The notes beneath the pieces are model-generated. The model was not told the origin of the DNA. It worked only from the letters and a program-made list of their open reading frames with translations, and ran no database searches. 64,000 bases of DNA from Sipunculus nudus (Eukaryota > Annelida > Sipuncula > Golfingiida > Sipunculidae), in NCBI GenBank assembly GCA_026874595.1, contig CM049318.1:59306250-59370249 (forward strand). Reading direction: 5' to 3'. How positions within the stretch are numbered: the stretch's first letter is position 1; each line of letters begins with the position of its first letter. Below are positions 1 through 64,000 of this stretch, in pieces. The translations under genes and the position numbers were made by a program.

Positions 1-310
1 ATGTGTAAACATTGTGTACTGATGATGATGATGATGAAAGAAAGGGTGAAGACATGTATATGACAAACACTTATAATGAGTGACCAAATGAGATAAGAGA
101 ATGTAGCACTACATGCTAATAAATATGATGGACTGATTAAAATCCATATTTGTATACTAGTATGATAATTTTTGACCATCATGGAAGTTTTATTAGACAA
201 ATTTCAGAGGTACTGGATGGGAAATTTTGAGAATTACCATAATCCAATAGAGATCCCGGTCAACTAAAAATTCATTACATCATGTTCATCTTTTGTTTGT
301 TATTTTACAG

Positions 311-503
311 TATCTGGACAAGCTTTTTGAGAAAGATGCTCACATTGGTCAGAAGTATCACAAATTACAAGTCAAGATGTATGCAGAGTTTGATCAACCA
401 AAACTGTTGCCTTTTCTCAAGAGTAGTACCTACTATCCCCTCCAGGGAGCCCTGGAAGAATGCCAGGCCAGGGAATTGTTTCCAGAAATGGTATTTCTAC
501 TAG
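311..503 (+). CDS. VPS41: VPS41 exon (first visible)
   Basis: 64 residues plus one base, phase 0 to 1. The acceptor TTTTACAG ends at 310 and the donor GTATGT starts at 504. It encodes the helical-repeat stretch beginning YLDKLFEKD, with CPL-type spacing to YPLQGALEECQARELFPE as in animal VPS41. An ATG at 282 or 293 is intronic and is not a start. Confidence 0.9.
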
Positions 504-3500
504 GTATGTTTGTCACACACTGTTTTCTGACTTGTTTTAATAGATCATCATTTTTGTGAATATGCAGAATAAAATATTATCTTATGAAGGTCTGCTTAGG
601 GTTTATTTTCCATACAGTCAGCATGACTTTGTCAAATCTAGGGAATCCTGTTGACATAATGACTGAAGTAGATACCACGTGCATCCTGATCTACCTTCAG
701 TATAACAGACATTATTTTTACATAATACCAGTAGTTATATGTCTGACTTTAATTAATGTAATCACAAGGAGGAGGCTGCAATTATTGATGCTATGTTACA
801 GCTACACATAAATTAAATAGAAGAAAAAACAAAAATCAGAGTAGCTCATCTATGTTATGTAATAAATGGAGCTTTTGATTGCAAATGTATAATATTGGGC
901 AAGATTCATTAAGAGAAGCTTTAAAAGGTTAGTGAGCTTCACGGGCCATTTGTGTGATAAATACATCTGGTTTATAGAATTTAATTTAGAGCCATCTCCA
1001 GTTATATTGTCATGTCACCTCCTAATGAAGCTGTATTATGTTTGTTAAAATGTATTTCTGGATGTAATATCCTACAGGTCGCATGGGGAATACTAAACAA
1101 GCACTGCAGCTCATCACCACTGAACTGCGAGATGTTAACCGAGCCATTGACTTCTGTAAGGAGCACAATGATCGAGAACTCTGGGATGACCTCATCAACT
1201 TTGCTATAGATAAACCAGGTATATCCATACCATATTTTGTTTGAAATTTTAACAATGTAATAGTTTGCAGGTCCTCATGTACAGTATAAACTCTTTTATT
1301 CACCAAAACTGGGTTGAGGAGAATTATTGGCAGTAGATGAGGATGGCAGATGATGGAGGGTACCTATTTGAAGGTAGTCTAAATATTGATTGATGACCAA
1401 CCAATATTTTGTGTATCTTACTATATATATAATGAAAATGTTGTTTGAAAACTTAACTGCCAGATATCAAGGCAAGGAAATGTGTTTTAAGGATAATGAC
1501 ATGTATGTAAGAAGCCTAGCCAAGTCAGGTTTTAGCTTAGCAGAGTGTACCTACAAGTCTGCCAATTTTTTAATATTCAGCACTTGCTGACTTAGAGCAC
1601 AAAAGTTTGACCTACAAGGGTTCAACATGGCCAATTAAGAATCTAGCAAGTTTTGCTAGTTAAATAATCCTCATTCAGTGATTCCCCAGACTCAAGCATG
1701 TGGCTCTCTTATGTAATATGTAAGACTGGTCAGTTTTATGTATTGATAATTTGATGTCTGTTTGTAGAGTTTATCCGTGGCCTGCTACACAACATTGGTA
1801 CACATGTTGATCCTATTATTCTAATACAGAAGATCAGACAAGGCATGGAAATACCTGGTCTCAGGGACTCTCTAGTCAAAATCTTACAGGATTACAATTT
1901 ACAGGTAAATATTTTAAGATAACTTACAGGATTTCCATTTACAGGTGAATAGTCTAGGACATATCACAACAGAATGGACCAATCCCATGAATATATTTGA
2001 GCCTTTGATGCTTTAAACTAGCATGTTTCAACTGTATCAAAATAATATTGTATTATCTTTTATTTCATAAGTAATTAACAAGTATAATCAAATTAAAATA
2101 TTCAGATATGAACACGTTGTATAAAACACTGTTAATAGATTATAGATAACTAGAAGAAGTATAGTTTACTTTTCAACTGGTCACATGTCCAACCTAGCCT
2201 AAGAGATGTTTAAGATCTGTTATTATTAAAACAAACAATAACCTTGTGAAATTAAACTTAAATTATATATATATGAGGTCAATGAAGTTCAGGAATTTCT
2301 AGAACCATATGTATTGTAAACTAATCAATAGTGTTGTTGTGTGTGGACTCTTATTCAGTTTCTAAATCAGGTGATTTGAATTGTTATATAGTATGGCATT
2401 CCAAAGTATACAAATTTTCTTGACTTATATCTTTATACAGATATCTTTAAGGGAAGGGTGCAAGAAGATTCTGGTGGCAGACTGCTTTGGTCTGTTGGGA
2501 AAGCTTGTAAAAACACAGAAGAAAGCTGTACGGGTTGACAGTAAGTCCTAAGTGCCTCCTTGTAAAAATATCAGGCTTCCATGTTTGAGCAACATATAAT
2601 TAGGAAGAAGTAGAGATTGTTTATTGTTCACTCAGTCACTGATTATGGTTTTGTTTTTCCTTGCTTCTCAACTATATGTTTAATCTGTTTTGAGAGTCAT
2701 CTTGAGTACTGTAATTTCAGACTCTCCTCACATAAACTATGGTAAAACATGACAATCCAAATCCATCATTTGTTTTATATCTGTGCAAGGTAATGCTTAA
2801 TATCATCTGTCATGTGACATTATTCTCAACAGATTTATCATTATTGTGAACTTTTTGGATGTTAATTTGAGTCACTTTGTAATTGTATTTATTGTGCTTT
2901 CAGGTAGACAAGTGTGCCAGACCTGCCATGAAAAACTAATAGTATCAGGTATAATATATATATTTGATTCATCATTATTATGTACCTTATTTAGATTTTT
3001 TACATAAAATTCTTAATCAGTATGGTTTGTTAATTAAAACAATATTGAAAGTTGACTGCACATTAACTTTTGTAAAAAAAAATGTTAAAGCATTTCTTTC
3101 ATGAATCAAATTTTCCCAAAATTACATGTATTTAAATTTTAACTGTTTAACTGCATAATTAAGATCAGTGCTTAGAATTAAAATGTAAAGAGAAAAATTG
3201 TATTGAGATATTGGGTATGTGGTTGCATTTTTTAATGCCATCCATATGAAATCATAGAATAATATTAGGCCATGCCATTTTGTTTAAGTGTTAATATTAA
3301 TTTGTTTTTTAATATTTTTTTTTTGTTTCAGATTTGCGATTCACCAGCAATATTATTATCTTTTACTGCCATCATGCATTCCATGAAGACTGCCTTCCTG
3401 CTCACGCAATGGTGAGTCCTACAGTAGTTTCCCATTAAATCCTTAAACATATCCTAGTCTTCAAACCTCTTGAGTAATGGTGTGTATGCTTTAGCATATC

Positions 3501-3779
3501 CACATGATGTTAAAGGACAGTGCCCACAGTAAACTCTCTAATTATTGTTAAATGATTGTGTTCATATATGATAACATGTCTTATTGTGAGAACACTAAAT
3601 TTTAAAACCTTAACTATGATGATAGCCAAGCTGTCAGCTATGCTGTTATATTTATATAACCTCAAACCAGTTTTCGGTACGTTCAAGTGATACGTTGCTT
3701 TTCAATATTGTAGGACTGCTGCAGCATCTGTAGTGCACAGAGACGGTCACCAGGGGGCGCACTGTCACATGCTACATGA
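311..3779 (+). CDS. VPS41: VPS41, C-terminal part (7 exons; 5' end outside window)
   Basis: VPS41 is the subunit of the HOPS tethering complex that brings late endosomes and vesicles to lysosomes. Joining 311-503, 1078-1218, 1768-1904, 2441-2540, 2904-2948, 3332-3411 and 3714-3779 gives 253 residues plus TGA with consistent splice phases. The first ~190 residues match the end of the clathrin-heavy-chain-repeat solenoid of animal VPS41, with stretches such as YLDKLFEKDAHIGQ, HNIGTHVDPI and LRDSLVKILQDYNLQ. Residues 195-238 form a complete RING-H2 domain: C195, C198, C218, H220, H223, C226, C235, C238. All introns are GT..AG, 302-574 bp. The first visible exon starts in phase 0 after a pyrimidine-rich acceptor, so most of the protein lies to the left. 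The protein stops 15 residues after the last zinc ligand, close to the usual C-terminus. It converges with the kelch gene on the other strand. The assignment rests on recognition of the sequence, not a search. Confidence 0.93.
1078..1218 (+). CDS. VPS41: VPS41 exon
   Basis: 46 residues flanked by split codons (phase 1 to 1). Acceptor CCTACAG ends at 1077; donor GTATAT at 1219. It encodes RMGNTKQALQLI and the RAIDFCKEHNDRELWDDL stretch, which is strongly conserved in VPS41. Confidence 0.92.
1768..1904 (+). CDS. VPS41: VPS41 exon
   Basis: Begins phase 1 after TTTGTAG and ends in phase 0 at donor GTAAAT. It encodes FIRGLLHNIGTHVDPI and MEIPGLRDSLVKILQD, the last conserved helices before the RING domain. 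Confidence 0.93.
2441..2540 (+). CDS. VPS41: VPS41 exon
   Basis: 33 residues plus one base. Acceptor TTTATACAG ends at 2440; donor GTAAGT at 2541. It encodes ISLREGCKKILVADCFGLL and a basic linker that leads into the zinc finger. Confidence 0.9.
2904..2948 (+). CDS. VPS41: VPS41 exon (first RING cysteine pair)
   Basis: Only 45 nt, phase 1 to 1, between acceptor GCTTTCAG and donor GTATAA. It carries the CQTC pair, the first two zinc ligands of the RING-H2 domain. It is too short to find except by phase-matching to its neighbours. Confidence 0.85.
3332..3411 (+). CDS. VPS41: VPS41 exon (RING C-x-H..H-x2-C)
   Basis: Phase 1 to 0. It follows a long T tract and TTTCAG; donor GTGAGT at 3412. It encodes FYCHHAFHEDCLP, supplying four of the eight RING-H2 zinc ligands. 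Confidence 0.92.
3714..3779 (+). CDS. VPS41: VPS41 terminal exon
   Basis: 21 residues plus TGA at 3777-3779. It encodes DCCSICSAQRR, the last zinc-ligand pair, then a short SPGGALSHAT tail. The acceptor is CAATATTGTAG. The 13-mer at 3748-3760 inside this exon resembles a CTCF core; see findings. Confidence 0.92.
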   Translation, partial: DCCSICSAQRRSPGGALSHAT

Positions 3780-3880
3780 CAATCCTCATTGTACACTAAC
3801 ACAGTCACAAACACCTGCATTCATGTCATCCATATAATTAATACATGTAAGCCAAGTTTAGGCCATTCATTTTGTCAAGG

Positions 3881-3886
3881 ATTAAA
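3881..3886 (+). promoter_or_regulatory. Possible VPS41 poly(A) signal
   Basis: ATTAAA lies 102 bp past the stop, in a stretch otherwise lacking AATAAA; the next AATAAA on this strand is near 5908. It is the accepted minor signal variant, but no cleavage evidence can be read from sequence alone. Confidence 0.25.
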
Positions 3887-3899
3887 ATACCTACACTCT

Positions 3900-6800
3900 G
3901 TTCCAAAACCACTATCCACCATTATTTTGTGATATTTCTTTCAAATTAATACACTGGCAACTCAAATTCAACCTGTACCCACAGGAGGTTGTATGGTGTA
4001 TGATGATAATTTTTAAGTTATTATGAAATACATGTACTAGTAAATATATTTATTTTTCAGTATTTTCTCTTGTTTCTAAGGAATGGCAGGAAACCATAGG
4101 TTATCCACAAATTGTTTATGACTTATATAGGAGAGTCATGTCTGGTGTAACTGAATATACTATGGATAATACTACTGCGAAATCATCAAATAGGTCTAGT
4201 TTAAACTGAAATTTAGGGCATCACAATTCATTAATTTTGTCACATTTCATTTGGAATTCTCAAAAGGAAGCATAATTACTTTTTAAGTTAGGTTTTTGTG
4301 TATTTTTACAAAAATATTATTGAAAAAAAAACAGGTTGACAAGTGTAGTGGAATGGAGTATAGGAATTGAACATTGAAATCATGGAGTTTCTCACAAATG
4401 CGTCATTGAGAAAATGGGGGACCTGCCAAAAATATGATAACTGGTATATTAATGAAGATACAGTTGGTCCATATGCTGATGATGTTCCTAGAGGATATTA
4501 ATTAAGAAGACTCATTTTCTCATTCTGCCAAAATTTGTCAATCAGACTTATTTTCTCATATGTTGCCATATGTTAGAATCCTCTGATCAGATTTTCAGAG
4601 GCATGTTCTGTTGGTATTATGTAAACAGATTTAGGACAAAGTAACCACCAAGATATACAAATGTCTGGCTTTAGATAACAAATATGAGAATGATCCTTTT
4701 CTAATTTTATAAGTGAAATTTCTTACCTGGTTGTTTCAGAAGTCATTGGTGGTGATTTTATTGTGCAGATTTGTGGCCGTTTTTCCACAAATTTAAGAAT
4801 CCAAAATTCTTTTGACCAAAACAGTAAAATTTAAGGGTCAACTGGCCTTCTTCCTTCAGTAAAGGGTAACTGTGTAGATGCTGATTATTTTATCATAATT
4901 CACCAGAAACTCAAGTTTTCTTCTTAATATATTCAAATCGGTATAGAAATAGCATTTAATTACAGAATTTTCTATCAGAGTATCCATTCAGGAGCTTTCA
5001 GCCTTTAAAGCACATCACTTTTTCTGACGGCTAAAATTTTAAGTCTTAATGATAATTGAAATTCTGTACACACTTTTAAAATGCCTGGGTACTGTTGTGA
5101 TGAAGTAATTATCATTTGCATTTAATTCAGACATTTAGATCAAAGTTTTGGTTCCAGTGTTAAATCAGTTTAATACTCAAGGTAAGACATTTGTTATCTA
5201 CATCAGACCAATAACATGCAGGTTTTGCTGATGCCCTCAGAGGTACACCATTATGATTTGTGCATGTAAAATATCATGTAATATTATTGTAATATTATGC
5301 ATCATGTCATATGATTTATATACTTATATAAAGAGAAAATATTTTCAAGCCACCAAGTCTTTTTGTCATTTGAGTGTCATAATTTCTTTACTCGTCATAA
5401 AAATGGTTTCACTAATAGATCATCTGTGCATAAAAGATCAACAAAGTCATGTAATATAAAACTATTTATTTCTGAATATATGAGAAACAACTGCATGCAG
5501 TTATAATAATTCCCAAGTGGGACCCAGGCTTTTGATTTACAATGGTAGAAATAACGATATCAGTATCTCAACTGGTAATATTGATAATGGCCAACAATAA
5601 TCAAAGCTATGTATGGTATATGAAAATAGTAACTTGCACATGACACAGTGGCCTTGAATCTACAAGAAGTAGATGAATATTATGTCATATAAAAAATGAG
5701 AACCAAAAATAACAAAATAGTAAGTCTTCTATGAGAATGTGTAAATCTGTATGCAGGGGTTGGTTCAGGGTTAACGGGGACGCACAGGTGGCCTTGCTGG
5801 TGTTGTGAGTACTGTATATGCAGTAGATAAGACATATACATGACACAGATGATCAGACGACTAGGGTTTATATATGCTTCCCGTAACCTTGTAGATTGCA
5901 CAGAATAATAAACCTACTGTACATGCTAAAACATCAAGGTTCCAGGCCATTCTGGAATTGAGGGAAAAACCTTGATTTTCCTTTTTCGAGTCCACGGAAT
6001 ATTCAAGTCACAGATTTTGAGGTAATTTATCTAAATAAGGAAAACTTTAGAAGATCTGATTGGCCCAAAAGAGAACTGGTTAATACATTACCTTTTACAT
6101 CATTTCCACACTATGTCTAATCCATATCAACTGGATGGTTGGCTGTGATGACTTTTAGTGTGTAAATCGCTTAAGCAATTCAAAATTATTCTGCTATTAT
6201 GTATGTACTGGGGATATTGTAAAGCCCTGCAGGAGTAGAGGTCAGAGGAATACCCCATCACTGATGTCAGTGTTGAATTCCCCGTCTGTAACCATGTGTT
6301 TGTTTTCAATCGCTTTATTAAGTAACTGATATGTGTTGCATACACAGAAGTACATAAGCATATGTACTGCATACACGTATGGAATCACTCCAAGATAATA
6401 TAATGTGTCATATATTCCACATACGTACTGCATCACATATTAGGAATGCCATCTTAACAAGTATGGTGGTTAATTGAAATTCCATAGGTATGCATGTGTG
6501 AATTTGTGTGAACAAATTATCAACTGTGTAAAACTTGTGTGCCTGTCTGGAAATGTGCCTTGTTGTGAAACTCAGACCCCCCCCCCCCTACTCTAGTTAA
6601 ATTTATTTTTATGATGCCTGAGATCACAGCAATACTGAACCTGACAAGAGCACTGTTGGCCTTTATTTATTCTCATGTTCACAGCTTCTCACGTTTCAGC
6701 TCAAACATATATTACAAGTATTATAATTATAATGTGTACATTGGAGAACATTCAAACAGATATGCTGAAGTACTTGATAAATGCACTTCTTGAATATGTA

Positions 6801-9635
6801 AATTTTGAATGATTCATCTAATAAATATGAAAATGTTGAGAATATATACCCTTTCAATGTGCAACTTGCATAAACATCAGAAACTGATCAGTTGAACAAG
6901 ACCTGCAAGCCTTAATTATATAAGCACTTGGTCTAAATAACTGCCAATTGGTATATCTATATATATATTTATATATTATATATTTGATAAAATCTAGTCA
7001 AGATTATAATCAATATGTATACCTACATACCAGCTGCCTGTTGATGTTTAATGTAAGCTTTGCAACAGATATCATTTGAATTTAAACGGATGCAAGACAA
7101 TACTGAAATATCACAGTTCTTTTAACATTTTAAAATGACTGATTATTTTATATGCTTAACTTGTAACATTATGCTAGTTGGCCCATAGTGCTTTTTCTCT
7201 GGTATTTGTAAATCACCCTTTAAAATTAAACAGAAAGCTTTGTTGAGCCTCAGTGGCTATAGTCTGTTTCACCACCTGCTGTCCACCTGTTTTTGTAGAT
7301 AATTTATATAAAAGTTTATATTTTTCAATAATTTCCTGGAAAACTACATATGGAAGTGACAACCTACTATGGCAATTAAGAATTTTACAGTAAACCTCAA
7401 GTTTATGTTTCACAACTTTTAAGTCTCTTCACATTGATCTGGCAGATATGTGTCCCTGCATGAGTAGCCATCATTGTTTTAGCAGGTTATATTTTTTAAC
7501 ATGACATCATCCAATCAGCAGCTGTCAACTGAAGCAGTTTTTGCATGTAACCAATGACCTTGACTGCCATAAGTGGGTCTGAAATGTTGTAAAATGTGGA
7601 CTGATTTCTCATATTTTCAAATAATTCTGTTTCTTAAATAAGGTGTAAGGTAGATATTTATTTACCTTGTTGAAAATTAGGTCCTTTAATCCTTTGATCT
7701 ACAATAAAATTGTTTCCCTTGAAATGTAACTAATAAAAAGTTTCATAGATAAAAAGCAGGTGGACATGAGGGGATGAAATAAGACTATAGTTAAATAGAT
7801 CTCCTGCTGATACTGTTCAGCCAGTAAAGTTGTGTACACATCCTTCCATTAACACTGCATGGCACTGAACACCAGTTAACTTTGGCACACTATATACAAC
7901 AATGTAATGCATATGGACTTCTATACAATGTGGCACTGAGTTTTTTGCATATACAATTTACATAAAGTGAACCACACAGATCTAATATGCACAATGATGT
8001 ATGATATAATACAATGAAGTCTCATTAACATGATCACCTGTGGGACCAGGCAAAGCAGTTGTGTTAGCAGGAGGTTTTCATGATAATTTATATTAGTCCA
8101 AGACCAAAAGAGTGGTCGTCTTAGCAGAGTGGTTGTTATAGCAGGGTGGTCATCAGGTGAGATTTCACTGTATTTTATATATATACACAAATACATGCAT
8201 CCATACGTAAGAACCAAGGTTTGGTTAATATAGCAACTACACCATGCATACGGTAAGCCATGCCTGAGCTAGGCACCACAGGTTTAAACATACGTAAATC
8301 TCGCTCTCATTGATTAGAAAATCTTGGTCCTGTGCTCAGCCACCTGGTGGTGAAACCCAGCACACCTTGCTTTTGCAAACAGTGGCTACTACATGGATGG
8401 AGTTGTAGAACAAATGCAGCATATACCACTGCCAGAAGGAGTGTAAACTTGGCCAATCAAATAACTATGGTAATAGGTGGAAATTATTAATACTGGTACA
8501 TTGGCTCAGAGATGTTCAGCATTTAAGAAGAATTAACACTGAAGCAAGTTCCCACCCCTACCTCCACTTGACTAAAGAAACACATGAATCATATCAAACA
8601 GATATTTGAACGCACATACAAACATAACTTTCAGTATCACAGCAAAGTAATAAATGAAACCACTAATGTTACACTACCCTACTTAAGTAAAATGAATTCC
8701 TTGACAATCTGAATGCTAATAAAATAATCTTCTCTGGTATTAAAACTGGTTTTCACAAAAAGAAAAACAAACATATGGATACACAAAAAATACTGGAGTA
8801 TTATGCATCTTCTTGTGTTCTAAAAAAAATTAATATTCAGCTGTGAGGTGCAATATAAATACAGTACAACTGTGTATAAGTCCAAGGGACAGACACCTAG
8901 GTATGATGTTCAGTACTGAATTGTAAAGCAAGATTTTACCCCCCCCCCCCAATTTTCAAACCTTTTTTTAATCAGACCCTTGAAGAATTCTCAGCAGACC
9001 TTTTGTGGAGGATAACATTTTAAATCACTGAAAACTTTCAGGTTTACAGTACTAGTTCTACAGAGAATTAAGACTTAAGTACTACAGATGAAATACCAAT
9101 GATTTTTATTGCACTTGCAGGTTTTCAAAGGTTGGTTTTCTACCTTTAATTTATTATTGAGCTATATATACAAGGCCCCGTATGCTACGTACCTCTCTAT
9201 GTGTAAGTATGTATTGAATTCTAGACTAACAAAGATAAAAACTATTAAGTGAACATGGTGAAACTGAAGGGCAATTGGCTCGCTGAAAGTATATACAATA
9301 CCTGCACATGTACACAACTATGGTCTCTAATATGGTCTCTAATAGCTGGTTAATATTCATATAACATGCTGACTATTAGTACATCTCTTGGACTTGAAGG
9401 TACCATCAATGACAAACTTTTGAAATATTTACATTTACTCTACATTATGCACTTGATGCATGCATTAAACATTAATACACTGCCGCACTTACTGGCAAAA
9501 AAGTAACAATTTGAAAGTTGAATGTATCTTCAGGCTTGCATAATTTAGCAACACATCAGAAAGTTGGCACACTGGGAACACAATAAAAAACAAAGACCAT
9601 AAAGATACCAAAAAGGATGGGAACATAAGATATAC
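3900..9635. other. Intergenic stretch between convergent genes
   Basis: No ORF here resembles a protein, and no exon-like splice-flanked frame was found on either strand. It is AT-rich, with C runs at 6577-6588 and 8939-8950 and short TA runs near 6960. A stretch at about 8010-8170 has repeated gtggt/gcagg phrases and may be an old interspersed repeat, but I could not define its ends. Confidence 0.5.
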
Positions 9636-9639
9636 ATCA

Positions 9640-10720
9640 AACAAACAGTAGGAACATCCGACAGTAGGAACATCAGACAGTGCAAATATTATACAGCATG
9701 GAAACATCATACAGACAGTAAAGACATCACACAGACAGTTGGACAATAAGAGAGGCAGCGTGAACATAAGACAGACAGTGGGAATATCAGGTAGACAGTG
9801 GGAACATTAGACAGATGGTTAGTGCATCAGACAGATGGTGGGAAGGTGAGACAGACTGGGTGAACATCAAACAGGAGGAAAATCAGGCTGACAGTGGGAA
9901 CATCAGACAAACAGTATAGTAGAAACATAAGATAGACAGTGAGAACATCAGACAAACAGTATAGTAGAAACATAAGACAGTGAGAACATCAGACAAACAG
10001 TATAGTAGAAACATAAGATAGTGAGAACATCAGACAAACAGTATAGTAGAAACATAAGATAGACAGTGGGAACATCAGACAAACAGTTTAGTAGAAACAT
10101 AAGATAGACAGTGAGAACATCAGACAAACAGTATAGTAGAAACATAAGATAGTGAGAACATCAGACAAACTGTATAGTAGAAACATAAGATAGACATTGA
10201 GAACATCAGACACACAGTATAATAGAAACATGAGATAGACAGTGAGAACATCAGACAAACAGTATAGTAGAAACATAAGATAGACAGTGAGAACATCAGA
10301 CAAACAGTATAGTAGAAACATAAGATAGTGAGAACATCAGACAAACAGTATAGTAGAAACATAAGATAGTGAGAACATCAGACAAACTGTATAGTAGAAA
10401 CATAAGATAGTGAGAACATCAGACAAACAGTATAGTAGAAACATTAGATAGTGAGAACATCAGACAAACTGTATAGTGGAAACATAAGATAGACAGTGAG
10501 AACATCAGACACAGAGTATAATAGAAACATGAGATAGACAGTGAGAACATCAGACAAACAGTAAGTAGAAACATCAGATACACAGTGAGAACATCAGAAA
10601 AACAGTAGGATCATAAGATAGACAGCCAAAACATCAGACAAACAATGGGGACATCAGAAAGACAGTGTAAACATCAGATGTATAGTGGAAACATCAGGCA
10701 GACAGAAGAAATATCAGAGG
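9640..10720. repeat. Minisatellite, units of about 38-46 bp
   Basis: More than twenty imperfect copies follow one another. The best-conserved phrases are gagaacatcagacaaac and agtatagtagaaacataag. Units differ mainly by presence or absence of a short gacagt/atagac block, so length varies between copies. The left end (9640-9900) is more degenerate than the centre. Overlapping - strand ORFs of repeated FLLYCLSDVLT residues are by-products of the array. It lies downstream of the probable 3' end of the kelch gene. Confidence 0.9.
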
Positions 10721-11404
10721 GTGGGAATATCCCGAAGGCAGACGGTGGGTACAGCCAGTGCAAATACACTGATATGGACGGTTTGCTGTTGCATTCACAG
10801 TCTAAGCGTGTCAAGTCTGAATATATGATGCTTCGAGTGGTTACATATAATACTGCAGCTTTCAACAGATAAGGCAATATCACAGCAAAGTAATCAGTGG
10901 TAACTCTTTGATACAAAATATGAGTACATTAATTCATGAATAGTAACTTATTCAATTGATGAAAATCTGCATGGCATCTATATTTTTATGCATTTCAAAA
11001 ACATAACTTCCCACAAACTTAAATAAATTGTCAGACAATGACTTTCTGTAATTTCTTGAGTCTTGAGTGCTTTCGTTCCTGATATACTTAAATCTTTGAG
11101 CATTAAGAGTATGTTAACAATATAATTAGTGCCTTAAATCTTCAACACCAAAAATTTAATACAAGTATGTATTGAGGACAAAAGTGACAACAGTTTCAGA
11201 TGAAGTCTGCACAGACTAAGCATAAATTGACAATATCAGGTTATAACATGTGGTATGTATACTTAGCTGGATGTATTATTACATTACACCCTTACAAATC
11301 ATGATGACACAAATCATTTGAAAATCTGTGATACCGGTAATTTCTTTTATACAGCATTCTGCATGTACAGCCTTTAAACAAGTCATACCCTTTTCTGTTT
11401 ACCC

Positions 11405-12859
11405 TTTATTGTGCTTGAATGTGAGAACTAGTGCAACTGGCACAGAAATACAACTGTACAATATCAGTGGTATCACAGAAGTATCTAGACTTATAGGGTA
11501 CTTATGATGGTTAAGCTGAGTCAATCTTTGCATGAACATTGTACTCAAATGAGTATTTTGTCATAAACCTCTCTCTAATAGAAAGAGTGGCTCCTTGCAT
11601 AACATTTCTTAATTCACTGAGTATCTTTATTTAAATAATGTCAGCATCAGAAAGCCATCATTTTTGTAAATTTTTCCCACTGACAATAAGTTCTAGTATG
11701 TAGAAAGATCAGGAACACTCACCTCCAGGGGAACTTGGAAAAACTGGTTAACAAAATACTGTATATTCTCCAGTTAAAGCTGAGGCTTGAGTCAGGAAAA
11801 TAGTGCTCAAACACCTTACAATTCTTGACAAACTCACACTGCAGCTTTAAATGGATAATTCTATCCAATTCATCGTAATGGTATAGGTTTATATGGGTGA
11901 TAACATAACCTGATATTCGTCTTCAAGAGGAAATTACCCGAAAGGGCGAGTTCCCAAAATGCCAAAAATAATTTTCTTTAAAAGGTTACCTTGTCACGCT
12001 ACCTATAATTTTCTTACTATCACCAAAAAAAATATCTTATGATGAGAAAATTTTCAAAGGAGTGGGGAAAGAAACTGGTTCAAGTTATGGTAAAAAAATA
12101 TTTTTCTTGTGATAAGAAAGTTTTTCTTCTGATTAGATCATTTTTTTGCTATCACAAAAGATATCTTATAGCAAGAAATAATTGCTTGATATTTTGATGA
12201 AGGAAATGTTTCTTATGATAAAATAATAAATCTTGTCTTAAGAAAATCTATATATATTTTCTTGACTTTATATGTGCTGCCTATAAATCAAGAAAAAATA
12301 TCTTGAGGATTTCTTGTCAATAGAAAAATTTCTTTGGATAAGATATAATCTTATCAAGAAAATCATTTCTGGTTAACCTAGATGTTATCTGTGCCAAAGC
12401 ACTTTAAAACCAGTATTCCCTGGAGAGTATTCCTTTAAAATGCTGCATTTAAAAACAGTTCAATTATAAGAGGAAGCTCATCTCCAGAGTAACAAAATGT
12501 ATATATAATAATCAAAGGAAGTTCTTTCTGCTCAAATGAGAATCTAATCAGTATAAAACAATCACAATCAAACGTGTGCTGGTATTTAACAAACTCATAT
12601 AAAGCTTTTGACTGCTGAAGCCAGAACCTGCTCAAAGAAGCACCCTTGACAGATTAAACTTACAAAACAGGGAGTATCATATTAACATACTTGTATAAAT
12701 ACATTAGATTTGTTTGTTTCAAGAATTCATTTTGATATGCATAGTATAATGATAAAGATTGGTTTGGCTGACTTTTCACATCACAGATTATAGAAAACAG
12801 GATATTGTGTGGTGGGAGTGACAAGTCATGCTGTTGTTACTTGTGGTTTGTCAATCCCC
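11405..12859 (-). other. Probable 3' UTR and downstream region of the kelch gene
   Basis: Past the stop at 12860-12862 the - strand has no further coding frame. AATAAA signals on the - strand occur at 11626-11631 and 11405-11410, giving a 3' UTR of about 1.2-1.5 kb if used. It includes a diverged repeat copy at about 12000-12375. The extent is inferred; no cleavage site is visible. Confidence 0.4.
12000..12375. repeat. Interspersed repeat, CTTGATA/CTTATGATA-rich, copy 1
   Basis: AT-rich sequence with many short inverted phrases (TCTTGATA, TATCAAGAAA, CTTATGATAAG). The segment 12230-12372 matches 13255-13397, including the phrases ctataaatcaagaa, aggatttcttg and gaaaaatttct. It is probably an old non-autonomous element. 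The two copies lie on either side of the terminal coding exon of the kelch gene. Confidence 0.65.
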
Positions 12860-12888
12860 TCATGACGTCCGTTTGGTAGCTACATTAC
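12860..12888 (-). CDS. Kelch gene terminal exon (coding part)
   Basis: The acceptor CTTTCAG is followed by the frame completing a Gly codon and NVATKRTS, then TGA at 12862-12860. The phase matches the donor at 17881. It is very short, so the call rests on a good acceptor, correct phase and an immediate stop. Confidence 0.65.
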
Positions 12889-13947
12889 CTGAAAGACAAT
12901 GAAAAATATTTAAACTTTTATTATAAAAAATATTTTCAAACATATTTTCATATGTTATATAAACATCATATAAACATTATTTTCAATAAAGTCATTCAAA
13001 TTATAAATGCCACATAATTTTTAAGTCCCAACATAAACATACTAATGCCAGTGCCACTGGGAAGGTTTGTCTCAATTAATAAAATTGGGATCTATATAAT
13101 TTTTTTTTTCTCAATTTAGGTTTGATTGATATCTTAGACAAAATATATTCTCCTGCTGAACACTTTCTTGCTACCAGAAAAAAACTTTTTTTTGTGGCAA
13201 TGTATTATCTTGGGAGAAAGGTATGAAGAAATTTTTTGTATGGGATGAGAAGATGACATATCTTGTTTTAAGAAAATCTAGATATATTTCATTACCTGAA
13301 GGATACTATCTATAAATCAAGAAGAAATATTATCAGGATTTCTTGATAACAGAAAAATTTCTCTGGATAAAAAATATTATCCTATCAAGAAACTTATTTT
13401 AGCAGTGTAAATTTGGATTGTCCCTGTGTTATTTAAAAACCATCTGATGTTCAACAACATCCAACATTTAATAACAGTCTATAAGTGCCATACAATAATG
13501 CCTTTCAAAACATAAAACCTTTCAAATTTTATCACATAAATATATGCAGGTCTTTTTCAGAGATATTATCAGTAACACAAGACAAATATGGAGAAATTCT
13601 ATTGGTATATATTTGTAGCGAGTTTCATAAAAGCCTATCAGAAGTTTGGAAAATCATCAAAGCGCCAATACCATTAAAGTCTGGGGACCTCTGACCTTGT
13701 TAATTAAACATGAATAGATTTTTGCCAAGAAATAAACTCAGTTGAGATATTACACTGGTTAATATTTCTGTTGAGTTCATCCAAATACATCATATTCTGG
13801 TAAGTTATCGCAGCAACACCACAAAGAAGCCTGGTGACCTCTGACCTCATTAAATATGCATTGATTTTGCCAAGAATCAAACTTGATTGAGATAATCTAT
13901 TGGTGAATAGTTACAGTAAATTTAAGAAAATCCAATTACTTCCTATA

Positions 13948-13999
<52 letters not shown>

Positions 14000-16900
14000 C
14001 CCATCTTAGAGGCGCATATAACTTATAAGACAAAAGGACATTCTCAGAAGCTAATTATTATAAAGTATAATACGGCTTTTATGTATCATATCATGGGTCA
14101 GGCATTGTCATTTATACTGTGGAACAATGTATCATTACTGCCTCAAAAGGATTTTTTTGCCATTTTCTGACAAGATTTATCAGTTGAAGAAGGCAGAAAA
14201 ATATGATCATTGAGAGCTCTGACAATAATTACAAACTTTAAATAGATTCAGTAAGGCATCATCTGACCTGTTGAACAATTTTAGTTTATGCTATAGTTAA
14301 TATGTACAAGAACAACATAGGAGTAAAGACACCAAAATCTGCAAACAAAGCAAGTTTAAGCAAATCAATGTGGCTAAAACACCTATGATTTTGGGTTGGC
14401 TTTGTGATTTTTCAAAGCTTCTCTTATTATACAAAGATCAATATTTTATCAATAATAAAACCTTAGCCAGTTATCAAAATGAACATTTCTCCTAAGAGCT
14501 AGCTAAAGCAAAAATATAAATAAGCATGAAAAATAATCAGGTCACGATGACCTGATTTGTGAATATAAATTAAACTTTAATAATTTTCTTTCACAGATGT
14601 ATAAAGAATAAATAATACATAAAAACAACTTTATACACAACTGTGTTAGGCAATTTTTTAGGCACTTTTTTTAAATTTCCAAAATCATCTGAATTAATTG
14701 TCAGATATTTTTAGGTTAGAGCCCCACCTGCAAAGCCCTCAAAATAAGATCACCTAAAACTTCCTAGAAACTGGTGCAAACTAAGAGACTGTCACTGTGT
14801 ACTTAGCCAAGCATCTATAAGCTAGCTGTGCAATATTTATACAATTTTCAGCTAACATCAGCTATGCCACCTGAAACTATGAGCCCTAAATATGAACAGG
14901 TCGTGACAGACAATTACTCAGACACTAAATTTTGGTAACCCTGGTGAAATTGCACTTTAATCTTCATAGAACCAAAGATAAAATTTTAGCTTTTGCAGTT
15001 TATTCTACTTGTATAGTAGTAATGTAAACAGATATCAACTGTGTGTGTATTTGACTTAACATTAAGTTTTCCCCCCACTGCCACAAATGACTGGATACAG
15101 ATTCCTTTGAAACTTGTTTTTGACTTAGAGAATGAACAGTCTGTACAAGTGCTACATATGACTATGAATTAAAATTTGCTATTTCATTTAAATATGTTAT
15201 TCATCAATTTTTTCCATACAAAGAGTAAGCTGAAGATCGATGTTACATGATTCGTAAAGTGTAGTGATCATTTGTAAACCACATCTTCCTTTTCTTTATT
15301 GAATATTTTTTTGTAAGAGTAACCTCCTTTTTCTTAAGCTGTCTTATCTAAATCTTAACTGAGTACCTAGATGTGCAGAGTTCCATTTCAGTTTGGGACT
15401 ACTTGACAGGGTGGTAGCACTCACTTTGTTTCATGTTATTTTGTATCCTGGTATCATCCAGGCCCAGGGTCTATTGCACTTGTGGGTTCTGGGTATGTAA
15501 AGAGGTCAGCATCTTACAGAAAATGGTCTTAAAAACCAAGTGAAACTGTTAATTTTGACTAAAATTATGGCTTGTGGCAACTTGATAAAGGTACATTTTA
15601 ACTGTAAAACTATTACGAGTACAGAGAGACAGTCATTTACGAGTGGTGGTCTTTGATCTTGGGGTCTCTTAAATAATCAGGAACAACTGTATACTCATTT
15701 TACAAATTTACTGTAAATACAGTGGCAGATCAAGAGAGATCTACAAGGCCCCCCCCCCCACCTCCCCCTTTGATCCCCCCCCCCCCCCTTCACCCCTCCT
15801 TTAATAGCTACTGCAACCTTCTTTTAGTCTTCCTGGGTTGGAACCTCCCCTCTCCAAAATCATGGTTCCACCCCTGAAATAAATGTCTACTGAAATTTTA
15901 TGGAAAGCAAAGACTACAATAAGTATTCTTCATGTGCACTGCAAAGCATAGACTGTACCAAGTGGAAATAAGGGTAACTGAATTGTATGAGTTGGTAGCA
16001 AACTACAAAGAATGTATCAGGAAAAAATGTTGAAGGTGGATCAAAGCTTTCTTGCATTGAGAGACTTGTAGTTGTGGGTCAGAATTATCTTCACTATAAA
16101 GAGCAGCTGTTGCTACCAGGTGCTGCCACCTATGGGGAAGAAAGAAAACAATGTGCAGGAAATCATGAACTTTCTGGACCTGCCCCAGTTGTTCATGTTA
16201 ATGAAACTTCTCTCGGTACAAGAATATTGAAAACACAGTCTAATTAATATAGTATTCTTTAAATCTAGTGTTATATGGAAATGTGGCAGATAAATATATT
16301 GAAATATGGCAGATTATAATAAGACCCATGAAAACTCAGGAATGGATATGGATGGGTTTCTAAAGCAAAAAGACAATGAAAATGAAATTAAAAGACTTCA
16401 TTGAGTGGCACTGCAGTGAGACCCACCACCAGTCCCTTAATGAAGTCACATTAATTAATCCACAGTAGTTACCTGGTCACATGGTATTGTACTGATTTTG
16501 TGCTGGAGTAGCCTGCAAACATAATATGTGTGTACAAAGAGAACTGCCAGATAAAATCATTTACAATAATATTCAAAGGCTTATCACATTAAAAATCTGC
16601 TTCAGTTCTCTCTTTGTTCAACTATTCAATCACATTGTTTATCATTTTATTCATACACTGATTTAAAAAATTATTTACGCAAGGAGCATTTGATAAAACA
16701 TCCTCCAGCCCCCTCCCCCCCCTTACACAAACATATTCGCAGCTGAGAAAACACCAAGGTTTTAGTTAAAGCGCCCTATGTGATACGTTCTAGGGCCTGT
16801 GGATACATGACTTATTATGTTCATATGAATTCTGAGCCAGAAAGTGGTCAGTGGTCACAACCCCCACCAGGATTCCTATCTAACAACACAGCAACATAGG

Positions 16901-19900
16901 AAATGTTTGTCCCAGTTCAACAATACCCTTGACTCAAATGTATAAACAGGTCAGGTCATGTTAAATGGAAGTCATGAAATGAACAGAATAATAAGATATG
17001 GTTAGGGGTTAGTAATATTAAATAATGTTGTGTATATTTTTATCATTATTTGTGTTAATCAGTAGATTGGTTTGTTTATGTATCAAGTATTGTTCTGCAG
17101 ATGACGTGTCATGAGACATAGATTTGGGCTAGGTGGACTGTTGGTTGAGTTTCCCACAAGGACGTTTATTGGTCCTTGAGAAAGTTATATATTTGCTGAG
17201 CAGGGCTCAGGAATACTATGCTGAAGAATTTTATTTGGAGCAAGTAACAGCGGGTGAAAGCCAGTGAACTGTGTACTTGGAAGTACTGTTTGTAAGACTG
17301 GAACCCATCAACGGTGGGCCAAAACCATTTGTGACGTTCTCCGAAATAAACTTATTTTGTTTCAACCCCATGACTTGGTATTTCTGGACATTTGCATGAA
17401 AGTTCCAGGGAAATATATGTCCGCTGCATGTGTGGTGTGTCCACAATTTCAACATAGTCGGTTCAAAACATTTTTTACAAAAATGAACACAGATAAACCA
17501 AAAGACCGAGGTCAAAACATTCTACCTCTCACCACCTGATGGAGCTGTAATTATATGAATTTCTGTTTTTTTTTTATACACCGGTATTTGATGTAAAGTT
17601 GGTTGATATATATACCATTAATTATCAAGTACAGGTCTTTTTTATTACATGATATTTTCTATGAGGAATACTGGAGAACGGGTTTTGTGACAATTTCAAT
17701 GGTGATGTCGTATTCAGGCAATTAATGGTAGGAGTTTGCAATGGGTACCTAAATATATCTTAAACAAGCATGAAATTATCATAAAATATTTCTTGGTCTA
17801 ATAATGGAATAACATTATAGTGTAATTCACTTGAATCCAGCCACATATTGTGATATATTTATTTTGTTAAGAGTACTCACCTATTTTGATATCACATTTC
17901 CACACTGACAGAGGTTTTCTACACAAGTTTGGTGGTCCCGCCTCCTTTCCTCCGAGGATGAACATACAAAGCTGGTCCACCTGATGGTATGAAGTAGCCT
18001 GAAAAAAAATAAACAAAACATGCCTAAAAAGGTGTTACGAAGACAAATTCTCAGGGGAAAATTCTGGGCCGATCCGAGATTCGAACCCATAACAGTAGCG
18101 CAATAGTCTGGCGTACCAACCGCTTCGCTAGCAAAGCAAGCTTCACTACACCCCCACAACATTCATCACTGAAAGCTGGTATCCTTGGAGGCCCAACCTG
18201 CAGATTAAAAATTTGGTGTACAAGTTTAGAAGGCTGCTCCAAGCCAAATCAGATAAAACATGCAGACTCAAAAAATTCAAGAAATAAACAAGACCAGTGC
18301 AAATGTGCACAATACGCCTGTCTTATATGTCTTGTGTCCTCTGACCTCATTAAATATGCGAGAATTTTGCTGGGCATTGAACTTAGGTGAGATATTATGT
18401 TTGTTAATATTCCTGTTGTATTTCACCAAAATCCATCATATTCCTATAAGGTTCAGGGACACACCAAGTAGTCTCATGACCTCTCGTCATGGAATTTGTC
18501 TATTATCGAAATCGGGCAAGATATTCTTTCGGTAAGTAGTTATATGGAGTTTGTGAAAATCAATTGAATCTCCGTTAGTTATGGCAGCAACATTTAAAGT
18601 TAACTGACCGACAGACAGACAGAATGTGGGAATACCATAATACGTTCCGTCATAGACAGCAGTAAAAAAAACAAGGGACCCATGGGTCACGGCACTCAGC
18701 TGAAGTTTGAAATTTTTGCAAATGCAAAATATGCAAAATATTCTATGGTAATGTTTATGATTTATATAAGCATGTGAGAAGATAAGAGGAAAGGGGCCCT
18801 CCCACTTGGTTATAGTAAAGTTCTAAATATATGATTGCAAACTATTACTCTGACAAGACTGTCATGAAGAAAAACAGTAAAAGTTTTGAGATACTGTGAT
18901 GCATATGAAAAATTTACAGATGGACAGGCAAGTGGACAAAATGGACTAATACCTTTATTTCACTTTCAAGGGAATAATGCATTTAAGTTTATATAAAAGG
19001 GACCCATGGGTCACTGTGCTCAGCTGAAGTTGACCTTGAAGGTAAAAATCCAAAATAATATCAAATGGAGATAAAGTGTGAAAGAAAGAGGTAATATAGG
19101 CCATGGTTGGTTTATATGATTGGTTTGTATTGATTAGCAAGAAATCGTTGCAAATAACATTTTGTGACCTGACCATGTGTTTCCTAATGTTGAAACTGAA
19201 GCATGTGAGCATGGGGGGGAAATCGGGTTGTGATATGAGAATAACTGTACACCAGTGACCTGGAGTGGGACCCTGCATCTGTAATCTGTAATCAAAGCAA
19301 ACTAGAATACGGGTAGTCGACAAGCGACTACGTGTATCCGCCTAAATCAGAGTGGAACGGGTGAAGTGAGTCATGGATTGAGTGGCAAGGGGAAATAGAG
19401 TGTTGCATATTAGCATGGATGTCTGCAGCCAAATTGTGTATGTAGGTTGCCCCCCCCACCACAAAATCAAGAAAGCCGTCCAAGTTGTATACATATGCAA
19501 AATTTAAGGCAGATAAGTCTAACCACTACATGTATATGAGTGATTTTAGCCCGTGGCAGACAAACAGGTGGACGCTGAGCAAAAATGGTTGAAGGTGACG
19601 CCACCAGTTTTGCGTATGATAAAGAGCTATGTGAGAACTATACACATGCAAAACTTTGGCCTAATCGGTCAAAGGTTCCCAAGATATGAGCTTGGATGTC
19701 TGCTGCATAAACTAGAATGCAGGTGGCGCCACCTGTCATAAAATCAAGAGAGCTGTCGGGGATGTATAAACCTGCAAAATTTTAGGCAGATATGTCAAAC
19801 TGCTGCCGAGATATGAGTGATTTTATCCCATGGCAGACAAACAGACAGGAGCTGTGCAAAAATGGCTGCAGGTGGTGCCACCAGTTTTGCGTATGATAAA

Positions 19901-22900
19901 GAGCTATGTGAGATCTATACACATGCAAAATTTTGGCCCAATCGGTCAAACGGTTCCCGAGATATGAGCTTGGATGTCTGCAGCGTAAACGTGAATGTAG
20001 GTGGCGCCACCTGTCATAAAATCAGAAAAGCTATCCAGGATGTATACGCATGCCGAATTTCAGGTGAATTAGTCAAGTCACTGCAGAGATATGAGTGATT
20101 TTAACCCAAGGCAGACGAACAGATGGACACTGTGCAAACATGGTTGCAGGTGGCGCCACCATTTTTTGTGTATGTTATAAAGCTCTCCAAGGGCTACATT
20201 TGTGCAAAAAAATTTTCCTGATCGGTCAAACTGTTCCCGAGATATGAGCTTGGATGTCTGCAGCGTAAACGTGAATGTAGGTGGCGCCACCTGTCATAAA
20301 ATCAGAAAAGCTATCCAGGATGTATACGCATGCCGAATTTCAGGTGAATTAGTCAAGTCACTGCAGAGATATGAGTGATTTTAACCCAAGGCAGACGAAC
20401 AGATGGACACTGTGCAAACATGGTTGCAGGTGGCGCCACCATTTTTTGTGTATGTTATAAAGCTCTCCAAGGGCTACATTTGTGCAAAAAAATTTTCCTG
20501 ATCAGTCAAACGGTTCCCGAGATATGAGCTTGGATGTCTGCAGCGTAAACGTGAATGTAGGTGGCGCCACCTGTCATAAAATCATAAAAGCTATCCAGGA
20601 TGTTTATGCATGCCAAATTTCAGGTGAATTAGTCAAGTCACTGCAGAGATATGAGTGATTTTAACCCAAGGCAGACGAACAGATGGACACTGTGCAAACA
20701 TGGTTGCAGGTGGCGCCACCATTTTTTTTGTATGTTATAAAGCTCTCCAAGGGCTACATTTGTCTCCAAAAATTTTCCTGATCGGTCAAACGGTTCCCGA
20801 GATATGTGGGTTTATGTGTGGAAACAGAAGCACAAACGGACGCAGAGCGCAGAGGAAAGGTCAGAGGTCAAAACAAAATCGGGGCGCAGCAGTTCACATG
20901 TGACCCGAACATAATCCCGGGTTTCGTAAAATTCCGCCCAGGGGTTACAGAGGAGTTCTCCGGACACCTACGCGGCGGCCGCGGCAGTGGCGGCGTGCAG
21001 CTGAAAACAAAGTATCCGCAAAACTCTGTTTTGGCGGATACAATGACTACAATACAGCCTCAAGAAAAAAAATCAATAACTAGCTTAATTTTCAAGCTTT
21101 TATTTTCAAATTTCAGATTTAAACAAATTAAAATACTTATGTTTACATGCTGAGAAAATTAAATCTAACTGTATGCCGAATTTCAGATTCTTTGGTCCAA
21201 TGGTGTCGAAATGTGCCAGTCTTACGGACAGACATCCGGAGAGACGGCCGGCCGGACGGACGGGTAGACAGACAGACGGACGACGGACAATGGACCACGA
21301 CCATAGCTCAGATGACTTATAGTCAGCTGAGCTAAAAAGGAAAATTTTGTATGATCTTGTTCATATAAATCTGAATAATAAATGAACTTCAATATTCTGT
21401 GAAGAAGTGTCAATGTTCAAACCCAACCCTATTAAATAAAAGAAGGAAAAATCAAAATCTGTTGAGAAATACGGGATAAGCTTCCCTTGTGAATTAATGA
21501 TGGATGACAGATGGACAGACAGACAGATGCCACATCACCAAGGTATAACCTCATGGGGCCTATGGCTGGATGAGCTGAACATCCAAATTTGTCTGTGTAA
21601 TATCACAGTATTGTTAGTGTAACCCCCTGTTTTTCCAACTTTGATACAGTCCGCCCCCCCCCCCCCCCCCTTCAAATCCTGGATGGGCCTCTGATAATAT
21701 CTGATCATGTTTGCATACCACTTATACACAATGCAGGCTGATACTCCGAGACCAGGTAAACATAAAATAAGAAGCGAATCTCACCTTTCTGAGAGAGTTA
21801 TCTAGCTGCCTCCTCTGTGAACTGGTCGGAGAATCTCTCATGGTTTCCATCTCAATATGGTCTTTCTTGTTCGGCTGCTTATTAACGATCAGTCTTTTGC
21901 CACTGTCTGCTAAACCACCCAAGAAGAGCATACTGGCTGGTGTATGAATACGATCATTTTCCGCCGGGAACATCATGTACTTAGAGTTATTTGATGACGA
22001 GTCTGTAGGCTCACTAAGTGTGGGAGACTCACTGAGAGAATGCTGGAACACTGGGTTCCGAACCTCCATTTCAACATGATCCTCATGATGCATTAGCTGC
22101 TTGCGCTTGGCCATTTGAGTGGTTTCCATTGGAACATCTAAGCACAAATCCCGGTTGTGGTTTAAATCCTGTAACTCGATTAATCCCGAGGAGTCACATG
22201 GGGTGGTGACAGGCTTTTTTAAATAGTTCACGGCTTCAGTAGGAACATGATTGTGCATATGAGTTACTTGCCAGTGGGGATGTAAACGATCATTCGATGA
22301 TAAAGAACTGGGAGATTTGGCACTTTTACTTGCTGTATCTGCCGGACTATACGAAAGTTCAGCAGATGACAGACTATTACCCCCATCGCTGTCTCTGATA
22401 CAAGAATCCCCGAAATGTCGTGGAGACCCAATGGTCGTAATGTTTGTAATCACAGGTTGCTTAACTTTATGCTTTGGAGAATCCCCCAAAACAAATCCCG
22501 GAATACACACATCCAGAATATCTGTCTGAGAGCTCCTCAAAATAGCATTCATCTGAGGGTAATCCATAACAAAATCATCACTAAACTGCCTCTCAGTTTG
22601 CTTAGCCTTGCCTGATACATCAGTCATGCAAAAATCTTCAGGTAACCAAGGTGAGTTTCGTATATTGTCAGCTGATAAACTTCTCTGCCTCTGCAGAGTG
22701 TTCAGTTTTATCGGCTCTGAGTAATCAAGGCGACATCGTTTTGTCCTATTTTCCCATTCATCATTACCTCTGCTGTTTATTTCGTGCAAATCACAAATGT
22801 CACCTGAATGAATTTTTTGCGAGTGGAGACAAACAGAATCTTCACAGAATAACATGGCGGACCGACACCGCCTTCCACTCCATTCTTTGTTTCCAATCCT

Positions 22901-25900
22901 AACAAACTCTCCTTTTGTGTCAGGTAAGAAGTTTGGATTATCTACTCCTTGGCCTGATGACATAAGACTACTATGTGTACGACTTTTCTGTAAAAAGTTT
23001 TTCAATAATGGGACCCGCTCCAAGCTTGTTTCTGAGTCCATCGGACGCATCAATGGAGAGGCACATGCGGTACTGGTGGAGGGTGCTTCATTCAGCATCA
23101 CTGTGGAGTACTGAGATTCGGTGGCTGGTGATCTCATTTCACCTATGTATGAGGTGGAGCTATACATCAGATCAGACCCTTCATCCATTGCACATACATC
23201 AGACTCTTCAGCAGAACATTCACTTTCCCCTCTGCTGTGCTCAATTTTTAACACCTTAATATCATTTTCACCACTGGTGTATCCAAGTCCCTGTGAAGTG
23301 TTTGTAACATCTGAGATCGTTGGTTGATCGGGAATCTGTGACGCCAAACTCTGCCTGCTTCTATGGCTGAATTCTCCTGCTTGTAATGCTGATCCCTGGC
23401 CAAGAGTTGAAGCAGCAGTGATATCTGTCGGTGATACGACTGGTGATACACGATTTTTGAATACATGACCAGTTTGATTACTGCTGCCATAGTCAGGTGC
23501 GGGGGGACTGGAGTAAGGCCTGGGCAGTAGTTTCGCTGTCAGAGTCTGTTTTAGATGGGGTACTGATATGGACCTATCAGCAACGTTTTCATGCACTGCT
23601 GCCATAAGCTGAAAATGTGGAATAACGACCGTGCTGTGTCCAGTCCTAGAAGGAGGGACACAGGAGTGATGGAGCTGGATTTTCTGCCAAGTCTGGGTCG
23701 CTAAAAGTACAGAATCAATAATGACATAAACATCAAAATTTAAGTTTAACATAACTTCATCAAGCTCAACGACTGCTCACTTCTAATCACCATCTTTAAA
23801 TCTCTCAGGCAGTTCTCAATTTCATTTGTTACTAAGAATGCACAAATGATTTATATTGGGAAGATCTGCATTTTAGGTATGGTTAACAGTAATATAAGAT
23901 GGTTTTAGAGTATATTATATTCACTCAATATACCAGCAACTTCCAGATAATGTAAAGGAAAAAGGTTAAGCTTACTTTATTTTTTTTATTTATTCTTTTT
24001 TTTACTTTCCAAAGTCACTTTCAGATTATCAACATGTGTTATTCCATCTAACAATGTAATTTGACCTCAATCCCCTGCAATTCAACAGAATCCAATACTT
24101 GCAATCAATACTTTATTATGTGTTCTGTGACACATTAAAAAAAACCATAATATATTCTCATTCCCCCCCCCCCCCCCCAATCATCCCCTTGATCATAACT
24201 ACTGATATTGCTGATAATATCTGTCGTTCTGATGTTAGCAAGAGGATAAGCTAACAGGTATGAACTTTCTTAGAAGTAAACTTACAAAACTGAAATTTCC
24301 ACATCTCATTCAACAGCGCCCCCTGGTGTTCACCACCAAAGATAAGCATTCCATCTGGAACCTTCAAGTGAAAAATGTACACTTCAATCCCGAAGTCTTT
24401 ACAGTAAAGTCATAAATTCAGCCATTTCTGATACAGTTCAATTTATTCATAACTTAAGGTGAATATACTATATGTGGGGCTTACAGGAGTGGTGAGGATG
24501 GACAGCCTATGCCTTCATCAATATTTGGCTCAACAGACAGAATTTAGTATCTAGTTGGCTGCCTCACAACATCCCAAGTTATCATTTTTGTTAGTGCTCA
24601 GAAAAATTGATGGTATAACATTAAGAAAATTCTCAGTTCAGGGACTTGCCTTCTGTAAAGCCTTTGACTGCATAACACACTCATTGTCAGCAGACTGCCA
24701 TTGTCAATCATGTCAGTTTGTTGATGATGTCTGTGTTATATGGTTTAAAGCTACAGTTTCACAATTTTAAGTAAATCCCTGAGTGTATAAATTCCTTAAC
24801 TTTAAGGCATCTCAAGGAAAAGGATCGAACATACACAAATTATTTGTAATTATGCCTGCCACAAACATAATCACCAGTCTCTGGCCAGTCATGACACCTT
24901 TATGTATATTCCGCTCAAAACAAGGTAAAATATATTATTTTTCTCCTTGTTCACAAAGTGATAACACACAATCAGCCAATTATTTGAAACAGCCAAAATT
25001 ATTTGAAACAGCCAATAATTTGTCACCAGTTCAGAACACAAAATTCAAGTATTATGATAATTTTCTGCATGAGTAAGCAACTAGCGAAGTGTTGTCAAAG
25101 CATAATTCTACTTGAACCCTGAATGTCGTCTAGAAAACAGCTGTACATTTTTAATGTAACTTAAGTATGTGCATATAAACAGGCTACATATACAGCAGTA
25201 AAAACAAAGATTACTTCATTTTTCACTCAATATGTAAACATTTAGCAAGTGACCCTCTGGTCATGGTGCTCAGATCGTAGTTTCTTACAGTCTCATGACT
25301 GCAGGGTTTGTAATATCCTGTATGTGTTGTTGGGTATCAATTACCTTGGCTGCTGTGTGGCCACTCAGTTCTAGAGGTCCAGATTTGGATTTGATGCGAT
25401 GCCAGGTTTGCACAGCTGTAAAGAAAATCTGTAATATTACAAACATCCCAAAGATGTGAAAATATTGGACATAACATCTGGAACTGAATACTAATTGGTA
25501 AATAAGATACCAGACATGCCAGTGAAACTGATTTAACATCACAGTACCCCTGGGTTCTTTATAATTAGAGAATTTCAACATCAAGGCATGTAACATCGTC
25601 TTCATATATCACAAAACATCCCAAAGATGTGAAAATATTTGACATAACATTTGGAACTGATTACAAATTGGTTAATAAGATACAAGACATGCCCTTTAAA
25701 ACTGATTTAACATGTAGCCATAGGTTCTAAATAATTAGAGAATTTCAACATCTAGGCATATAACATTGTCTTCATATTCGCAAAGCTAATTTTTCGCAAT
25801 TTTCACTTTTTCACTGTTCTGCAAGGGTTCCAACTGACCTGTTTGTCTTACTTTCATTATTAACCAATCATCACTTTATAAGTATATTGAAATCAATTTT

Positions 25901-28900
25901 AAACACTACCTCAGGTAAAAACATTGTAAATTACATATCTCTCCATCTCTCACCAAAATTCCACTGCCACAGATCATTCTTTGGTTGCAGGTCCATCATT
26001 CCACCGAATATCCACATGCTCCCATCATGCACCACTGCGCTGTGCTGGTGTCGGGGTCCAGGTCCCTGGTCACCTCGCTCAGAATAACTCAGGTGCCATG
26101 ATTCTGTTTCTACAACATAAACATGATAACACATCAACAGGGAGTCTGGTGTTTTTCTACTGCAAATAATTCATAGGTGGCAGAACCATACAGTCATAAT
26201 TTCTGGAATAAGGCAGCTTTATTATCAGTTTCACAGACTGTTTCACAGACTGTGTCATAAATATTTTTGCGCCATGGTATAAATATCTTATTTTTAAAAC
26301 AACTGCAACATATAAACAACAGGATGAGGTTTTTACTTCAGTTGTAGTGTATTTTGGTTCAGGAAGACACAGGCCATACACTCACAGCTGCCCTGACATA
26401 AAACAGTAAAACATCTTTGTAGCGGTGACATGGCTTTTGTACTATTTCCGTTTAATCGTTAATACAGACATTTGAACAGGGAATTTACGCAGTTACCTTA
26501 CCATGACTGAGCTATACCTCAATAAAATGAGATACCTGAGATCATTATGGATTTTCTTGTTTTACAAAAACATATAGTACAGACCTCATAATCCTACCCA
26601 AGAGCATATGTGGGGTGGTGACTAAAATGTACTCTCAGATATATTTAACATTATAGTCACCATTGATGGCTATGCCTTAACAAGCCCTGCCATCATAACA
26701 AGGTGATGAAGCCGGGTAGAGCTCTGCCAGGTCATACATCAAAACCTTGTGTATTATAAGATAAAGGCTTTTGGCGGTTTTTCTTTCAAATTCTTACCAA
26801 AGTCAAATGACCAGAGGTCTCCATTGGACCCTTTTAAATCCACATAGCCACCGTGCACGTGCATGGCATTGTAGGATACCACTGCTGTGTGACCCCGCCG
26901 TCCACAAGGTGTGCAAACCTCAGAGTCGACTGTGAACTTTCTCCATTTTAAGGTATCTGAAATATACACATATATACAAGTGTTATTAAAATAAAAATAA
27001 ATGGGTCTTTAGCTCTCCATATGAACAACCCATAAGACTGATTAGCTGAATGTTGATAACCTTAAACAAACAATGAGTTCTGGATCTTATGGGTACATAT
27101 TTGAATAAAGACAAGGTTAAGGTCAATATCAGTGTCAAGGTCAAGTATGAAGGTCTTTGTCTTCTTAGCCATCTTTGTAGACACATCAAGGCTCAAAATA
27201 ATGTTAACTTTTCTCTTTTTGGGTCTGGTGTAAAGAAATATGAGAAATACAGGTAGCACCATAGGTCTTGTGCCACTGACACTGCTACCCATGATAAATG
27301 GGCACTACATGTTTCAGATCGATCCATGTATCTGATTTATGTATGAATTTGACTCAACATGGCCCAACTCAAGGTCAAGATCACCTTCATAGACAAAGCC
27401 ATGATCCCATTTGTAATAGGATTTAATCACCAATCTAATGATAATGTGTTAAATTTAAAAGAAACCAGTCATTTATTACAGTTAAACTTTATTTATTTTA
27501 CAAGGATTGTACAACTAGTTATAAAACTAATATGAGGCACTCTCCAGGGCTCTAGTTGTGCATTCAGTGGTGTCTATAGGTAGAGAAAACCGGAGAACCC
27601 GAAGAAAACCAATGACCTTGGACGGGCAACTACAACCCCCTCTCATGGCCATGCCAGGGTTCAAACCCGGGTTGCCAACAGAAAGCACCAAGTGTTTTAC
27701 CCCTTGACTGTCCAAGCCCCACAGACATATTGCTCCCATTGGAGGCAGTGATGGAGAATTGACCTATCCACCACTGACCAAATGCTCCACCCTTTTAACC
27801 TAATTATTACAATGAGCCTCCAAAACACTCCTACACAGGTCTTCCATGCCCGTGGTAGCAAGAGCTGTTTACAACATAATAATGACGTCACAAAGGTCGA
27901 AGACGTATGACGTCGCATTGACTGACATCATCTAATGGTAATACTGTTCTCAATTATTGAATATATCACAGTCATTGTGTATTGTCTTGCAATATTTTGG
28001 ATTATTTGACTCATATGAATTTCATGCAAGGTAAGACATTATTCCCTCGGTAGTCAGAGGAATGGCTCCTGCAATCTATAGCCTAGAACTTTTTATACTG
28101 TCTCCTTTTGATAAATAAATATCCCAGAAAATATGTTGACATGGGTACTGGTACAAACTACATGTGTTCTGTTTGACAGAGCTCTGTCAAGTTATGCAAA
28201 ATTTTTGTCAGATTATTGACGCTTTACAATCTTTAAGGTCACCTGATTAGTTGCTAGTTAGTCCAATGCTTCTGATTATTCACTGTTTGAATATGAGATT
28301 AAGGTCACATAGAGTTCATGGATAGGTCAATTGTAAATGGCACTGCCAGTCCTGTGTATAAGATAAATCTATCCAAGATCTGAGGTCACACCTAAGTTCA
28401 GGACAATCCAAAAACCTGTTTTTGAAAAATATGCTTTCTGCAATTTGACCAAACATGAACAAGGTCACAAACAGAGACGGTCTTGACCTTTAAGTTTGAA
28501 AAGGCTTCATTCAGAATCTATATGTATCCACATGCAACACTAAAAAGCTATTAAATAAAAGGTGTTAATTAGTTTTTTGAGTAGTTTCACTCTAAATGAT
28601 GATCAGCAGAAGCCATACAAATGAGGTAAAACATAGTGTCCCAGACCTTCCTACCTGGGGATGTAACAAATAAATCTGTAAGTTAACAAATCACTCACCG
28701 AGATCAAGAATCCAGAGAGGGGTCTCATCTGATGAGCTGAAAGATCCTCCAAATACATACAGTCTTCTCTGCAACAACATAAAATCATATATACACATTT
28801 ACCTATATGTACAATTTATCGACTGAATTAACTCGGCCAGCAAGCAGAATCTGCATACCATATCAGCAACAGGAACACTTATGGTCATAAACTTGGTAAA

Positions 28901-31900
28901 CTTTATTTTGATGGTAATATTGTTCACTTGCATTATATGCAAGAACCCTGGCAGTGACCTCACATTTAAGAATAAGGCAATTTTTGCTTTTTATTATTTA
29001 AAACAGAACAAACACATCTTTCTTAGTTGATATAATAGAAGTTAGGCCAAAATAAAAAAAAAGGTATGGTTCTCAGGCACTTTTATCCGACATCAATGTG
29101 GGCGGGCGTTTTTTTTGTAATTAATTTTTTTGGTATGTTTCGATAAAAATGTCAAATGATAAGGGAAAAGCAAGATGATAACAGATTTATTTTGCTAAAC
29201 AAGTGAAAGCACTACATAACAAAGGAAATTTTATGATTTTATCTTCTTGAAAGAAATGTCCGAGCAGCTGCAGCTCAAAATTGGTAAGTTTCTAATGAAA
29301 ATTAAAATAAAAATTTTTCATGTGGGGGTTTAAAATTGATGCGGGCGGTGCCTGAGAACCATACCTTTTATTTTTTGTTGCCTTAGTGTCAGATATCTTT
29401 GACAGATATGTATCCTGTGGAGGGGTGGGGTGAAGGGGATGGGGACAAGCATATTCAATGTAGTAAAACATGGCAACATGCAGATACACTAACCTTGTAA
29501 GCCAGCATTGTGTGCTCCTGTAAAAACATTGGAGCATCCCCTGTAGTCTCCACGACCTGCCAACTGCTGCTTCCTGTCAATGCAAAATTGGATGCAGGTA
29601 TTATTCTAAATGTTACAGCATCTTTTCCAACAGTGAAAATATTTATTTATGAAGTTACAGTATATACATTCAGTTATACAACATATACATATAGAAAATG
29701 TGATTTTTATATATATATATCATTCACAGAAACTACAAAATTTGATATATCAATATAATCTTCCTAACAAGGAGGAAGTCAAAAGATGGATGATGGGTGC
29801 TGACACAGCTGTTTACCTCATTCTATACAGAGAACTGATTTATGTAATGTGATTTAGGTCAATATATTTACTGATATCTTAAAGGGCCCCAATCACCTAT
29901 CTGACCTTTATAAACTAAAAGTAATCCCTTGGAGCTTTAATAAAAATATGCCAGAAAATGTTGATATCATCACACACAGGCTGCTTGTTTTGGTTATATC
30001 AATGTGTTTATAATATGTGGGGGCCTACCAAAATAATCTAAACAAATTCAACAAGGGCATCTTGCAGGAAGTCAGATAAGTCAGAGCTTTGCAAATGGCG
30101 TTTTGCAACAATTGACCTTTCTACCTCCAAATATATATGCACCCACCACCTTAGGTAACATGTTTTTCCCATTTTTTAACACTGCTGTGTTTACAAACAT
30201 GTTGTTGTAAACAAGTTCATACATCCTTCACGAAAGCCTTATATGAACATTTCACATCCAAAATTACCCTTAGATGATATACACAGAGTAAGCCCGAAAT
30301 CACATAATTTCTTTTACAAAAGGCAGGTGAATGGGCACCTTTAAGAGTTAATACATTTCCAGGCAGGTAGTACTAAATGTGAACATTTGCTATGCAGGGA
30401 TATACTATGCATATAAAATGTAGGGCCTAAAAACTTGTATGTTGAACAGGTAATGCCAAATGATGTGTGGAACCCTTCTACTAGCCCTTTACTGTTTACA
30501 AGCCACTAAAGAGCACTCTAAATGGGCAACTAGAATGCCATGATATGTATAGATTCTTTCAGGACAAAAATAAGGCATATTATTTCTAAGTTTCAATGAT
30601 TTTCAATAATCTTCAGCAAACCCTCTTAGTGGGAACTGTTTAAAATTTGATAAAGATACAAAGAGAGCTTGAAAAGATATTGCTGTCAGTGTAAATATAA
30701 AAAGTGTCAGAATTTGTCGGAAATCTAAAATAAATGTAAACAGTAAAGGTCTAGAGGTTGTTTCTACTAAAAAATAAACCTCTTCCAGTCAGGAATTGTG
30801 GGATGGCCAGGACTACTTCTTTCAACTGACACATTTTAAATCAAAATTTGTTACATTTCAAAGAAACACCTTCTGTTTACATTTCACAATTTTTTTTTCA
30901 ATACAAAAAAATTACTTATTCCATGAAGTCCTTACCAAAAAAACACCTATAAGTTTATGTAATTTGCCTTACAGCAATAATCATCCAACATATCTGAACG
31001 GAATACATTGTCTTCTTCACTACATTTATACCTACGCCCCTGGTGTATTTAGAAGTCCAGTGCATTGTGGGTGTAATATTTTGAAGCCCACAATCCCTAA
31101 CCAGCAGAGTCATACAGTGTGACTGTGTGGGTTAATATTCTATATGTACTATATCAACAAGTGAACACCACTTCATAGCTTACCACAACAGATGTCACAC
31201 ACAGCGTCGGCCCCATGTTTGTACATTAAACCAACTCACAATCTAGGCTATTATTGCAAAGTTGAGTGTAACAGGGCACTATGCCGTCATATGTAAAATA
31301 ATATCTCACCTAGTTCATACTTCCACAGATCCCGGAGCGGTACAGTGCCATCTTTCCCGCCGTGGACATATATGCTGGTCCCGTGTACACATGTGGCATG
31401 TTTGGTCCTGGCTGATGGAACGTCCTTGGTGCAGTGTGGTGTGGCTGAGTTCCACGTATATGTATATGTGCTGGGGTAAACGGTGGACACTTTGGCCGTA
31501 GATTCAATCTACAGAAATACCAAGATAGCAGCATGATAGAATAAGAAGCGGTAAAGGAACTGTAAAACAACACTGTTAAGCGCAAAACACACTAACGCGC
31601 GCATCACGCTCGCGTCACGTGTCAAATCTGGAAAAAATGGCTCTGCTCTATTAATCAATGACATAAAAGACTAACGCACGCGTCATGTGCAGATCAAGCA
31701 TTTGCTATCGCTCCTGGAGCAATTTTTGACACATGACACGCGCTTGCCCCTTGGGAATCCCGAACAATGACGTCACTTTAAAGAGGCTTTCCCACACATT
31801 CTGATTGTCATAACTAAATACACAACACGAGCTTGGTTGATTTTATCAAATCTGATGCGTGGCATGTGCGTGGTAGCTGAGTTTAGTGTGTTTTGAATTT

Positions 31901-34900
31901 GTTGCAAGGGCGAATGCATGACACACACATCAGTGTGTTTTGGGATTTATTGTTTACACTGTTGAACTCACCACCAGTGGACATCAAGCTACAAGTGCAC
32001 TCTACTATCACCTCTGTGACAGGCACCAGCCTCTCTTTATTTTATCAAGTAAAAACTCCAGGCTATATATAGCTCACATGTAGTCAAAGCCAGCAGGTAA
32101 GGCCAAAAAAAAATAAAAGGTATAGCTCTCAGGCACTGCCCGCATCAATTTGAACCCCCCATCAAATATTTTTATTTTGATTTTCATCTTTCAAGAAGAT
32201 AAAATAATACAAATTTGATAAGATTTCCTTTGCTATGTAGTTCTTTTACCTGTTTAGCAAAAAAATTCTATTATTTTCATGCTTTTCCCTGATCATATGA
32301 CATTTTTATCGAAACATACAAAAATGGTAAAAAATAAAATATTGCCCACCTGCACTGGTTTCTGAAACAAGGGACCTATGTGTCACGGCGCTCAGCTGTT
32401 ATATATGATAAAAAAATATGATTTAGAAATGAGGCACATGCTGGTTTTGTGTGGTAATAAGTATAAGCTGTATTATGAGTTGTTGTTGTTAAGCTTATGT
32501 ATGATTTTGATAGTACCTTTGGAGACAGAGAAGAGAATTGATTTCATTTATTTTATTAACAAATTGAGTACTTTTGTCACACAGATTGTGACTTGGCCAT
32601 ATAACTTATAAGCAGAACATATGATATAAGAGTTTAACTATTTATTAAAAAAATTACAAATATTGTCCCAGATATAATTTTTATTAAAAACAATAAGAGA
32701 ATCGTATGATTTTTTAAAATGAAATATAACTGAAATGATTATTAAAATAATATTAAAGAATATATTCATGAATTGCAAAGTATTCCCACCATGTCTGGTA
32801 TTTATTCAGTTTTCACCAAACAATGGTGTTGAGAATCCAGAATGTACAAAATTCACACATTTAAATAATGATCATAAGTACCTGGTTTTATGGCTTTTAT
32901 TTATATTAAAAAAAATAAATGTGATATATTTATTTTGGACTAATTTCACATCAATGTACACACTAGACACAGTAGGAATCTAGATTAATATTATAAACTG
33001 CATCTTTGTCTATCATTAATTTCCTTCATATGATCCCTAATGATTAGTAATGAATAATATGATTTACTTTTTTATTATTAAAATTGAACTGAAAAATGCC
33101 ATAGGTGACTGCATGGTGTTATTTGGAATACGTGACATTCTATCCATCAATACAAGATTCTTATATCATCAGTAAGTGCAAGTTAATTCCCTATTATTAT
33201 AAACTAACAAATTCCTTTTCTATTTTTCTTTAATTTGTTATTAAAAACCCAATAAAAATTGATTAATTTATTGTTTATTGTTATGTTGTTGGTTAAAACT
33301 ACTAGATGAGTTGGGTTGGACACCTGGATCACTGTGGCTGGCCATAAGCTGCCTTGCTGCCCCAGTATATGCCTCCCTTCAAGCATGCATATTTTGCTGA
33401 AAGTTCGATAAGGTCAACATACATGTGACTCAAGAGTGGCTGGAGAGAGCCAAGGTCTGACATGGTCTCATAAAAACATTAATAAAAGCTACAATTTTTG
33501 GCCAATTTCTTTCAGCTTTCTAAACTAAAAAGCTGAAATCCTTATGTGTGCATGATATGAAAATTATATAAACAGAGCTCACATGAAACAAAAGTGAAAT
33601 GGTCAAAGTTGGGCAAAATTTAAGGTACTAATTTTATATTTATACTAATAACTTATAAAATTTTAAAAATTCAGAACTAATTTTGGGTATTCAATTGAAT
33701 CTTGATTAAATAATGTTACATCCCTGACAAAAAATCTCTAGCTTCAGCAAGCCCCTTGTTAAGGGAGTAAATATATTTCTTGATTTTTTACAAAGTGCAT
33801 TATGTTTGGGCCCATAACTTAAAACAATTACGCAATACTGACATCATTTCTGGCATGTGCACTGAGAATGTATAGAAAAACATGTATATTATATATGATT
33901 AAAGTTAGATCAGTGGTTTTGATATTAGGCAGTATTGAAGTGTAACAATGGGTTTTTAATTGAAAAATGAAGTTTTTCATTAATATCTCAAAGGTATTAA
34001 GATTAAGTCTTAGTGACCAAATTCTTGGCATGGTAGGGAATTTTGGCTACATTTAATTGTATGCCAAATTTTAGGAACTGAGAGCTTAAGCTGGAAAGCT
34101 GAGCTCTTGCAAACTGCATAAAACTAGCCTGATGTAATTAATATGTTACATGAGCTTGAAAACTTGAATAAAATCTACAGTTTTTGATCAACTGGTTTCA
34201 AATTTTTGGTGTTAACAGACAAAATGCTAACAAAAACATGCTGAGAAAATTAAATCCACAGTACTTACAGGAAAAAAACGTGCAATGGTCAAAGTTAGGC
34301 AAAATTTAAGGTACCAATTTTTTATTTTTGTTAATATTTTAAAAAATTTAAAAGATTTTGATCTAATTTTGGGTATACAATTTAATTTTGATTAATTAAA
34401 GTTATATTAATTGAAACTAGATGTGTCGGAACGACACGAATGCCCCCGCCTTGGGCAAATTAGAAACATTTGTAAAATTTGGAAAATTTTTTAAGTTCAG
34501 GAGGTGTCGTATGGTCAAAAGTAGGTCAACAAGGGCAAAATGCAAACTCGATCGATCTGTAACGGGTCATTATCAAGCAACACACCAAAAATCATGCCAG
34601 TATATGCAGGCATTGTGAAAAAAAGTCCATAAATGTGCATTTTCCATAAAAATTTCTTTCATGAAATTTTCTATGTTTAGGAGCCGTAAAACTCGATCTG
34701 TAACTGTCATTATCAGTACAAAAAAGTCAGTACATATGCATTTGTTATGAAAATTTATATTTTTCATGATACTTTCTATGTTCAGGAGCAGTCAAATGGT
34801 CAAAAGTAGGTCAACTGAGACAAAACAAGAACTCGATCTGTAACTGGACATTATCTGCCTACACACCAAAAATCAGGCCTGAATCTGCAGGCACTGCAAA

Positions 34901-37900
34901 AAAAAGTCCATACATGTGCACCTTTTTATGAAATTTTCAATGTTAGAGCACCGTCAAACGGTAAAAAATAGGTCAACTGGGACAAAACGTGAACTTGATC
35001 TGTAACTGGTCATTATCTGCCCACACACCAAAAATCAGGCCAATATCTGCAGGTATTGTGAAGAAAAGTCTGTACAAGTGTATTTGTCATGAAAATATAT
35101 ATTTTACATGAAATTTTCTATGTTCAGGAGCCGTAAAACAGTCAAAAGTAGGTCAACCGGGAGGAAATGCGAACTCCATCTGTAACTGGTCAATATCTGC
35201 CAACACCAAAAATCAGGCCAATATCTGCAGGCATTGCCAAAAAAGGTCCGTACATGTGTATTTGTCATGAAATTTCATATTTTTCATGAAATTTTCTATG
35301 TTCAGGAGCCTTAAAACGGTCAAAAGTAGGTCAACCGGGATGAAACTCGAACTCGATCTTTAACTGGTCTATATCTGTTCACACACCAAAAATCAGGCCA
35401 ACATCTGCAGGCACTGCGAAAAAAGTCCGTACATGTGTATTTGTCATGAAATTTCATATTTTTAATGAAAATTTCTAAGTTTAGGAGCCGTAAAAAGGTC
35501 AAAAGTAGGTCAACCGGGACGAAACGTGAACTCGATCTGTAACTGGTCTATATCTGCTTACACACCAAAAATCAGGCCAATATCTGCAGGCATTGCGAAA
35601 AAAAGTCCATACATGTGTACCTGTCATGAATATTTCTATTTTTCATGAAATTTTCTAAGTTTAGGAGCCGTAAAATGGTCAAAAGTAGGTCAACCGGGAC
35701 GAAACGCGAACTTGATCTGTAACTGGTCTATATCTGCCCACACACCAAAAATCAGGCCAATATCTGCAGGCATTGCGAAAAAAAGTCCGTACAACTGTTT
35801 GATTTCGGAATGACGGAAGGACGGAAGGAAGGAATGACGGACATGGGTAAAACTATATGCCCCGGCCACTTTGTGGCGGGGGCATAAAAAAGTCCATAGC
35901 TTTAACAAGTTTTGTGTTAAGTAATCAAATATTTTTCCTGATTTTTTACAAAATGCATTATGTTCTGGCCCATAACTTTCTTAAATTATATAATACAGAC
36001 ATAATTTCAGGCATGTACATAGGAACTATATAGAGGAATATTTATGGTAAATATGAGGAAAAACAAATGAGTGGATTTGATATTAGGCAGCCCTGAAGTG
36101 TGAAAATAGGTTTTTAATAAAAAATTGAGGTTTTTCCTTAATTTCTCAAAGGAACAAAGTCGCAAAGACCAAGTTTTCGGCTTGGTAGGAGAACTTGGGG
36201 ACATCTATCACTATGCCGAATTTTGGATTCCTAGGTCTTAAGGTTTCAAAAGTGCCACATCTACGGACGGACGGACGGACGGACCGACAGACGGACGGAC
36301 AACAGACAATGGACCACGACTATAGCTCAGATGACTTATAGTCAGCTGAGCTAAAAAGTGCTTGAGAACCATACCTTTTTTTTGGCCTTATGTGTCTTAT
36401 TTAGATCAAATGGAAACATATTTGAACCTTATTATACCTTATTATGATAACTACAATGCATTATTATGACATCTACATTGCCTTATTATGACATCAACAG
36501 TACCTTATTATGACACCTATGCCTTATTTAAGCATAGGTGTACATAGGTTTTGCTGCTTAATATATAAACATAAACTGATTGTTTCCTCTTTGTAAAACT
36601 TTGACTGATATAAAGAAAAAAATCACAAGTGGATAAATGTAAAACTTTCTTTGTAAGAGAAATAAGCTTTGTGTGTGTGTGGGATGGGGGGCCTTGGAAA
36701 AAACGTTAGACAAGCTTTTCACAGAGATGTTGACTGTGCATTGCAGATTAACAGTAGTAACCCCCGGTTGAAGGAATTTAGTGAAGGAATATATAGAACA
36801 GAAATAACACCTGCAAAATGGTACAGAAAATGGGATAAAAATGAGCACTACAAAAGTACATTAAATAAAGTAAATATTTTCTTATCCGTAATCTGTTCAA
36901 GGACTGTAGGAATGGCCGTTGTCATTTTGCTTGTGAGTTTGTGAACTACTGAAAATGGGCATCTATAATCTAATTGTTAAACATTTAGAATATCAAAAAG
37001 ATTTCCACAAAGCTTGTGTAATGTTGAAAAGGAAGAATGTATACAATGTTCTGCTTATTCATGTTTGAAGTGACACTACCTTATTCCTTGAGTACAACAT
37101 GGTCCAGCTCATATCAGCATACGTGTTTGTCTGGTCCAGCAGCGCATCAACGTCCACCTTCTGAAACATGAATCATTACTACATAGATATAATGTACAAA
37201 TAACATAGATTTGGAATAACACAGTTCTTCCACATCTATAGTGTAAATGTCAATGGACAAACTGAAATGCCTGATCAGTGATATCCCCATATTGTCTGAT
37301 ACATTATGGATGGAGCAGTACATACAGTGCCACCTAGCTCTGCCAAGCTGAACTACTGGTACATGTGCCTTCAAGTAAATTTCTGGATCTGCCAGGAAGG
37401 TATGACCATGCAGTAAGCAGCCATTATAATAATATTTAAAGCAGTATCTGTGTTTGAGTGTGTGTCTGTAAGTCCTAACACAGCTTATTAACATTCATGT
37501 GCCATTTAGCACTGCTTTCATTTCTAGATTATTTCCTGATGATGAATAAAGACAAGATTGGAATTTATCCTTGGCATGTTTACTTCTAAAAAAAAATCAA
37601 AATTCTGAACAATAAATGGTAGCAAATGAAAATAATGACCCCATTAATACACAGGAAACGATGAAGAAGAATGAGGAAATACCATCCTGTCTGTGTGTGT
37701 GGTTATGCAATTGTGTGTTTGATTGTGTGACTATTTATGCAAATTAAATTATAAAACAAGCAGGACAGTATGTAGAAGCAGGATAAGATGCACAGAACAT
37801 AGGTCATTTGTACAGGTAATTAACTTGCAAGTAATGTATCTAGTTGATCACTATCAGCGTTCTTACCTCCTTGTCCCTGAAGATCTCCGAGATGATGTCA

Positions 37901-40900
37901 TACACGAGAGCTTTGATGTTCAAGAAGACATTTTCTGCTGCAATGATAATTTGACATGGCCATCAATACGACTTTCCCCTAAATCAAAAATAAGCTCAGA
38001 TCAAACTACATATGAAACTAATCTTAGGGGGTTTAATTACTAAATGTTCTCTAAACCACAAAAAAATACACAGCATGTCTAACCAGAGGACATTGACACA
38101 ACATGGACATACCAACTGCAGCAAATGAATCACAATCTCTTGCTTTGTTTACAGACCTGGATTCTCCATCATTTGTTCCATGATAAATATCCCTGGCATA
38201 TTTTCAGAGAATTACAGTATTTGTTTTATTTTTTTTAGAAGCCACTGAAGAGCCACTGAAGAACTGCTGAAAACTGCATGACCTGATTGTGATTCATTAA
38301 TACCAGTAACACATCCTTTGATCATAAGCACCCAATTAGTGATCACTATGAAAACTAAGGGATGTGTGAGAGAATTTGACCTTTATGCATGTCAGTTAGC
38401 CGAGACTTGTCACATTGTTTAAATCATGCATTGATTACTATGATGAGAAGTACATTTTGTATTTCAAATTTCCTGTGAAGCAGTCCAGAATAATGTATAT
38501 AATCTTATGTGGAGTAAAATACAGACAACTATACTTCTCAGGTTAGTTCCATCAAAAGATGCCCATCAGTTTCTTAGATACTGTTCCATTATAATATAAA
38601 AGTTAATTAATTCTGATAATAGCCAATCATTGAAGGAATCGAACATCCAAGCATTTTATTTGGTTGGAAATGCTGATCATGTCTTGCAACAAATTTGACT
38701 GAAGCATTTAATTCATTATATATTGAAACAGTATTTTCTGTCATGACATACTGGCTGAAGTTAGGCATATCAGTATCCGCCAGACGTGCTGCAGGCGGTC
38801 TGGCCCCACCAGCAGACGGAAATGTGTGATACCGCCCTGTCAGATGGCTGGGTCAGGTCATATAACTTATGCCATTCATAAATATTATGCAAATATTGAG
38901 ATTCCCATGTCACATGACAGAGTGGTCCTATCACGTTTACTGCTACTCATCCGGAGTTTTCTTCATCAGAGGAACATGGCAGCTCAGGAAATTTGATCTA
39001 CATAGATTGGGCTGGTGTTCAACACCAAACTAAGTAATTAACCCGTGAAGTGACAGGGTCAAGGAGACCTTATGATAGAAACTGATCAGATTACAGATGG
39101 GACCATTAATATTATAAAATACACTGTCAGCTAAAGACATCATGCAGCACCATTATATCATTGAGAGATATCAGTCATCAATAAGTTTGAATCAAGTATT
39201 TCTGTAGCTATCAGCCAAATAATCATACAGTTCTAAACAGAAATGTCAGCAATTCATAGTCATTACCAAAAACCCATGCCTCCCACCCCCGCCCCCCCCC
39301 CCCCCATTCTATTATTATAAACATCAATTTGAATGGTGAAAGAAATTGGCTTTTAAAATTCTTGTATGGAGAGGAGAGCAAACATATATATATATGCTTA
39401 TCAGTCAAATATGCAATACTTTTAAACTAAATAACTAAATGAATTAATGACAAAACAATCTAAACTGTAGTTAAGCTAATTTTAAAGTGAAAAAATATAT
39501 TTGGGAATCCAAAGATGATACTTCAAACTGATCTGTATTCCCTGACCCAAAATCCTTGAATACTGTTATACTATTATATATGTTTATATTTGAGGAATGT
39601 AAAATCGGGCGTGTGGTTACAAAAATGGGGGTAGGGTGTAGCCCGGTGGTTAAGGCCTTGGACTTGGGAGCTGAAGGTCCTCAGTTCAAACCCCGTTGGT
39701 GTCTCAACAGCATAATGGTGAAATCTCGTTAAAACCTCAGAGATTCGCTCTAATGTCTTAACGACAGGTTCAGGTTATGACTTCTGGATTAATCCTAACC
39801 CTGTGCATATAAAACCTGAAATTCAGAAGGCTTAATGATAACATATCATTTTGATAATATGAGTTCCTTAATCCACATTCCATAGACAGTGCCATCAAAG
39901 GGGCATGGACCTATCCTTAAAAAAAAGTTTCAGAAACTACCCTTCAAGACACTGAATCAGCTGCACAGAGGTTAGCTTTACCTTTACAGATCCAAGGTAC
40001 CTACTTTCATCTCAAAGTCAAGAGTTCTACCCACAAATGGTACAGCTTCACAAACAGGAGAACCACAAGAGTGCATAAGACACCAGTCTTATGTCTAGTG
40101 ACCTTTGACCTCATTAAATTTGCACAGATTTTACAGAGAATTAAAAGAAGATGAATTTCATTAAAACCCATCAATCTCCTAACAGTTTCAGCAATACCAC
40201 AAAAAAGTCTGACCTCTGACCTTATTAAATATGTGTGGATTTTGAAAGAACCAAACTCAGGCAAGATATTTTATTGGTAAATAATGAAATTGCGTTTCAT
40301 GAAAATCCCTGGTAAGTTAACAGATGGACTCTCCCCATGCCATAACAGAACCTGTATAAAAAACTATAAAATGTTCCCTAAATTGTATAAATTTTAGGGC
40401 CAAAAATTAGTCTGGATTGTGATTTCATGTAACTGATGTAATTACGACACTATTGTTGACATTGGCCAGAGTAGTGAACATTCTGTTTGATAAATTTTTA
40501 GCATCAATGGCTGAAATATATGTAAATATATCTTGACTTTGCTCCTGGTTGAACTAGCAGCAATTTGGTTTACTGTTTCCCTACAAAGCTGGAGGATTTG
40601 GCATAAGTATTTATGAAAAGGGGTATCTTTAAACTTAAAGACTCACCTCCAGAACACCAGGGAAAATAGGATCTTGTCAGTTACATAACATGAGGCAGGC
40701 CTCAATGACCACCTTAAAGGTTTGATGATACAGTATCTGTGGAAATGTATGTGGTCAGTTTGCTAATGTTTTATCTGCTTTTTTATAAGGAAGTATATTT
40801 AGTGTTATCTAACCATATAATGCATCACTGGAACATATATACTGTGTACAAAAGCACATATCCTGCTGTGGTGGGTCGAGTCGAGTTAACGACGTGTTAT

Positions 40901-43900
40901 AACCACAATCAGTACTGGATGAGTCGTGGCTGGTTGCTGGAGTTGCCAGAAATACTGTTCTGCTGGGTAGAGCCAGCACGTTACATCCTTGTTTATAGCT
41001 TATTACTGTTGCAAAGCAGAGAAGGGGTACTGTTTTTACTTATATATATTCACATATGAATGCTGGTGTAAATGGGAAGATGCATCTTCATACTATTTAA
41101 TCTGTGGTAGCTCTGCTTTCACAGACCTTGATTCATCGAGCCGTTCTGGTAATGAACAAGGCAATTGAACTAAATAAATGAATCATGTAAGCTTGTTTTA
41201 TGTGGCTGCCAGATCGTACTTGTTCTAGACCAAACTTTTAGTACTGTTTGGAAGGCAATGATAATTTGACCAATCAAATAAAGCCATACATAAACCTGTC
41301 CCTTTTCTGGTGCAGACATTATTTTGTTCAGACAGCATGTGAAAAGCATATTATAAACATTTTGTTTGTTTGATTAATTGATTGGCAGTTTTGATTTCAG
41401 CCCACACACTTGCAGTCCTTTCCAGTATTCATGTAATAGACACCAGAATGGCTCGCTGAATCAAGGTCTGTGAAAGTACTGCTGCCACTGACTTGATAGT
41501 ATGAGGATGCAGATATGCCTGTTGCTTCTTCTATCACTGTCCATCAGAAATCATTGTAGAGATATCATTATACATCCTTCATACATAGCCATGCAACCTA
41601 TCTGAGTTAAATTAAATAAAGCCATTTACAAGTTTATACACATAAAAATATACACATATACATATATATTTTAAAATTCAGGCTTAACTGATTACTAATA
41701 TTATTCACAAATAATATTATTTTTTTTTTCTTGGAAACAATTTCTCTTCAATTTTCTTATGACATGTTCAAACAATTATAAACTGACGTCAGATTACAGT
41801 GTTTTCTTAGGAATTAACAAGAGCTGTCTCGCAATGAATTTCACAGTATTTTTGGGATAATAATGTGCAAGCATTGAGAAAGTGCAAGATCCAGGATTGC
41901 AGGTTTATATTAAGGGTTTAAAACCTGTTAAAGGAAACACTCAGGTATAAGTTAAATGGTTCGGGCAATAAAATGTTACTTGTAGGAGACCACTGAGCTA
42001 GTATAATCAAAATAGTGCTAATACAGCAAATAACCTGAAGCATGAACAACAAACAATCGACCACCACCATGTGTCTAACAGAACAACACACACAGAATTC
42101 ATAAGTGCTTAAACCATATAATTATCTTTATTTTAACTGCCTGTATTACTAGTTAACTCATAACATGCAACTCCTCTGTGATCACATCCCAGAACTGCCT
42201 GATTTTGGTCATGAACTGACAAAAAAAATACAAAGTATGCCCTAAGGGGGGTAATTTCCCATATTTCCCTGTAAATCTAGAGAAATCAGACTTTTTTTGC
42301 AAAGACAGTAGGGGTCTACTAAGCGCCATCAATCAGGAACTATATGGACTATACAAAATTATGTAACATGTTGGTGTAGATATATAAGGCCATATTTATG
42401 ACTTAAATGCCCATGGTCAATTCCATCATCAAGTAACCTCTTCACTCATTCACTCATTGATATTTTGTGAACAGGCAACTGCACCAAACAATATTAGAAA
42501 GGGAATGGATTGAACAGAATGAGATATAATAATATTCTGTTAATGTTACACCTGGACTAATATCAACGAACAAAAATACCAAAGGAAATAACAAGTGGCC
42601 CATGGGCCATGACGTTCAGCTGAATTCAGGGACCCTTAAACAATGGGTAACATGATTCCAAGAGTGCTCAAAATCATGCATTATGATAATAGAGGTTACA
42701 GTGACCTTATTCTACATCCAGCTGCTACCATGCATTTGTGCCCATCTGACTTATAGAGTGTTAAAATCATGTTCTTTAACAAAGCTTACAGAATATAGGT
42801 CACAGTGACATTATTTCTGGTTTCCAAGACATTTTTACAGGAAACTCCCTGGATCCTAATCAAATTAGAAGATCCTAACTGTTACCAATCATGCAAATCT
42901 GTTCTTTTATTTGCTCAAATCATGTTCTTTCACAAATCTTGCAGAATATAGGTCACTATGAACTTATTTCAGGTTTCCAATGAGATTTCCAAGAAGACCT
43001 CCCTGGATGTACAGGTAGAAGATTCTAGGTCTAACAATTTCATTTTGTGCCTTATTAACAGCCAGACTGCTTCATTTGAAGGTCTTAAAAATAATGAAAA
43101 AAATACATAAAAACTGGAAAAATACAGGGGGCACTACAAGTCTGCAGGACCTGATGAAACACTCCATGATCAATATGCACGCAAAAATTCATGGTGATCG
43201 ATGTATCATATTTTTTATAATTCTAGGGGGATATGGGCTAAAAGAGACCTAATTTCAGGTTTCCCCGGAGATTTTACATGGACCCCCCTGGAAGTCAGGT
43301 TAAAAGATTCCAGATCTAGCAGCTAATATTTGTGCCTGGTCAATGGACTACTGCTTCTATGAAGGTCACAAAAATAGAGAAAAATTGCAAAAAATAAAGG
43401 TGGCGCCACCAGTCTACAGGAACTGATAAAACACTCCATGATCAATATGCATGCAAAAATTTCATATACTGGAGCTATTGTATCATCTTTCTAATTATTC
43501 TGGGGGGTGGGGGGATGGGGGATACTTAGGAGGACCATAGCTTGGAGGATATGGGTAACAGAGACCTAATTTTAGGTTTCCAAGGGGATTTTCATAGACC
43601 TCCCTGATCATAAAGTTAGATGATTCCAGGTCCAGCAGTTACAATTTGTGCCTGGTTAACAGACGGACAAACAGATGGTCAGATGGAAGGACGGATAGAC
43701 GACCAGACGCCGGACAAAGAGTGATTGCTATAGCTCAGATGACTTTCAGTCAGCTGAGCTAAAAACAGGAAAATTACCTCAGAATGTAGGCCCATAGACA
43801 AAATAAAACAGGACAAAATGTCATTACATAAAATACTATAGAATATATCAATAGGCACATGGTCTATAGACTGATACTATAAAGAACGTTTAAATATAGT

Positions 43901-46900
43901 ACAACAAAAAGAGGAATAAATGTTCATAGACAAAATACTAAAGAACATGTTTTCAGGTAAAATAATATGGGACAAAAATACTATAAAATAATGTCAGTAA
44001 TGCAGGACATTATGTCAATATTGACAAAAAATCAAGGACATAATTTTCACAAACTAAAAACAACTTGATTTGAAGTCCACAGACAACATCACATGCACTG
44101 GATATAAAGTCCAAAGACAAAATATTACAGGATGTCAAGTCTATGTACAATATACAACAGGACATAATGTCTACATGCAGAATACCTCAGTGTTTCTCAC
44201 CGTAAAGAAACTCCAACAAAATATACCGATTATCATATCAATTATTTAATAGTCATAACAATTCTGAACAATTTGACAGGGACCAATAGGAATAATGAAC
44301 GAGTGTAAATTCTGGTTCATTTTTGGCATATATTCTATAATATTTATCTTTAATTTACAGGTAACACTAGATAAGTTGATTTTATAATTTTATTCTTTTA
44401 CTTTTGAGCTTTCATCTCTACAGAAATGGATTACGTACATGATATGATGATGTGGCTACAGTATGAATGACTGTTCACCAGGGCAGATGGTAATGATTGG
44501 CCAATGATCGATTATAATCGATGATTGGTCGGGTTGATGCAGACCATTTGATGATCGTTCTTGCCGTGCCATAATCGATTGCAAATTTTAGCAGTAACTT
44601 TAGCTTTGTGATCAGGAAATGTGTGCTTTTTCAAACATAATGCCAACAACCTAGATAAAAGTCTTTGTCTACTAAAAAACTTATTTACCAGTATATAGGC
44701 ACATAGGCTACAGAATTTGGACATTTTTAGCCTGCATGTAGGCCTACATATCAGTTGAGATGATGTACTGGTCTATATATGGTCCTAAAAGTTCATACTT
44801 CTAAACAACCAATTATTTCTAATTATTGGTTGGTACAGGCCAACCAATTTTTACCATTGATTGATCCTGCAATTACAACCGATTCCCAACATTAGAAGAT
44901 GAGATGTAAAGGTGGGGGGTTTATTGTCTGAGATCACTGACGATGTCTGTCTCATCCGGCTTTACACTTTGCCTTCCTGGTCTTTCGGGCCTGTTTATTC
45001 TTGTATTATTCTTGCCTCCCTGGGGAGCATACAACCCAAGCAGCCATAACAGGCGCTAGAAGGTTATTTGTTCTACATTTGCCTTCCTCTCCTGACCAGT
45101 ACCCATTCACTCCTGGGTCGAGAGAGCACACCCTTGTGGTAAAGACTTTGCCAAGGAGTCTTGAGGCAGATGGCAGAAGAACAAGACGCAAACTCACAAC
45201 CCTGCAGTCACAAGTCCAACCTCCTCTCCATTTCGCCGACATGCTCCATGCCTTATTCATCCAGGTTTGATTTTCAATATAATTGACCTTTTATTAATAT
45301 TTCATTGAGATTAAAAAACCTACTGAAGCATTTTTCAACACGAGCATAACAATAAAATGATATCATGACAAAGAGCATAGTCAGCAGAAGATCTCATAGG
45401 AACCTATTAGCCAACCTACCTGCTAATGCATCATGGCAGTCAGCCAATGATATAAAATCCTCCGAAAAATTAAACCACAATGGGCACTAAAGCTAAACCT
45501 TGTCACTTCAGGCAGATTATATTTAAACAGTTCTATTCAATTATTAAATGTTTTGGCCAAATATTATAAGATACTGAACAGCCCACCAAGTTGTTTAATA
45601 TAATTTTTAAGTTTAGAATATTTGAATGTGACACAGGTTGCAATGAAGTGCTTTTATATGATAATTAAAGACTTTGTAACAAAGCAGACACAAATAACAT
45701 GCAAGTAGCCATAGCGACATGGATTACAGGCAACGTGAGTCACTTACACAACCAACTGCCTGCTACAGCGTCTTGGAGAATTTCTCCTGCAGAAACCAGT
45801 ATCACATTTAAGAACTACCAAGTGAATTATAACGGGGGTAAGTACATCTCAGGTCATTATTTACATATTAATGTTGAAGCCAGAGCAGCTGCATTAGTCT
45901 TTATTTCTTAAATGCAAACTTGAGCCAGCAGATGAAGGACTGTGCTTTTTTAATGCTATCCAGGCTGAACTAGAATGCCCAAACTGATTCAAACCCCCCC
46001 CCCCCCCCATTGGCCAAAATCCCCAAATTCGAGGAGAAAATTTTGTACTTTTTTCAAGATTGAGCTGTTCACAGAAATCATATATTTCCAGAGATATGAT
46101 GGTTTGGTCACTGATTTTTAGTTTTGATGATTTGGTCACTGATTTTTAGTTTTGATGATTTGGTCACTAATTTTTAGTTTTGATGATTTGGTCACTGATT
46201 TTTAGTTTTGATGATTTGGTCACTGATTTTTAGTTTTGATGAAAACTTTATTGAAAAAATTGGTGTATAAAATTTGAGGGGAAAATAAGCAGTGGTAGTT
46301 TCTGGAATAACTGTTATCATAAAAATCCTAGATTTCTGCAGATTTGACCATGAAGAATAAGGTCACCAAATCTCATAAGATTTTCATTATATCTTAAACA
46401 ACAGTGATGAATCATGTTTTTGTGGCACAGCTCACAAAATATAGGTCAGTGTGACCTAATTTTTTTATCTGCAAGGAGATTTCTCTATGAAAATTAAAAG
46501 CAAAAAAAAAAGCAAGAATTAAAGCAAAAACATTCTAGGCAAAATGTTTCTGATAAATGGTGCTCTAATAATGCCTTAGCAAATGGTTGCTATAAATAGG
46601 TTGGTCTGATCCACAGACAACTGATAATTTAAAGACCAATCATATATTAGCTCAGAGTGACCTGAAACCAGGTGAGCCAACATTTGTATTTTGTTTCCCC
46701 CATCATGCCCTGCTTAAGTCTGCTTTGCCTGATTTGAGAGTAAATAAAAACATTGAGTAAAAACTACAAAGATTATTCTTTATTATCCCTACCCCACATG
46801 ATATTTTAGGAAAGCTTGTGCAACTTTTTAAAATTAGCCCAATGCTAAGCCATGACAAAAGATAGTAATCCAACATCTACTGGCTTTAATTCAGAACTCT

Positions 46901-49900
46901 ATAACAGATAATTCAGTATAGATTGTGCAACTTTTTAAAATTAGCCTAATGTTAGGCCCATGATAAAAGATAGTAATCCATCATCTACTGGCTTTAATTC
47001 AGCACTGAGAACTCCCTGAGCTGACAGGATGAATAAAACAGCAAATCCAAATCACCCCTTTATTAAAGTCCATAAACACTGCTCAGATGTTTGTCCTATT
47101 TCACATTTAATCAATATGTCATGCACAAATTTACTGAGCAAAAATTAACCAGAAACACCCACTTTGAAGACCAGTATCCATAGCTACAGTGTGTGTGTCA
47201 TCAGTTAAATTAGCTGTGGGATAAGCTACTGTTTTATGAAAAGGTCAAACATGTCTGCAGTTATATATGACTGGGGGTAATGAAGCTGGGGGAAGAGTTC
47301 ATATGTTCTAAACAGGATATCTCCATTAAAAATATATTTCACGAGTATACTTTGATAAAATCATGAAAAAGCCAGCCTACCTTTGGTGTTCATGTAACCA
47401 GCTTGACATATCCTGCAAAGACAGAAGAGATCAGTTTATGAGAAACATAATGCAAAACAAAATAAACCACAAGAGTGCATAATATGCCCCTTGTGTGTCA
47501 GAAGGCCTTTGTACAGATTTCGCAGACAACTGAAATGGGTAAGCATTTATACTGAAGGTTATTGTAAAAAAAACCCATCAAATTCCAAGTTATCACAACA
47601 ATACCATAAAGAGATTTGGTTACCTCTTGATTTGACCTCATTTAATGTGTGGATTTTAATGAGAATTGACCTCACCATGAACTTAACGTGACCTTAATAG
47701 CATATTCATTTATTGAATAATCATGAACATAACTGTTCCGTGCAGCTAATCAGGTCGCTGATATTACTGTAAACTGTGAGTCCATAATATAATTTGCGTA
47801 ATTTGGGAGACCTCTCCCAAACAGTACATGTGTAGTCTGTACCAGTACTCATGTCGGCATGTTTTCCGGGATGTTTTTTATATGAAGGAGATAGTTTTAA
47901 AAGTTACCAGCCAAAGGTTGAAGGAGCCATTCCTCCAACTGCCGCGTTAATAATGATGTCTTACCTGCACAGCACATAAGTCATATGAGACAAATAACCA
48001 AAAATATTGCAAGACGGTTCACAATGACTGTAATATATTCATCAGTGCAGGGATTCCAGATGATGACGTCAGTAAATGCGACGTCTACATCACTGAACTT
48101 TGTGATGTCATTATTGCCTAGTAAAGAGCTGTGGCAAGGAAGGAGCGTTCTGGGGGCTCATTATAATAATTAGGTTGAAAGGGCGGGGCATAAGGGCTCT
48201 GGTGGTGAGGTCAATTGAATTCAGGTGAGAGACTCTGTTGGTAAATGTTTATAAATAGGTTACATGAAAATCCCTCTGATTTTTGGTAAGTCATCATGGA
48301 GCCATCAAAGTCTGGTGACCTCTAACCTTCCCTCATACAAGGATATATCACATGCTTTGACATGATGATCAACTTTTTGGACAATTTTGTCATATCTATT
48401 CCTGTTTAAGGCCGCACCATTCTGATGTGCAATATATGACGCTATTTGTGCATAATCCAATGCATTTCGAAAAACACATGCTGTAAAATGAAGAAAATAT
48501 TGTATATGCTGTTTAAAAATCCCTGGACCAGTACAGAATTCTGATTTTACAACCTACTTTTTCCTTACACAAGTGCATCTGTACCACCCCACCTTGTCCA
48601 GGGTTGTAATATGATTCACTCCTCAGAGTGGGCTGGTGTATTGAACAACAATTAAAGAACATTCAGCGATGTGTCAGCCACAGACACTCCCATACCAAGC
48701 ATTCTATCAAGACTGTTATAAAATCAATAAGCATACTAAACATACATGCACGCTGATATACACACCAGATACTGTACAATTACAGTACTGTGATGTTCAA
48801 ACAAAAAACTCCAGGGCTTTAACAAAGCAGAAATAAGGAAACAGTAGCTACACTCCGCTGACTGACAACCATCAGGCTGATGCAGTCTTCAAAATCTGTA
48901 CCAGAGCTGAAAGACTATGTAGCTGCTTGCATTTTTCTCTCTTGTTCTATATATGTTCTTTTAGATTTAGCTAAACATGTAAGCAGGGATCATAATACTT
49001 TGAAATTTTCACCTTTCCAAGGGAAAGGCATTCATACAGGTTTGCCTTTCTGCAGAAAAATTTGCCTTTTCTGCTGAAGATGCATCCTACCATAATATCA
49101 AACTTTCAGTCAAGCTCAGTGTAAACCTGATTCTGTCATCTTACATGCCAATAATATATAGGGGATATAAATATAGGGGATCAGGGCCTAAATGGTGGAA
49201 AGTATAAGAAACTATAGACCCATTTTTATAGGAAAATATTGGAAATATAGGGATTCGGTGGAAGATCATCTGTAAAATATTTTGTTTTTGTGTCATGTTT
49301 GTTACTACTTATCAGCTACTAATGTGGAAAACATCTATCGTAGGTAGGTATTCACCTTTCCAACAGTTTGGTACAAAATGAAAAACACCTTTCCGTGCAC
49401 GTTTGCCTGTCTGAGTAAGGAGGAAAGGTGTTATTATGACCCCATGCGTAAGAAATGACTATACAAGCTGAAGTCAATTTCATAATAAATATTCTGCTGT
49501 ATAAATTAGCTTTAACTTTTTACAAGTGATAAAATGAAAATTATGGCTAAAACAAGATCTTGCACTTTTAAACTCTTTTAAAAACAGTTTATTTTACTAG
49601 ACTGGTAATAACTTTAACATAAAGAAAGATATTAATCTTATAAGCATCACATTTCATGCAAATTTTTTGGTGAGTTTTGTGAATCTCCATCAAAGCCCTG
49701 GTAAGTTATCACAATGACACTTAAAGTTAATGGATGGACAGACATTATACATCCCGTCTATGATGGGTGTATAAAAATGGTAAAGCTTTGATTAATGCTA
49801 TTATAAACCCTTATAAAAAGGACACTATATGAATCTAAACACTGTCCTGGGCATTTCAATTATTTGTTTTTGCAGGAGACTGACATATGTACACCTGTAG

Positions 49901-52900
49901 GCTTGAGTGACATGGGAAGTTTTTTAATTCTGAAAGTGAGAGAGAACTACTCCGAAGTTGATTGCGTTCCCCTGGGTGGATAGATATTGTTAACATATCA
50001 CATTACCATGTGAGCAAATGCTATAATCACTTTTTAAGCTATGACTTTATAAGCCCTGTTCCAACACCTGTCAACCCACCTCCACATATTTTTTTCAAAC
50101 TTTATTCATTATCCACAATAATTCAGCTTTAATAATAGAAGGAAATGTGGTTTTATGACAAGTTAAAGTATGAAACAAATACTTTTATTTTGCAATGCCA
50201 TCTTTGTGAAGGTAATGTGCATTTCTTACATTTGCTTGTGACAAAAACAACTTTATGTAGTCTGCATTTATAGGAAGATGTCAGTCTTACAAATATTCAA
50301 GTCATACTTAACATGTATAGTAAAATTTTTTTGGACCTGTATAATGTGTCTGTAATAGCTGGTTGTCTGTTGAAGTAAAGTGTCTACTTGACCAGGTTTC
50401 ACTGAATATACTGGGTTTTTTTTTTTTACCTCAGAAATGACCTTGTGATATAAACAATAAGAAAATGAGTGCAATATTACTGTCATTGACCTGAGTAATT
50501 TGAAGGTTATTGTTTTTTTACCTGATTCTGTGTGTGTCCCCAAGATATCTGGTGAAAATGATGGGGGGGGGGGATAGGTTGGTTAGTTAACATTCAAAGG
50601 CACCAACTTTGAGCAATATCTTCCACGCAGGGTTTGCATCCTGATATTGGACACTTTTTTAAATTAATCATTTAATTCCCGATTTAATTTTGTATTAACG
50701 GCATGCTTAAATTCAACATCAATGCATACATTATTTGACTTAATGTTACAGGCCATGCAAATGGATCTGATGGTGGGTGGATTGATGACTGAGCCGCCCA
50801 GCAAGATCACAGGACTGGTACACCTGGTGGTGGGCTGAAAATAAACCAAATCAACAACCCAAGCACTGTCACAGTGCTCTGAAAAGGTGCAGTGAATTAA
50901 TCCATTAATTGCTATGGGGACAGGCTGGGGGCTGGCAATATATTATAACAGGCAGGGGAAATCAGATCCACAACTCCCAGGTATGTTACTCCGTGAGTGC
51001 AGTTTACTTGTGGCAGTGATTATAGTAGTTTTCATCACTACGGCTATTGTTTGGGTGGAAACGTCAATATCACTAGGGATCCTTTAATGGCAGGCACACA
51101 TCATTCATACAGTGTGACCCATCTGACGGTTAGCCTGTGTGGTGGGTACAGGGACCACAGTAACATAGTTGATGGGGTTATATACTGATTGCTGTAGGAC
51201 TGCCCAGGGAAAGTGAAATGACGAGGACCAATTCAATGGCACTGGTTATGCTGATATTGATTATCAGACTATGTTTGGTGATCAATTAAAAAAAAATATT
51301 ATGGCGGAGTATCATGATGAATGTTAATACTGATTATGAACACATGGTTATCAATCAAATATTGATATTTTTATGACAACAGTCTTATTTATATAAAAAT
51401 GTCTAGCAACAACATAAAGCAGCCTCAAACAATCACAAAAATAGCACACATTTGCAACAGTACCAAATTGTCTTCAATAAGCCAACAAAAACATTACTCA
51501 TTCCTACTGAAGATATTTTGCCTTGAAATATACTGAAAACAATATTATGCCTACAGGCATAATGCAAACCTGTGCAACGGGATACACATTAGGTATAATG
51601 TTTTCATGATAACATGCTTGACCATTATTTGAAAAGAACTTGCTTACTTTTTAAATACCGGTGTGAAATGTACATGTACAATGCAAGTACAAAACATTTT
51701 GAACCCAAGTACAAGCACCAATTACAAAAACAACACTGCTGAAATTCTTGCATGGATGCACACAACATAAAATGATTGTAAGTGGCGCCACCAGACTTGT
51801 GTAAGAAAAAGCCATCAAAGATGTATGGATATGCAAAATTTCAGGCAGATGCCTCAAACCACTGTTGTGCTATGTGCACAGATGCATGAAACCCAAAAAC
51901 AATTGTAGGTGGCGCACAATTCTTGTATACAACAAAACTATTCAAGGTGTATGGACATGCATGCACAATTTTAGGCTGGCATGTCAAATTACTCCTGAGA
52001 AATAATCAGGGACATACACTGTGAAAAAAATATTGCAGGTGGCACCACCAAACTTGTGCAAATAAAGCTATCTGAGATGTATGAATTGCACAATTTCAGG
52101 CTGATACATCAAACTTCTCAGTAAGGCGCACTCTGATGACCAAGCTAAACTGAGGCAAGCAGTTGCTCCCAAGTGAATTGAAACTAATATGCAGGTGCAG
52201 CTACTGCACTGAGTGAACCCTTGAACTCTATCTGGCTATACTGACTGAACTCTTGAACTGTTGCCTAATCTGACACAGTTGACAGTCTGCAAAGCTATAA
52301 ATTATACAGATGCAGGCTGAAACTTGGCCTGTTGCCAAATCTGAATAGTTAGCAGTCTGCCAAGCTATTTATAGATACAGACAAAATCTTGGCCTGTTGC
52401 CAAATATGCTTACACATACTGAATGAAATTGGCTACAATGCTTTTTTTCATGCTGACATATTCATAAGATTTTTATCAAAAATGTTCAGAATAATAACAG
52501 ATGCATTTCAAAAGCAAAATCAGAATACAGATATATTTTATTTATGGATTTTTCTTACAATCTGACATAAGCTGAATAAGGACACAAATTATTTATGTTG
52601 CCTGTACAGCTCTACTTATATACCCACAGCTAAGTCTGTTAATACAATAAATCTACAAGCTTTGTTAACCAAAGTATCTCAAAGTCCTTTAAGTGTTAAT
52701 TGTCTAATAATTCAGTCAAAAATCATTTAACTTATTTCATGTAAATTAGAACCTAAGAATATTTTTTTAGCAATGTTACAGAATTTGAAACAACGGTTTT
52801 AAAGAAGAAGACTATTGTAGCCCTCAGTTTGATACATGCTTACTTGACCACAAGACCAAATTCAGTTTTCTATGACTCTACCAAAAATCAATGAACTCAA

Positions 52901-55900
52901 TCAATTCTTATAAAACTGAGAGAACCCTACCTCAGGATAATTCTTGTGAAAATTTAAACCATTCAGCTTAACAGTTTCATCATGAAACATTTTTAATGAG
53001 AAGCTGAATGGGGCTAAAATTATAAGGATTTTGCCCACAAAAAACAGGATGATGTAGATGGTGCCACAAAAACCTCAATTTCAAATATGAGTCATGTGAC
53101 CAACATTTGCATAAAACCTGGTGATGATAGCTCCAGCCATTTCTGATATTGTAATTTTAGTATCCTTTTTTTGGCCAAATAACTTATTTCACTTTCTGTA
53201 ACTTGGCCAAAAATCACCAAACTGGAACCATTCAAACAAAATTGAGAGAGATTGTTTCAGGGATGGTTTCGGTGAAATATTTAATAATTTGGCCAGACAG
53301 TTTTAGAAAAGAAGATTTTTAAAGTTTTTTTAGCTTTTTCACAATATAATCTAAGTCAATGCAGATAGCAAAAAAAGCGCAATCTGACAGTTTTTTAGAT
53401 AACTGATTTTTTGCATAAAATTTGGTGATGCTAGCTCCTGTCGTTTTTGAGACAGAATAGGTTAACGTACAGATAGGTTAGTATGGGTTTACACTCTAGC
53501 TCACACGTTCACTAAACAAGTGACCCATGGGTCATGACGCTCAGCTGACTGGGAAGAGATTCGCAAAAGGAAATTTTATCATTAGAATGGTAGTATATAC
53601 CCATTCAACTGAAGCATCAAACAGATTAACCAACAGGCCAAGATTTAGTCTGTATTTATATATCTCAAAAATAGAGAAAAATGTGTAAACTTTTAAAACT
53701 AGAATACGGGTAACCGACAAGTGACTACATGTATCTGCCAAAATCGGATAGTGAGGCATGGATTGAGTGGCAAGGGGAAATAGAGTGAGGTATGTTGCAT
53801 ATTAGCATGGATGTCTGCAGCCTAAATGTGTATGTAGGTTGTGCCACCTACCACAAATCCAGAAAGCTGTCCAAGTTGTATACACCTGCAAAATTTTAGG
53901 CAGAAAAGTCAAACCACTACATGTATATGAGCGATTTTTGCCCATGGCAGACAAACAGACAAACACTGTGCAAAAATCTTTGCAGGTAACCCCTCCAGTT
54001 TTGTGTATGATAAAGACCTATGTGAGATCTAAACACATGCACAATTTTGGCCCAATCGGTCAAATGGTTCCTGAGATATGAGCTTGGATGTGTGCAGCGT
54101 TAACTAGAATGTAGGTGGCGCCACCTGTCATAAAATCAAGAAAGCTGTCCACGATGTATAAACCTGCAAAATTTTAGGCAGTTATGTCGAACCACTACAG
54201 AGAAATGAGTGATTTTAGGCAACGGCAGACTAACAGACAGACGCTGTGCAAACATTGTTACAGGTGGCGCCACCATTTTTTGTGTATGTTACAGAGCTAT
54301 CAAAGGGCTACATTTGTATAAATTTTATTTCCTGATCGGTCAAACGGTTCCCAAGATATAAGCTTGGACGTCATCAGCATGAACGTGAACGTAGGTGGCG
54401 CCACCTGTCATAAAATCAAGAAAGCTATCCTGGATGTATACGCATGACGAATTTCAGGTGAATTAGTCAATTCACTGCAGAGATATGAGTGATTTTAACC
54501 CAAGGCAGATGAACAGATGGACACTGTGCAAACATGGTTACAGGTGGCGCCACCATTTTTTTGTGTATGTTATAAAGCAATCCAAGGGCTACATTTGTAT
54601 CAATTTTATTTCCTGATCGGTCAAACAGTTCCCGAGATATGAGGGTTTATGAGTGGAAACAGACCCACAAATGGAAACTGGATAGAGAGGAAAGGTCAGA
54701 GGTCAACGCTAATTGGTTAGGCACCAGTTCACATGTGACCCGATAATAGGTGTAAGTTTGGGAAAAATCGGTCCATTAGTCTCCGAGGAGCTCTCTGGAA
54801 ACGAACGCCGCCGCGGTGGAGGAACTCGGTCAAAAACATAGTATCCGCAAAACTTCGTTTTGGCGGATACAAAAATACAGGTGGCTCCACCAGTCTGCAG
54901 AAACTAATAAAAACACTTAATGGTCAATATCCATGCAAAAAATCATGGTGATCTCTGCATTAGTTGTTCAGATACTTCAGTTTTTGTATCAAATTGTCCA
55001 TTATTCTGAGGGATACTTCGGAGTCCTATAGCTTGAAGGATATGGGTAACAGAGACCTAATTTCAAGTTTCCACAGGCACCTTTCATGGGCCTCCTTGCA
55101 TGACAAGAATGAAGATTCTAGGTCCAGTTGTTGCGATTTGTACCCTGTTGACAGATAACCACATCTTTAAAGGTCTCAAAAAAAGAAAAAAATTCGTAAA
55201 AATTTTAAAAAAAATAGAGGTGGCACACCCAGTCTGCAGAAACTGATGGAACAGCTCATGATCAATATGTATGCCGAAAATCATGACCATCAGTTTTGTA
55301 GTTATTGAAATACTGCAGTTTTTGTATCAAATTTTCCATTATTCTGGGGGGGGGGGGGGTATTTTGGACCCATACAGCTTAAAGAATATGGGTAACAGAA
55401 ACCTAATTTCAAGTTTCCATGGAGACTTTTCATGGGTCTCCCTGTGTGTCAAGAATGAAGATTCTTGGTCCAGTTTTTATGATTTGTGCCCTGTTAACAG
55501 ATGTTCATATCTTTAAAGGTCTCAAAAATACAGAAAAATTTCGTAAAAAAAACCGAACAAATACAGGTGGTGCCACCAGTCTGCAGAAACTTATGAAACA
55601 CTCCATGATCAATATCCATGCAAACAATTATGGTTATCTCTGCATTAGTTGTTCAGATACTTTAGCTTTTGTATCAAATTTTCCATTATTCTGAGCTGTA
55701 CTTTGGAGTGCCATAGCTCAAAGGATATGGGTAACAGAGATCAAATTTCAGGTTTCCATGGAGACTTATCATGGGTCTCCCTGTGTGTCAAGAACGAAGA
55801 TTCTAGGTCCAGTTGTTACGATTTGTACCCTGTTGACAGATAACTACATCCTTAAACGTCTCAAAAATGGAGAAAACAATTTGTGAACATTGAAAAATAC

Positions 55901-58900
55901 AGGTGGCACCACCAGTCTGCACAAACTGATGAAACATCTCATGATCAATATGTATGTCAAAAATCATGACCATCAGTGATGTAGTTAATGAGATATTGAA
56001 GTTTTTGTATGAAATTTTTGACTATTCTGGGGGGTAATTTTGGGCCCCATAGCTCGAAGGATATGGGTAACAGAGACCTAATTTCTGGTTTCCATGGAGA
56101 CTTTTCATAGGTCTCTCAGTGTGTCGAAAATGAAGATTCTAGGTCCAGTCGTTACGATTTGTGCCACGCTAACAGATGACAGCATCCTCAAAGGTCTCAA
56201 AAATAGAGGAAAAAATCGTAAAAAATCAAACAGTAAAGGTGGCGCCACCAGTCTGCAGGAACTGATCGAACATCTCATGATCAATATGTATGCCAAAAAT
56301 GAAGACCATCAGTGATGTAGTTATTGAAATATTGAAGTTTTTGTATGAAATTTTTTACTATTCTGGGGGGTACTTTGGGGCCCCATAGCTCGAAGGATAT
56401 GGGTAACAGAGACCTAATTTCTGGTTTCCAAGGAGATTTATCATGGACCTCTCAGTGTGTCAAGAATTAAGATTCTAAGTCCAGTCTTTATGATTTGTGC
56501 CTTGTTAACAGATGTTCACATTTTTAAAGGTCTCAAAAATAGAGAAAAAAATTCGTAAAAAATCGAAAAATACAGGTGGCACCACCAGTCTGCAGGAAGT
56601 GATGTAACATCTCATGATCAATATGTATGCCAAAAATCATGACCATCAGTCAAGTAGTTAATGAGATATTGAAGTTTTTGTATGAAATTTTTTACTTTTC
56701 TGGGGGGTACTTTGGGGCCACATAGCTCGAAGGATATGGGTAACAGAGACCTAATTTCTGGTTTCCAAGGAGATTTTTTATGGACCTCTCAGAATCCCAA
56801 GTTACAAGGTTCTAGGTCCAGCGGTTACGATTTGTGCCTGGTTAACGGACGGACAGACGGACAGACGAACGACGGACAAAGAGTGATCGCTATAGCTCAG
56901 ATGACTTTCAGTCAGCTGAGCTAAAAATGTTTTGTCCAAATGTTTAACCATGTGGTATAGATCATTAATACTAGTAAAATGAAACTTGTTTGGTTTACTT
57001 TAAAAGGTTACCAAAATTGTATTTAATTCTGACATTTATTCGTGTCAGAGCAGGCAATAAACATAATGATATTTTTAGGAGCCAGTTAATCTGATTGTAT
57101 TGTGTCAAAGTCATTGAAAACCTTATGTGTTTGTTTTGTTCTCATTATTAACTTATATATGGTGCCTGATAGTATACAGATACCAAGGCAGCAACTCTGA
57201 TATCAGTATGGTCACAGAACAACACACACAGTACCAAGGAAACCACTCTGGTATCAGTATGGTCACAGAACATCACACACAGTACCAAGGAAACCACTCT
57301 GATATCAGTATGGTCACAGAACATCACACACAGTACCAAGGAAACCACTCTCATACCAGTATGGTCACAGAACAACACACAGTAGCAAGGCAACCACTCT
57401 GACATTGGTATGGTCACATAACATCACACACAGTACCAAGGAAACCACTCTGATATCAGTATGGTCACAGTACATCACACACAGTACCAAGGAAACCACT
57501 CTGATATCAGTATGGTCACAGTACATCACACAGTACCAAAGCAACCACTCTGATGTCAGTATGGTTACAGAACATCACACAAAGTACCAAGGAAACCAGC
57601 AGAGGACAAGATGGACAGCGGAGGTGGAATGGGTTGTATGGATTATGATTTTGATCATCATTAACTATCATGGCTCACTTGCAGCTACCCTTTCAGAGTC
57701 CTTGCTTCATCAAGCAAGTCTGGGGTTTATTTCATGAATTTCAGGAACAAGAAACCTGAACCAATCTAATTGCTCATATACATTTCCTCTATGCAGCAGC
57801 TACACACTTCTGCAGCTATTTATAGATGAACCTTTAGCATTACCAAAAGGACATAAAGAAAAAGACCAATTAAATGAAGGTTTGTAAACCTATCCCATTT
57901 CTGGTGCACAAGTTCTTGTTCAGACAGCATGTGAACAGTTCTGACAATAATGTATTATTTACATGTTGATTGTTAAATCTGATTGGCAGTAATGATTTAA
58001 CCTGAACATATGCAGGCTTGTTCATTAATTATGAAAGAAATGCCAGATGGTCTTGATGAAGCAAGGCTCTCTGAAAGCATAGTTTTCATAGCCTTGATAG
58101 TAGGAAGATGATTTTGACACCAATCAGTATTTGATACAGCATGTTTTTTTAATACATGAAAGTGTTCTTTGATTCCTTTGATATCACTGACCTGTCAGCT
58201 GCAATGAATGCTTCTGTCAAGATGTCTGATAACATGCTCCTGGTGACGCTGTCCTGCTGGATACCATGCTGCAAAAACAAAATAAATTACTAAATTTACA
58301 TTACTGAAAGTAATGCAACAATTACATTAATTACAACTTTAACAATGTCTTTCAATAAAATTAAAACCAGAAAAAAAGTGTGCATTGGCTTCTGATTTTT
58401 GTGATTTTTATATGTATTCATTGTCTGTGTATGTGAGTCAACATGTGTGTTGGTGCAAGACATCTACCAAAAGATTTATATATCTTAACAAAACTTAACA
58501 AACAAATTTCATAATGTAGACAACTGAATTATATAGAATCAGAAATAAATCAGTGTACAATTGAAAACTGTTTTAGGATTTTTAAAGGTAACAATTCTTT
58601 ATGAGGCATACATGGAATAAATACACTGTTAGAAATATAAAAGTATCTGCCACAATTTTGTTCTAAAACCATTTTAACTCCTAAACAGAGTAGAAATAAA
58701 CTTGCACTAGGAGGAATCAGTGGCGAAAAACAAAACATAAACAGAGCATAAACCAACATAACTCAAGAAAGTGACCAACATCTATAAATCTAATTTATTT
58801 ATGACTCATCTTTCTTCCTTGTGTGCATGCTAGCACAATGTTTTACCATTGGCCACGTGGTCTTGTGAGAGTAAACTGACACACTTGAAGCACAATGTTT

Positions 58901-61900
58901 TACCATTGGCCACGTGGTCTTGTGAGAGTAAACAGACACACTTGAAGCACAATGTTTTACCATTGGCCATGTGGCCTTGTGAGAGTGAACAGACACACCT
59001 GAAGCACAATGTTTTACCATTGGCCATGTGGTCTTGTGAGAATAAACAGACACACTTGAATTGTATTCATCTTCACACAGAACCTACACAATATAAGAAA
59101 CAGGCGATAAAAGAGCCGGCAAGCCTGTAAGCTGGGGTGGTTTCACTAAGACTGTTCTGCATTCAACCAAAATTAACTGACAGCAGCAGAAAATACACTT
59201 TGTGGCCAGTGACTAAGTTGCTTAAATATTTCAAAACTCCCATCATCATCAATCTTGGGAAATGGCCTAATAAACATGTATCAAGCACCGTCTATCCCTC
59301 TCACAAAAAAAGGGTCTCTTTGTTCTTATATTACATCAGTTCAATCAATCAGAGCTTCAGTGATGGGTGTCCTTAAGTTTGCCAGGCCTATAGTGTGAAC
59401 TTCTGACCAGGACAGACAGAAAGAAACAGAAATAATATAAATAAGAAAGTGGCCAGAGGCCACAAAAAAAAACTCCACCAAGATCCTAATCAAGCAACAC
59501 AGGAAATGTTTGTCACCACTGAAAAACTCCACTCACTGGTTTGTGCTCTATAACAATGGCCCCGAGCGTCAACAGAGACAATAGATATACCCAACTAGGA
59601 TGACCTTTGCTTGTAGGTCTACACACTTGTCACGACAGTTCAACAATCCCATCCCAGGTCACCTCCAGTACAAAACCAGCCATTAATACCAATCAATAGC
59701 TTAATTATAATGAAATAGCCCTGACAATGGGACAAAATCCACTGAATTAAACTTTTCTGATGGGAGTCCGGATCACCTGCAAAATTTAATGTTAATTGTT
59801 CAGTACCTTTGGCATAAAACTACACACAGACAGACCAAGGGTAAAACATGATACCTCCGAAATATAAAACATAGCATAAACCCTCCATGCACAGTGTCTG
59901 TCAGGCATTCCTATATTTGGTTCCCACTGCTACAGCCTGTGCTGGTCCATGACAGCTGACCTTGGCCCAGCATAATAAAGTGAGTCAATGATTATTACAC
60001 TGATTATAACACCCTGTCCGCTGCACTAATAGCATCTTACCAGATCTCTACAAATATTGACACAGCCAGTCACTGTTATGGATATCAAATACCTAAATCA
60101 CCACTCAATTTACCAAACAGGCATGTTGAAACAAGTGACCCCCCAGTTACAGTGCTCTGCTAATGATCACAGCAGGTGTCTGCATCATTTTTATAACCCC
60201 ATTGCATTTTGGTGATTGTTTACCCATAGAGCCACTTTCACTAGGAGCCATTACAAAAATTATGGTTTAGAATGTATGAGGCTGTGGAGCAAAAAAAGAA
60301 GCCAAGGAATTAAGTGTAACAAAAGTATAGAACCACAGCAGCAAATGAAATCCAGTGTGACAAAAATGAACAAAATAACAGCCAATGAAATCAAGTTTTA
60401 CAACAATGAACAGGCCTAACATAATCATAATTTTCTGCAAGTGTCTGTACATAAAAGTTTTTTTTCTGCATGTAGCCTGAACAGCACAAGTACACCAGTC
60501 ACTATTTAAAGAGGTCAAAAGGCCTTCACTTAACAGTTATGACTCAAGATTAATGATTTTAAAACATTATAAGACCAGTCATCCAAAATTATTAAAACCA
60601 GGTTCCTCATATTTCATACTGCATGTAAACTCTCAAGCCACATAGATTAAATCAGGATCACATATAGTTTCAGTAGGTGGCAATAAATGTTGAAAATATT
60701 ATGAACAATATCTCCTTTCAGAAGCATATGTAGATCTGGTTTAAAAGTGTATATTTATATTGAATAATGAAAATATTATTGTTTTAAACAGCATAAAAAC
60801 TTCATGCCAAATTACCATATCATATTTCTTCAAGTCATCTGTTGACAGGCTAAATGGAGAAAATAATGGGAGTTACTCTAGTTTAGTGAAGGCTATACTT
60901 ACTAAAAACAGCAGCATTTGTACTTTGGTTGATGTGCTTCCTTGTACATTAAGCAGCAACCCAGCTTGAAAAATAACAAATGAATAAATTGAATATCATT
61001 TGGTAAATACCATTACTGGCATTAATACATAATCATTATCAGTAATTTGAATACATACTGCCCAGGATCAGACTCAAAAAGTACCAATCTGCTGGTTAGG
61101 GATTGTTGGAAAATGTATATACCATATTTTCCCAAATAATTCGGAATGAAAAAAATAATTACAATCTTGGAATTATGAAATAAAACAATAAAAATGAGTA
61201 AATTTAGTTTTGCTGACGCATGGACCAACAATGTCGTTTCATCGATGGGCGATAATGCCAGAAGTTTAAATATCTACCTTATATAAGACCAAGGTGCCAA
61301 TATTTGTTACGTTTATTTGATTAAACCCGTTTATGTAATTCTCTTTTTTACCCCCTCAGATAATCTTTAATAACAAGATTCTCCCGGAAAACTTATGATT
61401 TTGTTGTTTTATAATGGTACATTATACAGACGGGTCTCACGGTTAGGCTGCCATACTTGACACTCTATTTCCGATCAGCTGTTAAGGCCACATGGAGTAA
61501 ATTTTATAACGGATTTTGCTTAAACTTTATCAATATTTTTGTGCCTATCATTTACTGAATTATTGTATGCAAGGACCAAATCGAAGTTTATTTCCATGCT
61601 GAATAAAACAAAAGATGAAACGAGGTAAAATTCCTGAACTGCTCAAGGTAGTGCAGCGAGGGCCGCTTCCGGGGAATCGCGGTCTGAGCAGTGAAGCGTT
61701 AATTGCTTGTGTAAGGAAGACCGCTGATGCGCAAGACAACATCCCTTTGATAATTAATTACATAGGAAAACCGCCAGGGCGCAAGGCTCCCATCACAATC
61801 CTTTGATGATTAATTAGTACACTAGGGGTGTTCAAACGTATAAACGTAGTGAAGAGGGTAATGTAGTCTGTTCAAATATGTTCAAATAAAAAATTCAAGG

Positions 61901-63970
61901 TATAACACATAAATAGGATTATTTTTGTGGTACAGACTTCACAAAAGTAATATTTTGTACGCTCGTGCATGTGAAATGGTGTTTCCTTGAAATGTAACAC
62001 ATTTTTAATTTGAATTTTTTTTTATTTTGCCGGTTAAGACAAGCAGGCTGAGCCATCCCCACCATACCAAACTGGCAGATGTTTAGGTACAAAAGACCTC
62101 TGGCAAAAGAGTGATATAAGAGATAAAACTCAACTGGTCTGAGGGAACTAAACTGGACCTTATTCTGACCTCTAAATCAGTGTAGGCTAACATTAAAATA
62201 AAATAACAATGCATTTATCATAAAGTGTGCATCTTTCCAATGTTATAAGAAGTTGAATATGAGGGTTGTGGCAATATCAGTATTTTATATCAAGATAAGG
62301 ATAAAATTGTTATATTATAATATCAGTATCTGGCATGGGATTCCTAGCACTTGCCATCATATCACATTTCAAGTACTTTCCACCATGCTGTCAGACAGCA
62401 TGATAATCCTGGATATCAGTAATAATCCGAAAACTAATTAATACAGTCACCAGTAGTTTTCTCCATAAATAATGAACAACTTTTTTAACTAATCATGATG
62501 GAGACTATGTCAAACATACCAAGGCAGTGGCTCCAGTGTAACATCCCGCTGTCATCGTAATCAAACAGCTGTGTGATACTGTTGTTAATCTGACCTCCAA
62601 ATGGAAGTAAAAAGGAGCTGCGAAGAAAAAATAGATATTTTTTTAAATAATATTATTAACATCATACATTATCTTAAATATTTCATTTAAACCTCCCATG
62701 AATAATAAATACAGCATGGGTTGGTCTGAGATGCACTTTATACTGCTTTCACACACAAAATGGTTTTAAAATGTTTCGGGCAATGCAATTGATCAAATCG
62801 TTTCAAACTGGTCAGCATGCGCATCTAGCACAAGGGCAGGGGATGCACATTTCAGATGTGAAATAATATAGCACCATGCTGACACAAACATTTCACATTT
62901 GCAATGAGACCCAGTTGCAGCTTCAATACTAGGTCTTAACTGGTTTGGATGCAAATTGATTCTTGACATGAAACTTTCACAATATGGATGATTCATTTGC
63001 ATTGAAAATGGTTTGAAACCACATCATGAGCTAGATTCAAAATATTTTGGCCAAAAAACGGATCGAAAGCATTGCTTAGGGGGCCAGTGCAGGCCGGATT
63101 TTGTGGAAAACTGTGACTGGCTCAAGCACGTACTTTCACTTTCAGTTAGTCAGTCAATCAGATACAAGGGCACCAATTTAGACCAATTTCTATAAAATTA
63201 AGCTAAATAACCACTGCATTCTTCACAATTCAAACATTTAGACACTATATAAATTAACTATAAATACTGGCAAGAAAAATCCAACCAGTTTATTCAAAAT
63301 TCGACCAACTTCAGCAAAGTTCCAACACAGCAGAAAACTGGAGTCAGGGGCAATCAGGAGATTAAAATTTTAGGTGGTTTTGGGCAGGGCTCCTAAAATG
63401 ATTTGGATCGGAAGCATTTTGGTTTGCCATGTGAATGCTCAATTTATATTCAAAATGGTTTTAAAATGTTTTGCTTTTGCCTTGTGAAAGGGGTATAAAT
63501 CTTGCCTGCAATCTCATCAATCTAACTGATTTAAGATCAGCTCTCACTAAATCATAATTGCAATCTCTCTATACACAACTACACAAATGCATAATCCACC
63601 TGGATTTTAGTCCGTTTCTCAATGAATGGTTTTATCAATGATGAAAACATTCTGAAAGGCATGTTAAGTCTAAATTAACATATGAATGGGTTTCAAACCA
63701 TTTCTGCAAGAAAGGGGTATAGTTAAATTTTATCCACATTTGTCTGGAGAGATCAATGCTTATACAATGGTATACCATTAACATATCAAAAGACATGAAA
63801 ATTAGATATAGATGAATGTAGATTTACAAGTACAGTAAGGTGTCATTTATCAAAAAAGCTCAGTGGAAAGATATTTTGTTCAGAAAATGATCATCCAGAT
63901 AAACAATTACCTAAGATTCTTGATAATCCCTGTACATCTGCTTGGAATTAGATGACTTTTTATACAAACT
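12860..63970 (-). CDS. Kelch-propeller protein, 17 visible exons (5' end outside window)
   Basis: Family not recognised by name. Exons, 5' to 3': 63970-63911, 62617-62520, 60072-60041, 58268-58192, 47412-47381, 37934-37867, 37160-37080, 31508-31310, 29573-29494, 28768-28699, 26956-26798, 26103-25954, 25415-25345, 24361-24286, 23700-21785, 17998-17881, 12888-12860. All junctions agree in phase and give 1104 residues plus TGA. Residues 1-150 look helical with no known motif. From about 160, kelch blades recur with the usual GG pair and a Trp about 20-30 residues later: VHGG, VFGG, VHGG, IFGG, IFGG. Blade six starts in exon 15 (SRTGHSTVV, about 435-443). It is interrupted by a Ser/Pro-rich, charged, apparently disordered segment (about 450-1055) and resumes in exon 16 (MFILGG...SVWKCDIKI). 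The early TYTWNSA strand could close the ring. Propellers of this kind usually bind proteins; no enzyme motif is seen. The 32-nt exon 60041-60072 is the least certain. Confidence 0.82.
13110..13400. repeat. Interspersed repeat, CTTGATA-rich, copy 2
   Basis: Direct-orientation relative of the 12000-12375 repeat. The best match is 13255-13397, sharing cttgttttaagaaaatcta-like and gataacagaaaaatttctc-like phrases. It lies in the last intron of the kelch gene. Ends are not sharp. Confidence 0.65.
13640..13935 (+). repeat. T-family repeat, two diverged monomers
   Basis: Two copies of a unit of about 145 bp with the phrases gacctctgacctcatta, attttgccaag and gagata. The second begins near 13830. 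Related sequence occurs at 18281-18665, 40055-40375, 47464-47760 and 49640-49785. Confidence 0.6.
13950..13998. repeat. (TA)n microsatellite
   Basis: About 24 uninterrupted TA dinucleotides directly follow the T-family copy. Simple repeat; likely polymorphic. Confidence 0.95.
17881..17998 (-). CDS. Kelch gene exon 16 (completes blade six)
   Basis: 39 residues in phase 0 to 1. Acceptor TTTTTTCAG; donor GTGAGT. It encodes QVDQLCMFILGGKEAG followed by PLSVWKCDIKI, a GG turn and Trp strand typical of a kelch blade. It supplies the inner strands missing from the start of blade six in exon 15. An alternative acceptor CATCAG lies 18 nt inside. Confidence 0.8.
18065..18160 (-). repeat. tRNA-derived SINE head (or tRNA pseudogene)
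   Basis: On the - strand, the tRNA-like A box TAGCGAAGCGGTTGG is followed by a B box GGTTCGAATCTC at 18087-18076. The spacing suits a tRNA with a variable arm. Pairing of acceptor ends is poor and no terminator is evident, so a SINE head or pseudogene is likelier than a working tRNA gene. Confidence 0.5.
18281..18665 (+). repeat. T-family element
   Basis: Begins with phrases like gtgcaaatgtgcacaatacgcc and holds two core monomers with cctctgacctcattaaata-type phrases. It ends with ACAGACAGACAG and a cgttccgtcatagac stretch like the hairpin end of the copy at 49640-49785. It abuts the S-type 5' end at 18671. Confidence 0.6.
19299..21041 (+). mobile_element. Pearl-like element with tandem core, copy 1
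   Basis: It starts at AAACTAGAATACGGG, followed by a perfect 7-bp-stem hairpin at 19313-19331 (GTAGTCG..CGACTAC). It then carries GTATCCGCC, the inverse of the 3' GGCGGATAC. The 3' end is a hairpin at 21012-21041. Between them is a tandem core (19440-20800) and a GC-rich segment near 20965-20995. The architecture matches oyster 'pearl' elements and Helentron-associated elements: short inverted ends, hairpins, and a core of ~150-bp units. No coding potential. Confidence 0.7.
19590..20800 (+). repeat. Higher-order tandem array, 149 + 131 bp alternating units
   Basis: GGTGGCGCCACC (or one-base variants) recurs at 19722, 19871, 20000, 20149, 20280, 20429, 20560 and 20709. Spacings are 149, 129, 149, 131, 149, 131, 149. 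The two unit types differ in sequence (one has tgagtgattttaaccca, the other gagcttggatgtctgcag) but share short phrases. The array is therefore a dimeric repeat of about 280 bp. The last two dimers are nearly identical. Confidence 0.9.
21785..23700 (-). CDS. Kelch gene exon 15 (blade six start plus long disordered insert)
   Basis: 1916 nt and 638 residues, by far the largest exon. Acceptor ACTTTTAG; donor GTGAGA. The first ~26 residues (TQTWQKIQ, SRTGHSTVVI) finish blade five and begin blade six. The rest is Ser-, Pro-, Asp- and Glu-rich, with no predicted domain. It has short basic sites such as RQRSLSAD, a plausible 14-3-3 or basophilic kinase site, and SPxxSP-like pairs. Reading through the donor would stop at 21722 after about 20 more residues; splicing to exon 16 is favoured because it restores the kelch blade in phase. 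The + strand ORFs here are shadows. Confidence 0.88.
24286..24361 (-). CDS. Kelch gene exon 14 (blade five)
   Basis: 25 residues plus one base. Acceptor CACTTGAAG; donor GTAAGT. It encodes VPDGMLIFGGEHQG and NEMWKFQF, the GG turn and Trp strand of blade five. It contains the same CTCF-like 13-mer as VPS41's last exon, in inverse orientation (24316-24328). Confidence 0.87.
24362..25344 (-). other. Kelch gene intron (1.0 kb)
   Basis: AT-rich unique-looking sequence. ORFs at 24555-24770 and 24783-25076 on the other strand have no recognisable content. Nothing else is seen. Confidence 0.5.
25345..25415 (-). CDS. Kelch gene exon 13
   Basis: Phase 1 to 0. Acceptor TTTACAG; donor GTAATT. It encodes VQTWHRIKSKSG and LELSGHTAAK: the end of blade four and the GHT strand opening blade five. 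Confidence 0.86.
25441..25783. repeat. Tandem duplication, period 173 bp
   Basis: The segment starting aaacatcccaaagatgtg at 25441 is repeated from 25614, with shared phrases gaaaatatt, gacataacat and gagaatttcaacat throughout. The copies differ at scattered bases. It begins 26 bp upstream of exon 13, so it includes or abuts that exon's branch-point region. Confidence 0.85.
25954..26103 (-). CDS. Kelch gene exon 12 (blade four)
   Basis: 49 residues, phase 1 to 1. Acceptor GAAACAG; donor GTGAGA. It encodes GPRHQHSAVVHDGSMWIFGG then NDLWQWNF, a textbook kelch blade. Confidence 0.92.
26798..26956 (-). CDS. Kelch gene exon 11 (blade three)
   Basis: 52 residues, phase 1 to 1. Acceptor TATTTCAG; donor GTAAGA. 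It encodes LKWRKFTVD, GRRGHTAVVSYNAMHVHGG and GDLWSFDF, again with RxGHT, GG and Trp. Confidence 0.92.
26957..28698 (-). other. Kelch gene intron (1.7 kb)
   Basis: Holds a SINE-like copy (27540-27722) and a stretch rich in AAGGTCA/GAGGTCA phrases. The clearest are near 27108-27145, 28240, 28303, 28382 and 28458; the last four are spaced by about 63-79 bp. They look like remnants of an old tandem repeat. Confidence 0.5.
27540..27722 (-). repeat. tRNA-derived SINE
   Basis: On the - strand, a tRNA-like head begins GGGGCTTGGACAGTCAAGGGG and carries the B box GGTTTGAACCC (27667-27657). It is followed by a body with ggttttcttcgggttctccg, resembling the conserved central domain of many metazoan SINEs. 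The small ORFs over it are not genes. Confidence 0.6.
28699..28768 (-). CDS. Kelch gene exon 10 (blade two)
   Basis: Phase 0 to 1. Acceptor GTTGCAG; donor GTGAGT. It encodes RRLYVFGGSFSSSDET and LWILDL, the GG turn and closing strand of blade two. Confidence 0.88.
29043..29385. mobile_element. MITE, TA-flanked, intact copy
   Basis: A 20-bp perfect inverted repeat, aaggtatggttctcaggcac, lies at 29061-29080 and 29348-29367. Weaker inverted sequence (AGGCCA/TTGCCT with A/T runs) extends outward to TA dinucleotides at 29043-29044 and 29384-29385. About 340 bp with no coding capacity. TA flanks suggest the Tc1/mariner superfamily. A second copy of the family, interrupted, lies at 32098-36390. Confidence 0.85.
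29494..29573 (-). CDS. Kelch gene exon 9
   Basis: 26 residues, phase 1 to 0. Acceptor CATTGACAG; donor GTTAGT. It encodes SSSWQVVETTGDAP and LQEHTMLAYK, joining blade one to blade two. Confidence 0.86.
29574..31309 (-). other. Kelch gene intron (1.7 kb)
   Basis: AT-rich. No repeat with definable ends and no credible exon were seen on either strand. Confidence 0.45.
31310..31508 (-). CDS. Kelch gene exon 8 (blade one)
   Basis: 66 residues plus one base, phase 0 to 1. Acceptor TTTCTGTAG; donor GTGAGA. It encodes the TYTWNSATPH strand, then SARTKHATCVHGTSIYVHGG and RDLWKYEL, the first full kelch blade. The early Trp strand may complete the last blade and close the ring. Confidence 0.9.
31583..31895. 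mobile_element. CpG-rich MITE-like element
   Basis: Inverted ends CAAAACACACTAA (31583-31595) and TTAGTGTGTTTTG (31883-31895), a perfect 13-bp match, enclose about 300 bp unusually rich in CG dinucleotides for this window (acgcgcgc, gctcgcgtcacg, gacacgcgc). Internal inverted pairs such as gtcacgtgtcaaa and ttgacacatgac are present. No coding frame. Confidence 0.65.
34417..35886 (+). mobile_element. Hairpin-ended element with tandem core (nested in S element 2)
   Basis: Starts AACTAGATGTGTCGG, with a 5' hairpin GTGTCG-gaa-CGACAC (34423-34437) followed by ATGCCCCCGCC. It ends in a hairpin at 35856-35886 carrying the inverse GGCGGGGGCAT. Before that end are ACGGAAGGA repeats. The same plan (AACTAGA start, 5' hairpin, short inverted ends, tandem core, 3' hairpin) is shared with the 19299 and 53696 elements despite different sequence. 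Confidence 0.75.
34510..35800 (+). repeat. Tandem array, about 180-bp monomers
   Basis: The phrase ggtcaaaagtaggtcaac recurs from 34513, 34798, 34960 (variant), 35140, 35318, 35497 and 35677. The last four spacings are 180, 178, 179 and 180. Monomers also share ctcgatctgtaactggtc and ccaatatctgcaggcatt. The first intervals (285 and 162 bp) are irregular. Confidence 0.9.
37080..37160 (-). CDS. Kelch gene exon 7
   Basis: 27 residues, phase 0 to 0. Acceptor CATGTTTCAG; donor GTAGTG. It encodes VDVDALLDQTNTYADMSW and TMLYSRNK, part of the helical region before the propeller. No motif recognised. Confidence 0.8.
37867..37934 (-). CDS. Kelch gene exon 6
   Basis: 22 residues, phase 1 to 0. Acceptor TTGCAGCAG; donor GTAAGA. 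It encodes NVFLNIKALVYDIISEIF, an amphipathic-looking helix. Confidence 0.78.
39630..39835 (+). repeat. tRNA-derived SINE
   Basis: A tRNA-like head with A box TAGCCCGGTGGTTAAGG (about 39639) and B box AGTTCAAACCC (39683-39693) is followed by a non-tRNA body that ends near gaaattcagaagg. No terminal repeat tail was fixed. The head is too diverged from a working tRNA to be a gene. Confidence 0.65.
40055..40375 (+). repeat. T-family element
   Basis: Begins aaccacaagagtgcataa, with two core monomers carrying gacctttgacctcattaa and gacctctgaccttattaa. It ends near ccatgccataacagaacctg, a decayed version of the family's hairpin end. The same start occurs at 47464. Confidence 0.65.
41081..41511. 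mobile_element. MITE with long inverted ends, copy 1
   Basis: The ends are inverted over about 70 bp. The inner block CTTTCACAGACCTTGATTCA pairs with its inverse in the right arm (around 41450-41480). The outer block TGCATCnTCATACTAT at 41081 pairs with the inverse ending at 41511. No coding frame. A relative lies at about 57640-58115. Confidence 0.75.
42591..43766 (+). mobile_element. S-family element 3 (no nested element)
   Basis: The 5' end acaagtGGCCCATGGGCCatgacgttCAGCTGA has its palindrome at 42597-42608. The 3' hairpin at 43732-43760 is followed by CTAAAAA. The body holds diverged tandem units of about 170-275 bp with aatataggtcac, cctaatttcaggtttcc and tcatgatcaatatgcatgc-like phrases. 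About 1.2 kb, so this is the best view of an uninterrupted S element here. Confidence 0.72.
45010..45215 (-). repeat. SINE-like interspersed repeat
   Basis: On the - strand it reads gggttgtgagtttgcgtc (a weak B box), then actccttggcaaagtctttacc, and later gaatgggtactggt. I know these phrases from mollusc SINE-type repeats; this is memory, not a search. Overlapping 84-89-residue ORFs on both strands are artefacts of the repeat. Confidence 0.45.
46103..46242. repeat. Minisatellite, 28 bp x 5
   Basis: Five back-to-back units starting at 46103, 46131, 46159, 46187 and 46215, each beginning tttggtcactgatttttag. They are nearly identical; the third has ctaattt for ctgattt. Confidence 0.95.
46816..47000. 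repeat. Tandem duplication, period about 107 bp
   Basis: ttgtgcaactttttaaaatt at 46816 recurs at 46923, with the shared phrases atagtaatcca and ctactggctttaattcag. Two copies with few differences, so probably recent. Confidence 0.85.
47381..47412 (-). CDS. Kelch gene exon 5 (32 nt)
   Basis: Micro-exon, phase 2 to 1. Acceptor TCTTTGCAG; donor GTAGGC. It encodes ICQAGYMNTK with a split codon at each end. Exact phase agreement with exons 4 and 6 supports it despite its size. Confidence 0.7.
47464..47760 (+). repeat. T-family element, 5' part
   Basis: Starts aaccacaagagtgcataat, identical to the copy near 40061 over most of its start, then a core monomer with cctcttgatttgacctcattt. The 3' hairpin end is not found nearby. 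The pieces at 48200-48330 and 49640-49785 may be further fragments. Confidence 0.6.
49640..49785 (+). repeat. T-family 3' end
   Basis: Carries gtgaatctccatcaaagccc, then gtaagttatcacaatgacac, atggatggacagac and a hairpin-forming end acatcccgtctatgatgggtg. It defines the family's 3' terminus. Confidence 0.6.
51781..52115 (+). repeat. Three diverged monomers of the pearl-like core
   Basis: Three units of about 130 bp begin with gtggcgccaccagacttgtg-like phrases at about 51782, 51909 and 52038. Each contains atgcaaaatttcaggc or a variant. They are related to the core units at 19590-20800 but lack the hairpin ends, so this is a fragment or an old copy. Confidence 0.7.
53696..54870 (+). mobile_element. 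Pearl-like element with tandem core, copy 2
   Basis: Starts AAACTAGAATACGGG as in the copy at 19299. The 5' hairpin is slightly decayed (GTAACCG..GTGACTAC). The 3' hairpin is at 54841-54870 (GTATCCGC..GCGGATAC). GGTGGCGCCACC or a variant occurs at 53837, about 53985, 54114, 54263, 54394 and 54543, giving the same 149/131 alternation. Shorter than copy 1 because it has fewer core units. Confidence 0.75.
54880..56820 (+). repeat. Tandem array, about 337-bp monomers
   Basis: Monomer joints, marked by a GGTGGCNCCACC-type 12-mer, fall at 54880, 55219, 55566, 55902, 56238 and 56575 (spacings 339, 347, 336, 336, 337). Shared phrases include agtctgcag, atcaatatgtatgcc, aaggatatgggtaacagag and ctaggtccagt. 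It forms the body of S element 4; the last monomer runs into the 3' GGAC tract. Confidence 0.92.
57177..57600. repeat. Minisatellite, about 51 bp x 9
   Basis: Units begin accaaggaaaccactctg and continue atcagtatggtcacaga. Copies start near 57182, 57232, 57283, 57334, 57383, 57434, 57485, 57534 and 57586. The period is close to 51 bp, a multiple of three, which keeps frames open on both strands (ORFs 57127-57402, 57148-57417, 57405-57737). Confidence 0.92.
57640..58115. mobile_element. MITE with long inverted ends, copy 2
   Basis: The left arm ccctttcagagtccttgctt and right arm around 58050-58083 are inverted. They share ttcttgttcagacagcatgtga and ctgattggcagt with the copy at 41081-41511. 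More diverged than copy 1. It abuts the 51-bp minisatellite and ends about 80 bp from exon 4. Confidence 0.65.
58192..58268 (-). CDS. Kelch gene exon 4
   Basis: 25 residues plus two bases, phase 0 to 2. Acceptor GTTTTTGCAG; donor GTCAGT. It encodes HGIQQDSVTRSMLSDILTEA and FIAAD, likely helical. Confidence 0.78.
58833..59060. repeat. Minisatellite, 57 bp x 4
   Basis: Units start at 58833, 58890, 58947 and 59004 with gcacaatgttttaccattgg, followed by tcttgtgagagtaaacagac. 57 bp is a multiple of three, so open frames of 65-93 residues run across it on both strands without being genes. Confidence 0.95.
60041..60072 (-). CDS. Kelch gene exon 3 (32 nt, tentative)
   Basis: Exons 2 (ending phase 1) and 4 (starting phase 0) need a linking exon of 3n+2 bases. 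This 32-nt frame fits: acceptor CATAACAG, strong donor GTAAGA. It encodes TGCVNICRDL between split codons. The acceptor's pyrimidine tract is weak, so another exon in 58269-62519 remains possible. Confidence 0.5.
60073..62519 (-). other. Kelch gene intron (2.4 kb)
   Basis: Mostly AT-rich without clear repeats. A decayed S-type 5' end (acaagtgaccccccagttac) lies just downstream, near 60133. The notable part is a CpG-richer patch at about 61430-61810 with a + strand ORF. Confidence 0.5.
61615..61806 (+). CDS. Small ORF of unknown status (63 aa)
   Basis: Opposite to the kelch gene, within its intron. It begins MKRGKIPELLKVVQRG and is basic, with a CpG content and codon look unlike the flanking AT-rich sequence. 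No domain recognised. It ends at TGA at 61804-61806 without a visible poly(A) signal. It could be a short gene, a first exon, an exapted repeat fragment or chance; chance cannot be excluded. Confidence 0.2.
   Translation: MKRGKIPELLKVVQRGPLPGNRGLSSEALIACVRKTADAQDNIPLIINYIGKPPGRKAPITIL
62520..62617 (-). CDS. Kelch gene exon 2
   Basis: 32 residues between split codons, phase 2 to 1. Acceptor TTCTTCGCAG; donor GTATGT. It encodes SFLLPFGGQINNSITQLF and DYDDSGMLHWSHCL. A second frame is also open, but only this one joins in phase with exon 1. Confidence 0.72.
62618..63910 (-). other. Kelch gene intron (1.3 kb)
   Basis: AT-rich sequence with no recognised repeat or exon. The phrase aaaatggttttaaaatgttt occurs at about 62757 and 63453, hinting at an old duplicated segment. 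Confidence 0.45.
63911..63970 (-). CDS. Kelch gene exon 1 visible
   Basis: 19 residues plus split codons. Acceptor AATCTGCAG; donor GTAATT. It encodes VCIKSHLIPSRCTGIIKNL and joins exon 2 in phase to give NLSSFLLPFGG. The gene continues past the right edge, since there is no start codon in frame. Confidence 0.7.
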   Translation of the reverse strand, partial: SLYKKSSNSKQMYRDYQES

Positions 63971-64000
63971 CTGCAGATTTTTGTTCATTGTTCAGATTTT

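Follow-up and report, generated by a model that had tools for sequence, protein, structure and literature searches.

Putative non-autonomous Helentrons of three families, nested by probably separate insertions, in a 64-kb window of the Sipunculus nudus genome

Introduction

Helentrons have been described as following a common structural plan (PMC4067079), and among their non-autonomous derivatives are the Cg_HINEs of the oyster Crassostrea gigas. These carry a 5' subTIR of 11–12 bp, a complementary IR of 7–12 bp, central repeats and a 3' subTIR with a palindrome, and in several families a microsatellite of the type GTCY, GTCC or GTCK (PMC7492417). According to the same report, they insert at T-rich sites without target duplication, some of them have related repeats in common, and insertions into other repeats are noted, including Helitron-derived structures inside other elements (PMC7492417).

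Here we describe a stretch of 64 kb from Sipunculus nudus (hereafter the window), in which four copies of one repeat family, S, were found, three of them containing an element of another family, P or N. By their anatomy, S, P and N would be three families of HINEs, i.e. non-autonomous Helentrons of the class to which DINE-1 and the bivalve Pearl elements belong.

Results

The four S elements all lie on the minus strand, close to the coordinates given in a preliminary description of this DNA: S1 at 18671–21338, S2 at 32366–36358 with units of its own of ~690 bp, S3 at 42590–43766 with diverged copies of a 336-bp unit, and S4 at 53515–56928, with a repeat array at 54871–56846 and a period of 336–337 bp. 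Four matches to the S head were found at up to three mismatches (18677, 19001, 32373 and 53522; 0.00 expected from shuffles), and the head of S3 at ~42590, which is too diverged for the pattern, was read directly from the sequence. The S tail pattern GTCAGCTGAGCTAAAA gave nine matches at up to three mismatches against 0.53 expected, four of which were exact (ending at 21337, 36356, 43764 and 56926). From position 344 of its 1177 onward, S3 matches S4 at 66%. The S tail (GAGCTAAAAA) might suggest a SINE, but we abandoned this reading, as the opposite strand shows a T-flanked subTIR hairpin at that end.

The 5' hairpin of S1 is at the high end of the element, and on the low side there are two S 3' ends (~18671 and ~18997), 326 bp apart and 77% alike over 62 columns. 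The outer 3' module (18671–18996, minus strand) is S-like over its first ~60 bp, the rest being without detected similarity, and may be either the remnant of another S or the result of read-through past the first terminator. At 21500–21580, an S 5'-module profile matches in its microsatellite part only (E 0.03) and the hairpin score is 6, which is ordinary for random windows; S1 could be a three-level nest, with an older S whose 5' module would lie near this position. Elsewhere in the window, the S 3'-module profile has a weak match at 25246–25273 (E 0.01), perhaps a further S remnant.

The preliminary description had placed a Pearl-like element in both S1 and S4, an element of a different family with the same plan in S2 and none in S3, with the guests occupying a third to two thirds of their hosts, and this picture is borne out. 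P1 (19302–21044, ~five repeats) lies in S1 and P4 (53699–54871, ~three repeats) in S4, bordering the array; both are on the minus strand, have a tandem-repeat period of 280 bp and belong to one family, with 84.8% identity over 957 columns from their common start. N2 (34417–35887, minus strand) lies in the second unit of S2, has repeats of ~180 bp and shows no match to P1 or P4 at E 0.5 or better. The guests make up 65% of S1 (1743 of 2668 bases), 37% of S2 (1471 of 3993) and 34% of S4 (1173 of 3414). In S3, no guest was detected and the hairpin geometry scan described below found only its own 5' hairpin. For the computations on structure, similarity and chance, the ends of the three guests were set 1–5 bases further in than in these final coordinates.

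Outside any S, a decayed P-like repeat array is present at 51750–52118 (E 4e-17, 6e-15 and 1e-4), its minus-strand direction being read from the repeats only. A second decayed repeat family, Q, occurs at 13677–13911, 18329–18540 and 40093–40285, all three copies pointing in one common direction, with a further weak match at 47631 (E 3e-4). About 50 bp to the left of S1, next to the Q copy there (Q1), lies a minus-strand GTCN microsatellite (18602–18624) that resembles the one of S4 (E 1e-4) and is possibly a remnant of another HINE 5' module. It alone speaks for Q being a HINE family, which is uncertain. A hairpin beside Q1 was not above background, and a comparison of the right flanks of Q1 and Q3, meant to fix the direction of Q, gave a best E of 0.95 and was not significant. 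In addition, the repeats of P and those of S3 and S4 have a stretch of ~70–100 bp around GGTGGCGCCACC in common (best E 1e-6; 8e-6 in a second search), and the arrays may for this reason share ancestry.

The preliminary description, which gave the guest of S2 the same plan as the Pearl-like ones, is right in this, and S, P and N all share one plan. On the minus strand, every element has in succession a 5' subTIR, an IR forming an imperfect hairpin with it, internal repeats, a 3' subTIR and, less clearly, a palindromic or stem-loop sequence near the 3' end. The 5' hairpin was found in all seven elements (−10.6 to −13.1 kcal/mol, z −3.5 to −6.3) and always has the same geometry: a stem of 8 bp, an unpaired C in the 5' arm, a stem of 5 bp and a loop of 3 nt. 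In S1, for instance, it occupies 21304–21334 on the minus strand. The subTIR sequences differ among S, P and N although the geometry is one. A scan for this geometry that was blind to sequence, apart from requiring TTT near the 5' base and a GC content of at least 0.3, returned six sites in the 64 kb, every one of them the 5' end of an element, and 20 Markov shuffles gave one site in all; P1 was missed, having no TTT near its 5' base. A looser hairpin score was less discriminating: the S hairpins score 12, but so high a score was also attained by 16 of 1000 stretches of 95 nt drawn at random from the window.

The 3' subTIR matches the 5' subTIR in seven of seven elements over 8–14 nt with at most one mismatch, the lengths in S1 (9), S2 (9) and S3 (8) being below the 11–12 bp of Cg_HINE. 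A 3' stem-loop is present in P1 (z −1.9) and N2 (z −2.8) and decayed in P4 (z −0.7). The S elements have a 3' sequence palindrome that is kept in S1, S3 and S4 and broken in S2. In five copies, its folding did not exceed that of shuffles (z −0.6 to +1.7), and its sole compensatory change was equalled in 107 of 500 shuffles. All four S copies have TTTTT at their start and at least TT after the 3' end. The 3' ends read CTTG followed by Ts in S1–S4 and CTAG followed by Ts in P1, P4 and N2, CTAG resembling the CTRR end of Helitrons.

A GTCN-type microsatellite adjoins the 5' hairpin, exact in S1, S2 and S4 and with one mismatch in S3 and N2; none was seen at the 5' modules of P1 and P4. With three exact units, such microsatellites occur five times in the window, always on the minus strand (three within S, two no more than 180 bp from the ends of S1), compared with none in 10 shuffles.

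The window contains 11 closed open reading frames of at least 110 amino acids, the longest with 684 and the others with 111–144 amino acids, and no source of an enzyme was seen among them. At E 0.01, Pfam gave no match for 10 of the 11, the frame over a minisatellite at 57303 being excluded, and Rfam gave none at gathering thresholds. Exact IUPAC pattern scans for external copies, made on viral and prokaryote contigs, returned zero matches, which, given the origin of those contigs, says little.

Two of the three nestings, N2 in S2 and P4 in S4, are supported as insertions, because uninterrupted repeat units of the hosts supply what would be the empty site. N2 interrupts one of the two units of S2, and P4 sits at one end of the S4 array; in both hosts the sister units are whole. 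Compared with unit 1 of S2 (33473–34158, minus strand), the paralogous empty site, the joined flanks of N2 agree at 184–187 of 239 aligned bases, and the junction closes with zero to two single-base gaps, depending on the A chosen as the end. With the guest ends slightly further in, 186 of 238 bases agree and gaps of seven bases and one base appear at the junction. The joined flanks of P4 (58 + 129 bases, of which on the left only ~45 are clearly array sequence) align with all seven sister spacers tried, five from S4 and two from S3, at best with 158 of 179 bases. The spacer at 55080–55340 (148 of 182 bases) lets the A-run close over the junction, the 45 bases to its left containing one single-base gap; in the other six comparisons, the spacer needs gaps of at least two bases, and spacer lengths vary. 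No target duplication is evident at either site, and a duplication of a few As is possible, as both junctions lie in A-runs. For P1, the intact termini suggest that it was also inserted into S1.

These junctions bear on how the guests came to be where they are. Instead of P and N inserting themselves, S might have taken them up while it was being copied as a rolling circle, through capture or read-through, and the two S 3' ends of S1, 326 bp apart, are what read-through of a terminator could yield. Each guest has both of its ends, however, and the host repeats close across N2 and P4, so that we regard such uptake as very improbable.

The preliminary description had also considered that S and its guest could be a composite moving as a unit, and had asked whether S1 and S4 are segmental duplicates of one nested event; neither proposal fared well. 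The identity of P1 and P4 (85%) is what a duplication would lead one to expect. At E 0.5 or better, however, S1 and S4 match each other only in their terminal modules and in one weak internal stretch (E 0.001), with nothing beside the P junctions, meaning that the two insertion points are not homologous on this evidence. Furthermore, the right part of S1 resembles the units of S2 (E 8e-9 and 4e-31), whereas S4 resembles S3. Most simply, these dissimilar surroundings of P1 and P4 and the separate affinities of their hosts would make the three nestings three separate events. This argues against a single duplicated event, to which we assign next to no probability, and also against a composite. 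The composite has in its favour that guest and host agree in orientation in three of three cases and that their hairpin geometry is identical. On the other side, the three junctions are unlike one another and none occurs twice in the window, and the host repeats broken by N2 and P4 have sister units that are whole; joint movement is thus highly unlikely. A further suggestion of the preliminary description, shared mobilisation, is plausible at the level of the mechanism in view of the common hairpin geometry. That one transposase is shared does not follow from this geometry, as the subTIR sequences differ between the families.

Separate insertions might still have been drawn to S. Without their guests, the S hosts amount to 6,872 bases, or 11.5% of the guest-free window. 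The probability of at least three nested elements, calculated by length, is 0.0015 for the three intact guests, 0.0056 for n = 4 (adding the P-like copy at 51.75 kb), 0.0375 for n = 7 (adding also the three decayed Q) and 0.055 for n = 8 (adding also the weak Q match); if AAAA/TTTT is taken as the target, the corresponding values are 0.0045, 0.016, 0.093 and 0.13. The smaller values are optimistic, since the nesting itself singled out the finding and the count is post hoc and from one window. That P and N HINEs prefer S sequence as a target, for example its A-rich repeat linkers, would fit the location of all three intact guests inside S, the share of the window's AAAA (19%) and AAAAA sites (25%) carried by the S hosts, and the position of N2 and P4 in or beside host repeats. 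We nevertheless consider such a preference possible but unlikely: the probability rises to 0.13 with the way of counting and the target rule, an identical pattern would result if insertions close to genes were selected against, and the P-like array and the possibly related family Q are located outside S. In the open-access literature searched, we found no report of HINEs preferring to nest in one another.

The direction could be read for eight HINEs (the four S, P1, P4, N2 and the decayed P-like array), and all eight agree (2 × 2^−8 = 0.008 if directions were random and independent). It may be speculated that the insertion of Helentrons is directed by the movement of replication forks or by transcription, an effect described in bacteria for single-strand transposons of the IS200/IS605 type (PMC5371812), provided that the same orientation were to hold in genome-wide blocks. 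The agreement between guests and hosts would then follow without any composite. We think it improbable that this is the case. The count is post hoc, the guests are not independent of the A-runs of their hosts (191 AAAA against 114 TTTT), and Cg_HINEs have been reported in both orientations (PMC7492417). Moreover, when one mismatch is allowed, the window has 14 minus-strand and 3 plus-strand GTCN clusters, but those outside the elements and the neighbours of S1 are unbiased (4 minus, 3 plus).

Discussion

The reading that we prefer, and hold to be very probable, is that S, P and N are families of HINEs of which the S copies came first and the guests were inserted later, in separate events. Judging from the anatomy of the elements and from published Helentrons, a Rep/helicase acting in trans would nick the 5' end and one strand would be copied until copying stops at the 3' stem-loop or palindrome, after which the strand would insert at T residues without target duplication. 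The first step would have been the insertion of the four S copies. Two P and one N would have followed, as separate events, in three of these copies. N2 and P4 probably entered at A-runs, which read as T-runs on the strand of the element and lie in host repeats or at their edge, as the empty sites support, and P1, from its intact termini only, would have entered S1. Targeting of T-runs in A/T-rich, dispensable sequence, perhaps together with selection removing other insertions, could suffice for the nesting, with no special coupling between the families.

The local nesting of HINEs in HINEs, with its built-in empty sites, is useful for defining element ends and relative ages. If the 8-1-5-3 hairpin geometry that extends over the three families holds elsewhere, it could serve as a sequence-blind search signature for the 5' ends of Helentrons. 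Likewise, the uniform orientation would, if general, be a testable clue to target choice by animal rolling-circle elements.

HINEs with internal satellite-like arrays are already well described, and S, P and N are no new kind of element. The likeness to Cg_HINE described here is one of plan, and the repeat periods differ, being 280 bp in P, 336 bp in S4, ~690 bp in S2 and 180 bp in N2, compared with mostly 140–180 bp in the Cg_HINEs reported (PMC7492417). Pearl elements are described as having modular ends and short internal repeat arrays (PMC7492417, PMC5139131, PMC11136912), and P is Pearl-like in plan. DINE-1 of Drosophila, as described, is similar to S, P and N in having subTIRs together with an IR that in part complements the 5' one, a microsatellite, insertion at TT, no significant open reading frame and, less clearly, a 3' stem-loop; its subTIR is 13 bp long and of another sequence than those found here, and this comparison is also one of plan (PMC2374699, PMC4067079).

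Orientation of HINE-like elements and microsatellites

Between positions 18671 and 56928, every HINE-like element (HINE, non-autonomous Helentron) whose direction could be read lies on the minus strand, comprising four elements of family S, two of family P and one of family N as well as the decayed P-like array at 51750-52118. The exact GTCN microsatellites in the window are likewise on the minus strand in five of five cases. When one mismatch was allowed, the GTCN microsatellites of the window showed no strand bias outside HINE-like elements.

Other repeats and the surroundings of S1

Three minisatellites with units of approximately 45 bp (9890-10644), 51 bp (57176-57598) and 57 bp (58832-59060) are located outside the HINEs. 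Furthermore, a dispersed repeat pair (27757-28332 and 47664-48216) occurs in opposite orientations and is 71% alike. Three copies of the decayed dispersed repeat family Q share one direction (13677-13911, 18329-18540 and 40093-40285), the first with a unit spacing of about 150 bp, and one copy closely adjoins the S element S1 (18671-21338).

Also closely adjoining S1 is a minus-strand open frame of 684 amino acids (21722-23776), for which a Pfam search yielded no match at an E-value of 0.01 and the top PDB match, CNNM4, was not significant (E = 0.099). An additional GTCN microsatellite (21506-21528) lies to the right of S1 and could be the 5' module of an earlier element that S1 interrupted. 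S1 itself contains a second S 3' module (18671-18996), 326 bp past its own 3' end. A weak match to the S 3' module was detected at 25246-25273 (E = 0.01), which may represent a remnant of another S copy.
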